From NCBI RefSeq assembly GCF_910592395.1, contig NC_088312.1, positions 21,275,292-21,339,291 on the forward strand: a stretch of 64,000 bases of DNA. The letters are read 5' to 3'. A program made the translations under genes and the position numbers. Of this stretch, positions 1 to 64,000 are shown piece by piece. The DNA is from Lineus longissimus (taxonomy: Eukaryota; Nemertea; Pilidiophora; Heteronemertea; Lineidae). Positions within the stretch are counted from its first letter, which is position 1; each line of letters opens with the position of its first letter. A model generated the notes under the pieces. It had not been told where the DNA came from. It searched no databases and saw nothing but the letters and a program-made list of their open reading frames with translations.

Positions 1-579
1 ACCAACAACATAAAAACAAACACTAGGACCTATTTACTTATATTATTTTAGCACAGCGTCACTCTGTGATAGGACCAAGCTGAAATATAGATAGGAATGC
101 TAGTTTTAAGCGAGATTCTGTGAATATTATTGGCTTGAGACATCTCAGGAGAGGGAGGCATTACAAAATCTGGTTTGTGAGATTCAAAAGTTTGGCCTTC
201 CCTTGCATCAATAATAGCTTACTCCACTAAAGTTGACGTCAAACAATACTACAAGTCATGATGTGACAAAGTTACGTGGCACGTGACGTCATGTGAAATT
301 TATTATCGTCAAAAAGCCAGTACGTGGCCACACCGCTTTGGGCCACCAAAAAGTATTAAAAATTGATCAAATGAACCAGGCAAAGTTTGCGAAGACCTTC
401 GATAAAAGATAAAATGTTGCCCTTCATGTTGGGGGACATGAAGAAATATCGCACACCGATTTTAGGTATCGGAAATAAGGGGTTGAAAGCCTGAAAAAGC
501 TCCATTGAAAAAGAGCCCAGTCCGCTACACAACTCTACTAAAATCAATGTAATCACATGGGCAAGAATTAGCAGCTTAC

Positions 580-2571
580 CTGATCAGCAAGATTGACCAG
601 AGCACCTAATTTTAATAACAAGGCAACCACATCCAGGTGTCCTTGCTGAGATGCACTCATTAATCCCGTAAAACCATCCTGAAGAAGTCAAAAAGTTTCA
701 ATTTGAACTTGAATAACCGTTGATTTATCAAAATGCACATAGGTCCAAGAAACTAACAAACATTTCAAAGTTATCCACAGATAGTGTCAGATATTTTGCC
801 TTGGGTGTTAAGGGTTGACCACACAGGCACCACCTTGACTAGAACTTGAAATCCTAAAGTAATTAGAACTATTTAAAAACATTTTCAAGGGTGGGTGTCT
901 CTGGTGCTCTGACCCCATATCATCATATGTATATGTATATGTATATAGATGTGGTGCTCCTCTCTACTGGAACTTAAGTACCCTTTTTGATTGTAGAGTG
1001 GGATAAAAAAATATGAATTTCGGTAGGACATCTTTAAATGCCCTCCCCAAATATCTTTCAGGCAGATCCACGTTTATGAAAGAAAATTATAACAGTCTTA
1101 CCTGGTTTTGATGATCAATGTCCGCTCCATACTTTAGCAATTCCTTCACCACCTTGAGAAGACCATTCTGTGTGGCAATCATCAGAGCTGTAAATCCACG
1201 CTTGAAAGAAAAAACAAAGTCATTAAAAAAAGAATACCTTTCTTATTTCAAAAACTTTCAGTACAAAAACAACAACTTAGTCATGATATTCTACTAGCAT
1301 TCCTTATCAAACTGCTGGCACCCATAGAAAATGAACTGAAAAATAAAATCTCCAGCATTATTACAGTAGAACCTCTCTTAGCGGATACCTCTCTATTAGG
1401 GACAACCTCTCCACTAAGGACACTATTTTGGTCCCAAATTGGTTGTTTCCATTCAATATGACCTCTCTAATCAGGACATCTCTCTAATAAGGACAGCACT
1501 TTTTAGTCCTGAGGGTGTCTTTATTAGAGAGGTTCTACTGTATATGAGTAACACACAACATGACAGATACTGAAAGTAATTCATAACCTCTCTGGCTGAT
1601 TCACTAGAGAAATGGAAAATGTCAGTCACAGGATTCTTCATATTTAAAAAATAACAATGCAAAGGGCTACTTTACCTTCTCTCGGTGATTGACATTTGCA
1701 CCGTGCTTTATCAACCTATCCACCACACCTAGGTGATCATTCTGGACAGCTAACAGCAATGCCGTGAACCCAATCTAAAAATGGCAACGAAAGTACATGT
1801 ACATGTAATTCTGATTTTGGACCCTGCGCCTGAAGTGCAATACTTTCTGCCAAATTATCTGGTCAATTTTAGCAATAACACAGAGAAATAGTCAAGTTGA
1901 GAAGGCCATATAGATGAAAGTCAAAGCCTTGTGGTCATCAGTTATGCTGTATAAGTAAAATGCAACATTTTTGTCGGCATTATATTTTTGCGGGTTATGC
2001 GAATAACTCAGATTCGTGAAAATAAATATTGTGAAAAATATTTTTTCAATGAAAAAACTTAAAGGGCCGAATTTACAAAGGGTGTTTAGCTTAAAACAGC
2101 GTTTAATGTCTGAATAGACAGAGTCAGGGCCATGCAGGGTTTCTACATGAAAACCGCATTAGGCCCTGAAACTGATTATGTAGAATTTACACGCGTCTAA
2201 CTCTTAAACACCCTTCGTAAATTCGGCCCAAAGTGTTTGCTCTCAGGATGGTTATTACCTGATCTTGGTGGTTAACCTCAGCACCTAAGCTCAACAATCT
2301 CTCCACGACTGGCTGGCAACCATTCTGAGCAGCTGCCATCAGAGCTGTCAATCCCCGCTGAAATAGAAACTGCACAAGTTACAAATGAGTAACTAACCCA
2401 GAAAGACCGTGTCAGAAGAAAACGCAACGATACCAGTAAATATGACAAGTACGATATTTAAAAGTTCCTCACCCTATTCTCGTAGTTGACCTCGGCACCA
2501 CTCCTAATGTCTTTATTCACCAAATCCAGATTTCCCTTCCCAGCTGCACTCATTAAAGGGGTGAAGTCAAC
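580..2571 (-). CDS. Ankyrin-repeat protein, five internal exons (partial gene)
   Basis: In transcription order the exons are 2571-2473, 2357-2259, 1774-1676, 1200-1102 and 678-580. Each is exactly 99 bp, phase 0 at both ends, flanked by AG and GT, and encodes one ankyrin repeat. Examples are RGLTALMAAAQNG...LLSLGAEVNH and RGFTALMIATQNG...LLKYGADIDH. The first (VDFTPLMSAAGKG) is the most divergent. Ankyrin repeats are protein-interaction scaffolds, so the fold is clear but the partner is not. The gene continues past the left edge with no stop codon in the window, and its start is not securely found. Because every exon is a symmetric module, exon skipping or duplication would add or remove whole repeats without breaking frame. 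Confidence 0.85.
1364..1540. mobile_element. pogo/Tigger-like MITE, copy 1
   Basis: The ends are CAGTAGAACCTCTCT and AGAGGTTCTACTG, flanked by TA on both sides, as expected for Tc1/mariner-pogo non-autonomous elements. The interior has the family phrase 'ttttggtcccaaattggttgtttcc'-like tract and 'gggtgtc'. It lies in an ankyrin-gene intron and is the best preserved copy of the family in the window. Confidence 0.8.
2064..2229. mobile_element. Inverted-repeat MITE
   Basis: GGGCCGAATTTACAAAGGGT at the left is mirrored by ACCCTTCGTAAATTCGGCCC at the right, with 3 bp AAA on either side. In an ankyrin-gene intron. Confidence 0.65.
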
Positions 2572-3098
2572 CTGAACAAAAAGAAGATCAAGGCCGTATT
2601 AAGCAGGGGGCAACTGCCACTCCAGACATCGCCAATAAATCTGTTTTTCATGGAGATTGAGTCCCTATTCCCTATTCCAAAGGTGGTGTTCTGCCCCCCC
2701 CCTCCGTCGCCCGGACCAAAAAGTAAAATACGACCCTGAAGATTCTTAGGAAAATAGGCGTACTGATTAAAAGGACTTAACACTGCACTAGCAGGCCTCT
2801 GCACTAAGATCGCGACAGGGATTTGTAGGGTTAAATGTCGGCCCAAACCCTAGAGCCCAAAAGTTTGGCCTGGAATAAGAGCTCCATCTGAAGATCCGAT
2901 GAAGAAATACTCCGCCCATCAGGGTGAGGGACGAGTGTCATTACGGTTAGGCATTAATTGTGTTTATTGACCTTGTGACTCCGTCTTCAGGCAGAGGATG
3001 GTACATCGCAATTCAAAGGAAAAAAACAGCTCAATGATACCTCAACCTTTTGATTGGGTTTATGATATGAAAAAGATTTCTCACCTCAAGTTTTTTAC

Positions 3099-3302
3099 CT
3101 GTATCCGAAACATATTCTACACCATTTGTATTGTTCGTGAAGAAGTTGTGATTGTTAATTATCTTTTGATTGACTGTCATTTCCTCACAGTGGATATTTT
3201 GAAAATTCCCCGTTCCTCTGTCAGAAGTGTTTTGGTTGATGGTGGTGGATGGGGGACCCCTTCGTACTGGAGGTATCGGAGGGACTCCATCGCAGCTTTT
3301 AC
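3099..3302 (-). CDS. Possible upstream exon of the ankyrin gene
   Basis: A 204-bp stretch is open in one frame between an acceptor (tttttcag) and a donor (ACAG|gtaaaa). It encodes 67 residues, Asn/Thr-rich, including GVPPIPPVRRGPPSTT and CEEMTVNQKIINNHNFF. It is phase 1 at both ends. Spliced directly to the exon at 2571 it would give an immediate stop, so an unseen exon must intervene or the two are unrelated. No family recognised. Confidence 0.3.
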
Positions 3303-3513
3303 CTGAAAAATATCATTAGATAAGGATCAGCAATAAGGGCAATCAATTTTGAAACATAAGAGAAGCTTATCATCAGGAAAAATTATCAAAAGCTTATCAT
3401 CAGGAAAACAGAAAACCTAGTAGTAGGCCTACGGTGTATCGGGAAAGGTTAAACACTTATCTTCAGGAAAAGTGAACCTTATCATCAGGAAAACTGAAGC
3501 TTATATATAAATA

Positions 3514-3690
3514 CAGTGGAACCTCCCTAGCAGTCACCTCTCTATTAAGGACAACCTTTCTATTAAGGACACTAGTTTTGGTCCCAAATTGGTTGTTTCC
3601 ATTCAATTTGACCTCTCTAATCAGGACACCTCTATATTAAGGACAGCATTTGTCAGTCTCGAGGGTGTCCTTAATAAAGAGGTTCTAGTG
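3514..3690. mobile_element. pogo/Tigger-like MITE, copy 2
   Basis: Same family as 1364-1540: left end CAGTGGAACCTCCC, right end AGAGGTTCTAGTG, flanked by TA on both sides. Confidence 0.75.
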
Positions 3691-3983
3691 TATTTTCAGA
3701 AAAACAGCACTAGGAATAGATGACACTACCAGTGAGGGGGATCAATCATGAGAATAACTATCAGCAAGGGATGACTCTTTCAGCAATGAAAGGAGCATGA
3801 AAATGGACAGAACCATAGGGCCAACTCCTTGCACAGTGATAGTAGTGTGATGAGGCTTAATGGTGCTTGAATATTATCGCTGCTTTGGTTGGAGCATAGG
3901 CCGCTAATTAGCATTCAGGGGCCTATGGTTGGAGAATGACACAGAACAGGACACGTCCAATGCAATAATCTACTTCAATGTAC

Positions 3984-4198
3984 TTAAAGGGGGACTATAG
4001 GCAGGCCGGAACAGAGGGGCTAATTTGGCCATCTCAGTTGACTAATATACACAGTAAAGGGCCCTGGGTCATGTCAGATTCAGCACTAAATATATTACTC
4101 GTACAAGCGTGAATCATTTCGACGTACTGTGAGATTTGAGAGACCCCTACTGGCCACTTTGTGTAACTTTATCTTGCCAGCCTATATTGTCCCTTTAA
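3984..4198. mobile_element. TTAA-flanked MITE (piggyBac-like target site)
   Basis: The ends are inverted copies, AAGGGGGACTATAGGCAGGC and, read from the right, AAGGGACAATATAGGCTGGC. TTAA is present at both borders, which is the piggyBac superfamily target site. Confidence 0.6.
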
Positions 4199-4329
4199 AA
4201 CCATGACAGTAAATCAAAGATGTTAATTCCGATACTCAAAATCTTCTGTCACAAGAAATGGTAAACCACCAACGCCACTTACCCGACTGCATATCCGTAA
4301 CTTACTACCTAGGACACGTGGAAGCTGAA

Positions 4330-4554
4330 ATGGATAATTCCCGCCAAAAAGAGGATGGGCAAGGCGAGGGGGACGTCTCAAAACACAATGGTGGGTATAC
4401 TCCTATGTTCGATGCTGCAGATCGAAGCAGATCGAAACGAGTGCCCAGTCTGCATGGCCGGAGACGAATAAATATATTAGACTCCAATATTATGAACTCA
4501 CTAAGTTCTTGGGTGGTTTTCCTTTTGATCGCATTCGGCGCTTTGAGAATTCTG
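4330..4554 (+). CDS. Possible first exon of a small membrane protein
   Basis: An ATG in good context (GAAATGG) opens 75 codons ending at a strong donor (TTCTG|gtaagg), phase 0. The product is polar and basic over residues 1-55. It ends in one hydrophobic segment (LSSWVVFLLIAFGALRIL), as in a signal-anchor or tail-anchored protein. If unspliced it stops three codons later. No later exon was found on this strand before the repeats at 5.1 kb, so this may be chance. Confidence 0.22.
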
Positions 4555-4927
4555 GTAAGGTAGATCAGCGCCTCTAGGGTCAAGATTGGAACTAACTGAT
4601 GGAAGTAGGCCAAACATGTTTTTCCGCTCTTTTCATGTCTGATTGTTCGCTGACATCACGGCTATAATTATCAGGCTATATTTATGCATCAGTGGCAGGA
4701 TGTCCTTCCAAATCAAATAATTGATTGATGTAAATTTAAATAGTTTTTGAAATCGCTGATAAATGATCGAGATATTAATTGCAAGCTAGTGTCGATAACA
4801 GCAGCGGAAATAAAAACGTGGAAAAGATTATCCTTCATTGGAAGATTGAATGCATTCAGGGAGAATGGGGCCCCCTGCAGTGTAAAATTGATACAACCGA
4901 CCTGTAGCAGCACAGACGTTTAACAAA

Positions 4928-5001
4928 GAGCTTGCCCGAAAGTTGTGTGCGCAGGACCTCTCGCATTCAAAGCGAGAATCGTACCACTAGACCCACGAGC
5001 C
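4928..5001 (-). pseudogene. tRNA-Pro-like relic
   Basis: Read on the minus strand, the 5' half follows tRNA-Pro: acceptor strand GGCTCGT, a D-arm with GGTCTAGTGGTA, and an anticodon stem CTCGC/GCGAG. The 7-nt loop TTTGAAT would give anticodon TGA instead of a proline triplet. The T-arm and 3' acceptor strand no longer pair. It is either a dead tRNA copy or the head of a tRNA-derived SINE. Confidence 0.45.
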
Positions 5002-5127
5002 AATCTATCAGCAACTATTGTTACTGTTGCATTAATACAACAAGTGGCACCACAGACGATTGACCGGACATACAAATGTTAGTTAAGCCCATATTTCGTA
5101 TGTTTGAGGTGGTAATCGGAGTATAAT

Positions 5128-5263
5128 GGACTTCATGGAAGAACTACGCCATCGCCATCTTCAGGACAACATAGGAACTGAAAAGACCAAACGGTATTTT
5201 CACGGTATTTTCAGTTCCTACCTTGCCCTGAAGATGGCGATGGCGTAGTTCTTCCATGAAGTC
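5128..5263. mobile_element. Fold-back element, copy 1
   Basis: GACTTCATGGAAGAACTACG...ATCTTCAGG is mirrored by CCTGAAGAT...AGTTCTTCCATGAAGTC around an inner duplicated tract (acggtattttc). A second copy follows at 5457-5580. Confidence 0.7.
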
Positions 5264-5456
5264 GCTGAGACTATCTGACTATCCCTATCTGACTATTCCA
5301 CAAGTGTTAGATCTCAAAGAGAGAACAAGGAGCGCAACAGTTGTAGCACCAAGGTAGCTGCCAAGGAGAGCTTAACAAATGTAACACCTGAGACAGCCAT
5401 TGCCCCAACTGAACCATCCATGAATCCCCCTCTGATCTGGTTATCGGAGTCTCATG

Positions 5457-5580
5457 GACTTCATGAAAGAACTACGCCATCGCCATCTTCAGGGCAAGGG
5501 AAGAACTGAAAAGACCAAACGGTATTTTCACGTTATTTTCAGTTCCTACCTTGCCCTGAAGATGGCGATGGCGTAGTTCT
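5457..5580. mobile_element. Fold-back element, copy 2
   Basis: Nearly identical to 5128-5263, including upstream context (ggt-atcggagt). The outermost right arm is lost. The shared flank suggests local duplication, not two independent insertions. Confidence 0.65.
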
Positions 5581-6047
5581 ACTAAAGTGCTACTCTAGGC
5601 TATGGAATGGTCAGATCTAGGGCGGATGCAGTCTCAAGTGCTCTGATTGAGAAACTCCTTGAAAGCTTCATCGTATTGTCCTTGTCCTCTTTGTATCAGC
5701 TATTCTAGTGGGACAACACTATTCCAGATCCAGGGACAACACGCAAGTGAGGACAGTCTCCTCCAAGGCAGGCGTCTTTCCTGAAGATAGGCCAACCTGT
5801 CTCCTATATAAGAGAGCACAATTTCCACCAGGTGTGGCCCTTCCAAGTCTTTTTAAACATTAGCAACACAGAATAGCAGGAATTCAATGAACTGGTGGAA
5901 CCAGACACATGAATTCTGGACCGGATTATTGGTGTCAATATTGGCCCTACACAACTAGGACGTATAAATAAGTGCTGACTCGGCAAAAAATTCAATTCCC
6001 ATCTGATATAAAACAACAAAACGTGAAAACATTGTTGAATGAGTAAA

Positions 6048-6053
6048 TTTATT
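6048..6053 (-). terminator. Poly(A) signal AATAAA for exon ZF-28
   Basis: Canonical hexamer on the minus strand, about 140 nt beyond the ZF-28 stop codon. It is the last signal of the locus. Confidence 0.55.
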
Positions 6054-6191
6054 TTGAACAAAAAGCAATTCATAAATGCTGAATCTGCTTTAACTCGAGA
6101 CACTCTTGGTTTTTTAAAAATGAAAATTATTGATTTGTTTCCTGCTTTAGAGTGGGAGTGAGGTCTGGACTCTGCATGCAATTGTCCCTAA

Positions 6192-6422
6192 TCACATATT
6201 CTGCTCCAAACTGTGCACTAAGGCATGTCTCTTCAAATGATGCAGATGCTTAAACCCTCTGTGACAGACTTCGCACGAAAACGGTCTCTCATCGGTATGT
6301 CTGCGCATGTGGGACCTCAGATGGGAGGGGCTCTGGAATGGCTGGTGACAGACCTCGCACATGTGGCCTATGCTCCGCTCAGACCCTGGGAGGTCAGGCA
6401 CTCCGCATGGCTGTGGAAGACC
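6192..6422 (-). CDS. Alternative terminal exon ZF-28 (two fingers, last of array)
   Basis: Opens tcatttcag|GGTCTT, phase 0, 76 residues. CEVC with helix QSPSHLRSH, HTDERPF linker, CEVC with helix KHLHHLKRH. The most distal finger exon, about 25.8 kb from common exon 2. Confidence 0.8.
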   Translation of the reverse strand, partial: GLPQPCGVPDLPGSERSIGHMCEVCHQPFQSPSHLRSHMRRHTDERPFSCEVCHRGFKHLHHLKRHALVHSLEQNM

Positions 6423-6593
6423 CTGAAATGATAAGAGAATATGAACACAGGTTAGAGAAATCCCTATAAATATACCAAGGCCAAATTTCTCTTTTGTGGT
6501 GACTCCACCGGATTTGTGACTATCCTAGAAAAGGTTGTGACTAGGACACAGCACTCCTCCTAAAAGAGGATGTGACACGTATGACAATGGGTG

Positions 6594-6701
6594 ATATGAA
6601 TAAAGACTAGCAAATGCTTTTACTTCAATTTTGTAGAGAAAGGCCAAGTGTAAATGTACATGGAGTTTTAGATAAAAGCATTTGCTAGTCTTTATTCATA
6701 T
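6594..6701. mobile_element. Hairpin MITE carrying AATAAA
   Basis: ATATGAATAAAGACTAGC at the left is mirrored by GCTAGTCTTTATTCATAT at the right. On the minus strand its AATAAA (6691-6696) lies about 350 nt after the stop codon of ZF-27. Confidence 0.65.
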
Positions 6702-7046
6702 GGCCCAATAACTGGGAGTAAGGGACAGGAGAAGTAATCATGGCAAACCTGTTCCAAATGTGTTTTATCGTGTAAATGATGTACTGACTGTAGGCCCAGA
6801 CCACTGGAAATGAGAGATGAAATCAAACGACTTAATGTCATAACATTACAAGAACCTCCTCTGCTTTGGGAGCAAAAAAGTCACAGGCCAAGATCGAGGG
6901 TGGTGAATTCTTGATTGAAAAGTTCTTGATTTGAAAGTTGATAATTTCTATTAATAAGAAGCAAGATTTCTATCAGAAAGTAGATGAGGTAGATGATTTC
7001 GATTAGAGAGAGAGAGACTTCCAATAGAAAAGCAGGAGGTTTACTT

Positions 7047-7292
7047 TCAAAAGTTTGGTTGATATCCTTGGAGTGTCCCATGGAGGTGGCTAAGTGAATG
7101 TCTTTTGAGATGCTGCTGCTGTCTAAACCTCTTGTGACAGACTCCACACACGAATGGACGTTCATCAGTGTGTGTACGCATGTGTACACGGAGATGGGAC
7201 GGGCTTTGGAACTGCCTGGAGCATATGTCACAGAAGGGCAAGTTTGTCTTTTCAGTGGATGTGTGAGATTGGCGAGCAGACAGCAGCAAGCC
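7047..7292 (-). CDS. Alternative terminal exon ZF-27 (two fingers)
   Basis: Opens ttcttccag|GGCTTG, phase 0, 81 residues. CDIC with helix QSPSHLRVH, HTDERPF linker, CGVC with helix RQQQHLKRH. Sister of ZF-28. Confidence 0.8.
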   Translation of the reverse strand, partial: GLLLSARQSHTSTEKTNLPFCDICSRQFQSPSHLRVHMRTHTDERPFVCGVCHKRFRQQQHLKRHSLSHLHGTLQGYQPNF

Positions 7293-7462
7293 CTGGAAGA
7301 AGAAGAGATTAGGTTTAGCGTTGGGGGTTTAGTGGTGGCTGTTAATGCTCAAGGCTGCTCTCACCTAAGGAGATACAAGGACAAAATTGTAGCAAGGCAA
7401 CACAGGTGACACCCTTTAACCCGATTAGCGTACCGATTTTAAAATCCAGACACGTTTTCAGC

Positions 7463-7771
7463 CTACAGCATTCCATATATCTTCCTATGCTTATTCATAA
7501 AGTACTTATTAAAGGACTGTTTGCCACATGTCTCGCACGTCTCCGGTTTGCCTTCTTTATGTATCTGAGCAATGTGAATCTGGAGATGGCCGTTCTGGCG
7601 GAATCGGTCACCGCAGCGGTCGCACTTGAATGGTTTTTCTCCAGTGTGAATCATCATGTGCCGCCTGAGATCGGTCGACGATGAGAAAATCTTGTTACAG
7701 AACGAGCAAACTTTCACGGTGAATTCGTCGCTGCCGATTTGAACTTTTGAAGTCATACGCGGGGTGCCCAT
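7463..7771 (-). CDS. Alternative terminal exon ZF-26 (two fingers plus a relic)
   Basis: Opens atcattgcag|ATGGGC, phase 0, 102 residues. CSFC with helix [13 protein letters not shown] with helix RQNGHLQIH; then CETC...[10 protein letters not shown], a third finger lacking its final His. Confidence 0.8.
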
Positions 7772-7909
7772 CTGCAATGATACCAATTGAAACGTCATGA
7801 ACAGATTTAAGGGCGAATAATGGCAAGGTGGGGAACTATGTTTAGGGGTCCATGTTGTGTAATTGTGCTGTTCTAAGCTGGTTCAACTGTTGGGATGAAG
7901 AGAGAGACA

Positions 7910-8345
7910 ATTCTGGTCTCACTGCAGTCTTCAACTTCAAAACAGAGGTCCAACGGCCGTCTTCAACTGCACAATATAGGTCTCACTACACAACAATGGC
8001 AACAGTGCAGTCTTCGACTTCACAACAGTAGTCTCTCTGCAGTCTTAACTCCACAACAGTGGTCTCTCTTCGACTGCAAAACTGGTCTCAAGGTAGTCTC
8101 GACTGCCCAACAGTGGTCTCACTGCAGTCTTCAACTGCAAAAAAATGGTCTCACTGCAGTCTTTAACTGCAATACAGTGGTTTCACTGCAGTCTTTATCC
8201 ACACAACAGTCATCTCACTGCAGTCTTCAACTGCACAACATGGGTCTCTGCAGTCGACAACTGCAAAACAGTGGTCTCACTGCATTCTTAACAACACAAC
8301 AGTGGCTTCATTCCAGGCTTCAACTGCATACCAGTAATCAACAAT
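7910..8345. repeat. Minisatellite, about 33 bp
   Basis: Repeats of 'cagtggtctcactgcagtct' plus 'tcaactgcacaa', period about 32-33 bp, 12-13 imperfect copies, between ZF-26 and ZF-25. The 150-codon plus-strand ORF here is a by-product of the period. Confidence 0.75.
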
Positions 8346-8752
8346 AGTGTCCCTGCACTACAGGCAACAAGAGGTCTCGCAGTATACCCCAGGATACAAG
8401 TGATGTGGGTCACATACATCGTGAATTAACTGGATAGTTGGGAGTCACGTTACTGTATCAACATCAATATCAGTGGTCTCACAGTTGCGAGTCTGATCAC
8501 CAAATATCCTGTTTCCTTCGGACAGGTCCAACACGAACAGAAGCAAGTCATTTTATAACAAAGTGTACAAAAATGTTTCTTTATTCATTATATTATAATC
8601 ATCTTCAATTAAATATCCCAGAAAGCGTTCTGCCAGATTAATATCAATCACAAGTTTTTTCTGTTCAAATAATTAACACGTTAGCAGATTGAAATAAACA
8701 TCGAACTAAAGAGAACTGATAGCACTGCTATTAAATAGCACTGCTATCAAAT

Positions 8753-8925
8753 CAGTGGAACCACCCTTACCAGACACCTCTGTAAGCAGTGCACCCTCTC
8801 TATTAGGAACAGTAATTTTGGTCCAAAATAGGTCGTTTTGCTACAATTTAACCTATGTAATCAGGACACCTCTCTATTAAGCATTTATCATTCCCAATGG
8901 TGTCCTTAATAGAGAGATTCTACAA
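8753..8925. mobile_element. pogo/Tigger-like MITE, copy 3 (diverged)
   Basis: Left end CAGTGGAACCACCC, decayed right end AGAGATTCTACAA. Lies between zinc-finger exons ZF-25 and ZF-26. Confidence 0.65.
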
Positions 8926-9131
8926 TATATGGTGAAGAAGATAATAAGCAAAGCATCTGGCATAAAAATGCAACACTGAACATTCAAAAGGGGTTACCCC
9001 TGCAATAAAACTGGACAAGAGTGAAAATCAAACAATTTGGATTCGATGCACCCAACACAAATTTGACTTTTGGTCAAAAAGCGATGTCTTTTCTTAAAAC
9101 AAGTGACGGTCAGTCCCAGTGCAACTTTTTT

Positions 9132-9458
9132 CTACAATAGCTGGAGTTTGTCCGCATGATTTTTCACGCAATGCCAATTCAGATGCGACTTTTGATTAAA
9201 CCTATGATCACAGTAGCGACACCTATAAGGTTTCTCTCCTGTGTGGATACGAATGTGTCGCTCCAACTCGGCCGGGCGCCGGAACCCGCGCCCGCAGTGT
9301 GGGCACGCATGGCGCTTGGGGTACGGCTTACGTTCTCCCGATCCGAAAGACTGGTGCAGATTTGAAGACGGGAGGGACTCGGTCTGGAAGCTATGCGTTC
9401 CAGTACTTTGTTGACGATGACCATGCTTAGACTGAGAGGACTGTGTAGATATTTGATA
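9132..9458 (-). CDS. Alternative terminal exon ZF-25 (two fingers)
   Basis: Opens atcgttccag|TATCAA, phase 0, 108 residues. A Ser/Gln/His-rich leader, then CPHC with helix RRPAELERH and CRYC with helix [15 protein letters not shown] on the minus strand at 8585-8580 marks a likely 3' end. Confidence 0.8.
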
Positions 9459-10056
9459 CTGGAACGATATAATGATTAAAGGGAATAAGTTGACCAAATG
9501 AAACCATCACAAGATTTGATTGAGAAACCTCGCAGTATGTACTTCCTTCCAAGTTCCATGCTTAATAACCTTTGTGGCTTGGGCTATTCAGAGAGAATAT
9601 TAGTATGTATGATTTACCAACTGCTAATATATCACAGTCTTCATTCTAGGTTTTTCTATCCAAAACAGTTCGACATCAAAACAGCAGCGAGCAAAAATTT
9701 TAAATTGACTGTAAGGAACACATTGCAGAACTACATGTATTAGCATTGAGAGGATTTCCTTCATGGTCTTTTCAATGACACACACTGAAGAAAATGCAAA
9801 GACTGACCATGAACCAGCTCTACGGTAAATGTAGCTCTACGGTAAATGTAACTCTACGGTAAAGGTATTAGCAGAGCTGCCAACCTTCCGTGAGGGCTCT
9901 CGGGAACTGTTTCCAAAAATACCTCTTCTTCAGTACTATTGACAAAAACATCAGTACCTTGAAGGAAATTTTGGGTTTCCTTCAGTACTATTTTACAATT
10001 TTCGAAAAAAATTTCAGGACTAAATGCTGAAAATACTGAAGGGTAGCAGCCATGTG

Positions 10057-10359
10057 TTAGTCGGCATCAAAGATTAAATGATTCCTAGCATAGTGATTCC
10101 TCAGTTGTCCTTTTTGTGCAAACGCTTTCCCGCACTGAGAACATTCATATGGTTTCTCTCCTGTATGAATACGTATGTGACGAGCGAGCTCCGTCGGTCG
10201 CATAAACGCATGGTCACAAAACGAACAAACATGGCGTCTCGGCCGAAACTTTTGCTGTAATGGCTTGGGTCGATCGCGGAGATACTGCTTCACACTCAGC
10301 AGACCACCTAGTAAACTGGTTGGCTCCCTATCTGTGGCGTTCATATCAGGTTGGTGGTA
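10057..10359 (-). CDS. Alternative terminal exon ZF-24 (two fingers)
   Basis: Opens catcttgcag|TACCAC, phase 0, 100 residues. CSFC with helix [13 protein letters not shown] with helix AQKGQLRNH; preceded by a basic patch (KFRPRRH). Confidence 0.8.
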
Positions 10360-10988
10360 CTGCAAGATGAAGAGTAGGAACAATCAGGGAGGAGTAATCA
10401 AATGAACCGGTCAAAACTGGTCGGTATAGTCTAACACTGGAATCATTATCCGTACACTCTTGATGAAACAACCATTTGCCCATTCCTGAAAAGAAATCCA
10501 CAAAATCGCTCCAAAATTGTGCCTTGCATGGCCCGAATGCTCCAGGATTGCAGAATATGATTTCAATTCAAACAAAAACCTTTTCTGACAACTGTGGCAG
10601 GCAAATTGTGCTCTGAAAGCCATTGGCTAAAATCACAGATCGTGTTGGTGAATCAAACACCCAACCGCCAATGAAAAAATAATGATCTGACACTAAAAGA
10701 GTAATTCCCTGTAGCAGCAGCCACCAGGGCAAACCTACTTTCGACTCCAGCAAATATCTGGCATTTAAAATTACGTGCTAAAATGGTTGAAGAGCATCTA
10801 AAGAAACTCAAATAGTTTTCCCATGGAGGCGACTGGAGCGGGAAAGGCTTGGGTGGAAACAGGCCTTGAAACAAAATCCTTAATCTAAACCCAATGATCC
10901 ACCGAAGTTCACAACCAAGTGGTAACATTTCACTTATCAGTTGTTCCAAAGAAGATGAGATAGGCCTACTGTACTCTTGAAACATCCG

Positions 10989-11348
10989 CTAATTGGGTAA
11001 CAGACAAGGCACACCTGAGTCATCAAGAAACATATGGTGGACTGTGATCATGTGTCTTTTGAGAGATGATTTAACAGAGAATTTCAAATCACATTGGCCA
11101 CATGGAAATGGCTTGTAGCCAGTATGGGAGCGTGTATGTCTTTCCAATTCAGCGGGGCGAACGAAGGCCCGATCACAAACAGTGCAATGAAATCGCCTCG
11201 TCTGTCTTCTTGTGAAACTGATAAGTCCCGGTGGCCGTTTGTCAGTGACGGTCGGGGTGTCCCTTGTCGTCCAGCTGTAGTCCTTGAGTCCACCATTCCA
11301 CGGCAAAGAGTTATCAAGACAAAGTTGTCCATCGCCGTGAAACAAGGT
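10989..11348 (-). CDS. Alternative terminal exon ZF-23 (two fingers)
   Basis: Opens taattccag|ACCTTG, phase 0, 119 residues. CTVC with helix [16 protein letters not shown] linker, CGQC with helix SVKSSLKRH. Confidence 0.8.
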   Translation of the reverse strand, partial: TLFHGDGQLCLDNSLPWNGGLKDYSWTTRDTPTVTDKRPPGLISFTRRQTRRFHCTVCDRAFVRPAELERHTRSHTGYKPFPCGQCDLKFSVKSSLKRHMITVHHMFLDDSGVPCLLPN

Positions 11349-11948
11349 CTGGAATTAAATGAAATTGATACGGGTCACTCCAGTGTTGAGAACGAAGAGA
11401 ATTGATTCCAAGTATGGTTATGCTTGAATATGGTCTGATGGTACGATGTGAAGTAGACAGACTAACTTAGAAAAGCAATCAAATAGTTTGGTCGAAAATG
11501 CAATATTCACTCTACGGCCAATTGAAAATGAGCTTATTCAATAACTTTAAGCTTTGTGAACATTTGGCTGTTGACAGTATTGAGAAAAATGCATCCTGTT
11601 CAACACAACAAATGTACTCGACCTCATTTAGTATGTGCATGGATTTTCACTGCAATTAGATGTCACTTTCTACCGTCAGCCAAACTCCCAACTAGCATCC
11701 TGCCACAATCAGCCTGTGACAAAGGAACTCCTTTTTAACCCCTACAGAATCAGAAAAGAATTGACAACCTATCAGTGATGGTTGATGACACAAGAAAATA
11801 GACCAGCAGCTAGAGAAGAATGAAAGTAGCATGGAAGAGTCAAGATTCGAAACACAGATCTTTGGATTGCCGGTCAAAGATCCTCGATTTCCACACTGTG
11901 TGACACCATTATCAGAGCGAACTGAGCAGCTAGATAAAACAGTCTCCT

Positions 11949-12350
11949 CTACAAATGAGTCGCTGGTCCCTTGTTTTTAATCAACATATCGCAATGTTTC
12001 ATGATCAGATGATTCTTCATGTTCGCCTTGAGCGTGAATCTCCAGCCACAATATTCGCACTCGTACGGTTTCTCCCCGGTGTGTGTCCGCGTGTGCCTTA
12101 CAAGTTCTGCCGGCCGTAAGAATGACTTGCCGCACGTCTCACAAACGTAACGTTTAGGCTTCAACTCGGATACCGATAGTCCGAGTTTAGTCTTGGGCTC
12201 GGATACCGATAGTCCGAGAGAGGTACTTGGAAGAGGCTGTGCCAATGTCAATTGATCTGCCGACTGGCGATTGTGGTATGTAGAACTTGCGGCACCCTCC
12301 CTCATGAAAATTCGAGGCCCAGGCCCAGGCCCAGGTGCGTTCTGAATAAA
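11949..12350 (-). CDS. Alternative terminal exon ZF-22 (two fingers)
   Basis: Opens ctcttccag|TTTATT, phase 0, 133 residues. The leader has a PGPGPGP run and a tandem copy of LGLSVSE(P/L)K. Fingers are CETC with helix LRPAELVRH and CEYC with helix TLKANMKNH. First of four RPAEL-type exons (ZF-22 to ZF-25). Confidence 0.8.
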   Translation of the reverse strand, partial: FIQNAPGPGPGPRIFMREGAASSTYHNRQSADQLTLAQPLPSTSLGLSVSEPKTKLGLSVSELKPKRYVCETCGKSFLRPAELVRHTRTHTGEKPYECEYCGWRFTLKANMKNHLIMKHCDMLIKNKGPATHL

Positions 12351-12911
12351 CTGGAAGAGAGAAAGGAGACATGCCACTGAGAAATTATACCCGGACGAAG
12401 GATTTTTAGCAGGGGAAACAGAGTATGACATAAACACTTCTGCACTGGAGAAAAATCTTGGGGTGGACTTGACTCAAGCCTGTCTGCCACACAAACCGCC
12501 CAAGGAGGATATGAGAGTGCACTGATCGCTATCCGGAGGAAACTGAAATAAGCAACTGTAATGTAAAACTTTTCCTTTGCCTTGAGATTTCTTCAAAACA
12601 CATTTTTTTCATTGATTTTCATTTGAAGTGTGCCCTTCTTCTCAAGACTGACAAAGTGCCCGTTGTTCAAATGACTTTGAAGGTACCACAACAAAAGCTT
12701 TTAAAACACCTTCAGGAGTCTTTGCAATGGAATGGAACCCATCCAAGCTACTATTTCAATCATCTTGCAATCGTGTTACAATGTATCATGTCTAAAAAAA
12801 GTGCCTTTGCTGAGCCTTCAAGGCACAACATGGACAGAGCACAAGAGTTTCCGAGAGAACAATCGGGTTTCAATCGCTTTGAATTTTTCTCCTGCAAGTT
12901 TTGAATCTTCT

Positions 12912-13268
12912 TTATTTGGGTTCAGGGTGAAAACTAATATTTTTCTTTGGATCACATGCTAGCATGTCTCTTTGTTCCTTAAAAGCACTGCACGAACAAA
13001 AGATATGGGTATCCAAGTGAACTTTCTGTGTGAACGTCTTTCCACAATGGCGGCATTCGAATGGTTTTTCTCCGCTATGAACACGGGAATGACGAAGAAG
13101 AAGAGATGCGGCCCGAAATTCCTTTCCACACACATTGCAAGGATGAATGCGCTGTCGTCTGTCGGTGGGTTCATCTAAAACGCGGACTGAAGTCCCTGGG
13201 GGCCAGTCTGGCATTGAATCCATTTCCGTCGCATCTTGGAAGGGAAGGTGAAGTCCAGAGAATCGGTT
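12912..13268 (-). CDS. Alternative terminal exon ZF-21 (two fingers)
   Basis: Opens cccttgcag|AACCGA, phase 0, 118 residues. CNVC with helix [13 protein letters not shown] with helix TQKVHLDTH followed by IFCSC, so the second His position is altered. AATAAA (12916-12911, minus) overlaps the stop codon itself. Confidence 0.75.
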
Positions 13269-13550
13269 CTGCAAGGGAGATTGGAACTGAATCAATTTTT
13301 TTAACTCTGTGGCCCTATTCCATGGAGTTTAGCCCCTAAAAGAGACCAGACAGCCTAATGGACTGAAGCTGAAAAGAAGGCTAAAGAATGCAATGGCATG
13401 AAGCACGAGTTGAAACCATTTTGATAAAATCTTATGTTTACAAAAGTCTTAACCAATATCACGATAAAATCATATTCAAATCCAAGGTCTTAACAATGGA
13501 ACAGACTAATATTAGTCTTAAGGCCTTATCCTCTAACACATCCAAGTCCT

Positions 13551-13901
13551 TCAATAAAGTCCCTCCTGCATTTGCAGTTGCATTTGAGGCTGATGCTTTG
13601 CAACGAAGTGATTTTTCAGATGATGTTTTTCACGGAAGCGTTGGCCACACTCCAGGCAGGCATGTGGTTTTTCTCCTGTATGGAGCCTCATATGACGGAC
13701 AACATTTTCACGCGAGCGGAAAGGTTTCTTGCACACTTGACAAGTGAACTGGTGCCTCCAATCCACTAAATTGCCTGCATTTGTATGACTTAAGGATGTT
13801 CCTGGGTTCGACCTCGACCCTAAATTACAGCCGGACAAGTTTTGGGGTAATTGTTGTCCAACGGCAGCCATTTTATTGCCCATGCGATAGTCATATCTCG
13901 A
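13551..13901 (-). CDS. Alternative terminal exon ZF-20 (two fingers)
   Basis: Opens catttccag|TCGAGA, phase 0, 116 residues. CQVC with helix RSRENVVRH; CLEC with helix REKHHLKNH, nearly the same as finger 2 of ZF-19; Gln/Met-rich tail. Confidence 0.8.
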   Translation of the reverse strand, partial: SRYDYRMGNKMAAVGQQLPQNLSGCNLGSRSNPGTSLSHTNAGNLVDWRHQFTCQVCKKPFRSRENVVRHMRLHTGEKPHACLECGQRFREKHHLKNHFVAKHQPQMQLQMQEGLY

Positions 13902-14241
13902 CTGGAAATGAGAGATGAGAGAAGAATTACTGTCATGTTATTGTTTTATACCTTATTTGTAGTTTCTATTTTGAACCATACTCTACACATCATAGACACC
14001 AAGCCATCAAATCCCGTGAAACAGAAAAATCGATCCTCTCAAAAAACCTTGAAGAAAGAAAAAGAAGACATTTTGACAGCTCCGCTAGATGAGCTATGCA
14101 TCTGGAGTCCCTGGGCCTAAGCACTCAGTATGAACACTCATGACAGAAACACCCAATAATAATTCAATGCACTAGCCAACTGATCAAAGACCTCGTTATA
14201 TCATGATATGTCCTTTACAGTCAAAAATACATTTGGCACTT

Positions 14242-14676
14242 TCAACTTTGATTCGGACTGCCTACGTGACCTCCCTGGGCCACACCATCATGACCAACGT
14301 CACCTCCTGGGCCTATGTATTCAGCAAATCCATGCCGCGCAGACCTAATGATATTATGTTTACAAGCCAAGTGGTTGGTCACATGATGTTTCTCACGGAA
14401 GTCTTTCCCACACTGCGGACAGGCGAAAGGTCTCTCCCCCGAGTGAACTCGCATATGACGTGCTAAATTAAGACGCTGCGAGAAGCGCTTATTGCACAAA
14501 TTGCAAGGGTATTTTCGAAATTCAATGTCGTAATTTCTTTGCCCAGGATTCGAATACTGTGAATAGATGTCTCTCGAGTCGTTCATTAGGCCTGAAGAGT
14601 GATGAACGTCCGAATTTTGTTCGTTTCTGTCCAGGTCTGTTTGGGTTAAACCGTGTTGGGCTGACCGAGATTCCCA
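14242..14676 (-). CDS. Alternative terminal exon ZF-19 (two fingers, Gly/His tail)
   Basis: Opens gttttacag|TGGGAA, phase 0, 144 residues. CNLC with helix SQRLNLARH, CPQC with helix REKHHVTNH, then a 40-residue Gly/His-rich tail (GPGGDVGHDGVAQGGHVG). Confidence 0.8.
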   Translation of the reverse strand, partial: WESRSAQHGLTQTDLDRNEQNSDVHHSSGLMNDSRDIYSQYSNPGQRNYDIEFRKYPCNLCNKRFSQRLNLARHMRVHSGERPFACPQCGKDFREKHHVTNHLACKHNIIRSARHGFAEYIGPGGDVGHDGVAQGGHVGSPNQS

Positions 14677-15133
14677 CTGTAAAACAAAGATGAACAACCA
14701 TAAGATTCAATCAAATATACTGATATCAGGCACTTTAAAAGTGGGGAACTGACAACATAATAGGACAGGAAGACCAGGGTTTTGGTTTTGGACAGCCATA
14801 GCTGAAATCTGCAGTTGCAAACGGACATGACAATTGACATACCGTATGATAATGAAGCTCAGTCCAGGGGCAGAGCGGTACTGGAACCATGACAACTGAA
14901 TTGTTTTAAAATGAAATGCAAGGTCTTATGTAGCACTTTACACTGCACAACTGAACTATCTCAAAGTGCTTTACATTCAGTCTCGAGCCGGATCCAAAAA
15001 TCTTTCTGTAGAAACCATGGAGATCACATACTTTGTCTCACTTGACCCTTGAGGCTAGTTGAAAGCACAGAGCTTCAAACCTGGAAGTTGGACAATGTTA
15101 CACCAATCTCCCCACTTGGGATACATCACATCA

Positions 15134-15484
15134 TCAATTGTTATCCCCAAAACATTCTGGATGTTTTGAGACCTTGTGCCTGGTCACATGGTGTTTCATA
15201 CGGAAACACCGACCACAGATATCGCAAGAGTACGGCCGAATGTTGGTGTGAATGCGCCGATGTCGAGAAAGGTCTCCAGGGTTCAATGTAAAATCCTTTC
15301 CACAGACTTCACAAATATGAGCCTTCGTTTGTTTCCAAGTTCGAGGAACATTAGTAGCAGCTCGGAATATTTTGACGGGGCAAGCATCAGACGTCTCGGA
15401 GATCAGCATCAGATCGGCAGCACCAGGATTGGAGTGTCGGATTTGATTTTCAATTTGGTTGGTAGTTCGGGACTCTTGCAACAT
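15134..15484 (-). CDS. Alternative terminal exon ZF-18 (two fingers)
   Basis: Opens ttctggcag|ATGTTG, phase 0, 116 residues. A 55-residue leader, then CEVC with an unusually long finger (helix TLNPGDLSRH, one residue extra) and CDIC with helix RMKHHVTRH. The linker is HTNIRPY, not HTGEKPF. Confidence 0.8.
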   Translation of the reverse strand: MLQESRTTNQIENQIRHSNPGAADLMLISETSDACPVKIFRAATNVPRTWKQTKAHICEVCGKDFTLNPGDLSRHRRIHTNIRPYSCDICGRCFRMKHHVTRHKVSKHPECFGDNN

Positions 15485-16644
15485 CTGCCAGAATAATAAA
15501 ATAAAGTGTCAGAAATGTTGGCAAAATCCTTGTTCTCAAATGATTGTGCTTGTCCATAAGGAAAAATAGTACAGGACAAACAGTTTCTCAGTCACCTATT
15601 CACCAACTTACCGGCCATCTGCATTGCTTAACTTTAGTGATGGGTCCAAAGCAAGTCAACTACAAGACTAATATAGGAAATTTCTCCATTGGTAAGTTAG
15701 ACATCTCCAATATGGGGAGTATGATATTGTTCTCCTATTTTGATCAGGCAGTGACAATATACTGCCAAGACAGGGATAAGAACCAGTTCCGAGGACACTT
15801 GATGGGAAAAAAGCAACAAAAAAATTCTCAAGTACACGATTTTTATTATCAAAACGTCTGACTTTGATATCTGGGCCGAGTTGCTCAACTGGTGTAACAG
15901 GAATGTCCGTGTTTTAAATATAACTTCTAGTAAAATGAAATTTACCGAAGGAAAAACACTGTGAGATTAGTTAACGCTGGCATTTGGCTCAAACACCAAT
16001 TGAGCACCTTAGACTAGGACAACACATACAGTAAATGCTTTACAAAAGTATTATCTACGATGTCTGTTGACAGCATTCAAGATTACTTCATCACAAGCAT
16101 GTAAAAATGTCCTTATTCTATATTAGTCTCAACATCTGAGTGAGGACTTCGGAATGTGATAATTTCAGATGGTCAACAGAGAACAGTGACTTGCACAGAT
16201 ATCATCTTCGCAATGACCATCCTCACTGACAAAGTTTGCTGTGTTGAAGAAAACATATATTTCCTGCTTCTGATAAAACAACCTCACAATTTATGATTGA
16301 CCTAAAAACATCTCAGCTTGTGAACAACGCAAGGCAAAAAATGATTTGGTATGAAAAATTACGCATAAAAGAAACACATCTTCGTCCCGCACCCCAGCCT
16401 TCTGACTCTATCTGTTCCTGCAGTCTGACTTGTCTTCTATTTCTAACACACACCCACCCAATCATGCCACTCACATGAGAGAACTCACTCTAGAAACACT
16501 CCTCAGGATGAACGGACAACATATGAAAACCGAGAAGCACAGACTACCGCAATCCCTCCCAAGTAACACAGAACTCTGAATTCAACGATCACGACAAACG
16601 GGGACCACAACTGAGATGTGCCAACAGATGCAACCCCTTCCTGC

Positions 16645-16941
16645 TCAACCCAAGGACTTCCGTTTACTCTCCAGATACTCTTCCGGATGAACGGACACCA
16701 CATGAGAAGTGAGATGGGCCGACTGACGAAACAGCTTCCCACAAAATTCACAATCATAAGGTTTCTCCCCAGTATGCGTTCGAAAATGCACCTTCCACTT
16801 AGTGCGCGTCGTAAACGTTTTTGAACATAGCGTACACTCATACACAGTGTACCCTCGCGATAGCAAAGACTTTACAACCGAGTCAGTGCTCGTGTCCCCG
16901 GGCTCAATGCGTTTCAATCCAACTTCAGGAGGACTCGACAA
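16645..16941 (-). CDS. Alternative terminal exon ZF-17 (two fingers)
   Basis: Opens taattgcag|TTGTCG, phase 0, 98 residues. CTLC with helix TTRTKWKVH (Trp replaces the core Leu) and CEFC with helix RQSAHLTSH; basic tail ESKRKSLG. Sister of ZF-16. An AATAAA at 15847-15842 (minus) is the first downstream signal. Confidence 0.8.
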
Positions 16942-17160
16942 CTGCAATTAGAGAGAGGAACAGTCTGAGTAGAAGGCTGGGGTGATTGTAATATTTTGTC
17001 AATGGCTAACACTGGATGTGGCCGACTATGAAAAGATAACTTGGTTAACATATTTTGATTAGAATCACTGGTATAACAACCGCCGTCTGGCAGCTCTGTA
17101 TTTTCATTTGAGACTAAAGGAAAACTCCAACCCTGGAGTACGAGGCCATGATACACCTTC

Positions 17161-17580
17161 ATACACTGCAAATGGGAACTAAAAGCTCGGAAAAATCCTT
17201 TCACAAAACGGACATAAAACATAAGAAAATATAATTCCGAAAAGAACTATAAACGCAACAGATAATCATGATGAGTCTTAACAGTACCATGGATTACCCT
17301 GATAATCTGTACTGGTGAACTTGATAAAAAATACAAATCTTGAAATAAAACTTTACATTTTTGATAATCATACACTGCAATTGGGAACTAAAAGCTCGGA
17401 AAAATCCTTTCACAAAACGGACATAAAACATAAGAAAATATAATTCCGAAAAGAACTATAAACGCAACAGATAATCATGATGAGTCTTAACAGTACTATG
17501 GATTACTCTGATAATCTGTACTGGTGAACTTGATAAAAAATACAAATCTTGATATAAAACTTGACATTTTTGATAATAAT
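17161..17580. repeat. Tandem duplication, 209-bp unit
   Basis: The stretch from 'atacactgcaaatgggaac' at 17161 recurs from 17370 with only a few differences, so it is a recent two-copy tandem duplication between ZF-17 and ZF-16. Confidence 0.8.
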
Positions 17581-17816
17581 CGAACACAAAAATTGTTCAA
17601 TAGAGAACAACAAGAGGAGTTCCCATCACCAAAGACTTGAGGCCAACAAACTTTTTCTGCATTTTACCGACCATAATCCAACCAACCTACACAAATAATG
17701 TCCGTTCACACGCTGTCAAACAATCGCTGTGCATGGACTTTTGGATCTTTCGAGTAGTTCCAAATGCACAAACAGGAAATCTACCTTTGTCATGAAAGAC
17801 ATCCCATTCCCACAAC

Positions 17817-18116
17817 TCAATTCTGTACTTCAGGAAGGCAGCACAATTCTGGATGAGCAGTGACAATATGGGTACTTAGATGTGCCGATTGACGATAAGT
17901 CTTCGAACAATGGTTACATCTGAATGGGCGGGCGCCCGTATGTACTCGCCAATGGATACGATAACGCGACCGATTTGGGAAGCCCTTATGACATTCCGGA
18001 CACTCATAATAGGTGGTGCCGGTGATCTGATCGAACTTGGGATTCGGAAATTCAATGTCTTCCTGTATCTCGGCACCACCAGATGTCCGTCCGACCGTTA
18101 CCATGGGTCGAGGTGA
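17817..18116 (-). CDS. Alternative terminal exon ZF-16 (two fingers)
   Basis: Opens ctttccag|TCACCT, phase 0, 99 residues. A 40-residue leader, then CPEC with helix PNRSRYRIH (Tyr replaces the usual core Leu) and CNHC with helix RQSAHLSTH. Confidence 0.8.
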   Translation of the reverse strand, partial: SPRPMVTVGRTSGGAEIQEDIEFPNPKFDQITGTTYYECPECHKGFPNRSRYRIHWRVHTGARPFRCNHCSKTYRQSAHLSTHIVTAHPELCCLPEVQN

Positions 18117-18639
18117 CTGGAAAGAGAGAGGCAAACGCTTAGCAGTCGGACAATATTTGGATAGTTATTCTCCAAATAAAGACAGAAGGTTTAATGCTTT
18201 AGGAAGTAGGACCAGTCGGTATGCCAATTATTGTCTATTAGCGGACAAGGACACAGACGAATAGAAGAATGATGAGCCATTATGCTGCACCTCTTGTAAA
18301 AGCTCAGGTGAGAAATGGTACTGAAAACTGCCAAATCTCCATGCCTCTTTTGCGATTTTCAAATTTTTATTTTTGCCGATCACAAAATTTCTCTTGGTTT
18401 GTATAGGAGACACAATGAAAAAGTCTAATAGTAACTTAAATGTGTGATTTCTCCGGTGATTTCACTACATTTAGATTGAATGGCGGTCAATTCAAGCAGT
18501 GAGAGTAGGACTACCACATCAACCTACTATCACAACCCAGAGTAGGCCCTCCAGGTTCTTAGACTGCTATTTCCTGCAGGTGTAGCATGAAATGCAATGT
18601 CATTGGGAGCCCAGATTAACCAAGACCAAAAACATCAAA

Positions 18640-18852
18640 TTAAGTCTTTGGCAAAGAACTTTTGTGAACGAGTGCAACGTGCGTTCTAAGATGAGGCCTC
18701 TGCTTGAAACCTTTCCCACAAATGGGACAAGAATAAGGACGTTCTCCGGTGTGGACGCGAACATGGTCCACGAGCCTCCAGCGTGTCGGGAAGACTTTAT
18801 GGCACATGTGGCACGAATGGAGGTTGGGGAAAGCCGTATGAACTGGGGCAGA
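18640..18852 (-). CDS. Alternative terminal exon ZF-15 (two fingers)
   Basis: Opens tttgcag|TCTGCC, phase 0. Finger 1 CHMC with helix PTRWRLVDH; finger 2 CPIC with helix KQRPHLRTH; tail SSLPKT. A minus-strand AATAAA at 18371-18366 lies about 270 nt past the stop. Confidence 0.8.
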
Positions 18853-19054
18853 CTGCAAAGAGAGAGGAACATCAAATCAGATTATTATCTCTTTGATACA
18901 AATACGTCAAAATGAATTTTCAGATGACAGGGACTACTGCCGACAATCAAACTGTTGATCTTGGTCGTGTCCCTGGCCAAAAGATTTGGTTCTCAATTTT
19001 GTATGACTCCTCCATTTTGTGTGGGCTGAATTTGCCGTACTGAGAGGGTTTGAA

Positions 19055-19291
19055 CTATTTACTCTCCACACCATGAACGAGACCACTATGCGTGCGAAGA
19101 TGCGTCTTCTGTTTGAAGCATTTTCCACAGATGTCACAGCGGTATGGTCGTTCTCCAGTATGGACACGGACGTGATCCGATAATCGCCGTCGGGTCGGAA
19201 AGATTTTATCGCACAAATGACACAAGAAGATGGTATGGAAGTTCGAAGTGGGAATCCATGGGGTGCCTACATTAGTCTGCTGTGACAGCTG
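19055..19291 (-). CDS. Alternative terminal exon ZF-14 (two fingers)
   Basis: Opens atctttcag|CAGCTG, phase 0, 78 residues. Finger 1 CHLC with helix [14 protein letters not shown] linker, finger 2 CDIC with helix KQKTHLRTH. Closest to ZF-15. Confidence 0.8.
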
Positions 19292-19509
19292 CTGAAAGAT
19301 AGAGGACACGCTGTCAGTCTATAGATAGTAACACTTAATTTATGGTCTTATTTGGATGCTTATCGAAAGTTTTTTACAGCATGTTATTAATGAAATGGCC
19401 AGGGCCATTGTGCTCACCTCATGTGGAGGAAAGATGGATAAAGAGCATGGTATTGTGTCATGTAGTGTTAGGTTTGATGTAGGTCCAAGCAATTACAATT
19501 TCCCCAAAA

Positions 19510-20428
19510 TGGCCAATTTACAGTACATTCGACCTCTGTGACCTTGAAAAGTAGGTCAAATCAAAGAAGACCCGGGTGACACATTGAATGGTTGTTAGAA
19601 TTAGATGTACCTATGATATAAAATTGGTGCCAATCGGGCAAGTCATTACTAGGAATAATGGCATTTTGATGAATTTAGGATTTGGCCCCCTCCCTGGAGG
19701 CCAAACGGCAAATCAGATCGCACCAAACTTCGGTACCTGAGATCACCTGACCAAGGGGTACATGTGTACTTAATTTGTGATCAATAGTCATTGCAGTTAA
19801 GAAACGTGCCATAGTTACGGCCTGACGGCGAATTTACGTCATTTGACCTCTGTGACCTTGACAAGAAGGTCAAATTGAAAACCTGTGTGACATATACTGT
19901 ATGGTGGTTAGATGTACCCATGATATCAAATTGGTGGCAATCGGGCAAGAAGTTAAGGAATAATCACATTTTTAAGGTTTTTGGATTTTGCCCCCTGGTG
20001 GTCAAGTGGTGAATCATATTGGACCAAACTTTGGTCCCTAAGATCACCTGACTAAGGGGTAAATGTGTACCAAATTTGGTATCAATAGTCATTGCAGTTT
20101 AGAAATGTGCCATCGTTACATCCTAACGGCCAATTTACACCATTTGACCTCTGTGACCTTGAAAAGGAGGTCAAATCAAAAACCCGGAGGATATATGATG
20201 CACCTTTGCTAGAAGTACCTACCATATTTTTTTCAAAATTTCCCGACTACTATTAAGGGAGATATTGCACATTTTCACTTTTAACGTTTGGCCCCCTGGT
20301 GGCCAAACCATGTAACAAATCGGACCGAAACTTAGTCTCCAAGGTGTCATTACATAAGGGTACATGTGTACCAAGTTTCAACTCAATAGCTCTAACAGTT
20401 ACGAAACGTGCCCTGCTAACGGACGACG

Positions 20429-20463
<35 letters not shown>

Positions 20464-20525
20464 ACGACGGACGACGGACGCCACGGTATGGGATAAGCTC
20501 ACCTCTGCTAAGAGGTGAGCTAAAA
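19510..20525. repeat. Dispersed repeat made of three ~300-bp modules, (GAC)n and a terminal hairpin
   Basis: Modules starting near 19510, 19829 and 20129 share 'gacctctgtgaccttgaaaa', 'ggccccctggtgg' and a shared 'aagggtacatgtgtac'-like tract. It ends with (GAC)n at about 20420-20475 and the hairpin gctcacctct...agaggtgagc followed by ctaaaaa. A non-autonomous Helitron-like or SINE-like identity is possible but unproven. Confidence 0.6.
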
Positions 20526-20877
20526 ACGTTTATCAATGTGTAATTTTTAACAGCAGCACTGAGTAGCTGCCAAGCGCTAGCACGCAATGAAATATAGCCG
20601 CACTTGAGAAACAATAACGACATGTTTTGTAGACGTTCCAGTATCCTGTTCGTAAGAAGACTCCTCCACTTCATGCAACATTTGCATATATTCTGCATCC
20701 TTGTGAATAGCCAAGACAAACTCAGACGCATTCATTTCAGAAAATAGGTTATTCTAATCGTCCAACTCCTAAATGCAGCACAATTGATGTTAAATCTTAA
20801 AATTATGTTTTTGCAAATTTTCTGGTAGACAAGAGCACCCTCGCCAAAGACCAAACTTAAGAAACTGTTCAAACTTA

Positions 20878-21084
20878 TCAAATTGTTTGTTGGTGTACTA
20901 ACATCATGTGTGTTTTTAGATGAGGCTTCTGCCTGAAAGCCTTGTCACATATTTGACAAATGAACGGCTTTTCGCCTGTATGGATACGAAGGTGAACGGA
21001 TAGTCTCCAGCGCGTTGGGAAAGCCTTGCTACATATTGGGCATGAGTGGGCGGACAGGCCTGGCATACCAGTCTCTCTCAGGGA
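20878..21084 (-). CDS. Alternative terminal exon ZF-13 (two fingers)
   Basis: Finger 1 helix PTRWRLSVH; finger 2 CQIC with helix RQKPHLKTH. It ends five residues after the last His, so the fingers are practically the C-terminus. Confidence 0.85.
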
Positions 21085-21434
21085 CTGCAAAGAGAGAGTG
21101 ACAAGGATTTAGGAAAAGGGCAGAAATGCGGCTCGGTGCTGCAAGAGAACGCATTGGAAAATCCAGTGGATCCTGCTGCTTCCGCAAGAATACCTAAATC
21201 TGCCAGGCCTGCCATTCACAACGACCACTGCAAATATTGCCCATGAATAATCAAGTGTGCAAGTCGCAGATTCGTGGTGTTTCCACTTCAGCAATAGGCA
21301 AGTCACTGTACATTTGTAAGTTTCTGCTTTGGTGACTTCTAGAGATAGCCAAGTCATTATACACAACAATACAAGTGCACTAAGTCACTGATTTGTGACA
21401 ATAGTAACAATAGGCAAGCCACTATACATGCAGG

Positions 21435-21656
21435 TCACTGATTTGGAGGGTTTCTATGGATGTCACTGTGCACGACCATATGACCCTGCAGGTGACCTTT
21501 CTGTCTAAACGCCTTGTCACAGATGTGACATCTATATGGCTTTTCTCCTGTATGGACACGAAGATGAACGGAGAGATGCCAGCGCGCTGGGAAAATCTTG
21601 TGACATATTGGGCATGAATGAATGGTCAGGCCTGCTATACCAGTCTCTCTTGGGGG
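21435..21656 (-). CDS. Alternative terminal exon ZF-12 (two fingers)
   Basis: Opens tttgcag|CCCCCA. Finger 1 CPIC with helix PARWHLSVH; finger 2 CHIC with helix RQKGHLQGH. Tail HRNPPNQ. Confidence 0.85.
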   Translation of the reverse strand, partial: PPRETGIAGLTIHSCPICHKIFPARWHLSVHLRVHTGEKPYRCHICDKAFRQKGHLQGHMVVHSDIHRNPPNQ

Positions 21657-21940
21657 CTGCAAAGAGAGAGGTACAAGTATTTAGGCAAGGGAAGGCGAGA
21701 ATGACTTTCAGAGTCAAGTGGGGCCGGTTGCTAAGCATGTCCCCTCAAGATCCTTCGTACATGAAATGGGACGATCTCATCAGCCAGGTCTGACATGCAC
21801 CAAGACCACTGCAAAAATTACAGCCACTGCCATAACATGATTTCGTACAACCAGTTGATAGAAATTACAATTCCATTGCATACAAATTACAAGTGGTCTG
21901 TAGGTATAATATTTTACTGGGCTCAACATGTTCTTATAAG

Positions 21941-22162
21941 TCACTGATTCAGCAACGAAGGCATGTCACTGTGCACAACCATATGAGTGCGCAGGTGACC
22001 TTTCTGTCTGAACGCCTTTTCACAGATGGAACAAACGAAGGGTTTCTCTCCAGTATGGACGCGGAGATGCGCAGAAAGTTTCCAGCGTGTCGGAAACACC
22101 TTGGGACAGAGGGAACATGAATGTATCATGCCTTGGCCGGGACTCGAGGCTTCTAGCAGTGA
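21941..22162 (-). CDS. Alternative terminal exon ZF-11 (two fingers)
   Basis: Same design as ZF-4. Finger 1 helix PTRWKLSAH. Finger 2 has CSICEKAF and helix RQKGHLRTH. Tail MPSLLNQ. Intact sister of the broken ZF-10. Confidence 0.85.
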   Translation of the reverse strand, partial: SLLEASSPGQGMIHSCSLCPKVFPTRWKLSAHLRVHTGEKPFVCSICEKAFRQKGHLRTHMVVHSDMPSLLNQ

Positions 22163-22740
22163 CTGCAAAGAGAGAGAGAAACCTCGGTCAGAACTCGCAC
22201 TAGGGTTTTGTGTGGGGCAGGTTGAATACTGGGTACACTGCCCCGGCTATTGGTAATTTTTGAGGTTGCTTCTCACTGATCTGGCTGGTTATCCGTGGGT
22301 AGTAAAGGTATCTCACTATGCACTGTAAATATATGAGTGCGCAGGTGGCCCTTCTGTCTGAAAGCCTTCCCACAGATAGAACAAAACAAATGGTTTCTCT
22401 CCTGTGTGGACACGGAGATGCGCAGAAAGTTTCCAGCGTGTCGGAAACACCTTGGGACAGAGAGAACATGAATGTATCATGCCTTGGCCGGGACTCGAGG
22501 CTTCTAGCAGTGACTGCAAAGAGAGAGAGAAACCTCGGTCAGAACTCGCACTAGGGTTTTGTGTGGGGCAAGTTGAATACTGGGTACACTGCCCCGGCTA
22601 TTGGTTATTTTTGAGGTTGCCTCTCACTGATCTGGCTGGTTATCCGTGGGTAGTAAAGGTATCTCACTATGCACTGTAAATATATGAGTGCGCATGTGGC
22701 CCTTCTGTCTGAAAGCCTTCCCACAGATAGAACAAACAAA
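22141..22740. repeat. Recent 351-bp tandem duplication covering a finger exon and intron
   Basis: Sequence from 'gactcgaggcttctagcag' at 22141 recurs at 22492 and runs nearly identical through the intron into the next exon's finger-2 region. It shows directly how the exon array grows. Confidence 0.8.
22316..22513 (-). pseudogene. Terminal exon ZF-10, frameshifted in finger 2
   Basis: Acceptor and finger 1 (helix PTRWKLSAH) are intact and match ZF-11. At 22383-22386 the plus strand has one more A than the sister exons (gaacaaaacaaa against gaacaaacaaa). The second finger's first Cys becomes Leu, the frame changes, and translation ends in an unrelated tail (...SYIYSA). The product would keep one finger. 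It is a newly broken copy or an assembly error. Confidence 0.75.
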
Positions 22741-22866
22741 TGGTTTCTCTCCTGTGTGGACACGGAGATGAGCGGAAAGTTTCCCACGATTCGGAAACAC
22801 CTTGGGACAAAAGGTACAGGAGTGTACGACCATGCCTCCAACAGGACTTGAGGTTTCCAGCAAGGA
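22624..22866 (-). CDS. Alternative terminal exon ZF-9 (two fingers)
   Basis: Same design as ZF-4. Finger 1 helix PNRGKLSAH, finger 2 helix RQKGHMRTH, tail DNQPDQ. Its 3' half and following intron are nearly identical to those of ZF-10, offset about 351 bp. Confidence 0.85.
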   Translation of the reverse strand, partial: SLLETSSPVGGMVVHSCTFCPKVFPNRGKLSAHLRVHTGEKPFVCSICGKAFRQKGHMRTHIFTVHSEIPLLPTDNQPDQ

Positions 22867-22994
22867 CTGCAAAGAGAGAGAGAAACCTCAGTCAGTACTT
22901 AACTTGGTAATCCAGTTTTTGCTTGGGGTGAATTAGATACTAGGGAGGTTAAGGTCGAGCATTCTGAATACTGGACCGCATGAGTTACATGTCA

Positions 22995-23231
22995 CTAGTT
23001 TGGCAGGTTCCAAGAGGATAAAGAAGACAGGTCACTATGCACGACCATATGAGTCCCTAGGTGACCTTTCTGTCTGAAAGCCTTCCCACAGATAGAACAA
23101 ACAAATGGTTTCTCTCCTGTGTGGACACGGAGATGAGCGGAAAGTTTCCCACGATTTGGAAACACCTTGGGACAAAAGGTACAGGAGTGTACAACCATGC
23201 CTTGGAGAGGACTTGAGGCTTCCAGCAAAGA
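22995..23231 (-). CDS. Alternative terminal exon ZF-8 (two fingers)
   Basis: Same design as ZF-4. Finger 1 CTFC with helix PNRGKLSAH, identical to ZF-9. Finger 2 helix RQKGHLGTH, with a shorter His spacing (HMVVH) than ZF-4 to ZF-7. Confidence 0.85.
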   Translation of the reverse strand, partial: SLLEASSPLQGMVVHSCTFCPKVFPNRGKLSAHLRVHTGEKPFVCSICGKAFRQKGHLGTHMVVHSDLSSLSSWNLPN

Positions 23232-23355
23232 CTGCAAAGAGAGAGAGAAACCTCAGTCAGAACTTGGTATCCAGTTTTTGCTTGGGGTGAATTGGATACA
23301 AGGGAGGTTAAGGCAAAGAGCATTTTGAACACAGGACTGGATGAGTTGCATGTCA

Positions 23356-23595
23356 CTAGTTTGGCAGGTTCCCAGAGGGTAGAGAAGATAGGTCACTATG
23401 CACTGTAACTATATGAGAGCGCAGGTGGCCTTTCTGTCTGAAGGCCTTCCCACAAGTAGAACACACAAAGGGTTTTTCTCCAGTGTGGACACGTATATGT
23501 GCAGAGAGTAAGCCCCGATTCGGAAACACCTTGGGGCAGAAGGAACAGGAGTGTATGACCATGCCTCGGAGAGGACTTGAGGTTTCCAGCAAGGA
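23356..23595 (-). CDS. Alternative terminal exon ZF-7 (two fingers)
   Basis: Same design as ZF-4. Finger 1 helix PNRGLLSAH, finger 2 helix RQKGHLRSH, tail GNLPN. Confidence 0.85.
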   Translation of the reverse strand, partial: SLLETSSPLRGMVIHSCSFCPKVFPNRGLLSAHIRVHTGEKPFVCSTCGKAFRQKGHLRSHIVTVHSDLSSLPSGNLPN

Positions 23596-23707
23596 CTGCA
23601 AAGAGAGAGAAAAACCTCAATCAGTACTTGGCACTTAGGGTTTGCTTGGGGCGAGTTGAATACTGGGTACTGCTTTAATTTGCTGTCAGTACTTCTTAAG
23701 TAGCATG

Positions 23708-23950
23708 TCACTGATCTGGCTGGTTTCTGGAGGGTAGTGAAGACAAGTCACAATGCACTGTAATTATATGAGTGCGCAGGTGGCCTTTCTGTCTGAAGGC
23801 CTTCCCACAAATTGAACACACGAAAGGTTTTTCTCCAGTGTGGACGCGGATATGAGTTGAGAGTAAACTCCGCTTGGGAAACACCTTGGGGCAGAAGGAA
23901 CAGGAGTGGATGACCTTGCCTCGAACAGGACTAGAGGTTTCCGGTAAAGA
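23708..23950 (-). CDS. Alternative terminal exon ZF-6 (two fingers)
   Basis: Same design as ZF-4. Finger 1 helix PKRSLLSTH, finger 2 helix RQKGHLRTH, tail RNQPDQ. A minus-strand ATTAAA at 23679-23674 is the only poly(A)-like hexamer noticed within the ZF-4 to ZF-13 run. Confidence 0.85.
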   Translation of the reverse strand, partial: SLPETSSPVRGKVIHSCSFCPKVFPKRSLLSTHIRVHTGEKPFVCSICGKAFRQKGHLRTHIITVHCDLSSLPSRNQPDQ

Positions 23951-24075
23951 CTGCAAAGAGAGAGAGAAATCTCAATCAGTACTCGGCACTCAGGTTTAGC
24001 TTGGGGCGAGTTGAATACTGACCGAGATAGGGTACAGAGCATTCCCAATACAGAACCTTTTTAGTCATATAATTA

Positions 24076-24318
24076 TTATTGATAAGGCAGGTTCCCAGAG
24101 GGTGGTAAGGACAGGTCACTATGCACTGTAATTATATGAGTGCGCAGGTGGCCTTTCTGTCTGAAGGCCTTCCCACAAGTAGAACACACAAATGGTTTCT
24201 CGCCAGTGTGGACACGAATATGTGCACTGAGTAAGCTCCGATTTTGAAACACCTTGGGGCAGAAGGAACAGGAGTGTATGACCTTGCCTCGAACAGGGTT
24301 TTGGGTTTCCAGCAGAGG
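24076..24318 (-). CDS. Alternative terminal exon ZF-5 (two fingers)
   Basis: Same design as ZF-4, opening tttgcag|CCTCTG. Finger 1 helix QNRSLLSAH, finger 2 helix RQKGHLRTH, tail GNLPYQ. Confidence 0.85.
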   Translation of the reverse strand, partial: PLLETQNPVRGKVIHSCSFCPKVFQNRSLLSAHIRVHTGEKPFVCSTCGKAFRQKGHLRTHIITVHSDLSLPPSGNLPYQ

Positions 24319-24454
24319 CTGCAAAGATAGAAAGAAACCAAAATCAGTACTCGGCGCTCAGGGTTTGCTTGGGGAGAGTTGAATACTAAATAATGATCTT
24401 GCAAGGGACAAGTTGAATACCAAGTATACAGCTGTTGGTACCTTTGGTCGAAGA

Positions 24455-24697
24455 TCACTGATTTGGCAGGTTTCCGGAGGGTAGTGAAGACAGGTCACTA
24501 TGCACTGTAAACATATGAGAGCGCAGGTGGCCCTTCTGTCTGAAAGCCTTCCCACAGATAGAACACACAAATGGTTTCTCTCCTGTGTGGACACGGAGAT
24601 GTGCAGAAAGTGTCCCACGACTTGGAAACACCTTGGGACAGTGGGAACATGAATGTATGACCATGCCCCGCACAGGACTTGAGGCTTCTTGCAGTGA
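24455..24697 (-). CDS. Alternative terminal exon ZF-4 (two fingers)
   Basis: First of a run of close copies. Opens at ctctttgcag|TCACTG, phase 0. Finger 1 has CSHC and helix PSRGTLSAH; linker HTGEKPF; finger 2 has CSIC and helix RQKGHLRSH, then a short tail ending NLPNQ. The tract before the acceptor (ttctctctctctttgcag) is almost unchanged in ZF-5 to ZF-13. Confidence 0.85.
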   Translation of the reverse strand, partial: SLQEASSPVRGMVIHSCSHCPKVFPSRGTLSAHLRVHTGEKPFVCSICGKAFRQKGHLRSHMFTVHSDLSSLPSGNLPNQ

Positions 24698-25524
24698 CTG
24701 CAAAGAGAGAGAGAGAGACCTCTGTCAGTAGTACTAAGGGCAACACAGATCTAGGAATGTCAAGGGAATAGAGGTAGTCAGTACCAGTTATAGCTGAATC
24801 CGGTTTCAGAAAGTTGTTGATCCTCGGGTGTGGCTGCTGTATTATTATCAATCTTATGCATTATTAATACTGGTCCCGATGTCCTCTTGCTTGAATTATC
24901 TGCCTCGTGAGCGAGAGGTCGCAGGTTCGAGGCTAGCAGGTAACCTCTTTCCGATGCGGCTGAATGGTTAGACACCAGCTAGTTTAATACAGTGTACAAA
25001 CTACTTCTTGCCAAGTGCAGATATTGCAGTTTGGTAGTAAAGAGTTCCATTAGCCAAAGCTGTATGGCCCTTTCATTCGGTGTAACACTATAATAAACAA
25101 ACTTTACTTTATATTATCAATCTGTGAAGGACAAGTGCTAGCCAGATGAAACCTTTCTGCATGACCGGATTGAAAATTTCCCAAATATTCCCAACTAAGT
25201 AGAACAGGACTCAACTGATAAGATCACTGGAGATTTATTACACATTTCTTGAAACTTACAATACCAACAATCTCAATTACACATACATTTTTATCAAACA
25301 AGACACAAAAGCATATTTGTTTGTGATTTGATCTCGAAGATGCTTGGTTAAAGTAACCGACTTTCAACAGTATTCAAGCAACACTGTATGCAATGCTTCA
25401 ATCCAACAAACTGTGTGTAGCTTCAAGCTAGCTGTGGGGCACCTCAATCAGGCCTATTTTCACCTGTAACAGTTGTACGTGGTAAGACCTTAAACCGGAG
25501 CGCACAGTATTGCCATTCTTGTCT

Positions 25525-25827
25525 TTAGTCCGTCTGAATAATTAAGTTAGCCTGTATTTCTGAAGTGTGCACAGATACTACATGAGTATGAAGATGGGAT
25601 TTCTGGCGGAAAGCTTTGTTACAGTATTTACAGACATGAGGTCGTTCTCCTGTATGTGACTGGATATGCCGCGCCAGTTTGCTCGGCGTAACGAAACGTT
25701 TATTACAAATGGGACACTGGTGACCCATCGATCGACCCGCCAGCGGCCAGTTACCAAAACCAGACGTTTGACCGAGGTTTTGGGTTCTTGGTTCACGTTG
25801 GGCTGCACGCTTCACGCCTGACACATA
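25525..25827 (-). CDS. Alternative terminal exon ZF-3 (two fingers)
   Basis: Opens at ttcttgcag|TATGTG, phase 0, 100 residues. A basic Gln/Arg stretch leads into CPIC...RHIQSH, the TGERP linker and CKYC...HVVSVH. A minus-strand AATAAA at 25239-25234 supports a private 3' end. Confidence 0.8.
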   Translation of the reverse strand, partial: YVSGVKRAAQREPRTQNLGQTSGFGNWPLAGRSMGHQCPICNKRFVTPSKLARHIQSHTGERPHVCKYCNKAFRQKSHLHTHVVSVHTSEIQANLIIQTD

Positions 25828-26044
25828 CTGCAAGAAAGAGAACTGGTGTCAGGTTGCGCAAGGTGAAATGGAAAGTTTCTTCAGTACCCGGGTAACCACA
25901 GGCACGATCACCCCTACAGCATCAGGTTTGGCCATCTATTTAGTATCATCTAAATTTCCAAAGATATTCTAATTGGGAAAACATCAATTTTATACCGATC
26001 AACAAAATCTGAAAGAATGACAGCAAAATATCAATTTGCAGCAA

Positions 26045-26218
26045 CAGTGGAACCACCGTTAGCAGATACCTCCCTATTAGGAACAACCTCTCTTTCAAGG
26101 ACATTTGTTGTGGTCCCAAAGTGGTCGTTTCAATTTAATTTGACCTATCAGGACACCTATCATATAAGGACAGCCCTGGTCAACCCTGAGGGTGTCCTAA
26201 AATAGCTAGGTTTTACTG
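26045..26218. mobile_element. pogo/Tigger-like MITE, copy 4
   Basis: Left end CAGTGGAACCACCG, right end CTAGGTTTTACTG, interior as in copies 1 and 2. Lies between ZF-2 and ZF-3. Confidence 0.7.
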
Positions 26219-26374
26219 TACTATGAATGAAAGTTAAAACCTGTGTCAGGAAACAGTCCGGATATTGTATTGTATGTGTACTGGAATTACTCGTGGCTGA
26301 CAGATGATGAATAGGAGCCTTGGATTAGAATGTCCGAAGCAACCAAGACGATGTAATAATGTCGAGAGAATCCT

Positions 26375-27016
26375 TTACTCTCTATCCTCTTTAACTTCAA
26401 TTGTTCCACCTGCACTGCTCAGACTAACACTTCTTGTTTCAACCGACTCTCCCAAAGCTTGAACACTCGGTGGATATTCGACAGTTGACGTGGCAACATG
26501 ACCAGATGGCACAATACGAGAACTAAAATCTAACAAATTTAAACCAGAACTTGGATAACCAGTGCCGATTCCATCGCCAAGTCTCCCAGAATAAATAGGC
26601 CTATCCGAACCGGATGAAACACCAGCACCAGTACACAGAGAAACACCACCGCAAAAACTGAGAGGAACACCGATTCCAGTATTCAGAGGAACACCAGTTC
26701 CTGTATTTAGAGGAACACCACTAAAACAAGATCCAGTCTTCTCATGACGATGCCTTGACGAATTAAACGGAAACTTTTTCCCACAAAATCGACAAGGGTA
26801 ACGTTTTTCTCCAGTGTGAACGGTCTTGTGTTTCTGCAAATACTCAAACTTAGAGAATTTTTTCTTGCACCAAGTACACTCGAATATTTTTTCACCGTGT
26901 GCTTGTTCGGTGTGATTGCGCAAAAGGTGTATTTTTAGATCCTCGGGTGTTTCAAACGGCCGCCAACAAATAGTGCACATCCTGTCCTTGTTGCGTTCAA
27001 TCATTTGTTGTTGCAA
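26375..27016 (-). CDS. Alternative terminal exon ZF-2 (three fingers, long tail)
   Basis: Opens at ctacttgcag|TTG, phase 0; 213 residues. Three fingers match ZF-1 one for one (CTIC, CTWC, CRFC...RHRHEKTGSC). They are followed by the longest tail in the array, with a Gly-Val-Pro-Leu-Asn-Thr-Gly repeat and a final EVKEDRE. ZF-1 and ZF-2 are clearly duplicates. Confidence 0.8.
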   Translation of the reverse strand: MQQQMIERNKDRMCTICWRPFETPEDLKIHLLRNHTEQAHGEKIFECTWCKKKFSKFEYLQKHKTVHTGEKRYPCRFCGKKFPFNSSRHRHEKTGSCFSGVPLNTGTGVPLNTGIGVPLSFCGGVSLCTGAGVSSGSDRPIYSGRLGDGIGTGYPSSGLNLLDFSSRIVPSGHVATSTVEYPPSVQALGESVETRSVSLSSAGGTIEVKEDRE

Positions 27017-27399
27017 CTGCAAGTAGACAAAGGACACACTTTACTGTGGACCGACGAGAACGCAAACCCGACAAGCTCCAATCCCGAATGTCTACTGTTC
27101 TATCTATCTCCTGGCTGCAAGGCCAAGGGCAAATGACAACACACAACATGTAATTGCGAATATACTATTTTATTCATCTCCAACAACCAGAACCACCTGT
27201 CGATCAACCACCATTTATCACTTCCTTGGAGATATCTTGTAGAGTTATATTATAAATCCTCCTCATTCATGTCGTGAATTCGAAATATAATTCACTAAAA
27301 CTTTGCCGTTTATAGGGTGTGGACCATAGCTTTTTAGAAGAACAAATTTGGGGGAACGAGACTAGAGCTATCACAACTTGAATGTTCTCACAATATGTT

Positions 27400-27765
27400 C
27401 TAACAATTCTGACTGCTATCTGGTTGATATCTGAATCCACTGGACTGGGACATTGCTCGCAAACCCAACTGACAAGCCTTCATTTTCTCGTGCCGGTGGC
27501 GCGCTGAATTAAAATGGAACTTCCTGCCGCATCCAAGTCGGCACGTATAGCGCTGTTCTCCGGTATGAATACGGATATGCACGTGGAGATAATCCGGCGT
27601 GGAGAACCGCTTCTTACAGTAAACACACTCAAACTGTTTGCCAGAGTCATGAACTTGGGTATGGGAGTTTACAATATGACGTGTGAGCTCCGATGGGTCA
27701 GGGAGCATTTGTTGGCAAATGGGACAAACGTTTGCCCCGTTCTCGTTTCTGTCAGGTGCTGCCAC
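27400..27765 (-). CDS. Alternative terminal exon ZF-1 (three fingers)
   Basis: Opens at ctccttccag|GTG, phase 0, and has its own stop; 121 residues. Finger 1 is CPIC...H-x4-H (residues 14-35), finger 2 CVYC...HIRIH (47-67). Finger 3 is the odd CRLGC form ending RHRHEKMKAC, a C2HC type shared only with ZF-2. An AATAAA on the minus strand at 27174-27169 could end this transcript. Confidence 0.8.
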   Translation of the reverse strand: MAAPDRNENGANVCPICQQMLPDPSELTRHIVNSHTQVHDSGKQFECVYCKKRFSTPDYLHVHIRIHTGEQRYTCRLGCGRKFHFNSARHRHEKMKACQLGLRAMSQSSGFRYQPDSSQNC

Positions 27766-29482
27766 CTGGAAGGAGAGGGAGGAGGCTGTTAGCACAGGAT
27801 ACTTTTTGTGAGGCAGCCAAACTAAAAGTCCATGAAACTTTGGACAGTCTCCAGATGTTACTTCAGGAAAAGAAGCGGTTTGCCTATTTGGTGGACCAGA
27901 ACTTGGGCATGGGGCCACTACCCTGCCTAACAAAGATAAAATCCCACTACTGGCTGACTTCAGGTGACTTCCAAAACCAGTGAAACACCAGTTTTTATCG
28001 TATGACACCTGCATCATCTTCAATGGCAATCAATCACAGAGGACACAATGTCGAGAACAATATTGACAATTCTCATCATCGCTTCATTACTTGCCGATAC
28101 TGCCAGACATTTATTGTAGAAATCAAAGAATGTCTCATTTCTACGGATCCATATCTCTCTAGTTTGAGAGCATCATTCTGGGAAGTTGACTCTGCCTTCT
28201 CGAGGTCTGAGTTTTGAAAAATGAAAGTACTGCACAAGAAATCATACTGGAACAACTTGAATCTGTTTTCCTGAGGGAAGGTCCAGTGCATGGGCTGCTC
28301 CTATAACTGCATGAAAAACTTGACCTGAAATTGTAAGGCATGCTTCCCTAACCTGAAAACAAATGGAAGGGGGACCCATTCAGGGCGAGTGTGAGTATGA
28401 TCATTTACATGCGCAAACAACATGACAGAGGAACACGGATACGATTGGTGGCAACTGCCATTCCATCTTTATACTTAGAATGCTTCACAATCTACTCGGT
28501 CCTAAATGGGTCAACTGGGGGAAGAACAAGTCTGAAAATAAAGCAATATTCACAGTTTCCCCAAGTTGTGTTGGTACAACTGCTCTGAACAAGATGTATC
28601 AAGTCCTAGTTCAGGGCTTGAAAAATTTACCAGGGCCAAGATGCTCAATCGGTGTAAGCTGTAACGTCGGCAAGTGCTACCACATATGTACCACAGCTAA
28701 CGACGGTGCCGGTTGAGAAGCTGGGCCCTGGGCATCAAGGAGCAATAAAAGCCTCATCTAATTACCACAACAGAACTGGAGTTCTCCTCGATGAAAGGTT
28801 GATTTTTCAAACCCTGAACTAGAGAAAGCAATTTTTACTGTGCCCATGGAACCTTGAGATTCAGTTATACATGTATCTCTCTGCCCCTCGATCATTTATT
28901 TCACTTCAGGAAGAGAGCACAGCACATTATTGCCAGTTCACAATCGACTCCTGCTTTGCAACAGACTACATTAGCTGTCAAATCCACATTCCAAAGCAGT
29001 CCAAACTGATGACTGTGGCTAGATTCACAAGCGTTTATCCATTATCTACACTAAGGAATGAAGGCAGGTCATGCCGCTTGAGTACTTGTCATGGTGGCAC
29101 CTCCACATAGGCAAAGACTGCTGAGGGACCTACAACATGTATTCATTGATAGGCTAAGATGCTGCCACATCACTGCCACTGGCCATGGTTTCAATTTTCA
29201 ATGTCCACAAGGACTAAATAAACTAGGAGTTGACATGGTAGACAGGACAACTTTCACAGTAATGGCACGATAACTCAACAGTAAGATGGTAACAGCCTCT
29301 GTACTAATCGGCATGGAGAGAGATCATCTAAATCTCCCTTCCTTAGAGGTTTAAACTTGTCAAAAAACAAACTAAAGAAATGATGTCTCATACATTGCAT
29401 GAATGGCAAGAAAGGTTTATACACATGTACTATAGTGCATGTAGTGAGCACGTTTTCCTGTTGAATACACATGACTTTTAGG

Positions 29483-30343
29483 GGCTCTAGGAAAATTCGT
29501 CCCCGGAAAATTCATCCCCGGAAAACTCGTCCCCGGAAAATTCGTCCCTAGGAAAATTCGTCCCCGGAAAATTCGTCCCCGAGGAAAATTCGTCCCCGGA
29601 TAATTCGTCCCCGAGGATAATTCGTCCCTGGAGAATTCGTCCCCGAGGATAATTCGTCCCTGGAAAATTCGTCCCCGAGGAAAATTTCATCCCCGGAAAA
29701 TATGTCCACTAGGATAATTCATCCCTGGGAAATTCGTCATCGAAGATAATTCGTCCCCGGAAAATTAAACAAAAGTTGAAAGTTTCTGACATTAGTTTCT
29801 AGTAATAACTACTACTTACTACTTTCGACTTTTCTCATTCATTATATCTCTCTTTACTACCCTACTAGCTAGTTACCTACTCCACTCTTTTCATAGTAGG
29901 TAGAGGTAGGCAGGCGAAATAATTTTTTTTTTCGAATAAGTATTTTTACTGGTCAGAATGAAAGAAAAGCTCTAAATTCTCAATAAAATATTTCGCCTGC
30001 CTACTTCCACCTACTATAAAAATAGTGGGGTAGGTAACTGGCTAGTATGGTAGTAAAGAGGGATGTTACACTGAATGAGAAAAATCGAAAGTATTAGTTA
30101 TTTTCGACAAGACTAAGAGTCCTAGAAAGTAAAGTCAGAAACTTTCAACTTTGTAAAATATTCTGGGGACGAATTATCCTCGGGGACGAACTTTCCAGGG
30201 ACGAATTATCCTCGGGGACAAATTTTCCGGGGACGAATTATCCTCGGGGACGAATTATCCTCGGGGACGAATTTTCCGGGGACGAATTTGCGGGGACGAA
30301 TTTTCCGGGGACGAATTATCCGGGGACGAATTTTCCTGTAACC
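29483..30343. mobile_element. 861-bp fold-back element with 8-bp target duplication
   Basis: Direct copies of CTTTTAGG flank it (29475-29482 and 30344-30351). Both ends carry ~16-bp tandem units (ggaaaattcgtccccg), oriented oppositely. The inner arms are also inverted (aaaagttgaaagtttctgac, cctactagctagttacc, aggcaggcgaaata). It has no coding capacity, and the Ser/Gly/Asp-rich ORF across the left arm is an artefact. It lies in the intron between common exon 2 and ZF-1. Confidence 0.8.
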
Positions 30344-30823
30344 CTTTTAGGACATTATTGGCAGACCCAAGTGGGGCCCAATTCACGATCTCATCCATGA
30401 TACAGTGGAGAACCCTGTCCCATGTCAAAAGAAGCCAGCCACCCAGGGAAAATGTCCGTGATGACCAGACATGGTGGTTTGCCATGTGGCCTGAAAGTCA
30501 TGTTATGTAACTTTAGAGTTTGCCATATTTGCAAAAGGATCATGGCTGATGATTTTGTGTCTTTAATTCAAAAAGGATCTGCTCTATGCACAACAATTTA
30601 TGAAACATCAAGTATATGGTACAATCTAAATCAACATGCATTTTTTATGAATGAAAGACACTATGTTCTTCATTTATATCAGACTTCTCTCGTCAATACA
30701 ATATTGTCCAACTTTTTTAAAGGAATCATCCCCCACCTTGTTGAAGTTTACTTCCCAATCGAGAAGACAAATGTACAGGCTATCTTATATATAGTAAACA
30801 TACTGCACAAGACTATTCCATTT

Positions 30824-31513
30824 TTACATGTCGGTTCTGTTGTTTAGCTCATGGGTTTTGCAACCAAAGAACATTTGATACCTTGAACTCAGTTTTTGGC
30901 TCATCCCCCCCCATTGGACAAAATACCAGACTGTGGAATCACCCCGTTCTACTGTTAAATGTCCACACTTGATATCGTCAAAGTGTAGTGACATGATCTG
31001 ATCTACTGAAGTGGTGCTTGCAAAGTCTATAATTGAAACAAGTAAGGAAAGGTATCTGGATGGGATGATTTTCTTCAGGAAACAACTTCCACCATCAGTG
31101 ACAATCTCAGTAGGGAAAGGTAAGGAAAAGTACTTAGATTTGTCAGCAAACAACTTGACCACGACCCCACAACACATGGGTGATGCCATACATTTCACAT
31201 CGCTCAACAAAACACTGACGTAAGGATAATTAAACGAACAGAAAATACAGTTCTCAGTTGCCAAGCCTGTAGTATTATTACATCGCATCATCAGATCAGG
31301 ACAAAACTTTACACCCTCAGCATCTCTTTTCTTCCAGGAGAGTGCCGATCGCTCAGACGCTTGGCTGTTCAGTTGTTCTGAAATGACTATTCCATCACCT
31401 GTAAGCCAGTCCGGATTCAAGGACAGCAAGACATCAGCAGTCACATCGTTAGGAGCTTTTTGTACTACACCCAAATACCTATTCTTTACAAACTTCACTC
31501 CCAGAAGATGCAA
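30824..31513 (-). pseudogene. Unrecognised 229-codon open frame in the large intron
   Basis: A long uninterrupted frame (NPDWLTGDGIVISEQLNSQ, YPYVSVLLSDVKCMASPMCC, FPTEIVTDGGSCFLKKIIPS) on the same strand as the zinc-finger locus. The first ATG comes only about 75 codons in, an in-frame stop lies just upstream, and no phase-0 acceptor joins it to the common exons. I recognise no family. It may be an old retroposed fragment or a lone exon. Confidence 0.25.
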
Positions 31514-31724
31514 GCACCTTTATCCTATTAAAATTAGGCAGAAGATCTTTTTTTGGTTTGTGTGTCTTTCATTCATAGAGAAAAGTTGTCCAAGGAATGA
31601 ATGTCATGGCCGATACAAGTTTATCAAATCCTTACAAGTTAGATCACCAACACTGAACTGAAAGTCGGGCATTGCTTACGACGACCAACCACATCTCAAT
31701 TCATGAATCTTCAGGATTTGCCTA

Positions 31725-31909
31725 AGGCCGAAGTTACATAGACCTCATTCGTTCATTTACCACGAGTCACTTTCCGGGTTTTTCTTTCATTCCTCGGTGA
31801 ATGCACGGTGAATGCACGCCACAAGGCCGTGCATTCACCGAGGAATGAAAGCAAAAGGGGAAAATGAGTCCTGGGAAATGAACGAATGAGGTCTATGTAA
31901 CTTCGGCCT
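31725..31909. mobile_element. Inverted-repeat MITE family B, copy 1
   Basis: AGGCCGAAGTTACATAGACC at the left is mirrored at the right by GGTCTATGTAACTTCGGCCT. Inner arms carry 'cattcctcggtgaatgcac'. A second copy sits in SKA3 intron 8. Confidence 0.75.
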
Positions 31910-32174
31910 AAGAGGACGCAGATTTCAATATTTCTTTTTAGTGAAGATCCCAAGTCCCGGCATGCACACAGCTTCAGCTTGGTCTTAAATCCCATCTAAG
32001 ACCAACGAGATTTCAAGATATTCTCTGGGAGGGCCCCCAACCCACATGATAACTGCCTGCCAGAGGCATGCTTATGCTGTCCTGCCAAGCCACGTAGTTT
32101 ACATGACATTGTAGTTTCTGGCCAAGACCATTCATTCTCTGGACAACGAAATAAAGAAAGGTATCTTTACCCAC

Positions 32175-32654
32175 CTGTGACATTTCCATACTTGAACCTT
32201 CGCCAAAACTATCTTGCCGTTCTGGCGTACTGCGTAATGGATTCATTATCGAGTCTTCAAACCTCGTCGGACTACTAAGAGAATGTCCTTGGAGCGATTC
32301 CACGTTAGAAATCACAGGCGCTGTAGTTTTATGATCACTGGCAAATGAACGTGTACTGTCATGTAACATAGACGAGGAACTAAGAGTTTTTGAAGCGAGA
32401 CTGTCACTTGACATGAATGAAGTTTGAGCGCCACCTATACTTGAACCATGAGCACTAGAAACAGGTGACTGCCGCCGCACACCAGTTGCAGCGCTTAAAT
32501 GTCCTAAACTCGCAAGACTGGAAGATGGAGAGGCTTGGCGGAAAGATGAGATGCCTGACCCGGCTGGTCTAGAATGTCGGATGTCGGCCCGGATATTTGC
32601 CCGTTTGGGTTCATCGTCCTCGATGACTATCACGTCGCCATCATCGGATGCACT
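32175..32654 (-). CDS. Common exon 2: Ser-rich linker with SUMO-interacting motif
   Basis: It lies between tttcttttccag and CACAG|gtgggt: 480 bp, phase 0 at both ends, 160 residues. Near its start DVIVIEDDEP is a textbook SUMO-interacting motif, a hydrophobic core followed by acids. The rest is Ser/Thr-rich and low in complexity (SSSLASLG, SLASKTLSSSSM), probably disordered. It joins in frame to any of the 28 finger exons because all of them open in phase 0. Confidence 0.8.
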
Positions 32655-32924
32655 CTGGAAAAGAAACCAAGCAGTTTAATTTTGCTTTCAACTGAAATTA
32701 CATGCAGAAGTAATCCCTCAATGCAATTTCAGAGAATTCAACTGTACAAGAGATGCTCGATATGTTGAAATTTCTGTAATGATTTAGAAGAGGAAAAGGT
32801 CCTTTACAAGGACAGACAACCCACCCTGTGCACTAGTTTGAGATTGAAACTGGTCACTGGAACCAGTGCCCCTGTGAGTGTCCACAACCTAAGTTTCATA
32901 TGTTCATCAGCATATCACACTCAC

Positions 32925-34694
32925 CATTGGTATGCTGGGCTGCACCTTCCCTCCAGACTGGGACATCAGCAGACGACACCTGTTCTCCACATTCTCACGT
33001 TTTTTCCTCTCCCGTTCCGCCATGTCTTTATACGACTGCGCAAGTCGCTTCTCCATCTCCATTGATTCCCGCAGACCTTGAATCTGCGCTGCCATCTCAC
33101 GAGTTTCGCGCACCATCTGATCCTGAACCTTCTTTAACAAATTGTCCTTCACCACATGCTCATTTTTCAAATATCGCACATCGAATTCAAACTTTTTAAC
33201 CTGAGCATTTCGTGTCGTTAACTCTTGTTTAACTTTTGTCAATTCGTCGGTTTTCATTATCAACTCAGCTTCCACAGTTTTTAGTCTTTCAGTTTTTGTG
33301 CGCAATTCCTCCTGACACTTTGACAATACTCTATCTTTGGATCCAAGGTCATCCTTCAACGCTGACATTTCTTCCAGAACTGCCTTCTCGTCACAATTTT
33401 CAAACGACGTCAGCGTGTCCTCACGCTGATATAACTCAGCCTGATAGTCGTTTAGAAGATTAGTCAATTCAGTCCAAGTCCTTGTCATCATGGAACCTTT
33501 CAAGTCTAATTCAGTTCTCATAGTCTGCATTTTTAAACGCTTAGTCGGCCTAGGGTCGTCATCACGACCAAGGCCTGGAGGGGAGCTAGCTAAATCTCGT
33601 TTGGAAGGACTGGCACTTGACGACCATTCTACGGTACTCAGCGACCGAGTCAAGTCTAAGGATTTCCTAATTGAAAATGCATCAACACTCGGACTAGAAG
33701 CATTTGTTTCCTCCACAACAGTGTCCGCTTGAGGTTCACGCTTCGGAGAAATTTGCGCCATATTGGAATTATCAATGTCATAACCAGAAGTTCCTATCGC
33801 AGCTGTCTCATCACTTTCAGCAGTTTTATTCACAGCTTCGGACTCAAATTCTGCAATCTGTTTCAGAATATTTGCCGATCGTTGCCTGTCAATGTATAGC
33901 GGAGAAGTCTTGTCTACTTTTGATGAATCCTCCTCCTCCTCCTTTCCAGAAAGATTTTCGTCCCCTTCTAGTCTCGAGTCCTCATCGTCCATCCCTGGAT
34001 ATACCCCTTCCTCATATTCACCCTCTTCGTCTTCATCTTCCAGCTCAGGATGCTCACCCTCTTCGAAGTCTGACCCTTCCATCTCATGATCGTCGCGACC
34101 AGCAACTTTAAATTGTCGACCAACAAAGTCTGAATGTTCACCTTCCAAGTCAAGATTTTCACCGTCAGCATCTGGATTTTCACCATCAATGTCTGAGTGC
34201 TCACCCTGAATGCCAAGGTGCTCATGCTCAAGGTCTGGGTTTTCAACCGGAACATCTGAATCTTTGCCTTCAAATTCTGAATGCTCACCCTCCGAGCCTG
34301 CATTGTCTAACATCGGATTTTCATCAATCGATTCCAGGTGCTCAGCCTCAAACTCTGCGTTCTCATCATCATAGTCTGAAAGCTCTTGCTTGATTTCGGA
34401 CTGACTGAATCCACCTTCTGGATTTTCAGTTTCCCCACCAAAATTAGACTCGGCGACTTTGTCGAACTCCAGATGTCCTTCTCCAAAGGTTGGTAACTTT
34501 GGATTTTCCTCATGGTCTTCTCCATTTTCCTCTTCATCAAATTCACCCCCCTCCTCCTCATCCCCCTCCATGTCGGGATTTCCGTAATCGGAGAAGTCCT
34601 CTTCACACTCGCCTTGCCCTTCGAACACAGTACCAGACTTGTTTTCATCCATTTCGGATTCCATTTCCATTAGCTGTGAATTCGGTTCATCCAT
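32925..34694 (-). CDS. Common exon 1 of the zinc-finger isoform locus: acidic + coiled-coil protein
   Basis: The start ATG at 34694-34692 lies 25 nt inside an exon that begins after an acceptor (ctgttccag) near 34720, so a non-coding exon lies further upstream. The 590 codons end at IPM|gtgagt, phase 0. Residues 1-270 are extremely acidic, with loose 10-12-residue repeats (EGEHSDIDGENPD-like). IKQELSD near residue 100 fits an acidic-tailed SUMO site. PTKRLK near residue 390 is a likely nuclear signal. Residues 400-580 form a long coiled coil, opened by TWTELTNLLNDYQAEL, which is shared with the plus-strand paralogue. No BTB, SCAN, KRAB or ZAD domain is seen. Likely a nuclear dimerisation and regulatory module joined to the zinc fingers downstream. 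Confidence 0.85.
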
Positions 34695-34720
34695 ATTGAC
34701 TGGTGGTTTTGATTATCTCA

Positions 34721-36958
34721 CATCCTGGAACAGGGAAGCGAAAGAGGATAAAAAATTATATTTAATGAAAAGATCACATCATTTTCATTGTTTGTAACAG
34801 CACGGTTCTGGTCCCAAACACCAGGGCCCAGCCTGAAAGCATATTATAGCTTATGTAACATGCTTGCCAATTTTATTGATTGACAGTGGCGCCGCCAAAC
34901 GGATAAAGATTTTTAAAAGACTGCAGGAACAATGATGCAGGAGTGTTACCAAATCATCGATTTTCACCCTTTTTGCATGGAAATCTACGCAAAGGCGTAT
35001 ATTCTAGAGGTTCTCTGTTATTTAATTTTTATATTCTCGCCCTTACTTTAGCGGAATGAGTCATCAGTGTTGACTAAATGAGGTAGAAATACGGGGGCGG
35101 TCGAGATTCGTAGACTTTCACCGCTAACAAAATCGGTTCGTTTCCGCGATCCGTGGGGGAGTTGGGAAATGATGAAACACTGGGATCATACTAAATGTTC
35201 CAAAATAAGTGGTGCGATAATTAACTCGGGGAATAGACTGGTCAGTGAAAAGTAAATAGAGGCTTGGTATTGAACGGGCCATGCAGTTTTACTTGAAACA
35301 ATGTATCTCCATAGGCCTATCCAGCGAAATTATCCAGTAGAGGCCAAGCAGTGAGGCCAAGCAGATGATGACGTCATCACAGCAAATGATGCCATTGGAA
35401 TGAGGAACGCCAGTGGCGGCGCCACAATCGATCGTACCTTCTGACGCCATGACGTCATTTTCTGGTCTGTTGACGTCGCATGAGGTCGATCACGGGAACC
35501 CATTGCGTACATTTTTGCACAGGCACATGGCACATTGTCGTTGGTGCAGCAATGGCAGTCACGACAAAGTGTAGTGACATGAAATTATCTACACTTGGCA
35601 CTTACTTCACAACGTCAGTATGGTCAAGAGCATGGGTTGACTTCCAAAATGGCTACCTAATTACGTTACTGCATGTGATGCGTAGATTTGGTATATATGC
35701 GGATGCCAAAACAAACTAAACTGCCCTCTATGTACTATAAAAAAAAAAAAAGAGAAGAGAAGTAGAGAAGTATTATAAAGTATAGGTAGAGACCACAGGC
35801 CCTTGAGTACATGTCTTTATAATCGGGGTAGAAGGCGTAAAATAGGCGTAAAATAGGGGTATAAGCCCAGGAACTAGGCTAGCATAGAGAAAAATTGTAC
35901 TCAAGGGCCTGTGGTAGAGACTATATTATGTTGACAAGACCACTGGTAGCGTTCGGTTTTATATAATGGAGGTCAAATGGGGTTTCTGCCAACTTCATCC
36001 CAGACTTGCTAGCGTGCCTACATTTCTTCATTTTCTTTTAAACGTCCTCACATTCATGCTAAAAGTTAGTGTATTTGGATTGGAAGGGCACCCTTCTTTG
36101 TGCTCTGCACTCTGAAACAACTTTATTTGTAACACTCAGTAGTTTTGACATAAATTGACACTTCCCAATTCCCTTTCGTTGATCTTTAATGCGTAATGCA
36201 TTGTAATGAGCAAGCATTTGCCTATCACATTTATCTTGTAAGTGTTCAGTGACCGAAATCAGTTTCTGATCCATTCAGACTCTATATGTTGTCTAATAAC
36301 TCCGAATTTAACATTTTAAGACACTGAACTTGACTGGGGTGTGGTAAAAACTGCTGTGGACTCCCTGACCCTGCTCTAATGAGTACTCCTGGTAGTCATG
36401 GTAGTAGTACCCCCAGTAGTGGTATGCAATCAGCAATGCAATGTAGGCCTATGTTTCATCATGATCATGTACATTTCATTCTGATTATTCTGCATGCTTC
36501 ATTCCAAGCTTGTTAATGATAGTGTTCATTATTGTTGTTTGGTCGTTTGAATAAATACTGGATTGGAGGTAAACTTATTTTGAATCACCACACGACTTAC
36601 TAATCCATCACAGGTCGAGCGTGAGGTAGACTTTCATCAAATTATCTAAGAAATGCTCGTATAAACTTGTGCTTGTCCATGCTGACATTAAGTCATGCGT
36701 TTCACCTGTAACAGAGGGCCTGAGTGGTTTAGGGCATTGTCCAAAGTCTATTTATCTTGGCTTCGGCTTTTTAAACGTGCCCAATTGTTTTGTTTGGGCC
36801 CTGATTTGTCTTTGTTGAAATCGTCCCGGAGGTGGAAAGACATGAGTATGTGATGGCTTAATTTTGGCAGTGAATATATCTATAAATTATCTTCTGATTT
36901 TCCCTACATCTGTTCTACAGAACTCAATAGTCTGATAACTGTAATTCTGTCTTTTCAG
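34721..36958. promoter_or_regulatory. Divergent promoter region of the two coiled-coil genes
   Basis: It lies between the 5' exons of the minus and plus genes. CRE-like sites TGACGTCA occur at 35369-35376 and 35450-35457, and TGACGTCG at 35471-35478, all within 110 bp next to a GC-richer stretch. Transcription starts cannot be placed from sequence. An inverted-repeat MITE lies at 35792-35914. Confidence 0.45.
35792..35914. mobile_element. Inverted-repeat MITE in the intergenic region
   Basis: ACCACAGGCCCTTGAGTAC at the left is mirrored by GTACTCAAGGGCCTGTGG at the right. Confidence 0.65.
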
Positions 36959-37049
36959 ATGACATGAGTTGATCACAAATATCAAATGATTTGAGTGAAA
37001 ATCATCAGCATTTCTTCAGACCTTATTGAACAAGAACACCTTCAGCATA

Positions 37050-38128
37050 ATGTCGCTCGAAGAGCAACTCATTGACTTGAAAGTCAACTTGAATCTCAAG
37101 GGACAAATTCTCCTCAATACATGGACAGAATTGACTTCATTATTGGACACTTATCAGGCAAAACTAGCGGTGAAAGAGACACAGGCAAGAGTTCGATATG
37201 AAACCAATGCGACGCTGGGAGACGTGGAAAAATTACGATCAGAAATGACGGTTTTGAAAAATAGGTTAACAAGGACGCAACTTGAAGTCACCGCTAAAGA
37301 CAACACAATATTTCAGCTAAAATCGGACCTCGCACATGTTCAGTCAAAGTTGATTGTGACTCAGCAACAGTTGAAGACGCGTTCCTCACCTAGTGTCGCT
37401 AGTAGTAATCATGGAATGGCGAATTTGGCGTCAATCGTGCCAGAAGAAACGTCGACTGGTGTTCAAATGAAGATGGAAAATGATGATGAACAATCTGGGA
37501 AAAATGGCAGCAGTCCTCAGGTGCTCAATCTATAATCTGTATCATCTGTGGTATCTACAGCACTCAAAATGTTGCTTTGTGTTCTGCAATATGCATCCTT
37601 GTTTCTATCAAATGTGTCTTTCGTTGTCTTCCATTGAAATGAAAGGTCAAAGTTAAGGTTGTGGTTTGAGTTTGGGTTAGGCGCTCCGAATTAACCAGTT
37701 AAAACTAATGTCAAAAAGAGCCATTGGGTAGGGATACAGTTGACAGGACATCAGCACATCCTTAAATTGTCTAAATGTCCTTTTCTATATTTCAGTCCGA
37801 TTCATGGGAGGTCCGTGACGCAGAAACCTCATCCATTGTCATACACTCGGAGAGCAAACAACACATACGAAGCCAAAAACGACGACAACCCCGGCCAGAA
37901 AAAGACAGCGATTCCTCCTGCAAGGTCTTCAAAACTGAGTCAGGTGACACAAGTTTTGAATCCGATATGTCAATGTCGGAATCGAATAATAGCTATTACC
38001 AAAATGATAGACAGGATCCCGGTGAAAGGGAGGAGTCCGATCCAGTCCCTGTTGCCATGGTTTTAAAGACTAACACTGACACTGCCTACTGTTCACATCC
38101 GGTTGGGGATGGAGTCATCCCTGCTGAG
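37050..38128 (+). CDS. Plus-strand paralogue: common coiled-coil and linker exons
   Basis: Exon 1 coding is 37050-37520 (157 codons, phase 0; weak donor CAG|gtgctc). Exon 2 is 37796-38128 (111 codons, phase 0; donor GAG|gtgagt). The exon carrying the ATG starts near 36959 after ttttcag. Residues 1-120 are coiled coil, opened by LNTWTELTSLLDTYQAKL, which aligns with the minus-strand gene. The long acidic N-terminus of that gene is absent. MKMENDDE and FKTESGD look like SUMO acceptor sites, and QKRRQPRPEK is a likely nuclear signal. Exon 2 is Ser/Asp-rich like its counterpart. If the exon 1 donor is skipped, translation stops five codons later. Confidence 0.75.
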
Positions 38129-38554
38129 GTGAGTAATTAGAGCGTCCCACAAACGGCATGTTAAAAACGTACAGGTGATTGTGACATTGTCTCTTGGTGG
38201 AAGAGAAAATGTCGCAATCAACTGTATGTTCTAAGGTTACTGGCAGTTGCTTCAATACTCGCATAGTAAAGTGCTCTTATTAATTTTCGTTCATAATGTT
38301 TTGTTTGTGTGTAAGGTTTTCATTGCATCCAGTCAAGTGTACAGCTTTCAAATTCCATATGATGTGGCATGATGCTTCAAGCTCCCAGCAGAAGTGGTAA
38401 ATGTCTGCAAGTTCATGTTGCAGAGGGATATGCAATTGTCAAAATCTCTTATCAAACAAGAATGTTTATTTGTGGCATTGTGTTGCCTAAGAGTTAGTTA
38501 CACATTGCCACTGATGCTAACTTACAAAACATTAGGATCTTTATGAATACTCTT

Positions 38555-38763
38555 TAGGGCACCCTCGGGACTGACAAGTGCTGTCCTAGAGAGGTGTCCT
38601 GATTAGAGCAGTTTTTCTTCTGTGTCTGGGATGTTTGAGATACACACGAGACAGTCAGTGCTAGAGCCATCAAATTGAGTGGAAAGAAAAAATTTGGGTC
38701 CAAAACTAGTGTCCTTGGGTTGTTCATAGTAGAGAGGTGTGCGTGAAAGGGATGTTCCAATGT
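38555..38763. mobile_element. pogo/Tigger-like MITE, degraded, inverted relative to copy 1
   Basis: Reversed family phrases appear in order (caccctcggga, agaggtgtcctgatta, gggtccaaaactagtgtcctt), with decayed ends. Sits in an intron of the plus-strand coiled-coil gene. Confidence 0.5.
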
Positions 38764-39016
38764 ATCGGATTTTAAAAACTTCCGCGAGATAATCACACAG
38801 ACATTTGCCTCTGGTGTGCTCCCAGCTTTAGCTACATGTATCTTGTTGTGCTGACATTGTGTACGTGAAACGTTATTGGGGTTACCATTTTGTAGTACCT
38901 TGAAACACCTCCAGATAGGTTGGGACCATGATTTCGGCAGAATCATTTTTTCAGTTGGTTAAAGAATCAGTAGATAAACTTTTCCCAAAATTCAAAAACG
39001 CTCTTTTGTGTTTCAG

Positions 39017-39433
39017 GGTACAAATCTGGTGGTCCATTCGAGAGAACAGATTCCAGCTACCGAAAAAATCCTACGCCCCCGTCGACGTTGTCATTTGTGC
39101 TACAGTCATGGGAGAAGAAAAGACACTCGCTTTTACTGCCCAGCTTGTCCAAGACAACCCGCTTTCTGCAATGATCCATGCTTTGAGATCTACCACTCGA
39201 AACTCCACAAGGTCTCGATCCCTCAAGGCGAAAATCCCACAGCTGCAATCAAACGTGAATTTATGCGAGGAGAATTCCTCAATAATCCAACAGACGGTGC
39301 TTCGAACTTTGCCAACGAACGAGATTCATTTCAGACGCTGGCCCAGAGGGAGAATCCGTACTTAGCAATTACATGTAAGCAGGAACAGGACCAGGATGGT
39401 GCTTCAAACTTCTCTAATGAAGAAGACACTTGA
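39017..39433 (+). CDS. Alternative terminal exon with a piggyBac-type zinc ribbon
   Basis: Opens gtgtttcag|GGTACA, phase 0, 138 residues with its own stop. Residues 25-65 read CHLCYSHGRRKDTRFYCPAC followed by CNDPCFEIYHSKLH. This C-x2-C, T-x3-C-x2-C, C-x3-CF-x2-YH pattern is that of the C-terminal cysteine-rich domain of piggyBac transposases, which binds transposon ends. No catalytic DDD domain is present. Two copies of GASNF(A/S)NE follow near the C-terminus. Best read as a captured transposase DNA-binding domain used as an interchangeable last exon. AATAAA at 40002-40007 fits its 3' end. Confidence 0.7.
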   Translation, partial: GTNLVVHSREQIPATEKILRPRRRCHLCYSHGRRKDTRFYCPACPRQPAFCNDPCFEIYHSKLHKVSIPQGENPTAAIKREFMRGEFLNNPTDGASNFANERDSFQTLAQRENPYLAITCKQEQDQDGASNFSNEEDT

Positions 39434-40523
39434 TATTTGTGAAATTAGTAGGATGAAAGCATTTTAGAGCGCATTTAAAATCAAATAGCATTTATGTGTA
39501 CTGTTATGAAACATTAGTAAGTACTGTCACAAATTTATGCTGATTTGGAGGATGATGTATTGGCTGGCATTTAGGAACTTTTTTGACAAGATGGTGGACT
39601 GTGTTTACTTTACCTCTAACCAGGCAACAGGTAGGACAGAAAGTTTCCAATAGAGGTCTCTCCTATCTCACAGCGCAACTATTCACAGTCGTACGAGGAA
39701 AACGATTATTGCTGTATCGAACGGAACCCCCCTCACTGCATACTGGTCACCTGAAGACTACCAGTTTGATCCTCTAGCTCCTGCCTATAGTCTCCTTAGG
39801 ATTTCGATCTGCTCAGCCCCATGCTGGGTGTTGATACTGCCTCAGTGCCTGTATCCCAAGTTCCATATGACACTTGAAATGTTTTCAGGTGTTATATTGA
39901 TTTAATTTTTATGGGGATCAGTCTCCACCATGGCATTGTTGAAATGTCAACTTTGCTGCAACAATGAATATTGATGAAGAACTATTGGATCATCTCTTGA
40001 AAATAAATTCTATTGTACTAGTCAGAAAAGTTAATGCCAACTGAATAGTCTGCATGCAATGAGTGAAAGAACTGACTGGCATAATATTACCAATATATTG
40101 TTTTTAAAAATGGGGAAAAAGGAAAGTAATATTTTGGTGTATTGTATTTGTAGGGGTAATTTATTAGGAACTTTCACTGAGTTCATATGAAATCTCTATT
40201 ATTGTTGACAACATGTATATAGTAGTGTAGATGTGTACTGCCTTTAGGTGTGAAGAAGTATTAAGAATACCAGCTAAAAGTAAACATGTTGTTATTTGTT
40301 GTTCTTGAGACACATTTTATGTAGCACAGATTTGTTTGTCGTGTGTGTTCTGTTTTTGGAAATGAACACCTGAAGACTGCAGGCCTGGGGCCACTGCACT
40401 GACTGCTGGTCCTTGGCCTGCTGCTCGATGTGGCTGGTGGTCTAATACAATGACTCCCTTGTCCATATCCGCCGGCAAGTAAAATTCAGCGGTTAACAAG
40501 ATTCGTATTCTATCATATTTCAG

Positions 40524-41030
40524 TGCTGTTCTCATGCATCGAAGTCCAAAATTCTCCGACAAAGCAAACAGCACTCCGGAAAAGTCAACACTTCACAAGC
40601 CATGTGTTGTGAGGCTGAGAGAACAGCCATTCATTCTTCATATCTGGAAAAAAATACCGATAAATCATGTCAAGATACTTCAGTGGACTCAAATAGGCCA
40701 CTTGATTTGACTGATTTTCCTAAAACTTTAGAAGTAGGTGAGGACCAACCATCAACTTGCACATTTTGTGGGAAAGTTCTTTCCTGTCCGTACTATCTAA
40801 AACAGCATTTATTGATCCACACTGGAGAGAAACCATTTGTTTGTAAATACTGTGGAAGTTCATTCAGGATTGCGTGGAGGATGAAGACGCACATGGACAT
40901 GCGTATTCATACGGGAGAAAAAACATTCTCTTGCAAAACTTGTGGTAAATTGTTTGCGGATCGATCAAACTGGACCAAACATGAAAGAAGTCATGTTTAC
41001 AGAACATTTCAGACCAATGTCGTGTTGTAG
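40524..41030 (+). CDS. Alternative terminal exon with three C2H2 fingers
   Basis: Opens catatttcag|TGCTGT, phase 0, 168 residues. An 80-residue leader, then CTFC...HLLIH, linker HTGEKPF, CKYC with helix RIAWRMKTH followed by an extended spacing (MDMRIH), and CKTC...HERSH. An internal ATG at 40602 exists, but the frame is open back to the acceptor. Two tandem AATAAA at 42193 and 42203 lie far downstream. Confidence 0.75.
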   Translation, partial: CCSHASKSKILRQSKQHSGKVNTSQAMCCEAERTAIHSSYLEKNTDKSCQDTSVDSNRPLDLTDFPKTLEVGEDQPSTCTFCGKVLSCPYYLKQHLLIHTGEKPFVCKYCGSSFRIAWRMKTHMDMRIHTGEKTFSCKTCGKLFADRSNWTKHERSHVYRTFQTNVVL

Positions 41031-42829
41031 TCGGACTTGTAACTTTGTAAAAACCTCATTGGCTTATGAAGGAGCCAAGATGAAGACTTGTCCTCAAACA
41101 GGAGAAAATACTCTCTTTTTAGGTCTGTAAGCTATTTGAGGACGGATCAAATTGGACAAAACGGGAACATGGTATGCCAATTTTCTTATGTAACTTGTTG
41201 AAAACCCTCAATACCAGGCTCAATATATGGAATATGATCATGAAGACGAACCATTTAGAAGGTATATTTGAAAAAAGTATTTCGATGTTCATATCCACAC
41301 CAATTTAGTTGACAAGAAGTATGCATTACCTTGCCTGGTAACATTATGAAAGTCTCTCTGAAGACAGATGCGTATTCATGCCAGAGAAAAACCATTATCT
41401 TGAATGTGAAACAGATATTGTGCATGTTATTACCAATGTCAATGACTTTTTGGTAAGATTCTAGTACATGTAGGAGACACTTCACAACTATGAAACATTG
41501 TCCAAGTTCCTTGCTGAATGATAGGTGTAGCCTATCCCCAACCCTATCTAGCCTCCAGATGCAGCAATTTTGTCATCATATTCATATTCCTGTTCCTCTT
41601 CTTCAAGGGGAGGGTAGGGGCCAATACCACAGCATCCTGAGTGTAATCTCTATCAGGTCGATTTCCATCAAAGCTTAGCTCAGACAAGGCATTGGGAATG
41701 ATGAGCCTTACAGATGACTTTAGCTACTGCTATATAGGTCAGCAAGGGTATCTTAGACTCCCGGGAAGTCCTTTTTGTCATCCAATCATACTGTCTCATA
41801 GGGTGAGGGAAGAGGCCAGTCCACTGCCTCGGAAGTGTAGGGTATCTGCCTTTATGCTAAATCCACCCACATAGGTCTTGGATGGGTCTTGTTTCACTAA
41901 CGGGATACTTGGTTTCAGACCACATTTTGAGCTATGCGCCACTCGATGATTTTCCATCAGATGCTCACATCATTTATCTGATAGTGATAGTGCATATCTC
42001 TCCATATCCCTTCCGCCCAAACCATCCCTGAACCCATTCTAAAATAAATTGTCCCTTGTGGGAGATAATGTATTTTTGTCTTCGGGGCGTCCTTTGTCGT
42101 CCCGGCTACTGAGGACTTCGGCAACGACCACAACGAAATAGCAGACGACGGAAAAATGGAGCCGGACGGGCGGCAGCTTTGAAAAACGCTTAAATAAAAA
42201 CCAATAAAACAGCTCAATCAAGTTGATAAATTGTCACCTACTGTGTTGATTGCAGGGTTAAGATTGTCGTGAGTCAACATTATATTAGTATTTATGCATC
42301 ACTGCTGTGAAAATGCTTTAAAAATGTCGAGATTTTCGGCCTTCAGGCTAGCTGCAGGCCGTGCATTTTATACAATGGCCAATGCACTGTGAGTGACTGA
42401 CTGAGCAGCGTATATTATCATGATGATCAACAATCCAATGTCAAATGTGTTTTTTTGTATGACATGCATGAGTGAACGTGCAGCCATTATAGGCCTTGGT
42501 ACATCTAATGTCAATCATGACTTGCACTCAGGCGGTGTCATCATGCTATGGCCATGGCCCATGCAAATCATGAAATACGAATAGATAGCTAGCCTACCGT
42601 AACTTATTATTTGGAGTCGAATATTTTAAATCGCGGAAAAGGAAGGCATGGATCATGACGTTGTTGTCAGTGCATGACAAATTGAAACGTAAATGTTACA
42701 ACAAGATTTTAAGAAGGAGGGACTTTCTGACTAGAGTCTGACCCTATGATGATAAAGGCAAAGCCTGGTGATTTTTATAAATGGTTATCGCTGCCATTGC
42801 ATTGGATTCTTTTATTTATTAATTTGCAG
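41031..42829. other. Intergenic region before SYCP1, with decayed finger relics
   Basis: Two stretches, about 41085-41170 and 41360-41430, still resemble the third-finger coding of the exon just upstream (ggacggatcaaattggacaa; gatgcgtattcatgccagag) but are full of frameshifts. No intact gene is seen. A promoter and non-coding first exon of SYCP1 should lie here or just upstream of 42,830. Confidence 0.45.
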
Positions 42830-42872
42830 GTTATTATCTTTCCTAAGTGTCCAAGAAGATACCAACACCAGG

Positions 42873-45800
42873 ATGCAAATGCAACAGCTGCAGGGACAAG
42901 CTGAGAGGCAACCATTCTTCAAGCCACTAACCAACTCTGTAGAGAACAATGCGAACTTCTTTTCTTATGATCAGGTGAGTTTGTGAAATTCTTCATCAAT
43001 TAGAAAATGGGTTATCAATATCTATTATCATCTGTGTGTTCTGTTGTCTGTGTCTGATCTTACAATGATCTATCTGATACCACTAGCATACCAAATCTTT
43101 AAACATTCTTTGAAATTTAGAAATTAGCTTAAACTCAACTTATTTGCTTCAGTGATTAACTATTAAATACTATTACTATATAAAATGAATAAAATTAGTT
43201 ATGATGTTTTTCAATTGTCTCAATATTTTTTCCAGACAAAACAGAGAACCCAAGAAGTGCCACAAAGGCAGGCCAATGCATCAGCAACATTCTTTGCTCC
43301 GTTATCTCAAAAACAAAAAGGTATGGTGGAACACCTCATTTTGATAATTGGATAGACAACTGATCAAACTAATGCTACTAACTCAGGGAAACCCCTCCAG
43401 ACTATATACCCTGGGCCTCTTTGAGAAGTTTTAGCGAAGCATTATACGGATGCTAATAGTAATATCGTTTCCTCTGACAACAATTGTGACATTCCAGCTG
43501 GAAGTTAGCTATTGCTCTTCTTCCTCAAGCAGGCTGGTCCAAGATTATTTTTGACACAACCACATGTACAATTTCAGAGCATGAAATGAGCCAGAACTCC
43601 ACAATGAACGAGAAGACGGCATCGGATCGCTTGTCTGATCTCCACTCAAAGCTTCACAACGAGGCAGAGAAGATAAGGAAGTGGAAAGTCCAGACAGAGA
43701 TTGAAATCAAACAAAAGGTGTGGTTTTTAGAAGTTTCAAATTAAAATCTTTTCAGTGTGATAGATTTAGAAGTGAGTTTATGTAGTTTGACAGAAAACAG
43801 ATAAAATTCAATGACTACACAATGATCAGTATCACAAGGACCCCTCCAAAGTCCCACTAATATGAAAACTTTGAACGACATTTCAGAATATATTGAAAAA
43901 ATCAAGGGGCTTGGCACACCGGCCCCATTCATGTAGTCTTGAGTAATAAGGCATCGTTTGACATGTTGTACATGAGCAGCCTTTTCCTGTTAGTGGTAAA
44001 AAACTTGCATGATGCGCTTCTTCAATCTTGCAGGATAGGAAAATTCAAGAATCAGGGGTGAGCATAGACTCGTTGAGAAAGACCGTCCTGGAACTACAGG
44101 TAAATTAATGAAAAACATAATGTTATGTTCAAATAATTTCTGGTAAATATTTCAATCCCTGGTCCTAAAGGTAACTACTATCGTCTTCCCCCTTCCTTCT
44201 CACTGGCAAAAAGAAACCTTTAGTTATGTTCATGAAAATTCCATGTCAAAGGACTACTTTATTGAAATAGAGAATCATTTGTTCTTATAATAATCCTGGC
44301 CATTTGTTTTTAGATGAACAATGAAAGTCTTGGTATGAAGCTGAAGGAAGAGCTAGATAATCGAGAGGAAATTGTCCAGAAGTAAGATTTTTCTATCAGA
44401 TGGTCAGAAATCGGGTTGGCCATTTCCCTGCCAAAGTGTTGTCTTCAAACTTCTGGCATCCTCCAAATAAAATGATGATACTAGACATCGGGTTTGTTTC
44501 ATCTCTTTTCAACTCATAGCACTTAAAAGCAATGGCAGTCCCTCTGTACTCGCAAATGCCTCAAGTCAATTTCATTCATTCCTGCTACGACAGACAACTC
44601 CTCGTGTGTTTTGATCATAGCTTGTTAAGTCCCAATGAGTTGAAAAGTATGAAATATAAATTCATTATTGCTTGTTTAAATTATACAGAATCAATGCCAC
44701 ACGAGACATTTGTAACCTCTTGAAGGAACACACATCCAAGGTCGAGAAAAAGCTACAGAACTGTGATAACGAGAGGGTACAGCTCAGAACTAATGAGAAG
44801 GAAAATGTGAAAAACTTAGAGGTAACAGAGAGGAAAAACAATTCTGTTGTCATTTATTTGTACCTCTGGAGTACTGATATGAAATGAATCATCCAGCAGT
44901 GAAACAAGTTTATGTAATTTTAAACTGAATTAAACCAGCATGGTATCCCTTCTTTTTCAAGGCACTTTCCCTTTTTCCAATTCCTGGATCTGCACTACAA
45001 ACTTTGAGAGAAAGGGGGTGGGGGAAAAGTTTGGGCGATAATTGAATCAGCTAAGGCTTTTCAAAACATGGAGCGGATCTGGGCATTATTTTATCTTTTC
45101 TTTTTTATTTCAGGATTTGTCAAAAAGGTTTACATTACTGGATATCAAGTCAAAAGAACATCACAACAATTTGATCAACAAATGTGAGTGAATAATCTTG
45201 ACCTTTCAATCTTTCATGCAGCACACCTTTCACAATTTCCATAAAATGCTCATTTTAACTCATCAAGAGCATTCAAACAAGAGTTCAAATATTGCTACCC
45301 AGAGCTTATAACACCTAGTGGACGCTTAGCTCTCAACTAAATATTTTCAGTGCTCGAATTTAAAATTGAATTTTTGAGACAAGTGCTGTGTCTTCAGCAG
45401 TATGTGGAGGTGCCGCAATTAATTAGCCTTGAGTTGTTGACACTTAATCTAGTGCCGTTGTATTTATAGTAAATGTTTACGATTTCTTATTTCAGTACAA
45501 ATGGAACAAGAGGACAAAGCTAAAATGTCGGCAGACTATGAGGCGAGGTTGAATGAAGCTGAAGCAATGGTTCGTAGAGTGACAGAAGATTTTGTTTATC
45601 AGAATCAGATCATAGGGTTGAAGTTGACGTGTCCCTCAGAAACACAAAAATAGGTGTCATCAGTTGGAAAATCTTGTATGTACATAATGTAGTAGAAATT
45701 GTTGTTTTCGTAGTTGTTATTTGTTTTAAATTCGATTGCAGCTCAAAAATCTCCAACAAAGTTTTCAAGAAAAAGAGCAAGAAATTGCTGTCATTAGAAA

Positions 45801-48800
45801 AGAAATGAAGGAAAACCAAGCCCATATTCAGGAAATGGTCACAGAGCATAGTAAGTCTACTTAGGTCATATGATGTGTAGCATCATTTTGTACTGCTATG
45901 TTTGGATGTCCAATAAGGTCTTATATTTGGGTCGTTTTGAGGGCTCATAATTAAAAATTAATCAATACAATTTAATATGTAAATGATTTGCAATGTCCTT
46001 TTCAAATCAGTCGTTTACTTTGAGATAAAGTCAGAATACATACAGTCAATGCAATCATTTGTTCCACAGGTGTTCTTGGGCAAAAGTTCAATGAAGCCTC
46101 AGCTCTGGCATCTAAACAGAAAGAACACATTGATGAAGTAACTACTGAACTTGGAGAAGTTAGGGTGAGTCAACTTTCTCGTCTTACTTGTCTGATGAAC
46201 TCCTAGAACAAGCTGGTGTCTACTCAGCGACTTCATAACATGACTGGCGAATGTACTTATAACAACTCTCAAAGAAGAAGGTTATATATCCGGCTGTTCA
46301 ATATGTCCGAATGTTTCAACAGAAAAGCCCTTTCCAACTCAATACCGGTAAATGGATCTGGGTGCTAACTTTTTGTGCAGGTCCTGAATTTGTCCAGGAG
46401 CAGGGTTGGGACGAAAAGGATTGTGGAGAACCGTGGTCTTTACTTCACCTCAAGAAGATACAGCCACAAATGTAATATTGTCCGCTCATGGTAACCAACT
46501 TAAGTCTAATTTAAACCGTTTTTTTCAGGAATCAAAAATTAATCTTGAAACTGAATTGAGAAACACTGAGACCAAGCTCCTTGAGGCCATCACTAGCAAA
46601 GACAAGATGGCCAAGAACTTTCATGAAACAGAGAAACTGTATATTGAGAAGGTGAAATCTCTAAAAGAAACACATGCACAAACGGGAGCGGAATTAGAGA
46701 AGGAGATGTTACAAGTAGAGGAACTTGATATGAAGCTGAAGAAGGCCCAGGCTTTTATTGAAGAACTCAAAAGCTCAAAAGGTAAAGTACAAAAACTTGC
46801 TGCTGTTATAATTATAAATAATTCGAATGCGATTCTGGTTCAGCAACAATCAATTAACTGTGTTTTAAATTACTATTTCCTCTTTTTCTCTAGATATGCT
46901 AATCTTGGAAAGAACCGAGGCACAGGATCAAAAGAAAGAGCTGCAGTCTGTTTGTGTAAGTACCATGAAAGATGATCAAGTTCTCTGATAAATTGGCACA
47001 GTGGCCAGTCGAATCTGCTAGGACGAGGAGGCACAATGAGTCACATCCTTTTCAGGGCTTATATGGATACTAGAAAAACAACTATGTTGTTTAAGATGAA
47101 ATGTCCTGCGTGAAGTCTTGCAGACGATGCCTCATGATGAATCCGTTTTGATGCTTGTGTCACTGGCAAAGTTACTGTTGGTAGGCATAGCTTCTGGCCT
47201 TGTTACAAACTCTGTCCGGGCTCTGAAAAGGTATGTGACTCACTGTGCCACCTATAGAGATTCATAAAAACCTTGTTCCTCATTGCGGCTCAACGTAAAA
47301 CGGAAATGTTATCTGTTTCATACTGTATTTCAGGAAAGACTTGAAAAAGAGCTATCGGACCTTGATGAAAAGTACTCGTCCCTTTGTGGTGAACAAGCTG
47401 TAAACGAGAAGGAACGGGTGGATATGGACTCAAAGAATAGTTGTTTGCAGGTAACATAGTCTCCTGTAAATCCTTTACATAAGTGCTCCCATATTGCAGG
47501 ATGATTCGTAGACTGTCAGATTGGTACGTTGTGGCCCGACTGATGTTTGTAAATTAACATTAGCACCTCGGAAGTCATTGGTTCGCTCCCTGTCAGATCA
47601 TTTCCTCTTGTGATCCAATTCACCAATTTCCTATTCTAATTCAAAATTTCAGCATCATCACAGGTGTTCTACCCTTGCAATGTGGAGGTCATTTCTTTAT
47701 GTCTCATGTGGCATTATTTGTTTCAGGCAACTATTGATGCTTTGAATGAACAAATCATAACCTTGTCCAGTCAGCAAGATGTCCTCAACAGTAGCATCCA
47801 AGCTAAAGCTGACCTTTTACAGGAAAGGGAGGTATGTTAGTATCGATGGCTATACACTCAGCCTCACAATATCAAGCCAATTGGGTACATCACCTTATGT
47901 CGATGGGAACTTCATCCCAGACCCCTCTCATCTTAGTGAGGTATATTTTGATCTAGTTTTTGGAATTTTACCAAGGTACATACTTGTGTTATGTCTTTGT
48001 TCCGTAGCAAAATAACATGTACAGTTCAGTCCTCCCTATTGCCTTGCTGTAGCCACTATCGAACTTAGCTTTGTTAATCTCAACACAATTTCCAACAATC
48101 TTTCCTCTTTGCTAGTCTGAGATACATCAGCTGAAAGACGAGTTGAAGGATGCCTTACACAGAGAGAAAGCATCATACGAGAAGTTGGATCAGTTGAAAG
48201 CAAAACTAAACACGGAAAGGTAATGCACGCTTTAAACTGTCTTACTATGATCTAGTCATCAGCTGTAGCACGTGTCAAAGATGAGCATAAGAATGTGTTG
48301 GACCACCTCACATGCATCAGAACCAAGTTTATGTCTAGCATGACTTGCGCCTTCACTTTTGATAGTTTTTGAAACTTTTTGCCATCTTGAGTTGATAGCT
48401 TTGTAGCATGGATGCTAAAAGCATTGTGGAACTAGAAGTAAGAAGAGCACCGAGCTAAGGATCACTCAAGGGCCCAAGCCTATTACTAAGTACAACAACT
48501 GTGGCATCATCGTGTTATGTCAAGCAAACCCCCTAGATAATGATATGGGTTAAGTGAATTTTTCCATTTCATTATCTTTGAATGATCTAGTGATGAACAC
48601 CTTCAGCTGAATCAGCAGATTGAGGACTTGAGAGATGAGCATTCAGCCGTCAAAAAGGAGTTTGCAACCTCGAAGAAAGAGAACACGAAACTGAAGAAGG
48701 ACATTGAGAAGCTGTCTAAGAAAGAGGATGTTTTGAATGAGCAGTTGGCAGAGTCAAAACAACAAGTTGTTGGACTGAAGTGAGTGTGCTGTCTCACAGT

Positions 48801-51800
48801 GTCTGTGCGGGACTTAAGGGCTTCTATTAGCTTTTCTATGTTCCCCACCTACCTGAACTGAAAATATGAATGCATTACTGTCAACCCTGAAATATTCGCA
48901 ATCGTTTTATTTGTGAAATTGCGACTAAAAAGGATTTCACCAAAACATTTATCCTAAAAATAATGACAAGCTGTTTGGATTTTAGGGAAGAAGTTGAAAG
49001 ATTGGAATATGCCAACAGAGAGAAGGAGGAAAATGCAGTCTGTCTTCTTGAACAAGGAGCATCTACTGTAAGTTCAGTATGAGAGTCACAGCTAAGCATG
49101 AGGTTTGATATCATCCGATAATAAGCCTAAATATTGATAGCCTATTTGAACATTTCTGTGTGATTTGACAATGTCTTCACCAAACAGTTACAATATCTGC
49201 TAATTCCCATGATGAGCCAGAAAAAGGATGGCTAACATCAACACTTTTGTGTGATTGAACAATGGCTCCTCCTTTCTTTCAGACTAAAAACCTGCAGGAT
49301 GAACTGAGCAGCAAACAGAAACGGGCAGAAACCTTGGATGCACAGGTCAAGAATCTCAAGTCAGAAATAACAGAGAAGAATAAGAAGATTAAGGAACTGG
49401 AGAAAGAGGTACAGTAGCACCTCCCTTTGCAGGACACCCTCTCTATGAGGGACAGGGGATTCGGTCCCAATTGGGTTTCAATACATTTTGAAATCTGTAA
49501 TCAGGATGCCTCCCTTTTAAGGACAACATTTTTCAGTCCAAAGGATGTCCTTGATAGAGAGGTTCTACTGTTATTCATAAATTCAAGTGTCCTTACCCTT
49601 GCCATTTCTTTTCTAAAACATCAAGATGAAAGCTAGGAGGGCTGTCAGTCAAACATTCTTTGTCTTATTAAAGTGTTTAGTGAATGGAATATTGGATGAA
49701 ACTACATGTAGTTTTGAAAGAAACAAGCTGACAGAGTTGCACGGAAGAGGTGGTCTGGTCGGCAGCAATATTTCCTAACATTTTCAATCATTTGTCTTCC
49801 AGTTGAAGACCACCAAGGGAAAGCTCACATCATCAACAAAAGCCTTCTCTAAGTTAGAGGATGAGATACATGCCTTGAGAGATGAGTTAGAGAAGGCTGC
49901 TGAAGCCAGGGAAGAACTTCAAGACAAGATCAAAGAAACTGAGTCCTCTCTGAAAGAGAATAATGGAGAAGTTGAAAAGATGAGAAAAGAGGTATGTTGT
50001 GATTCGATTTTGAAAGAACCAATCACTATGTCTATAATGTTATCATACTTTATTCAACAGACAGATTTGCTCAAAACAATTCAAAGCTTACAGTACTGTA
50101 GAGAGAATATGTAGCTAAACTTTTCAATTTTCAGACAAACGAACTGAAGAAGACGACAAACCAAGCTGTGAAGGACAAAGAGAAAGCTAGCAATGAGTTT
50201 GAGGCACAGATGGGAGAAATGATGGCCACTTTACAGAAATATAAACAGGACAACCAGAAGATTGTTGAGCAGAAAGACAAGGAATTGGAACAGATCAAAA
50301 CGAAGATCGAAAAAAAATCAAACAAACAACATGTGAGTATAATTCAAAAATAGATGAGGTTGTTGGATATGATTGATATCAATCCAGATTTAGGCTATGG
50401 GAGGCCGAAAAATGGCTTCCATGTCAATATAATGAGTGGACTGTGACAGTGAAAAAAGATGTCTCACACTTCCATAAGTTAAGTTCACTCCAATAGTGCA
50501 CTAGTATTTCACTGAGTTTGATAAATATATAAAAAGTACAATGTACTGATACAATGTAAAGTTTCGACTTGAAGGAGTTACAGTCTTTCATCTGTGGCTG
50601 ACAGTCCCCTTACAAAACTTTATATGAATTCCTGCAACATTACAATTTAATTGCAGGATGATGAGATAGCGGTACTGAGAGACCAAATTGAAGCATTGAA
50701 AACAAGCCTCGAGACAACTCAGGAAGAAAAGGTAACAGTCTTTTTGCAGCTTTGAACACTTGTTATACAATTTATCTTTCAGGAATTAAGTTCCCTTCTT
50801 AAAATAATCCAGTCAATTACGTAACATAGATTAAGAAACTAAGTGGCGTCTCACTTTAAAATGTGGTAGGGAAGGGTAATTTCTTTGGTCTTTGAGGTCA
50901 ATATCCAAGCATGGCACATTTTTGACCAAATGAATTTAAACTGTTCAAATCATACCAGTAATTTAAAAAGCTAAGGTAGCTTAGACATTAAACTCCAGTT
51001 TGTCATGTTTTGCTCATTGTTTTGTTCAAGGAGAAGAGTGCAAATCTTCACGAGGAAGAAAAATTGACAATCAGCAGGCTGAGTTTAGACCTGAAAGAAA
51101 AGGTAAGTGCAAATACATGAAAAATCTAATTTCCTGAACCGGTGTTGAACACTATCAAACAATTTATTACAAACTGACTATCGCCAAACTTCTAAATCCT
51201 TGTCCACTGATGGTCTGCTAACTTTTCAGATGTTGTGCCTCCACTGCCCTTACAAACTTAGGTCCAGCTTGGCATGACCAGCAGTTTTTGTGACATCTTT
51301 GGAACAGAGTTGGACATGTAGTGTACATGTCCTCCTTAGATTCTCTTAAAACATCTTGTTCAAATTATCTGTAGGATGAAGAATTTGCCAAACTCTCCAA
51401 ACTGCTCGAAAACCTTCAACAAGAAACTGATGTTCTGAAAGAACAAAAAATGGAGTGGTCCAAAACCAAGGAAGATGAAGCTGTCGTCATCAAAGAGATT
51501 AGGCCTGCTCGTTCGGAGAAGCCAAGGGTACAAGAGGTTCCACGGACCCCAGTAATTAAGGTATGCAGACCTGGCTTATTCAGTCACTGCTGACCACGAA
51601 TGTTGGTAGTCAGGGCCGAACTGTCCTGGTCAGTTCATCCAACAACCCTCACTCTTTGATTTTCAGATCACATGAGTCCAGTTCTGTGGACCTGCTGACT
51701 GAAAGTATCTTTTATGTGTTTTAAATAATTGATTGTATGGCTTACAAATCTGGTGAATTTTACGCAGCTGATTATTTAAAGTTATCACCCCTGTATTTAC

Positions 51801-53044
51801 AATAAAATGTTGTCTATTATTTTCACAGAAAACTCCGACTATGGGCTCAATGACCCCACAGTACAGGACTCCTCAGAGAAGTATCCTCAGGCAGCCTGAG
51901 TCTGCAGTCTCTAAGAAACGTCGGGTCATGTTTGCTGGATCAGAAGATGACAACTCTGGGTCGGAATCGTCCTCTTCCGAACTTATGGAAGTTGATGTAA
52001 GTTTAATGATACGTTAGTTTAAGTTCCTTCTGCATAAGTCTCTATCCTGTACAGGGATTCTCCCCAGGACCATTGGTATAGGAGAGTGTCGCAAAGATAC
52101 TATACATAAAACTCCTGCCATCTATATAATTTGTCAGATAGAGATAGGATGGTCAAATTTCAGTCTCAAATGGGACAATTGCATTAATTTTACGCATTGA
52201 ATAATCAGATTGATGAAATTGAAACAAGATTGAAGATCAAGACACCGCAAGCTAAGCAGTCAGCACTTCCACTTCACCTCCGTCCATCACCCAAGGCGCG
52301 CCAGTCTCTAGTGGTTGCTCCAAGCTCCAAGGCTCCGGTTGTGCCAATGAAGCCTGTCCCTCGTGGGTCTTCATGGCAGAAGAAGGTAAGAAGCTGTTAA
52401 TGATGTGACACCATTCGGTTCTGTCCACAACAAGGCAGATCAGCTCTTTGGTCTTTCTTCCAGTCCAGTGCATCACGTTGTCATACTATAAGTTCTCTTA
52501 GCTTGGTCATCCTTCAATTATTTTACCTCAAAATATTACCTTGGCATACATGCAAGTATGGAATTTTCATTGCAGAACAAGGCAGAGATAGCAAAAGCAG
52601 GCGTTGAGAAAGAAGCTAATTATCCAGGGGATGAGCAGATTGATTCCTTCTATAGTGATGATGGATCAAAGAAGAAAAGGGTAAGCTTCAGGTCAATTTG
52701 GACTTTTAAATCCTAATTGACCACCCTGGCATGAGCAGTCCATCCTTGAGGGCAAAAGATGCTCCCAAGAATGGACTGCTCATGTCCGGGTGGCCAGTTA
52801 TTTCCCCACCAACTGCTATGTAAGGAAATGCTGTGAACGGGAACTCTCGCAATCAATATCTCTATTTCAGATAACAAAGGCCTCTGGCAATATCCGTAAG
52901 ACTCCCAACAAAGGGCCTGGAAAGTTCTTCAAGTCTTCACCGCATGAGAGACGCAAGATCCAGGCACTCAAAGAAAACAAAAAGCAGGAGAACCTGTCGT
53001 GGTTTGATTCTGATAACGTGTTTGGATTTGATATGGAGGACTGA
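42873..53044 (+). CDS. SYCP1: Synaptonemal complex protein 1 (transverse filament)
   Basis: Coding exons: 42873-42974, 43236-43320, 43578-43717, 44034-44099, 44314-44381, 44689-44821, 45114-45183, 45496-45578 (donor uncertain), 45742-45850, 46070-46164, 46529-46781, 46894-46955, 47334-47450, 47727-47831, 48116-48219, 48591-48779, 48986-49067, 49283-49408, 49803-49991, 50135-50332, 50657-50731, 51031-51102, 51375-51560, 51829-51996, 52209-52385, 52576-52680, 52871-53044. Phases close throughout, giving about 1110 aa (human 976). LHNEAEKIRKWKVQTE and NATRDICNLLKEH match the conserved SYCP1 N-terminal region. A central coiled coil of about 800 residues follows, then a basic C-terminus with TP motifs (TPQYRTPQRS) and KKRRVMFAGSEDD. 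SYCP1 self-assembles head-to-head between homologous chromosome axes in meiosis, with its C-terminus on DNA. The start is the first ATG of the first recognisable exon. Confidence 0.9.
47028..47251. mobile_element. Inverted-repeat element in SYCP1 intron 12
   Basis: GGCACAATGAGTCACATCC...cagggct at the left is mirrored by ctctgaaaagg...TGACTCACTGTGCC at the right, an imperfect ~30-bp terminal inverted repeat. Confidence 0.5.
49412..49570. mobile_element. pogo/Tigger-like MITE at the SYCP1 exon 18 splice donor
   Basis: The element starts CAGTAGCACCTCCC and ends AGAGGTTCTACTG. Its left TA target is the +2/+3 of the donor: GAG|GTA followed by CAGTAG, so donor positions +4 onward are element sequence. 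Confidence 0.75.
52717..52797. repeat. Short hairpin repeat in the last SYCP1 intron
   Basis: CACCCTGGCATGAGCAGTCC is mirrored by GGACTGCTCATGTCCGGGTG. The stem is nearly the whole repeat. Confidence 0.55.
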
Positions 53045-54768
53045 GGTATAGAACCTGGCTGGAAGTGTAGTTGATGGTCAGAGTTACCTTGTCATGCTCA
53101 GTGGATGAGAAGAACTTGTGTGATTGGTAGTGGAGATGGTGTGTGGCATCGATATTGCAAGTTTAGACACAAACTAGATTTACTTGGCTTGTGTTGTGAC
53201 GTGTGATTGCTATAGTAGGAAACCTAATAGTGCAGTGCAGTTTCTTTTTTACTGTTTCGGAAGGGAAAATTTCATATCTGAACAGTATAAGTACAGGGGA
53301 ACCTCCCTTAGCTTAGTTGTCACCTCTGCCAGGGAACAAACTTTCTAACCAAGAGACTGATTTTTGTCCCAGGGTGGTGATTTCTATTCAATTTGTCCTG
53401 TAATCAGGGCAGAAAGTTTCTAGTAGAGTTCTTGTCTGTCTGTGTTAGTCATTTGAAAGCCACAGTAGCATAGAACAGGAATTTCCAATGACTCAGTTGT
53501 CAACATCATTAAGTAATGGTTCAATCTTGTCATGTATAGTAGAAGAATGGTTGAATGTAGCTATATCAGAGAAGGGTACTGTCCTTCTGAGGTGGCAGAT
53601 TTGATGACAACAATTTATTGATGTGATATTTATCGAGAAAGTATTTCGTAAGCATTTTACTTTAGTCTGTTCTCACTGCTGTAATTTGTGGATTCTGAAT
53701 ATCTTATTTGTTAATCAGCAACCAAATGTGATGTATTGGAGTCCATTGAGGGTTTGTTTCTGTTTTCTCAGTCCCTCTGGGCTCAAACTGTGATAAGATA
53801 TGTAAAAAGAACCTTACTAAGTTGTTATACTCACATGTTAAATTTGATGTAAAACTTGTTCAAGAGATTTCATATTAAATTATTGTTTAACAAAAATAAG
53901 TTTGCTGTCCTTATCTATGATATCAAAATGAAGTGTCGGATTACTCTTCGTGTTATTGTCTCCATGTCCATCCTACAAAACGGTGGGAGGAAATTTGTTT
54001 CTGTGACTTTTCTTTGGACATAGGGAATGAAGCACAACCTTATGGGCCACTGAAAAGATGACACAACCTGTCTTCGTGCCCACAACCTATCTTTGGTTCT
54101 GGTCTTGGTCCGAGGATAACTTGGCCATGGTTGTGACAATGTCCTGGGACCATTCAATGTGTACTGAAGATAGGCATGAAGTGTACAGACACGGGGAGGA
54201 GGCACATGTGTATATTCAGTGCATCCAGTTAGAAATGGAACATCTTGATGTCGGAATAGTGACCCTCGCCGAAGACAATGTCTTCACGGCTGCTACGGAA
54301 ACTGTCCGAACACAACAACACCAAAAATAGAAACCGGAAAATTCAATTTTTGTTTTCCTAATTTTTCCTGATTTTCTTGAACATAAGATCTAGTTTGGGT
54401 GCGAATAAGTGTCCATTGTATTATATTAGCACTACATGAACTAGCTACGGGGCAGTTTTATCACCCAGAGGTAAGGAGGCCTTGTACAATGCGATAATTT
54501 TTTCGTCCGGTTATAGACATTAGTTTTATACACTACAGTGACATGACAGTGTCGGTTCTGTTTTCGGACGCCTGGCTTTGATATCTCATCACAGGTCTTG
54601 AATGTACCATATACGTTCTGGTGGCGCCATGTGGTTTCTTTAAAAACAAACCACATCACACCACAACAATGAATATGGTACTTATTATCCGCCTGTCCCA
54701 CATCAATTTTCTGAATCTTGACTTTGATTTGAGAGTTTTTCTGTGAATGTGGATTTATTTGACAGATC
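53045..54768. other. SYCP1 3' UTR and SYCP1-SKA3 intergenic region
   Basis: An ATTAAA at 53874-53879 may end SYCP1. The 90-codon frame at 54058-54330 has no recognisable features. Nothing else supported. Confidence 0.4.
53294..53430. mobile_element. pogo/Tigger-like MITE, truncated
   Basis: Left end CAGGGGAACCTCCC after TA. The interior is recognisable and the right end is decayed. Lies in or just after the SYCP1 3' UTR. Confidence 0.5.
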
Positions 54769-57700
54769 ATGGATCAAAGCAGGCAACGAAAGAATCCAAA
54801 CATATTTGGTCAGCTGCGAAGTTTGACCATTCTGCTCACTAAGGAACCACCCCATCTTCAACAATTGCTTGATAACCCACCTCCGTTTGATGATGATACT
54901 GCCAGATTGGTGTTGAAAGAGACTCAGCGAGATGTCAAGAAATTAGCAGTAAGTCAATGTTTATTGATAAATTGCTTTGGTTCAAATTGTCCAAAATTTT
55001 CCAATGCTTTTTCAGTTTAATTGGAAAATGCATGTATCTTGTTTTGCGTTAAGACTCCTTTTGGAACAAACTGCCCCAAGCCCTTCAAGCAGAGACAAAC
55101 CTTGACAAATTCAATAGACTCTTAAAAACTTTGCTTTTTGAGGAGTCCAGAGGGGCGCTTTGACTTGAGCGTGGTATATAATTTATTACCGTCTGTTTGT
55201 TCAGGGCGAAGCTCGTGGTCACCTCGCTGGGATGCAGGAATCCGCGGCTGATTTCAATAACCTTCTCGATGCCTGTGGAAAACTTGTGGCCAAGAAGAAA
55301 GAGACAATGGAAAGGATTGAGCAACATCTCCAGAAATATGGATACACACCATATCGTGCTGCCAATAGCACTAGTAATAGGAAAGGTAGACTTGCATATT
55401 ACTGTAGACCCCTTTATTTTTGCAAGCCTGATATTTTCACAAGAAGGGCTACAATCGCTGAATCGAAGCGGACAGTACTCTTACCATGTCAAAGAAAAAT
55501 CCGCACCACCTCATCATGCATTAGCAATGAGACACCACTTTTACTGCAAAAACCAGAAGAGTTGCAGCAGAAAAGTTGGATTTACTCAAAAATACCATAT
55601 GGATTCAGTGGCTTTTACATTTGCAGTCTTGATATGTAGCACAGAATGAAATGTTTTAGGCCAGATTACAGAGCAAAGCATTAAAACGTTTAGATTATGT
55701 GACGTAGGCCTGGAGTATTGATTCTTGAAATTCCTCATTGATGGTTTTGTTTTATTTTAGCGGGATCGGATAGTGAGGACAAAGAGAATCAACCTGAACC
55801 AGAAGAATCTGGAGATACACTCAGAAACAGGTCGGTAGGACTAGCTTAGTTGTTCAGTTGTTAACCCTTTGAACCCGACTTCAGCTGAGAGAAAATTTAT
55901 ATATTATGTCCAAGTTGACGCTTAGATCTCAACTCAATAGTATTTTCTAATTTCGAAAAAGTCCTTGAAACTAAATTTGTTATATGAAAATATTTTAAAG
56001 CTTATCTTCTAAACTTTCAGCCCATCTACCGCCAATGATAGGTTGGATAAAATGCCATCTCTGGCCGAGTTTGGCATCAGTCAGTCAACGCTCGCCTTTC
56101 TGAATAAACGCGGCTCAAGGGATGAAATCGACAGCCGGACACAAGTTTTCAAACATCCGATCATACCAGGGAAGAAAATGGGCAAATCTGATGATCTGGT
56201 GACGCCTTTTGATCAGGAATCAGGTGTCCTTGTTACTCCAGGTATAGGTCTCCGCATGTGTGAGTCACCCTTCTGCATGACAGGTATGGCTTTTGGTTTC
56301 AATTCTTCTTTGGCTGACTTGCTCGCATACATACTGATAGATTACAGTGGAACCTTCCTCAACAGACACATCTCTATTAGGGTGCTATTTTGGGCTGTCT
56401 ACTCTTACACCTTTGGGGGAAATTTTACACATCCTCTGGCCTGTTTCCACTTTTTGGGACCATGTTCCACTTTACAGTTAGGAGAAATGTTTTCTGTGGC
56501 TGATGGCTGTTAACCATATCATATCAATGAACAACTCTTTGCTTAACATATTTTGATTTCCTTTTGATATGAGTGAAAAACTGGGTGGCTGGAATCAGTG
56601 ACGAAACCAATATCATTTTCTGAGATGAGATTGGTTTTGCCTTGGCCGTTTCATCTCAGTTTCCTGGTATAAAAAGGTACCTCCTAATCAGCCTTGAAAA
56701 GGTACATGAATGACCGCACCACCTAGCCGATTCGTTGGACCAATACAGCATTTTGATCATCATAAAAAGTTTGGAATGAATCTCTGTTTTAGGTGCAGAT
56801 CAGTTTGCCAGCCCAGCACCACCCGTCTTCACCACACCTCGCTTGAAAGAAATGTTCAATTCGAACAAGAAGCGGCATCCATCAATGGATGAGACGTTCG
56901 TTGTCAAATCTTCGCCACACCTTACCAACCCTGAGTTGCCAAACTTTTTGACCCCAAGCCTTCAGCGGTATAGCCGAAAACAAAATCAGGAGTCATGTGT
57001 CCCGAAGATGGAGTGTCTTGGACTGTCTCCGGGAGCTCCTCAGATGAGTTCAAGTCGTGATGGACTGGCCGTACCAGAATCGCCGAAGATTTTTGCTTGC
57101 AGATCTGGTGCTGGGGTGAGTGTGTTTTTACTTTCTTTTTTTGTAGGTAAAGTGGTAGCAACGAAAGCCATGGTCCCTTATACCTGAGTGGCTATGCCTG
57201 GCAAGTAAAAGATCCCACATAGATGGACAGTAGCATATAGTGGACTCCATACCTCTGACAAAAATCCAATAGGGTTACGATGCGGGTAAGATGATGATGA
57301 TGATAACAGCTGCGAATATTTCTGACTTTACAGTATTGTCTTATTACAGGTTTCTACTCAGGTAAGCTCAACCCGCTACCAGGAATCTGCAAGCTTGCAA
57401 AGACCTCAGGACCAGAGCCACTACTCATCACAAGTGATGGACAACTTGGTTAACCCTGATACTCCAGAAATGACGTGCAATTTTAGATTTAGAAATGTAA
57501 GATTAAAGCCTCACATCCTAGATAATCACTTTTGTGGTTTGCCTGTAAAAGGCAGAGCACAGGCATTGACAAACCGTGCCGTAGCTAAGCAAGTTAAAGA
57601 TAGCTTTGAAAACACCAGATGTCACTACTTGCCGCGAACCTAATCTTGGCAAACCCTACACAAGACCTGACACGTAACAACTACCGTACATGCAAGCTAT

Positions 57701-59417
57701 GCTTATGTACAGTGTGACGCCTGGTGAACGAGCGAGATTGTATGGATTAGTGATAAGTGCTGTGCGCAGAGCATGAAGCCATGTATTGCAATGCTGAAAT
57801 TGCCTCGCACATGATTAAATAGTATCGATGGTTGTAATATACATTTCAGTTCACTGATTGGCAATAGGTGGTTCCAACACGCCTTATAACAAAAATAATG
57901 ATGTTTTGTCAAACTTTCAGATGAATCTTAGTGAAAAACCTCCAGTTCCAGCACCAACACAGAACACTTCCCCTGAGCATCTAACATCAGCGATACCCGA
58001 CTCTCAGGCAGCACCTGTAACACCTGCTGCATTTAATGTCAACCCAACACCTCCAGAGTCAATGAAAAAGTATAACAATAATGACGTGGTCATGCCAACG
58101 CCGCCAAGATTTTACACCGAGACTGCTCGCAGGATGTTCTGCGATGCAGAATTGGATAATATCCCTACACCCGAAGTTGTCATGCCAGACCCGAGGGCTG
58201 AGGTTGCAGTGCCAAGCCCAAAGTTGCCGCGTCAGCAAGGAACGAGCGGTTTACATGAAATTAACGAGGTGGCAGCCCCTTGTCATGTTGAGCAGAAAGA
58301 TTGCGATGTTGGTCAGTTGAACCTTGGACCAGGAGGGAGAAAGCGAGTTCTTCCAAAAAGGTCAGTGGTACATGTATTTGAACTTTTCTATCTCTAAAAG
58401 CCCTGTCTGTCCATGCGTGATATTTCTTTGCTCTTAGTTGACCTTTACTCTCAGATATGTGGATATATGCAAAATTTGTTAACCAATCGATGACATATTT
58501 GAGTCAGTGACTGAAATCCGCAACAATATATGGCATTGTTCAAAAGTTGAATTGAAAACAATTCCTTCATTCTCACTGCAATACTCCTTGGTATCCACAT
58601 AAATCTTTCTGGTTTAGATCCAGTTCTCGTGCCAATTATTTTCATTGTGGACTTTTGCAGGATTGCATTCATCACACAAGATGAGTACGACCAGCAGCCG
58701 GACTATCTGCAGAACACAGTCAGCTTAGAAACCATCAATAAATGTATCCACAAAGTCAATACGTTCATACGAGATAAATCAGAAGGTAAGGATATGCTGT
58801 GGAACCTCCTTCAGCAGACGCCTCTGTTAGCAGGACATCTTCTCTTTGAGGACACGGGTTTTGGTCCCAGACTGGGTATTTCTTTTCAATTTGACCTCTG
58901 TAGCCGGGACACCTCTCTATCAGGGACAGCATCTGTCAGTCCCAAGGGTGTCCTTTATAAAGAGGTTCTAACTGTACTCTCAAAATAGAGTGGGTTTATT
59001 AGAGTGTCACCCCAATAAAAGGGCCTGCCAGAGTTGGCTTATTAGATGCTTGCAACTCCAACTATTTTAGGCCAAAGTTACATAGACCTCATTCGTTCAT
59101 TAACCACGAGTCACTTTCCGGGTTTTTCTTTCATTCCTCGGTGAATGCACGCCACAAGGCCGTGCTTTTACAGGGGAACGAAAGCAAAAGGGGAAAATGA
59201 GTCCTGGGAAATGAACGAATGAGGTCTATGTAACTTCGGCCTAAGTCTCTAACTGTACTTTGTCTCTTTTTCAGCTGGTTGTGGCGAAGACATCTTGTCT
59301 GCCGAGCTACAAAATGAGCTTGGATTTGGAAATCATGCGAAGAAACTCATACTGCTACTGCTGCAAGTGAAACGAATATCACAACAGAAAGTGGGTGTGT
59401 ATGCAATCGTGGACTAG
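54769..59417 (+). CDS. SKA3: Spindle and kinetochore-associated complex subunit 3
   Basis: Exons: 54769-54948, 55205-55385, 55761-55830, 56021-56283, 56793-57115, 57350-57496, 57921-58360, 58661-58785, 59275-59417. Phases close throughout, giving about 623 aa (human 412). The N-terminal ~115 residues form the Ska-core helices, with FGQLRSLTILL near the start and HLQKYGYTPYR at the end, as in known SKA3. PSLAEFGISQSTLAFL matches the conserved 'FGIS' block. The middle is long, disordered and rich in TP/SP sites (NPDTPEM, MPTPPRF, IPTPEVV), candidate CDK1 sites, which in vertebrate SKA3 mediate Ndc80 binding. The C-terminal part (ITQDEYDQQPDYLQNTVSLE) is a conserved small domain. Ska (SKA1-SKA2-SKA3) couples kinetochores to microtubules in mitosis. 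The extra length lies in the disordered region. Confidence 0.88.
56345..56393. mobile_element. pogo/Tigger-like MITE, 5' fragment
   Basis: Only the left end is recognisable (CAGTGGAACCTTCCTC ... tctctattaggg). In the SKA3 intron after 56,283. Confidence 0.45.
58796..58974. mobile_element. pogo/Tigger-like MITE in SKA3 intron 8
   Basis: Left end CTGTGGAACCTCC, right end AGAGGTTCTAACTG, full interior. It starts 10 bp after the exon 8 donor. Confidence 0.65.
59069..59242. mobile_element. Inverted-repeat MITE family B, copy 2
   Basis: Same ends and interior as 31725-31909. It ends 32 bp before the SKA3 exon 9 acceptor. Confidence 0.75.
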
Positions 59418-60060
59418 AGCGTCCAACAAACGATATTTTGAGCTGCAATCGGCAGCAAGGATTTTCCTGTAATCATCAAGAACGGAAAATGATGTGCTAT
59501 TCTGGAGGAGGAACTATTGTTCGACCTAGATACTGAAAGTGAACTTCATGTCTTATCACCCTGGCAAATTGATTCCCCAATTTACCATGAACCGGGAAAG
59601 GGATTTCTGCTGTGTGTTGTGTAACCTCTTCATTTGCAGTGTTTGACTCCAGAGAATTATTTTCAATGAGTAAACTTCTAATGTCATATCATTTTACTCT
59701 ACTGTACTTGCAATAGGAATTGTGCTTCAAGCTTATGAACTTTGGACTTGTCAGAACGATAGTTGCAGATAGACAATATAGATTTTTTGGAAGAAAAGCT
59801 GACCTGGAACAAATTGGGTGAATGAGATTAATTGCATTTGTATTTCCTTATTTGGAAGCATAATTCATATGGAGTGCTTGGTTCAATGTGTATAGTGTTC
59901 GTTACTATCAATGTGCTTACAAAGGAAAAAATTTGGAAAAATTATATACTAAAAAACTAACACTGAATCATTTCATTTTCACCTTAATATGAAATGGATG
60001 GGTCGTGGGAGTTATTGGCAGGTGAATGTAAAGTGAAGAGTTTCTGTCAGGCAGCCACAA
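59418..60060. other. SKA3 3' UTR and flank
   Basis: AT-rich sequence without a recognisable gene. No canonical AATAAA was seen close to the stop codon. Confidence 0.4.
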
Positions 60061-60069
60061 ATTGTTAAA

Positions 60070-62735
60070 GTCGGGACTAGTTCTCCTGTTACACCAGCCA
60101 CAAGTTGTGAAAGGCAGGGGACTAGTTCTCTTGTTACACCAGGCACAGGCTTTGAAAGACAGGGGACTATTCCTCCTGCTCCACCAACCACAAGCTGTGA
60201 AAGATAGGGGACTATTCCTCCTGCTACACCAGCCACAAGTTGTGAAAGGCAGGGGGACTATTCCTTCTGTTACACCAGCCACAAGTTGTGAAAGGCAGGG
60301 GACTATTCCTCCTGTTACACTAGCCACAAGTTGTGAAAGGCAGGGACTAATGCTCCTGTTACACCAGCCACAGCTTGTGAATGGCAGGGGACTAGTTCTC
60401 TTGTTACACCAGGCACAGGCTTTGAAAGACAGGGGACTATTACTCCTGTTACACCAGCCACAAGCTGTGAAAGACTGGGGACTATTCCTCCTGTTACACC
60501 GTCACAAGTTGTGAAAGACAGGAGACAAGTCCTCTATCTGCACAAGCCATACGCTGTGATGGACAGGGGGCAAGTCCCCTTGCTACACCTGACACAAATT
60601 GTGAAAGACAGGAGACAAGTCCTCCTGCTACACCAGCCACACGATGTGAAAGATGGGGAACTAGTCCTCCTGCTACACCAGCCACAAGTTGTGAAAGACA
60701 GGGGACTATTCCTCCTGTTACACCAGCCACAAGTTGTGAAAGGCAGGGGACTAGTTCTCTTGTTACACCAGCCACAAATTGTGAAAGACAGGGGACTATT
60801 ACTCCTGCTACACCAGCCACAAGTTGTGAAAGACGGGACTATTCTTCCTGCTACACCAGCCACAAGTTGTGAAAGACAGGGGACTATTCCTCCTGCTACA
60901 CCAGCCACAAGTTGTGAAAGACAGGGGACTATTCCTCCTGTTACACCAGCCACAAGTTGTGAAAGGCAGGGGACAAGTTCTCTTGTTACACCAGCCACAA
61001 GTTGTGAAAGACAGGGGATTGTTCCTCCTGCTACAAAAGCCACAAGATATGAAAGCCAGAGGACTAGTCCTCCTGCTACACCAGCCATAAGTTTTGAGAG
61101 ACAGGGGACTATTTCTCCTGCTACACCAGACACAAGCTGTGAAAGACAGGAGAGAAGTCCTCCAACTACACCAGCCACACGTTGTGATGGACAGGGGGCT
61201 AGTCCTCCTGCTACACCAGCCACAAGCTGAGAAAGACAGGGGACTATTCCTCCTGCTACCCCAGCCACAAGATGTGGAAGACAGGGGACTAGTCCTCCTG
61301 CTACACCAGCCACAAGCTGAGAAAGACAGGGGACTATTCCTCCTGCTACACAAGCCACAAGTTGTGAAAGCCAGAGGACTATGCCTCGTGCTACACCAGC
61401 CACATGTTGTGAAAGGCAGAGGACTAGTTACCTTGTTACACGAACCACAAGGACGATTCCTCCTGTTACACCAGCCACAAGTTGTGCAAGGCAGAGGACT
61501 AGTTCTCTTGTTACACCAACCACAAGTTTGGAAAGGCAGGGGGCCAGTTCTCTTGTTACACCAACTACAAGTTGTGAAAGGCACGGGACTAGACCTCCTG
61601 CTACACCAGTCACAAGTTGTGAAAGACAGGGGACTGTTCCTCCTGCTACAAAAGCCACAAGATGTGAAAGACAGGGGACTATTCCTCCTGTTACACCAGC
61701 CACAAGTTGTGAAAGGCAGGGGACTATTCCTCCTGTTACACCAGCCACAAGTTGTGAAAGGCAGGGGACTATTCCTCCTGTTACACCAGCCACAAGTTGT
61801 GAAAGGCAGGGACTATTCCTCCTGTTACACCAGCCACAGGTTGTGAAAGGCAGGGGACTAGTTCTCTTGTTACACCAGCCACATGCTTTGAAAGGCAGGC
61901 GACTATTACTCCTGCTACACCAACCACAAGCTGTGAAAGACTGGGGACTATTCCTCCTGCTACACCGTCAAAAGTTGTGAAAGACAGGAGACAAGTCCTC
62001 TATCTGCACAAGCCATACGTTGTGATGGACAGGGGGCAAGTCCCCTTGCTACACCTGACACAAATTGTGAAAGACAGGAGACAAGTCCTCCATCTACACC
62101 AGCCACAAGTTGTGATGGACAGGGTGCTCGTCCTCCTGCTACACCAGCCACAAGATGTGAAAGATGGGGAACTAGTCCTTCTGCTACACCGGCCACAAGT
62201 TGTGAAAGGCAGGGGACTAGTTCTCTTGTTACACCAGCCACAAGTTGTGAAAGACAGGGGACTCGTTCTCTTGTTACATCAGCCACAAGTTGTGAAAGAC
62301 AGGGGACTGTTCCTCCTGTTACAAAAGCCACAAGATATGAAAGCCAGAGGACTAGTCCTCCTGCTACACCAGCCACAAGTTTCATTAGACATCGGACTGT
62401 TTCTCCTGCTACAAAAGCCATAAGATGTGAAAGCCAGAGGACTTGTCCTCCTGCTACACCAGCCACAAGTTTCGAAAGACATCGGACTGTTTCTCCTGCT
62501 ACAAAAACCATAAGATGTGAAAGCCAGAGGACTAGTCCTCCTGCTACACCAGCCACAAGTTTTGAAAGACAGGGGTCTATTTCTCCTGCTACACCAGACA
62601 CAAGTTGTGAAAGACAGGAGAGAAGTCCTCCAACTACACCAGCCACACGTTGTGATGGACAGGGGGCTAGTCCTCCTGCTACACCAGCCACACGTTGTGA
62701 AAGACGAAGGATTATACCTAGGACTATACTTCTTG
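60070..62735. repeat. Minisatellite array, 45-bp unit
   Basis: The unit reads 'acaccagccacaagttgtga' 'aaggcaggggactattcctc' 'ctgtt', 45 bp. About 59 units' worth of sequence. Because 45 is divisible by three, long frames run on both strands (PATSCERQGTIPPVT on plus, GWCNRRNSPLSFTTC on minus). Single-base indels between units (for example near 60250, 60345, 60830 and 61810) shift the frame repeatedly, so I judge it non-coding. A block near 60469-60660 recurs near 61935-62120, showing a higher-order duplication of about 1.47 kb. Confidence 0.9.
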
Positions 62736-64000
62736 TGTCACCAGCTGCAAGTTGTGAGACCGTTTGCTCCTCGTGCTACCCCAGCTGCCAATAATGAAAG
62801 ATATGGACACCTTCTACGAGTTGTTGAAGACGGGAGTAAAACCTGTAGAAAGTTGCCTCCTGTGGTGAGATCGTACACCCCTTCTGTCTCCAGTGGGCGA
62901 CCCATACTTGCTATCCTGGGTCTCGTGTCTTTCACAACCAGTGGCTGGTGTAGCAGGAGGAATAGTCCCAGTTTTTTCACAAATTGCGGCAGTTTCAGGA
63001 GGAATAGTCCGTTGTCTTTCACAACCAGTGGCTTAGAGTATGATGCTTCTGAATGGTGTACAATCTCTCCATAGGGTGTACGATGCTGCTTCACCAGTCT
63101 CTACATGATGTCCAAGAGAGTGCCATGTTTCTGCAGGGTGTACAGTCTCAGTTTAAGGTGTACCGTGTCTCCTAGATGGCAATTTACAAGGTGTACCATG
63201 TCCTGACAGGTTGTGCTATGTCTCTATGGGATGTATAGTCTCTCTTTAGGGTGTACCTTGCTGCTTCACCAGTCGTATCTTATGAAGGACAGGGGACTAG
63301 TCCTCCTGCCACATCAGCTGCAGTGGAAGACCGGCGACTATTCCACTATCTCCGTTACTAGCCGCAAGGACGAGGGATTATACTTACTGCATGCTACACC
63401 ACCCAGAGATTGTGAAAGACGTTGCGAGAGACAGAGGACCGTGTTGTTACGACAGGGTACCAAGTTGCGAAAGACAGGAGACTATTCCTTCTGCTTCACC
63501 AACCGTGATGTATGGAAGACATGGAACTGCTCCTCCTGAAACAACATCCATAGGTTGTTAAAGACAGGGGAGATAACCCTGTAGAGACGTGCGTCCCCCA
63601 TGACAGCTGCTGGTGCAGCTTATTAGTTCCCAGTGGGCAACCCATTCTTGCTATCCTGAGTACCCTGTCTTTCACAACCCTTGGCTAGTGTAACATGAGG
63701 AATAGTCTTATTATTTCATAACTTGCGGCTGTTGCAGGAGGATTACTCCCTGGTCTTTCACAACCAGTGGTTGGTGAGCAGTCTCTATTGGATGTCCCAT
63801 TTCTCTACATAAGAGTACCATGCTTTGCATGGTGTACAATCTCTCCATAGGCTGGAGTTTTGAGCTGGAGTTTTGAATGACAGGAGACTAGTCCTCCTGC
63901 TTCACTAGCTGCAAGCTAAAGACCAGCGACTATACCTCTGTCTTCACCAGCCGCAAGCTGTGAAAGACGGATGATTATATATCTCCTGCTACACCAGCGA
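62736..64000. repeat. Degenerate minisatellite flank with inverted units
   Basis: Scattered diverged 45-bp units continue to the right edge. At about 62925-63040 and 63655-63770 they are in the opposite orientation (tctttcacaaccagtggctg). Between them lie loose repeats of 'gggtgtac..tgtctc'. No gene is supported. Confidence 0.6.

Follow-up and report, generated by a model that had tools for sequence, protein, structure and literature searches.

The window, a stretch of 64,000 nucleotides from chromosome 5 of the ribbon worm (nemertean) Lineus longissimus, contains on its minus strand the gene LOC135488680, which begins with two common exons. The coding part of common exon 1 (590 amino acids; 32925–34694) is identical to residues 1–590 of P0001 (LOC135488680 isoform X4) and encodes an acidic N-terminus followed by a heptad coiled coil with the motif WTELTNLLNDYQAEL. 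Its donor reads ATG/GTGAGT, and because an acceptor recognised by eye at 34724 precedes the ATG, the gene has a further 5' exon. Common exon 2 (160 amino acids; 32175–32654, minus strand), also matched in P0001, is serine-rich, contains the SUMO-interaction-like motif DVIVIEDD, is in phase 0 at both ends and closes with the donor CAG/GTGGGT at 32175. A Pfam scan of both common exons returned no family at E 0.1, including BTB, KRAB, SCAN and ZAD, and the Pfam matches of P0001 at E 0.01 are zinc-finger models only; the best 60 of 171 matches in a PDB sequence search all lie in the finger region, and an Rfam search at the gathering threshold gave no match. Conservation in another species is observed in the common exons (P0002 and P0101, both JGI records) but not in the finger exons.

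The C2H2 pattern matches the window 62 times, with 57 matches in a minus-strand array spanning 6213–27726, three in a plus-strand neighbour and two (21363 and 32867) that are spurious. The array comprises 28 finger exons on the same strand as the common exons, with 29 open frames since exon 10 is split over two, and the predicted order of two phase-0 common exons followed by 28 same-strand finger exons is thus borne out. Terminal exons 1 (27400–27765) and 2 (26375–27016) bear three fingers each, the latter with a long C-terminal tail, while exon 3 (25525–25827), the one used in isoform X4, bears two. Exons 4 (24455–24697), 5 (24076–24318), 6 (23708–23950), 7 (23356–23595), 8 (22995–23231), 9 (22624–22866) and 11 (21941–22162) form a tandem array. 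Exon 10 (22273–22513, acceptor at 22513) has a frameshift between its two fingers, with the first-frame stop at 22316, and 27 terminal exons are therefore intact. The remaining minus-strand exons are 12 (21435–21656), 13 (20878–21084), 14 (19055–19291), 15 (18640–18852), 16 (17817–18116), 17 (16645–16941), 18 (15134–15484; first finger longer by one residue), 19 (14242–14676), 20 (13551–13901), 21 (12912–13268), 22 (11949–12350), 23 (10989–11348), 24 (10057–10359), 25 (9132–9431), 26 (7463–7771), 27 (7047–7292) and 28 (6192–6422).

The AG sites within the open frame ahead of finger 1 were scored exon by exon, with the first finger of exon 18 placed by hand and the second frame of exon 10 omitted. 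The best-scoring in-frame acceptor is in phase 0 in all 28 exons and falls where it had been predicted (27765, 27016, 25827 ... 6422), an outcome with a chance probability of (1/3)^28, or 2e-7 when just 14 similarity clusters are counted as independent. Ranked among the 8169 AG sites in the window, the median acceptor stands at the 99.5th percentile and the lowest-scoring one at the 88th; the weakest is that of exon 25, where 9431 and 9458 are alike in score and both in phase 0. In exons 21 and 26, an AG outside the open frame scores higher than the one inside it. Every finger exon has its own stop codon, as had been predicted, and between the last finger and 400 nucleotides past the stop the sole donor matching 8/9 of the consensus lies beyond the stop of exon 17. 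A scan for further phase-0 terminal exons (acceptor score of at least 4 and at least 55 amino acids, a threshold below which 5 of the 28 known exons fall) found one candidate at 28270 in intron 2, which lacks a Cys/His pattern; no candidate appeared downstream of exon 28.

In P0001, which consists of exon 1, exon 2 and terminal exon 3, position 32175 is joined directly to 25827 and the protein stops there; this one junction of the window gene comes from a computational model, as do all NCBI 'X' isoforms. The DNA-contact residues of finger 1 are unusually variable across the array (p 0.0002), and the same test on finger 2 found nothing unusual; finger 1 may thus be the main source of changed DNA specificity. 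The farther apart two exons lie in the locus, the less similar they are (p 0.0005), which suggests that new ends arise by local exon duplication. Comparison of the 5'-most 1.5 kb of intron 2 with acceptor-proximal sequence gave no sign of docking/selector RNA pairing (longest antisense match, mean 9.39 versus 9.35 in shuffled sequence), and no shared word upstream of the terminal exons exceeded the control.

LOC135488680 has a head-to-head paralogue, LOC135488094, on the plus strand of the window, whose common exon 1 (37050–37520) carries the same coil motif and whose common exon 2 (37796–38128; SIVIHSES) is in phase 0 at both ends. Its terminal exon (39017–39433) encodes a transposase-type zinc ribbon (PF13842), while a possible second terminal exon in phase 0 with three C2H2 fingers (40524–41030) is absent from the NCBI protein found.

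The original prediction of a single locus proved too narrow, as the coil exon of LOC135488680 is related to at least 44 others, of which 43 lie on chromosome 5. The coil family therefore numbers at least 45 loci, 44 on that chromosome with the window locus included. The family is marked by a coil exon with a W/YQ-L motif, a phase-0 exon 2 with a VIEIPDSPP-like motif and phase-0 DNA-binding terminal exons; LOC135488680 belongs to this nemertean coil-SIM zinc-finger family by its match to the family coil (E 3.5e-13), its exon phases and its exon-2 motif DVIVIEDD, a diverged form of the family motif. The coil has a heptad periodicity of 3.5 (mean spectrum of 27 members including P0001), and a single-chain structure model of the sister protein P0013 has a helix over residues 33–230 (198 residues), so that a heptad repeat over a long helix is found.

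In 20 sister loci, each read over 10 kb, 55 finger ORFs lie on the coil strand and 0 on the opposite one, and the best acceptor is in phase 0 in 44 of the 55 and in another phase in 11. Among 150 scored, all 69 chromosome-5 fingers lie on the same strand as a coil and at most 60 kb downstream of it, where 4% is expected. The 72 NCBI models of the family share 28 N-termini, 18 of which carry at least two tails; in 17 the models split at the exon-2 boundary (11 checked against DNA, 6 judged from protein alone), as exemplified by P0013 and P0014 of locus L022, which use acceptors 6744 and 7334. Together with the P0001 junction, these models uphold the prediction of interchangeable ends behind an acidic coiled-coil common part. 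That the products differ only in their DNA-binding domain holds for the window as read and fails for the family, in which some models carry serial tails, some tails have transposase-type DNA-binding domains and 6 of 10 scanned proteins (P0041, P0043, P0045, P0061, P0071 and P0072) lack a Pfam DNA-binding match at 0.001. No relatives in viral contigs were confirmed. Babylonia areolata P0118 (isoform X19), the one sequence examined as a mollusc parallel, was rejected, being an ordinary long finger array that matches 9% of the query.

LOC135488680 is most probably (about 0.9) one transcription unit that yields a family of transcription factors through the choice of alternative terminal exons, within a coil family of at least 45 loci. 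Were the finger exons instead separate small zinc-finger genes lying close together, each would have its own promoter and start, and 18 of the 28 do contain, after the acceptor and ahead of finger 1, an ATG in frame. However, the other ten have none, all 28 have phase-0 acceptors with a median score at the 99.5th percentile of AG sites, exon 3 directly follows the common exons in isoform X4 and the sister loci show a like pattern, which together make separate genes very improbable. Serial splicing into one polydactyl protein is equally hard to credit: NCBI models at two sister loci, P0054 (L013) and P0039 (L024), do join two DNA-binding exons in series, but each window exon has its own stop without a donor matching 8/9 of the consensus between last finger and stop, and P0001 ends at exon 3.

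It is less far-fetched, though still unlikely, that just a subset of the 28 exons is in use and the remainder are decaying duplicates, as exon 10 is frameshifted, the 90%-identity cluster of P0001 has 14 members rather than 28 (sequence examined for P0001 alone) and AATAAA or ATTAAA precedes the next acceptor in just nine of the 28 exons. Given this last count, the exons of the tandem array may instead run on to one common 3' end. Against widespread decay, 27 of the 28 exons are open, their acceptor scores are mostly high, and the median dN/dS among array exons is 0.14 (30 of 55 pairs computable), indicating purifying selection. The predicted figure of about 28 is better given as 27 intact exons and a frameshifted one, of which a single exon is used in a model.

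Under alternative terminal-exon choice, the exon-2 donor at 32175 would be joined to one of the 28 phase-0 acceptors (one junction in the NCBI model, the other 27 predicted), and each chosen exon would add two or three C2H2 fingers and then end the protein. All isoforms would share what the common exons encode, with its acidic coiled coil and SUMO-interaction-like motif, and differ in their DNA-binding end. We infer that they most likely dimerise through the shared coil and that their production is under splice control. Many of the at least 45 coil loci appear to share this architecture. More tentatively, and at slightly under even odds, chromosome 5 may be a chromosome-scale platform for transcription factor diversity, with at least 44 coil loci, many bearing a SUMO-interaction-like exon and each able to use 1 to about 28 ends, some transposase-derived, with thousands of possible dimers formed through the related coils, and with an origin independent of the insect BTB systems.

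Vertebrate KRAB-ZNF and insect ZAD-ZNF genes are clustered, lineage-expanded C2H2 genes that have an effector or dimer domain in common, and the coil family is likewise a chromosomal C2H2 cluster expanded behind a shared N-terminal domain; the former expand by whole-gene duplication and have long finger arrays, whereas the coil family has many short finger ends per common part. Clustered protocadherins, in which variable 5' exons with their own promoters are joined to a constant 3' part, share the layout of many exons to a constant part, which is reversed in LOC135488680 (constant 5', variable 3'). To our knowledge, the cases of one N-terminus with many DNA-binding ends (lola, mod(mdg4), Broad and fruitless) are all insect BTB genes, and among the literature titles listed none deals with the coil family. 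If the present reading is true, the same layout occurs in an unrelated coiled-coil family of another phylum at about 45 loci, and the design evolved more than once. The coil loci form a natural series, from one terminal exon seen to 28, that would allow direct tests of how such systems originate, how splice sites are controlled and how new DNA-binding ends are captured.

Drosophila lola is described as having common N-terminal exons and many alternative 3' ends, mostly with two zinc fingers each, in at least 20 isoforms (PMC5127561); its BTB domain is of a type reported to be arthropod-specific, and mod(mdg4) has one common part and at least 30 isoforms (PMC11426971). Judged from its sequence and from NCBI models, with one junction in the window gene, LOC135488680 appears to resemble lola, mod(mdg4) and Broad in splicing common exons alternatively to many DNA-binding ends; like lola it would combine common N-terminal exons with many finger-bearing 3' ends, and like mod(mdg4) one common part with many ends. 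Unlike lola, it has in place of an N-terminal BTB domain a coiled coil, followed by a SUMO-interaction-like exon, with no Pfam match in either common exon, and it lies, as predicted, outside insects, in a ribbon worm, where it is one of at least 45 family loci. The ends of mod(mdg4) are mostly FLYWCH behind BTB, whereas those of LOC135488680 are C2H2 behind a coiled coil; trans-splicing of variable exons is reported for mod(mdg4) and is also a trait of lola. The 28 ends of LOC135488680 all lie on one strand. LOC135488680 is thus best read as a putative terminal-exon system of the lola/mod(mdg4) kind, in which a coiled coil and a SUMO-interaction-like motif replace BTB, and which would have arisen independently and expanded along one chromosome.

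In LOC135488680, common exon 1 (34694-32925, minus strand; donor ATG/GTGAGT) and common exon 2 (32654-32175, minus strand; donor CAG/GTGGGT), both with a length that is a multiple of three, are followed by an array of zinc-finger terminal exons. A six-frame scan of the window returned 62 matches to the C2H2 pattern, 57 of which lie in this array and 3 in the neighbouring plus-strand gene, while 2 are spurious. The coordinates given in the original prediction are correct. The 28 finger exons it had claimed are present on the minus strand, except that terminal exon 10 is frameshifted in the present assembly, so that the array comprises 29 open frames. The claim of phase-0 acceptors was also borne out, as the best-scoring acceptor was in phase 0 in 28/28 finger exons when all in-frame AGs upstream of the first finger were scored per exon, with generic acceptor frequencies as weights. 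Ranked against the 8169 AG sites in the window, the selected acceptors stand at the 99.5th percentile in the median and at the 88th at the lowest. Tandem copies are not independent, and with 14 similarity clusters as units the chance of acceptors all in phase 0 is 2e-7. Elsewhere in the window, a minisatellite (60052-62705) repeats a 45-bp unit about 59 times, and plus-strand open frames (55169-58988) may represent an SKA-complex kinetochore gene, the part at 58551-58985 matching the SKA1 Pfam model below its cut-off.

The layout predicted for a single locus is real, but LOC135488680 is one member of a family sharing the coiled coil of exon 1. Exon 1 as query had 42 matches in the genome, of which 41 lie on chromosome 5 (the window gene among them) and 1 on contig C11. 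Repeating the search with the coil of a sister locus (48 rows) added three chromosome 5 loci at 2808524, 6735007 and 6737107, the last falling into two pieces. The family thus totals 44 loci on chromosome 5 and 1 on C11, two weak coil pieces on C1 (containing a stop) and C12 being left out of the count. Two of the chromosome 5 loci, one near 5682300 and one at 21312365, match weakly with either query (E 6e-5 to 1.3e-4); the latter is the head-to-head paralogue LOC135488094 (37050-41030, plus strand), which has the two-common-exon layout of LOC135488680 and whose architecture supports its membership.

Of the 41 further matches from the exon-1 search, 20 sister loci were read over 10 kb each. 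Exon 2 contains a SUMO-interaction-like motif of VIEIPDSPPTLDLS type in 16/20 of them, and 16/18 exon-2 donors compared, including that of the window gene, have G at +4 (GTAGGN or GTGGGT); the others are L025 and the neighbour gene (GTAAGT and GTGAGT), where only one or two ends were seen. Downstream of these coils, 55 finger ORFs with at least two fingers lie on the coil's strand and 0 on the opposite strand, with the best acceptor in phase 0 in 44/55 (p 1.6e-12). Of the remaining 11, four (L009, L011, L019, L025) are the sole finger ORF in the 10 kb read at their locus, three (L010, L013 twice) resemble the later exon of a serial pair, and for the last four (L014, L026 twice, L028) an acceptor in phase 0 scores almost as well as the best one.

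Chromosome 5 measures 23.94 Mb, and the main text of the genome paper does not contain the term 'zinc finger' (PMC8593623). Of 3914 finger candidates at first look, 150 were scored, and 69 of these lie on chromosome 5 vs 9 expected by length. Each of the 69 has a family coil on its own strand no more than 60 kb upstream (4% expected), and their median open frame is 128 aa vs 449 aa for the 81 elsewhere. Six of the seven adjacent coil pairs less than 5 kb apart, including LOC135488680 and LOC135488094, are head-to-head, which suggests that such pairs may share divergent promoters; the sister-coil search revealed a further head-to-head pair (6735007 and 6737107).

Searched against protein sequences, the common part of LOC135488680 retrieved two proteins. 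P0001 (uncharacterized protein LOC135488680 isoform X4 [Lineus longissimus]; 850 aa), representative of a 14-member cluster and the sole member compared, is identical, residue by residue, to exon 1, exon 2 and the terminal exon starting at 25827, so that the proposed joining of the common part to one finger exon is reproduced for this exon in an NCBI model. A further search took an alignment of five models as query and scored the 7992 candidates that had the most words in common with it, giving 218 matches, of which 120 were listed; the 70 listed Lineus entries plus P0001 and P0003 make 72 cluster representatives (208 member sequences by listed counts) with 28 distinct N-termini (first 120 residues). 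For 18/28 N-termini, at least two representatives are identical over their first 236-449 residues and diverge after that, in tails mostly of about 100 aa. The split falls at the exon-2 boundary in 17/18, 11 checked against DNA and 6 from protein alone; among the former, P0054/P0056 diverge one residue beyond it through a shared residue. In the remaining pair, P0042/P0058, it is exon 2 that differs. Model tails match acceptors predicted beforehand, such as those of L022 at local positions 6744 and 7334 and those of L010 at 5586 and 8475, and many other tails fall outside the 10-kb stretches read.

The ends are of several kinds. The terminal exon of LOC135488094 encodes a transposase-type zinc ribbon (PF13842), with a possible second terminal exon of three C2H2 fingers, and the tails of models P0032 and P0039 contain a Tc5-type DNA-binding domain (PF03221), P0039 also having a CENP-B_N match slightly below the curated cut-off. 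The tails of six models (P0041, P0043, P0045, P0061, P0071 and P0072), selected as having no listed Pfam domain in the protein search, gave no Pfam DNA-binding match at 0.001, which counts against a repertoire of DNA-binding ends only. We infer that the common part takes any downstream exon with a phase-0 acceptor, most often of zinc-finger type. At sister locus L024 (8293-9174), a CENP-B/Tc5-type exon is joined serially in P0039 to the first part of a finger exon, breaking the rule of one end per isoform, and at L013 (4356-5492 and 6262-7532) finger exons occur in pairs, phase 0 then phase 1, the later exon of the pair 6262-7532 being present in model P0054.

The common exons, phases and stops of LOC135488680 are established, and as to junctions, NCBI models contain one for LOC135488680 and many for its sister genes; the end would be chosen by splicing of a common pre-mRNA. 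Choice by polyadenylation alone is less likely for exons 4-14, because AATAAA or ATTAAA precedes the next acceptor in only 9/28 terminal exons and the stop-to-next-acceptor distance in exons 4-14 is 110-350 nt, except for 1.6 kb after exon 13. A common 3' end with competing acceptors is the more likely arrangement there. Intron 2 contains two short-period repeat arrays in opposite orientation (29489-29766 and 30157-30337; GGAAAATTCGTCCCC and its complement), which could form a long hairpin downstream of the choice donor.

The coiled coil of the common part is well supported, and putatively pairs the isoforms. The 25 exons with a standard two-finger core have 24 different combinations of residues at the eight predicted contact positions. 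Finger-1 contact positions are more variable (entropy 2.70 vs 1.78, p 0.019; tandem array p 0.0002), those of finger 2 show no excess variation (p 0.52 and 0.72), and the tandem array is under purifying selection (median dN/dS 0.14; 30 of 55 pairs computable). As variation sits at finger 1 and not finger 2 under such selection, the isoforms probably have half of a DNA site in common and differ in the other half.

The second protein found with the common part, P0002 (a JGI protein of 644 aa; 83% identity across 57% of the region searched), reads like an unspliced first exon from a related species, and exon 1, with its acidic part and coil, thus appears to be conserved between species. Among the 120 of 218 matches listed, no protein from another species covers more than 16% of the query, the extent expected of fingers alone, except for the JGI protein P0101, which contains exon-2 sequence with flanks resembling the same splice sites; within these matches, the coil family looks confined to ribbon worms.
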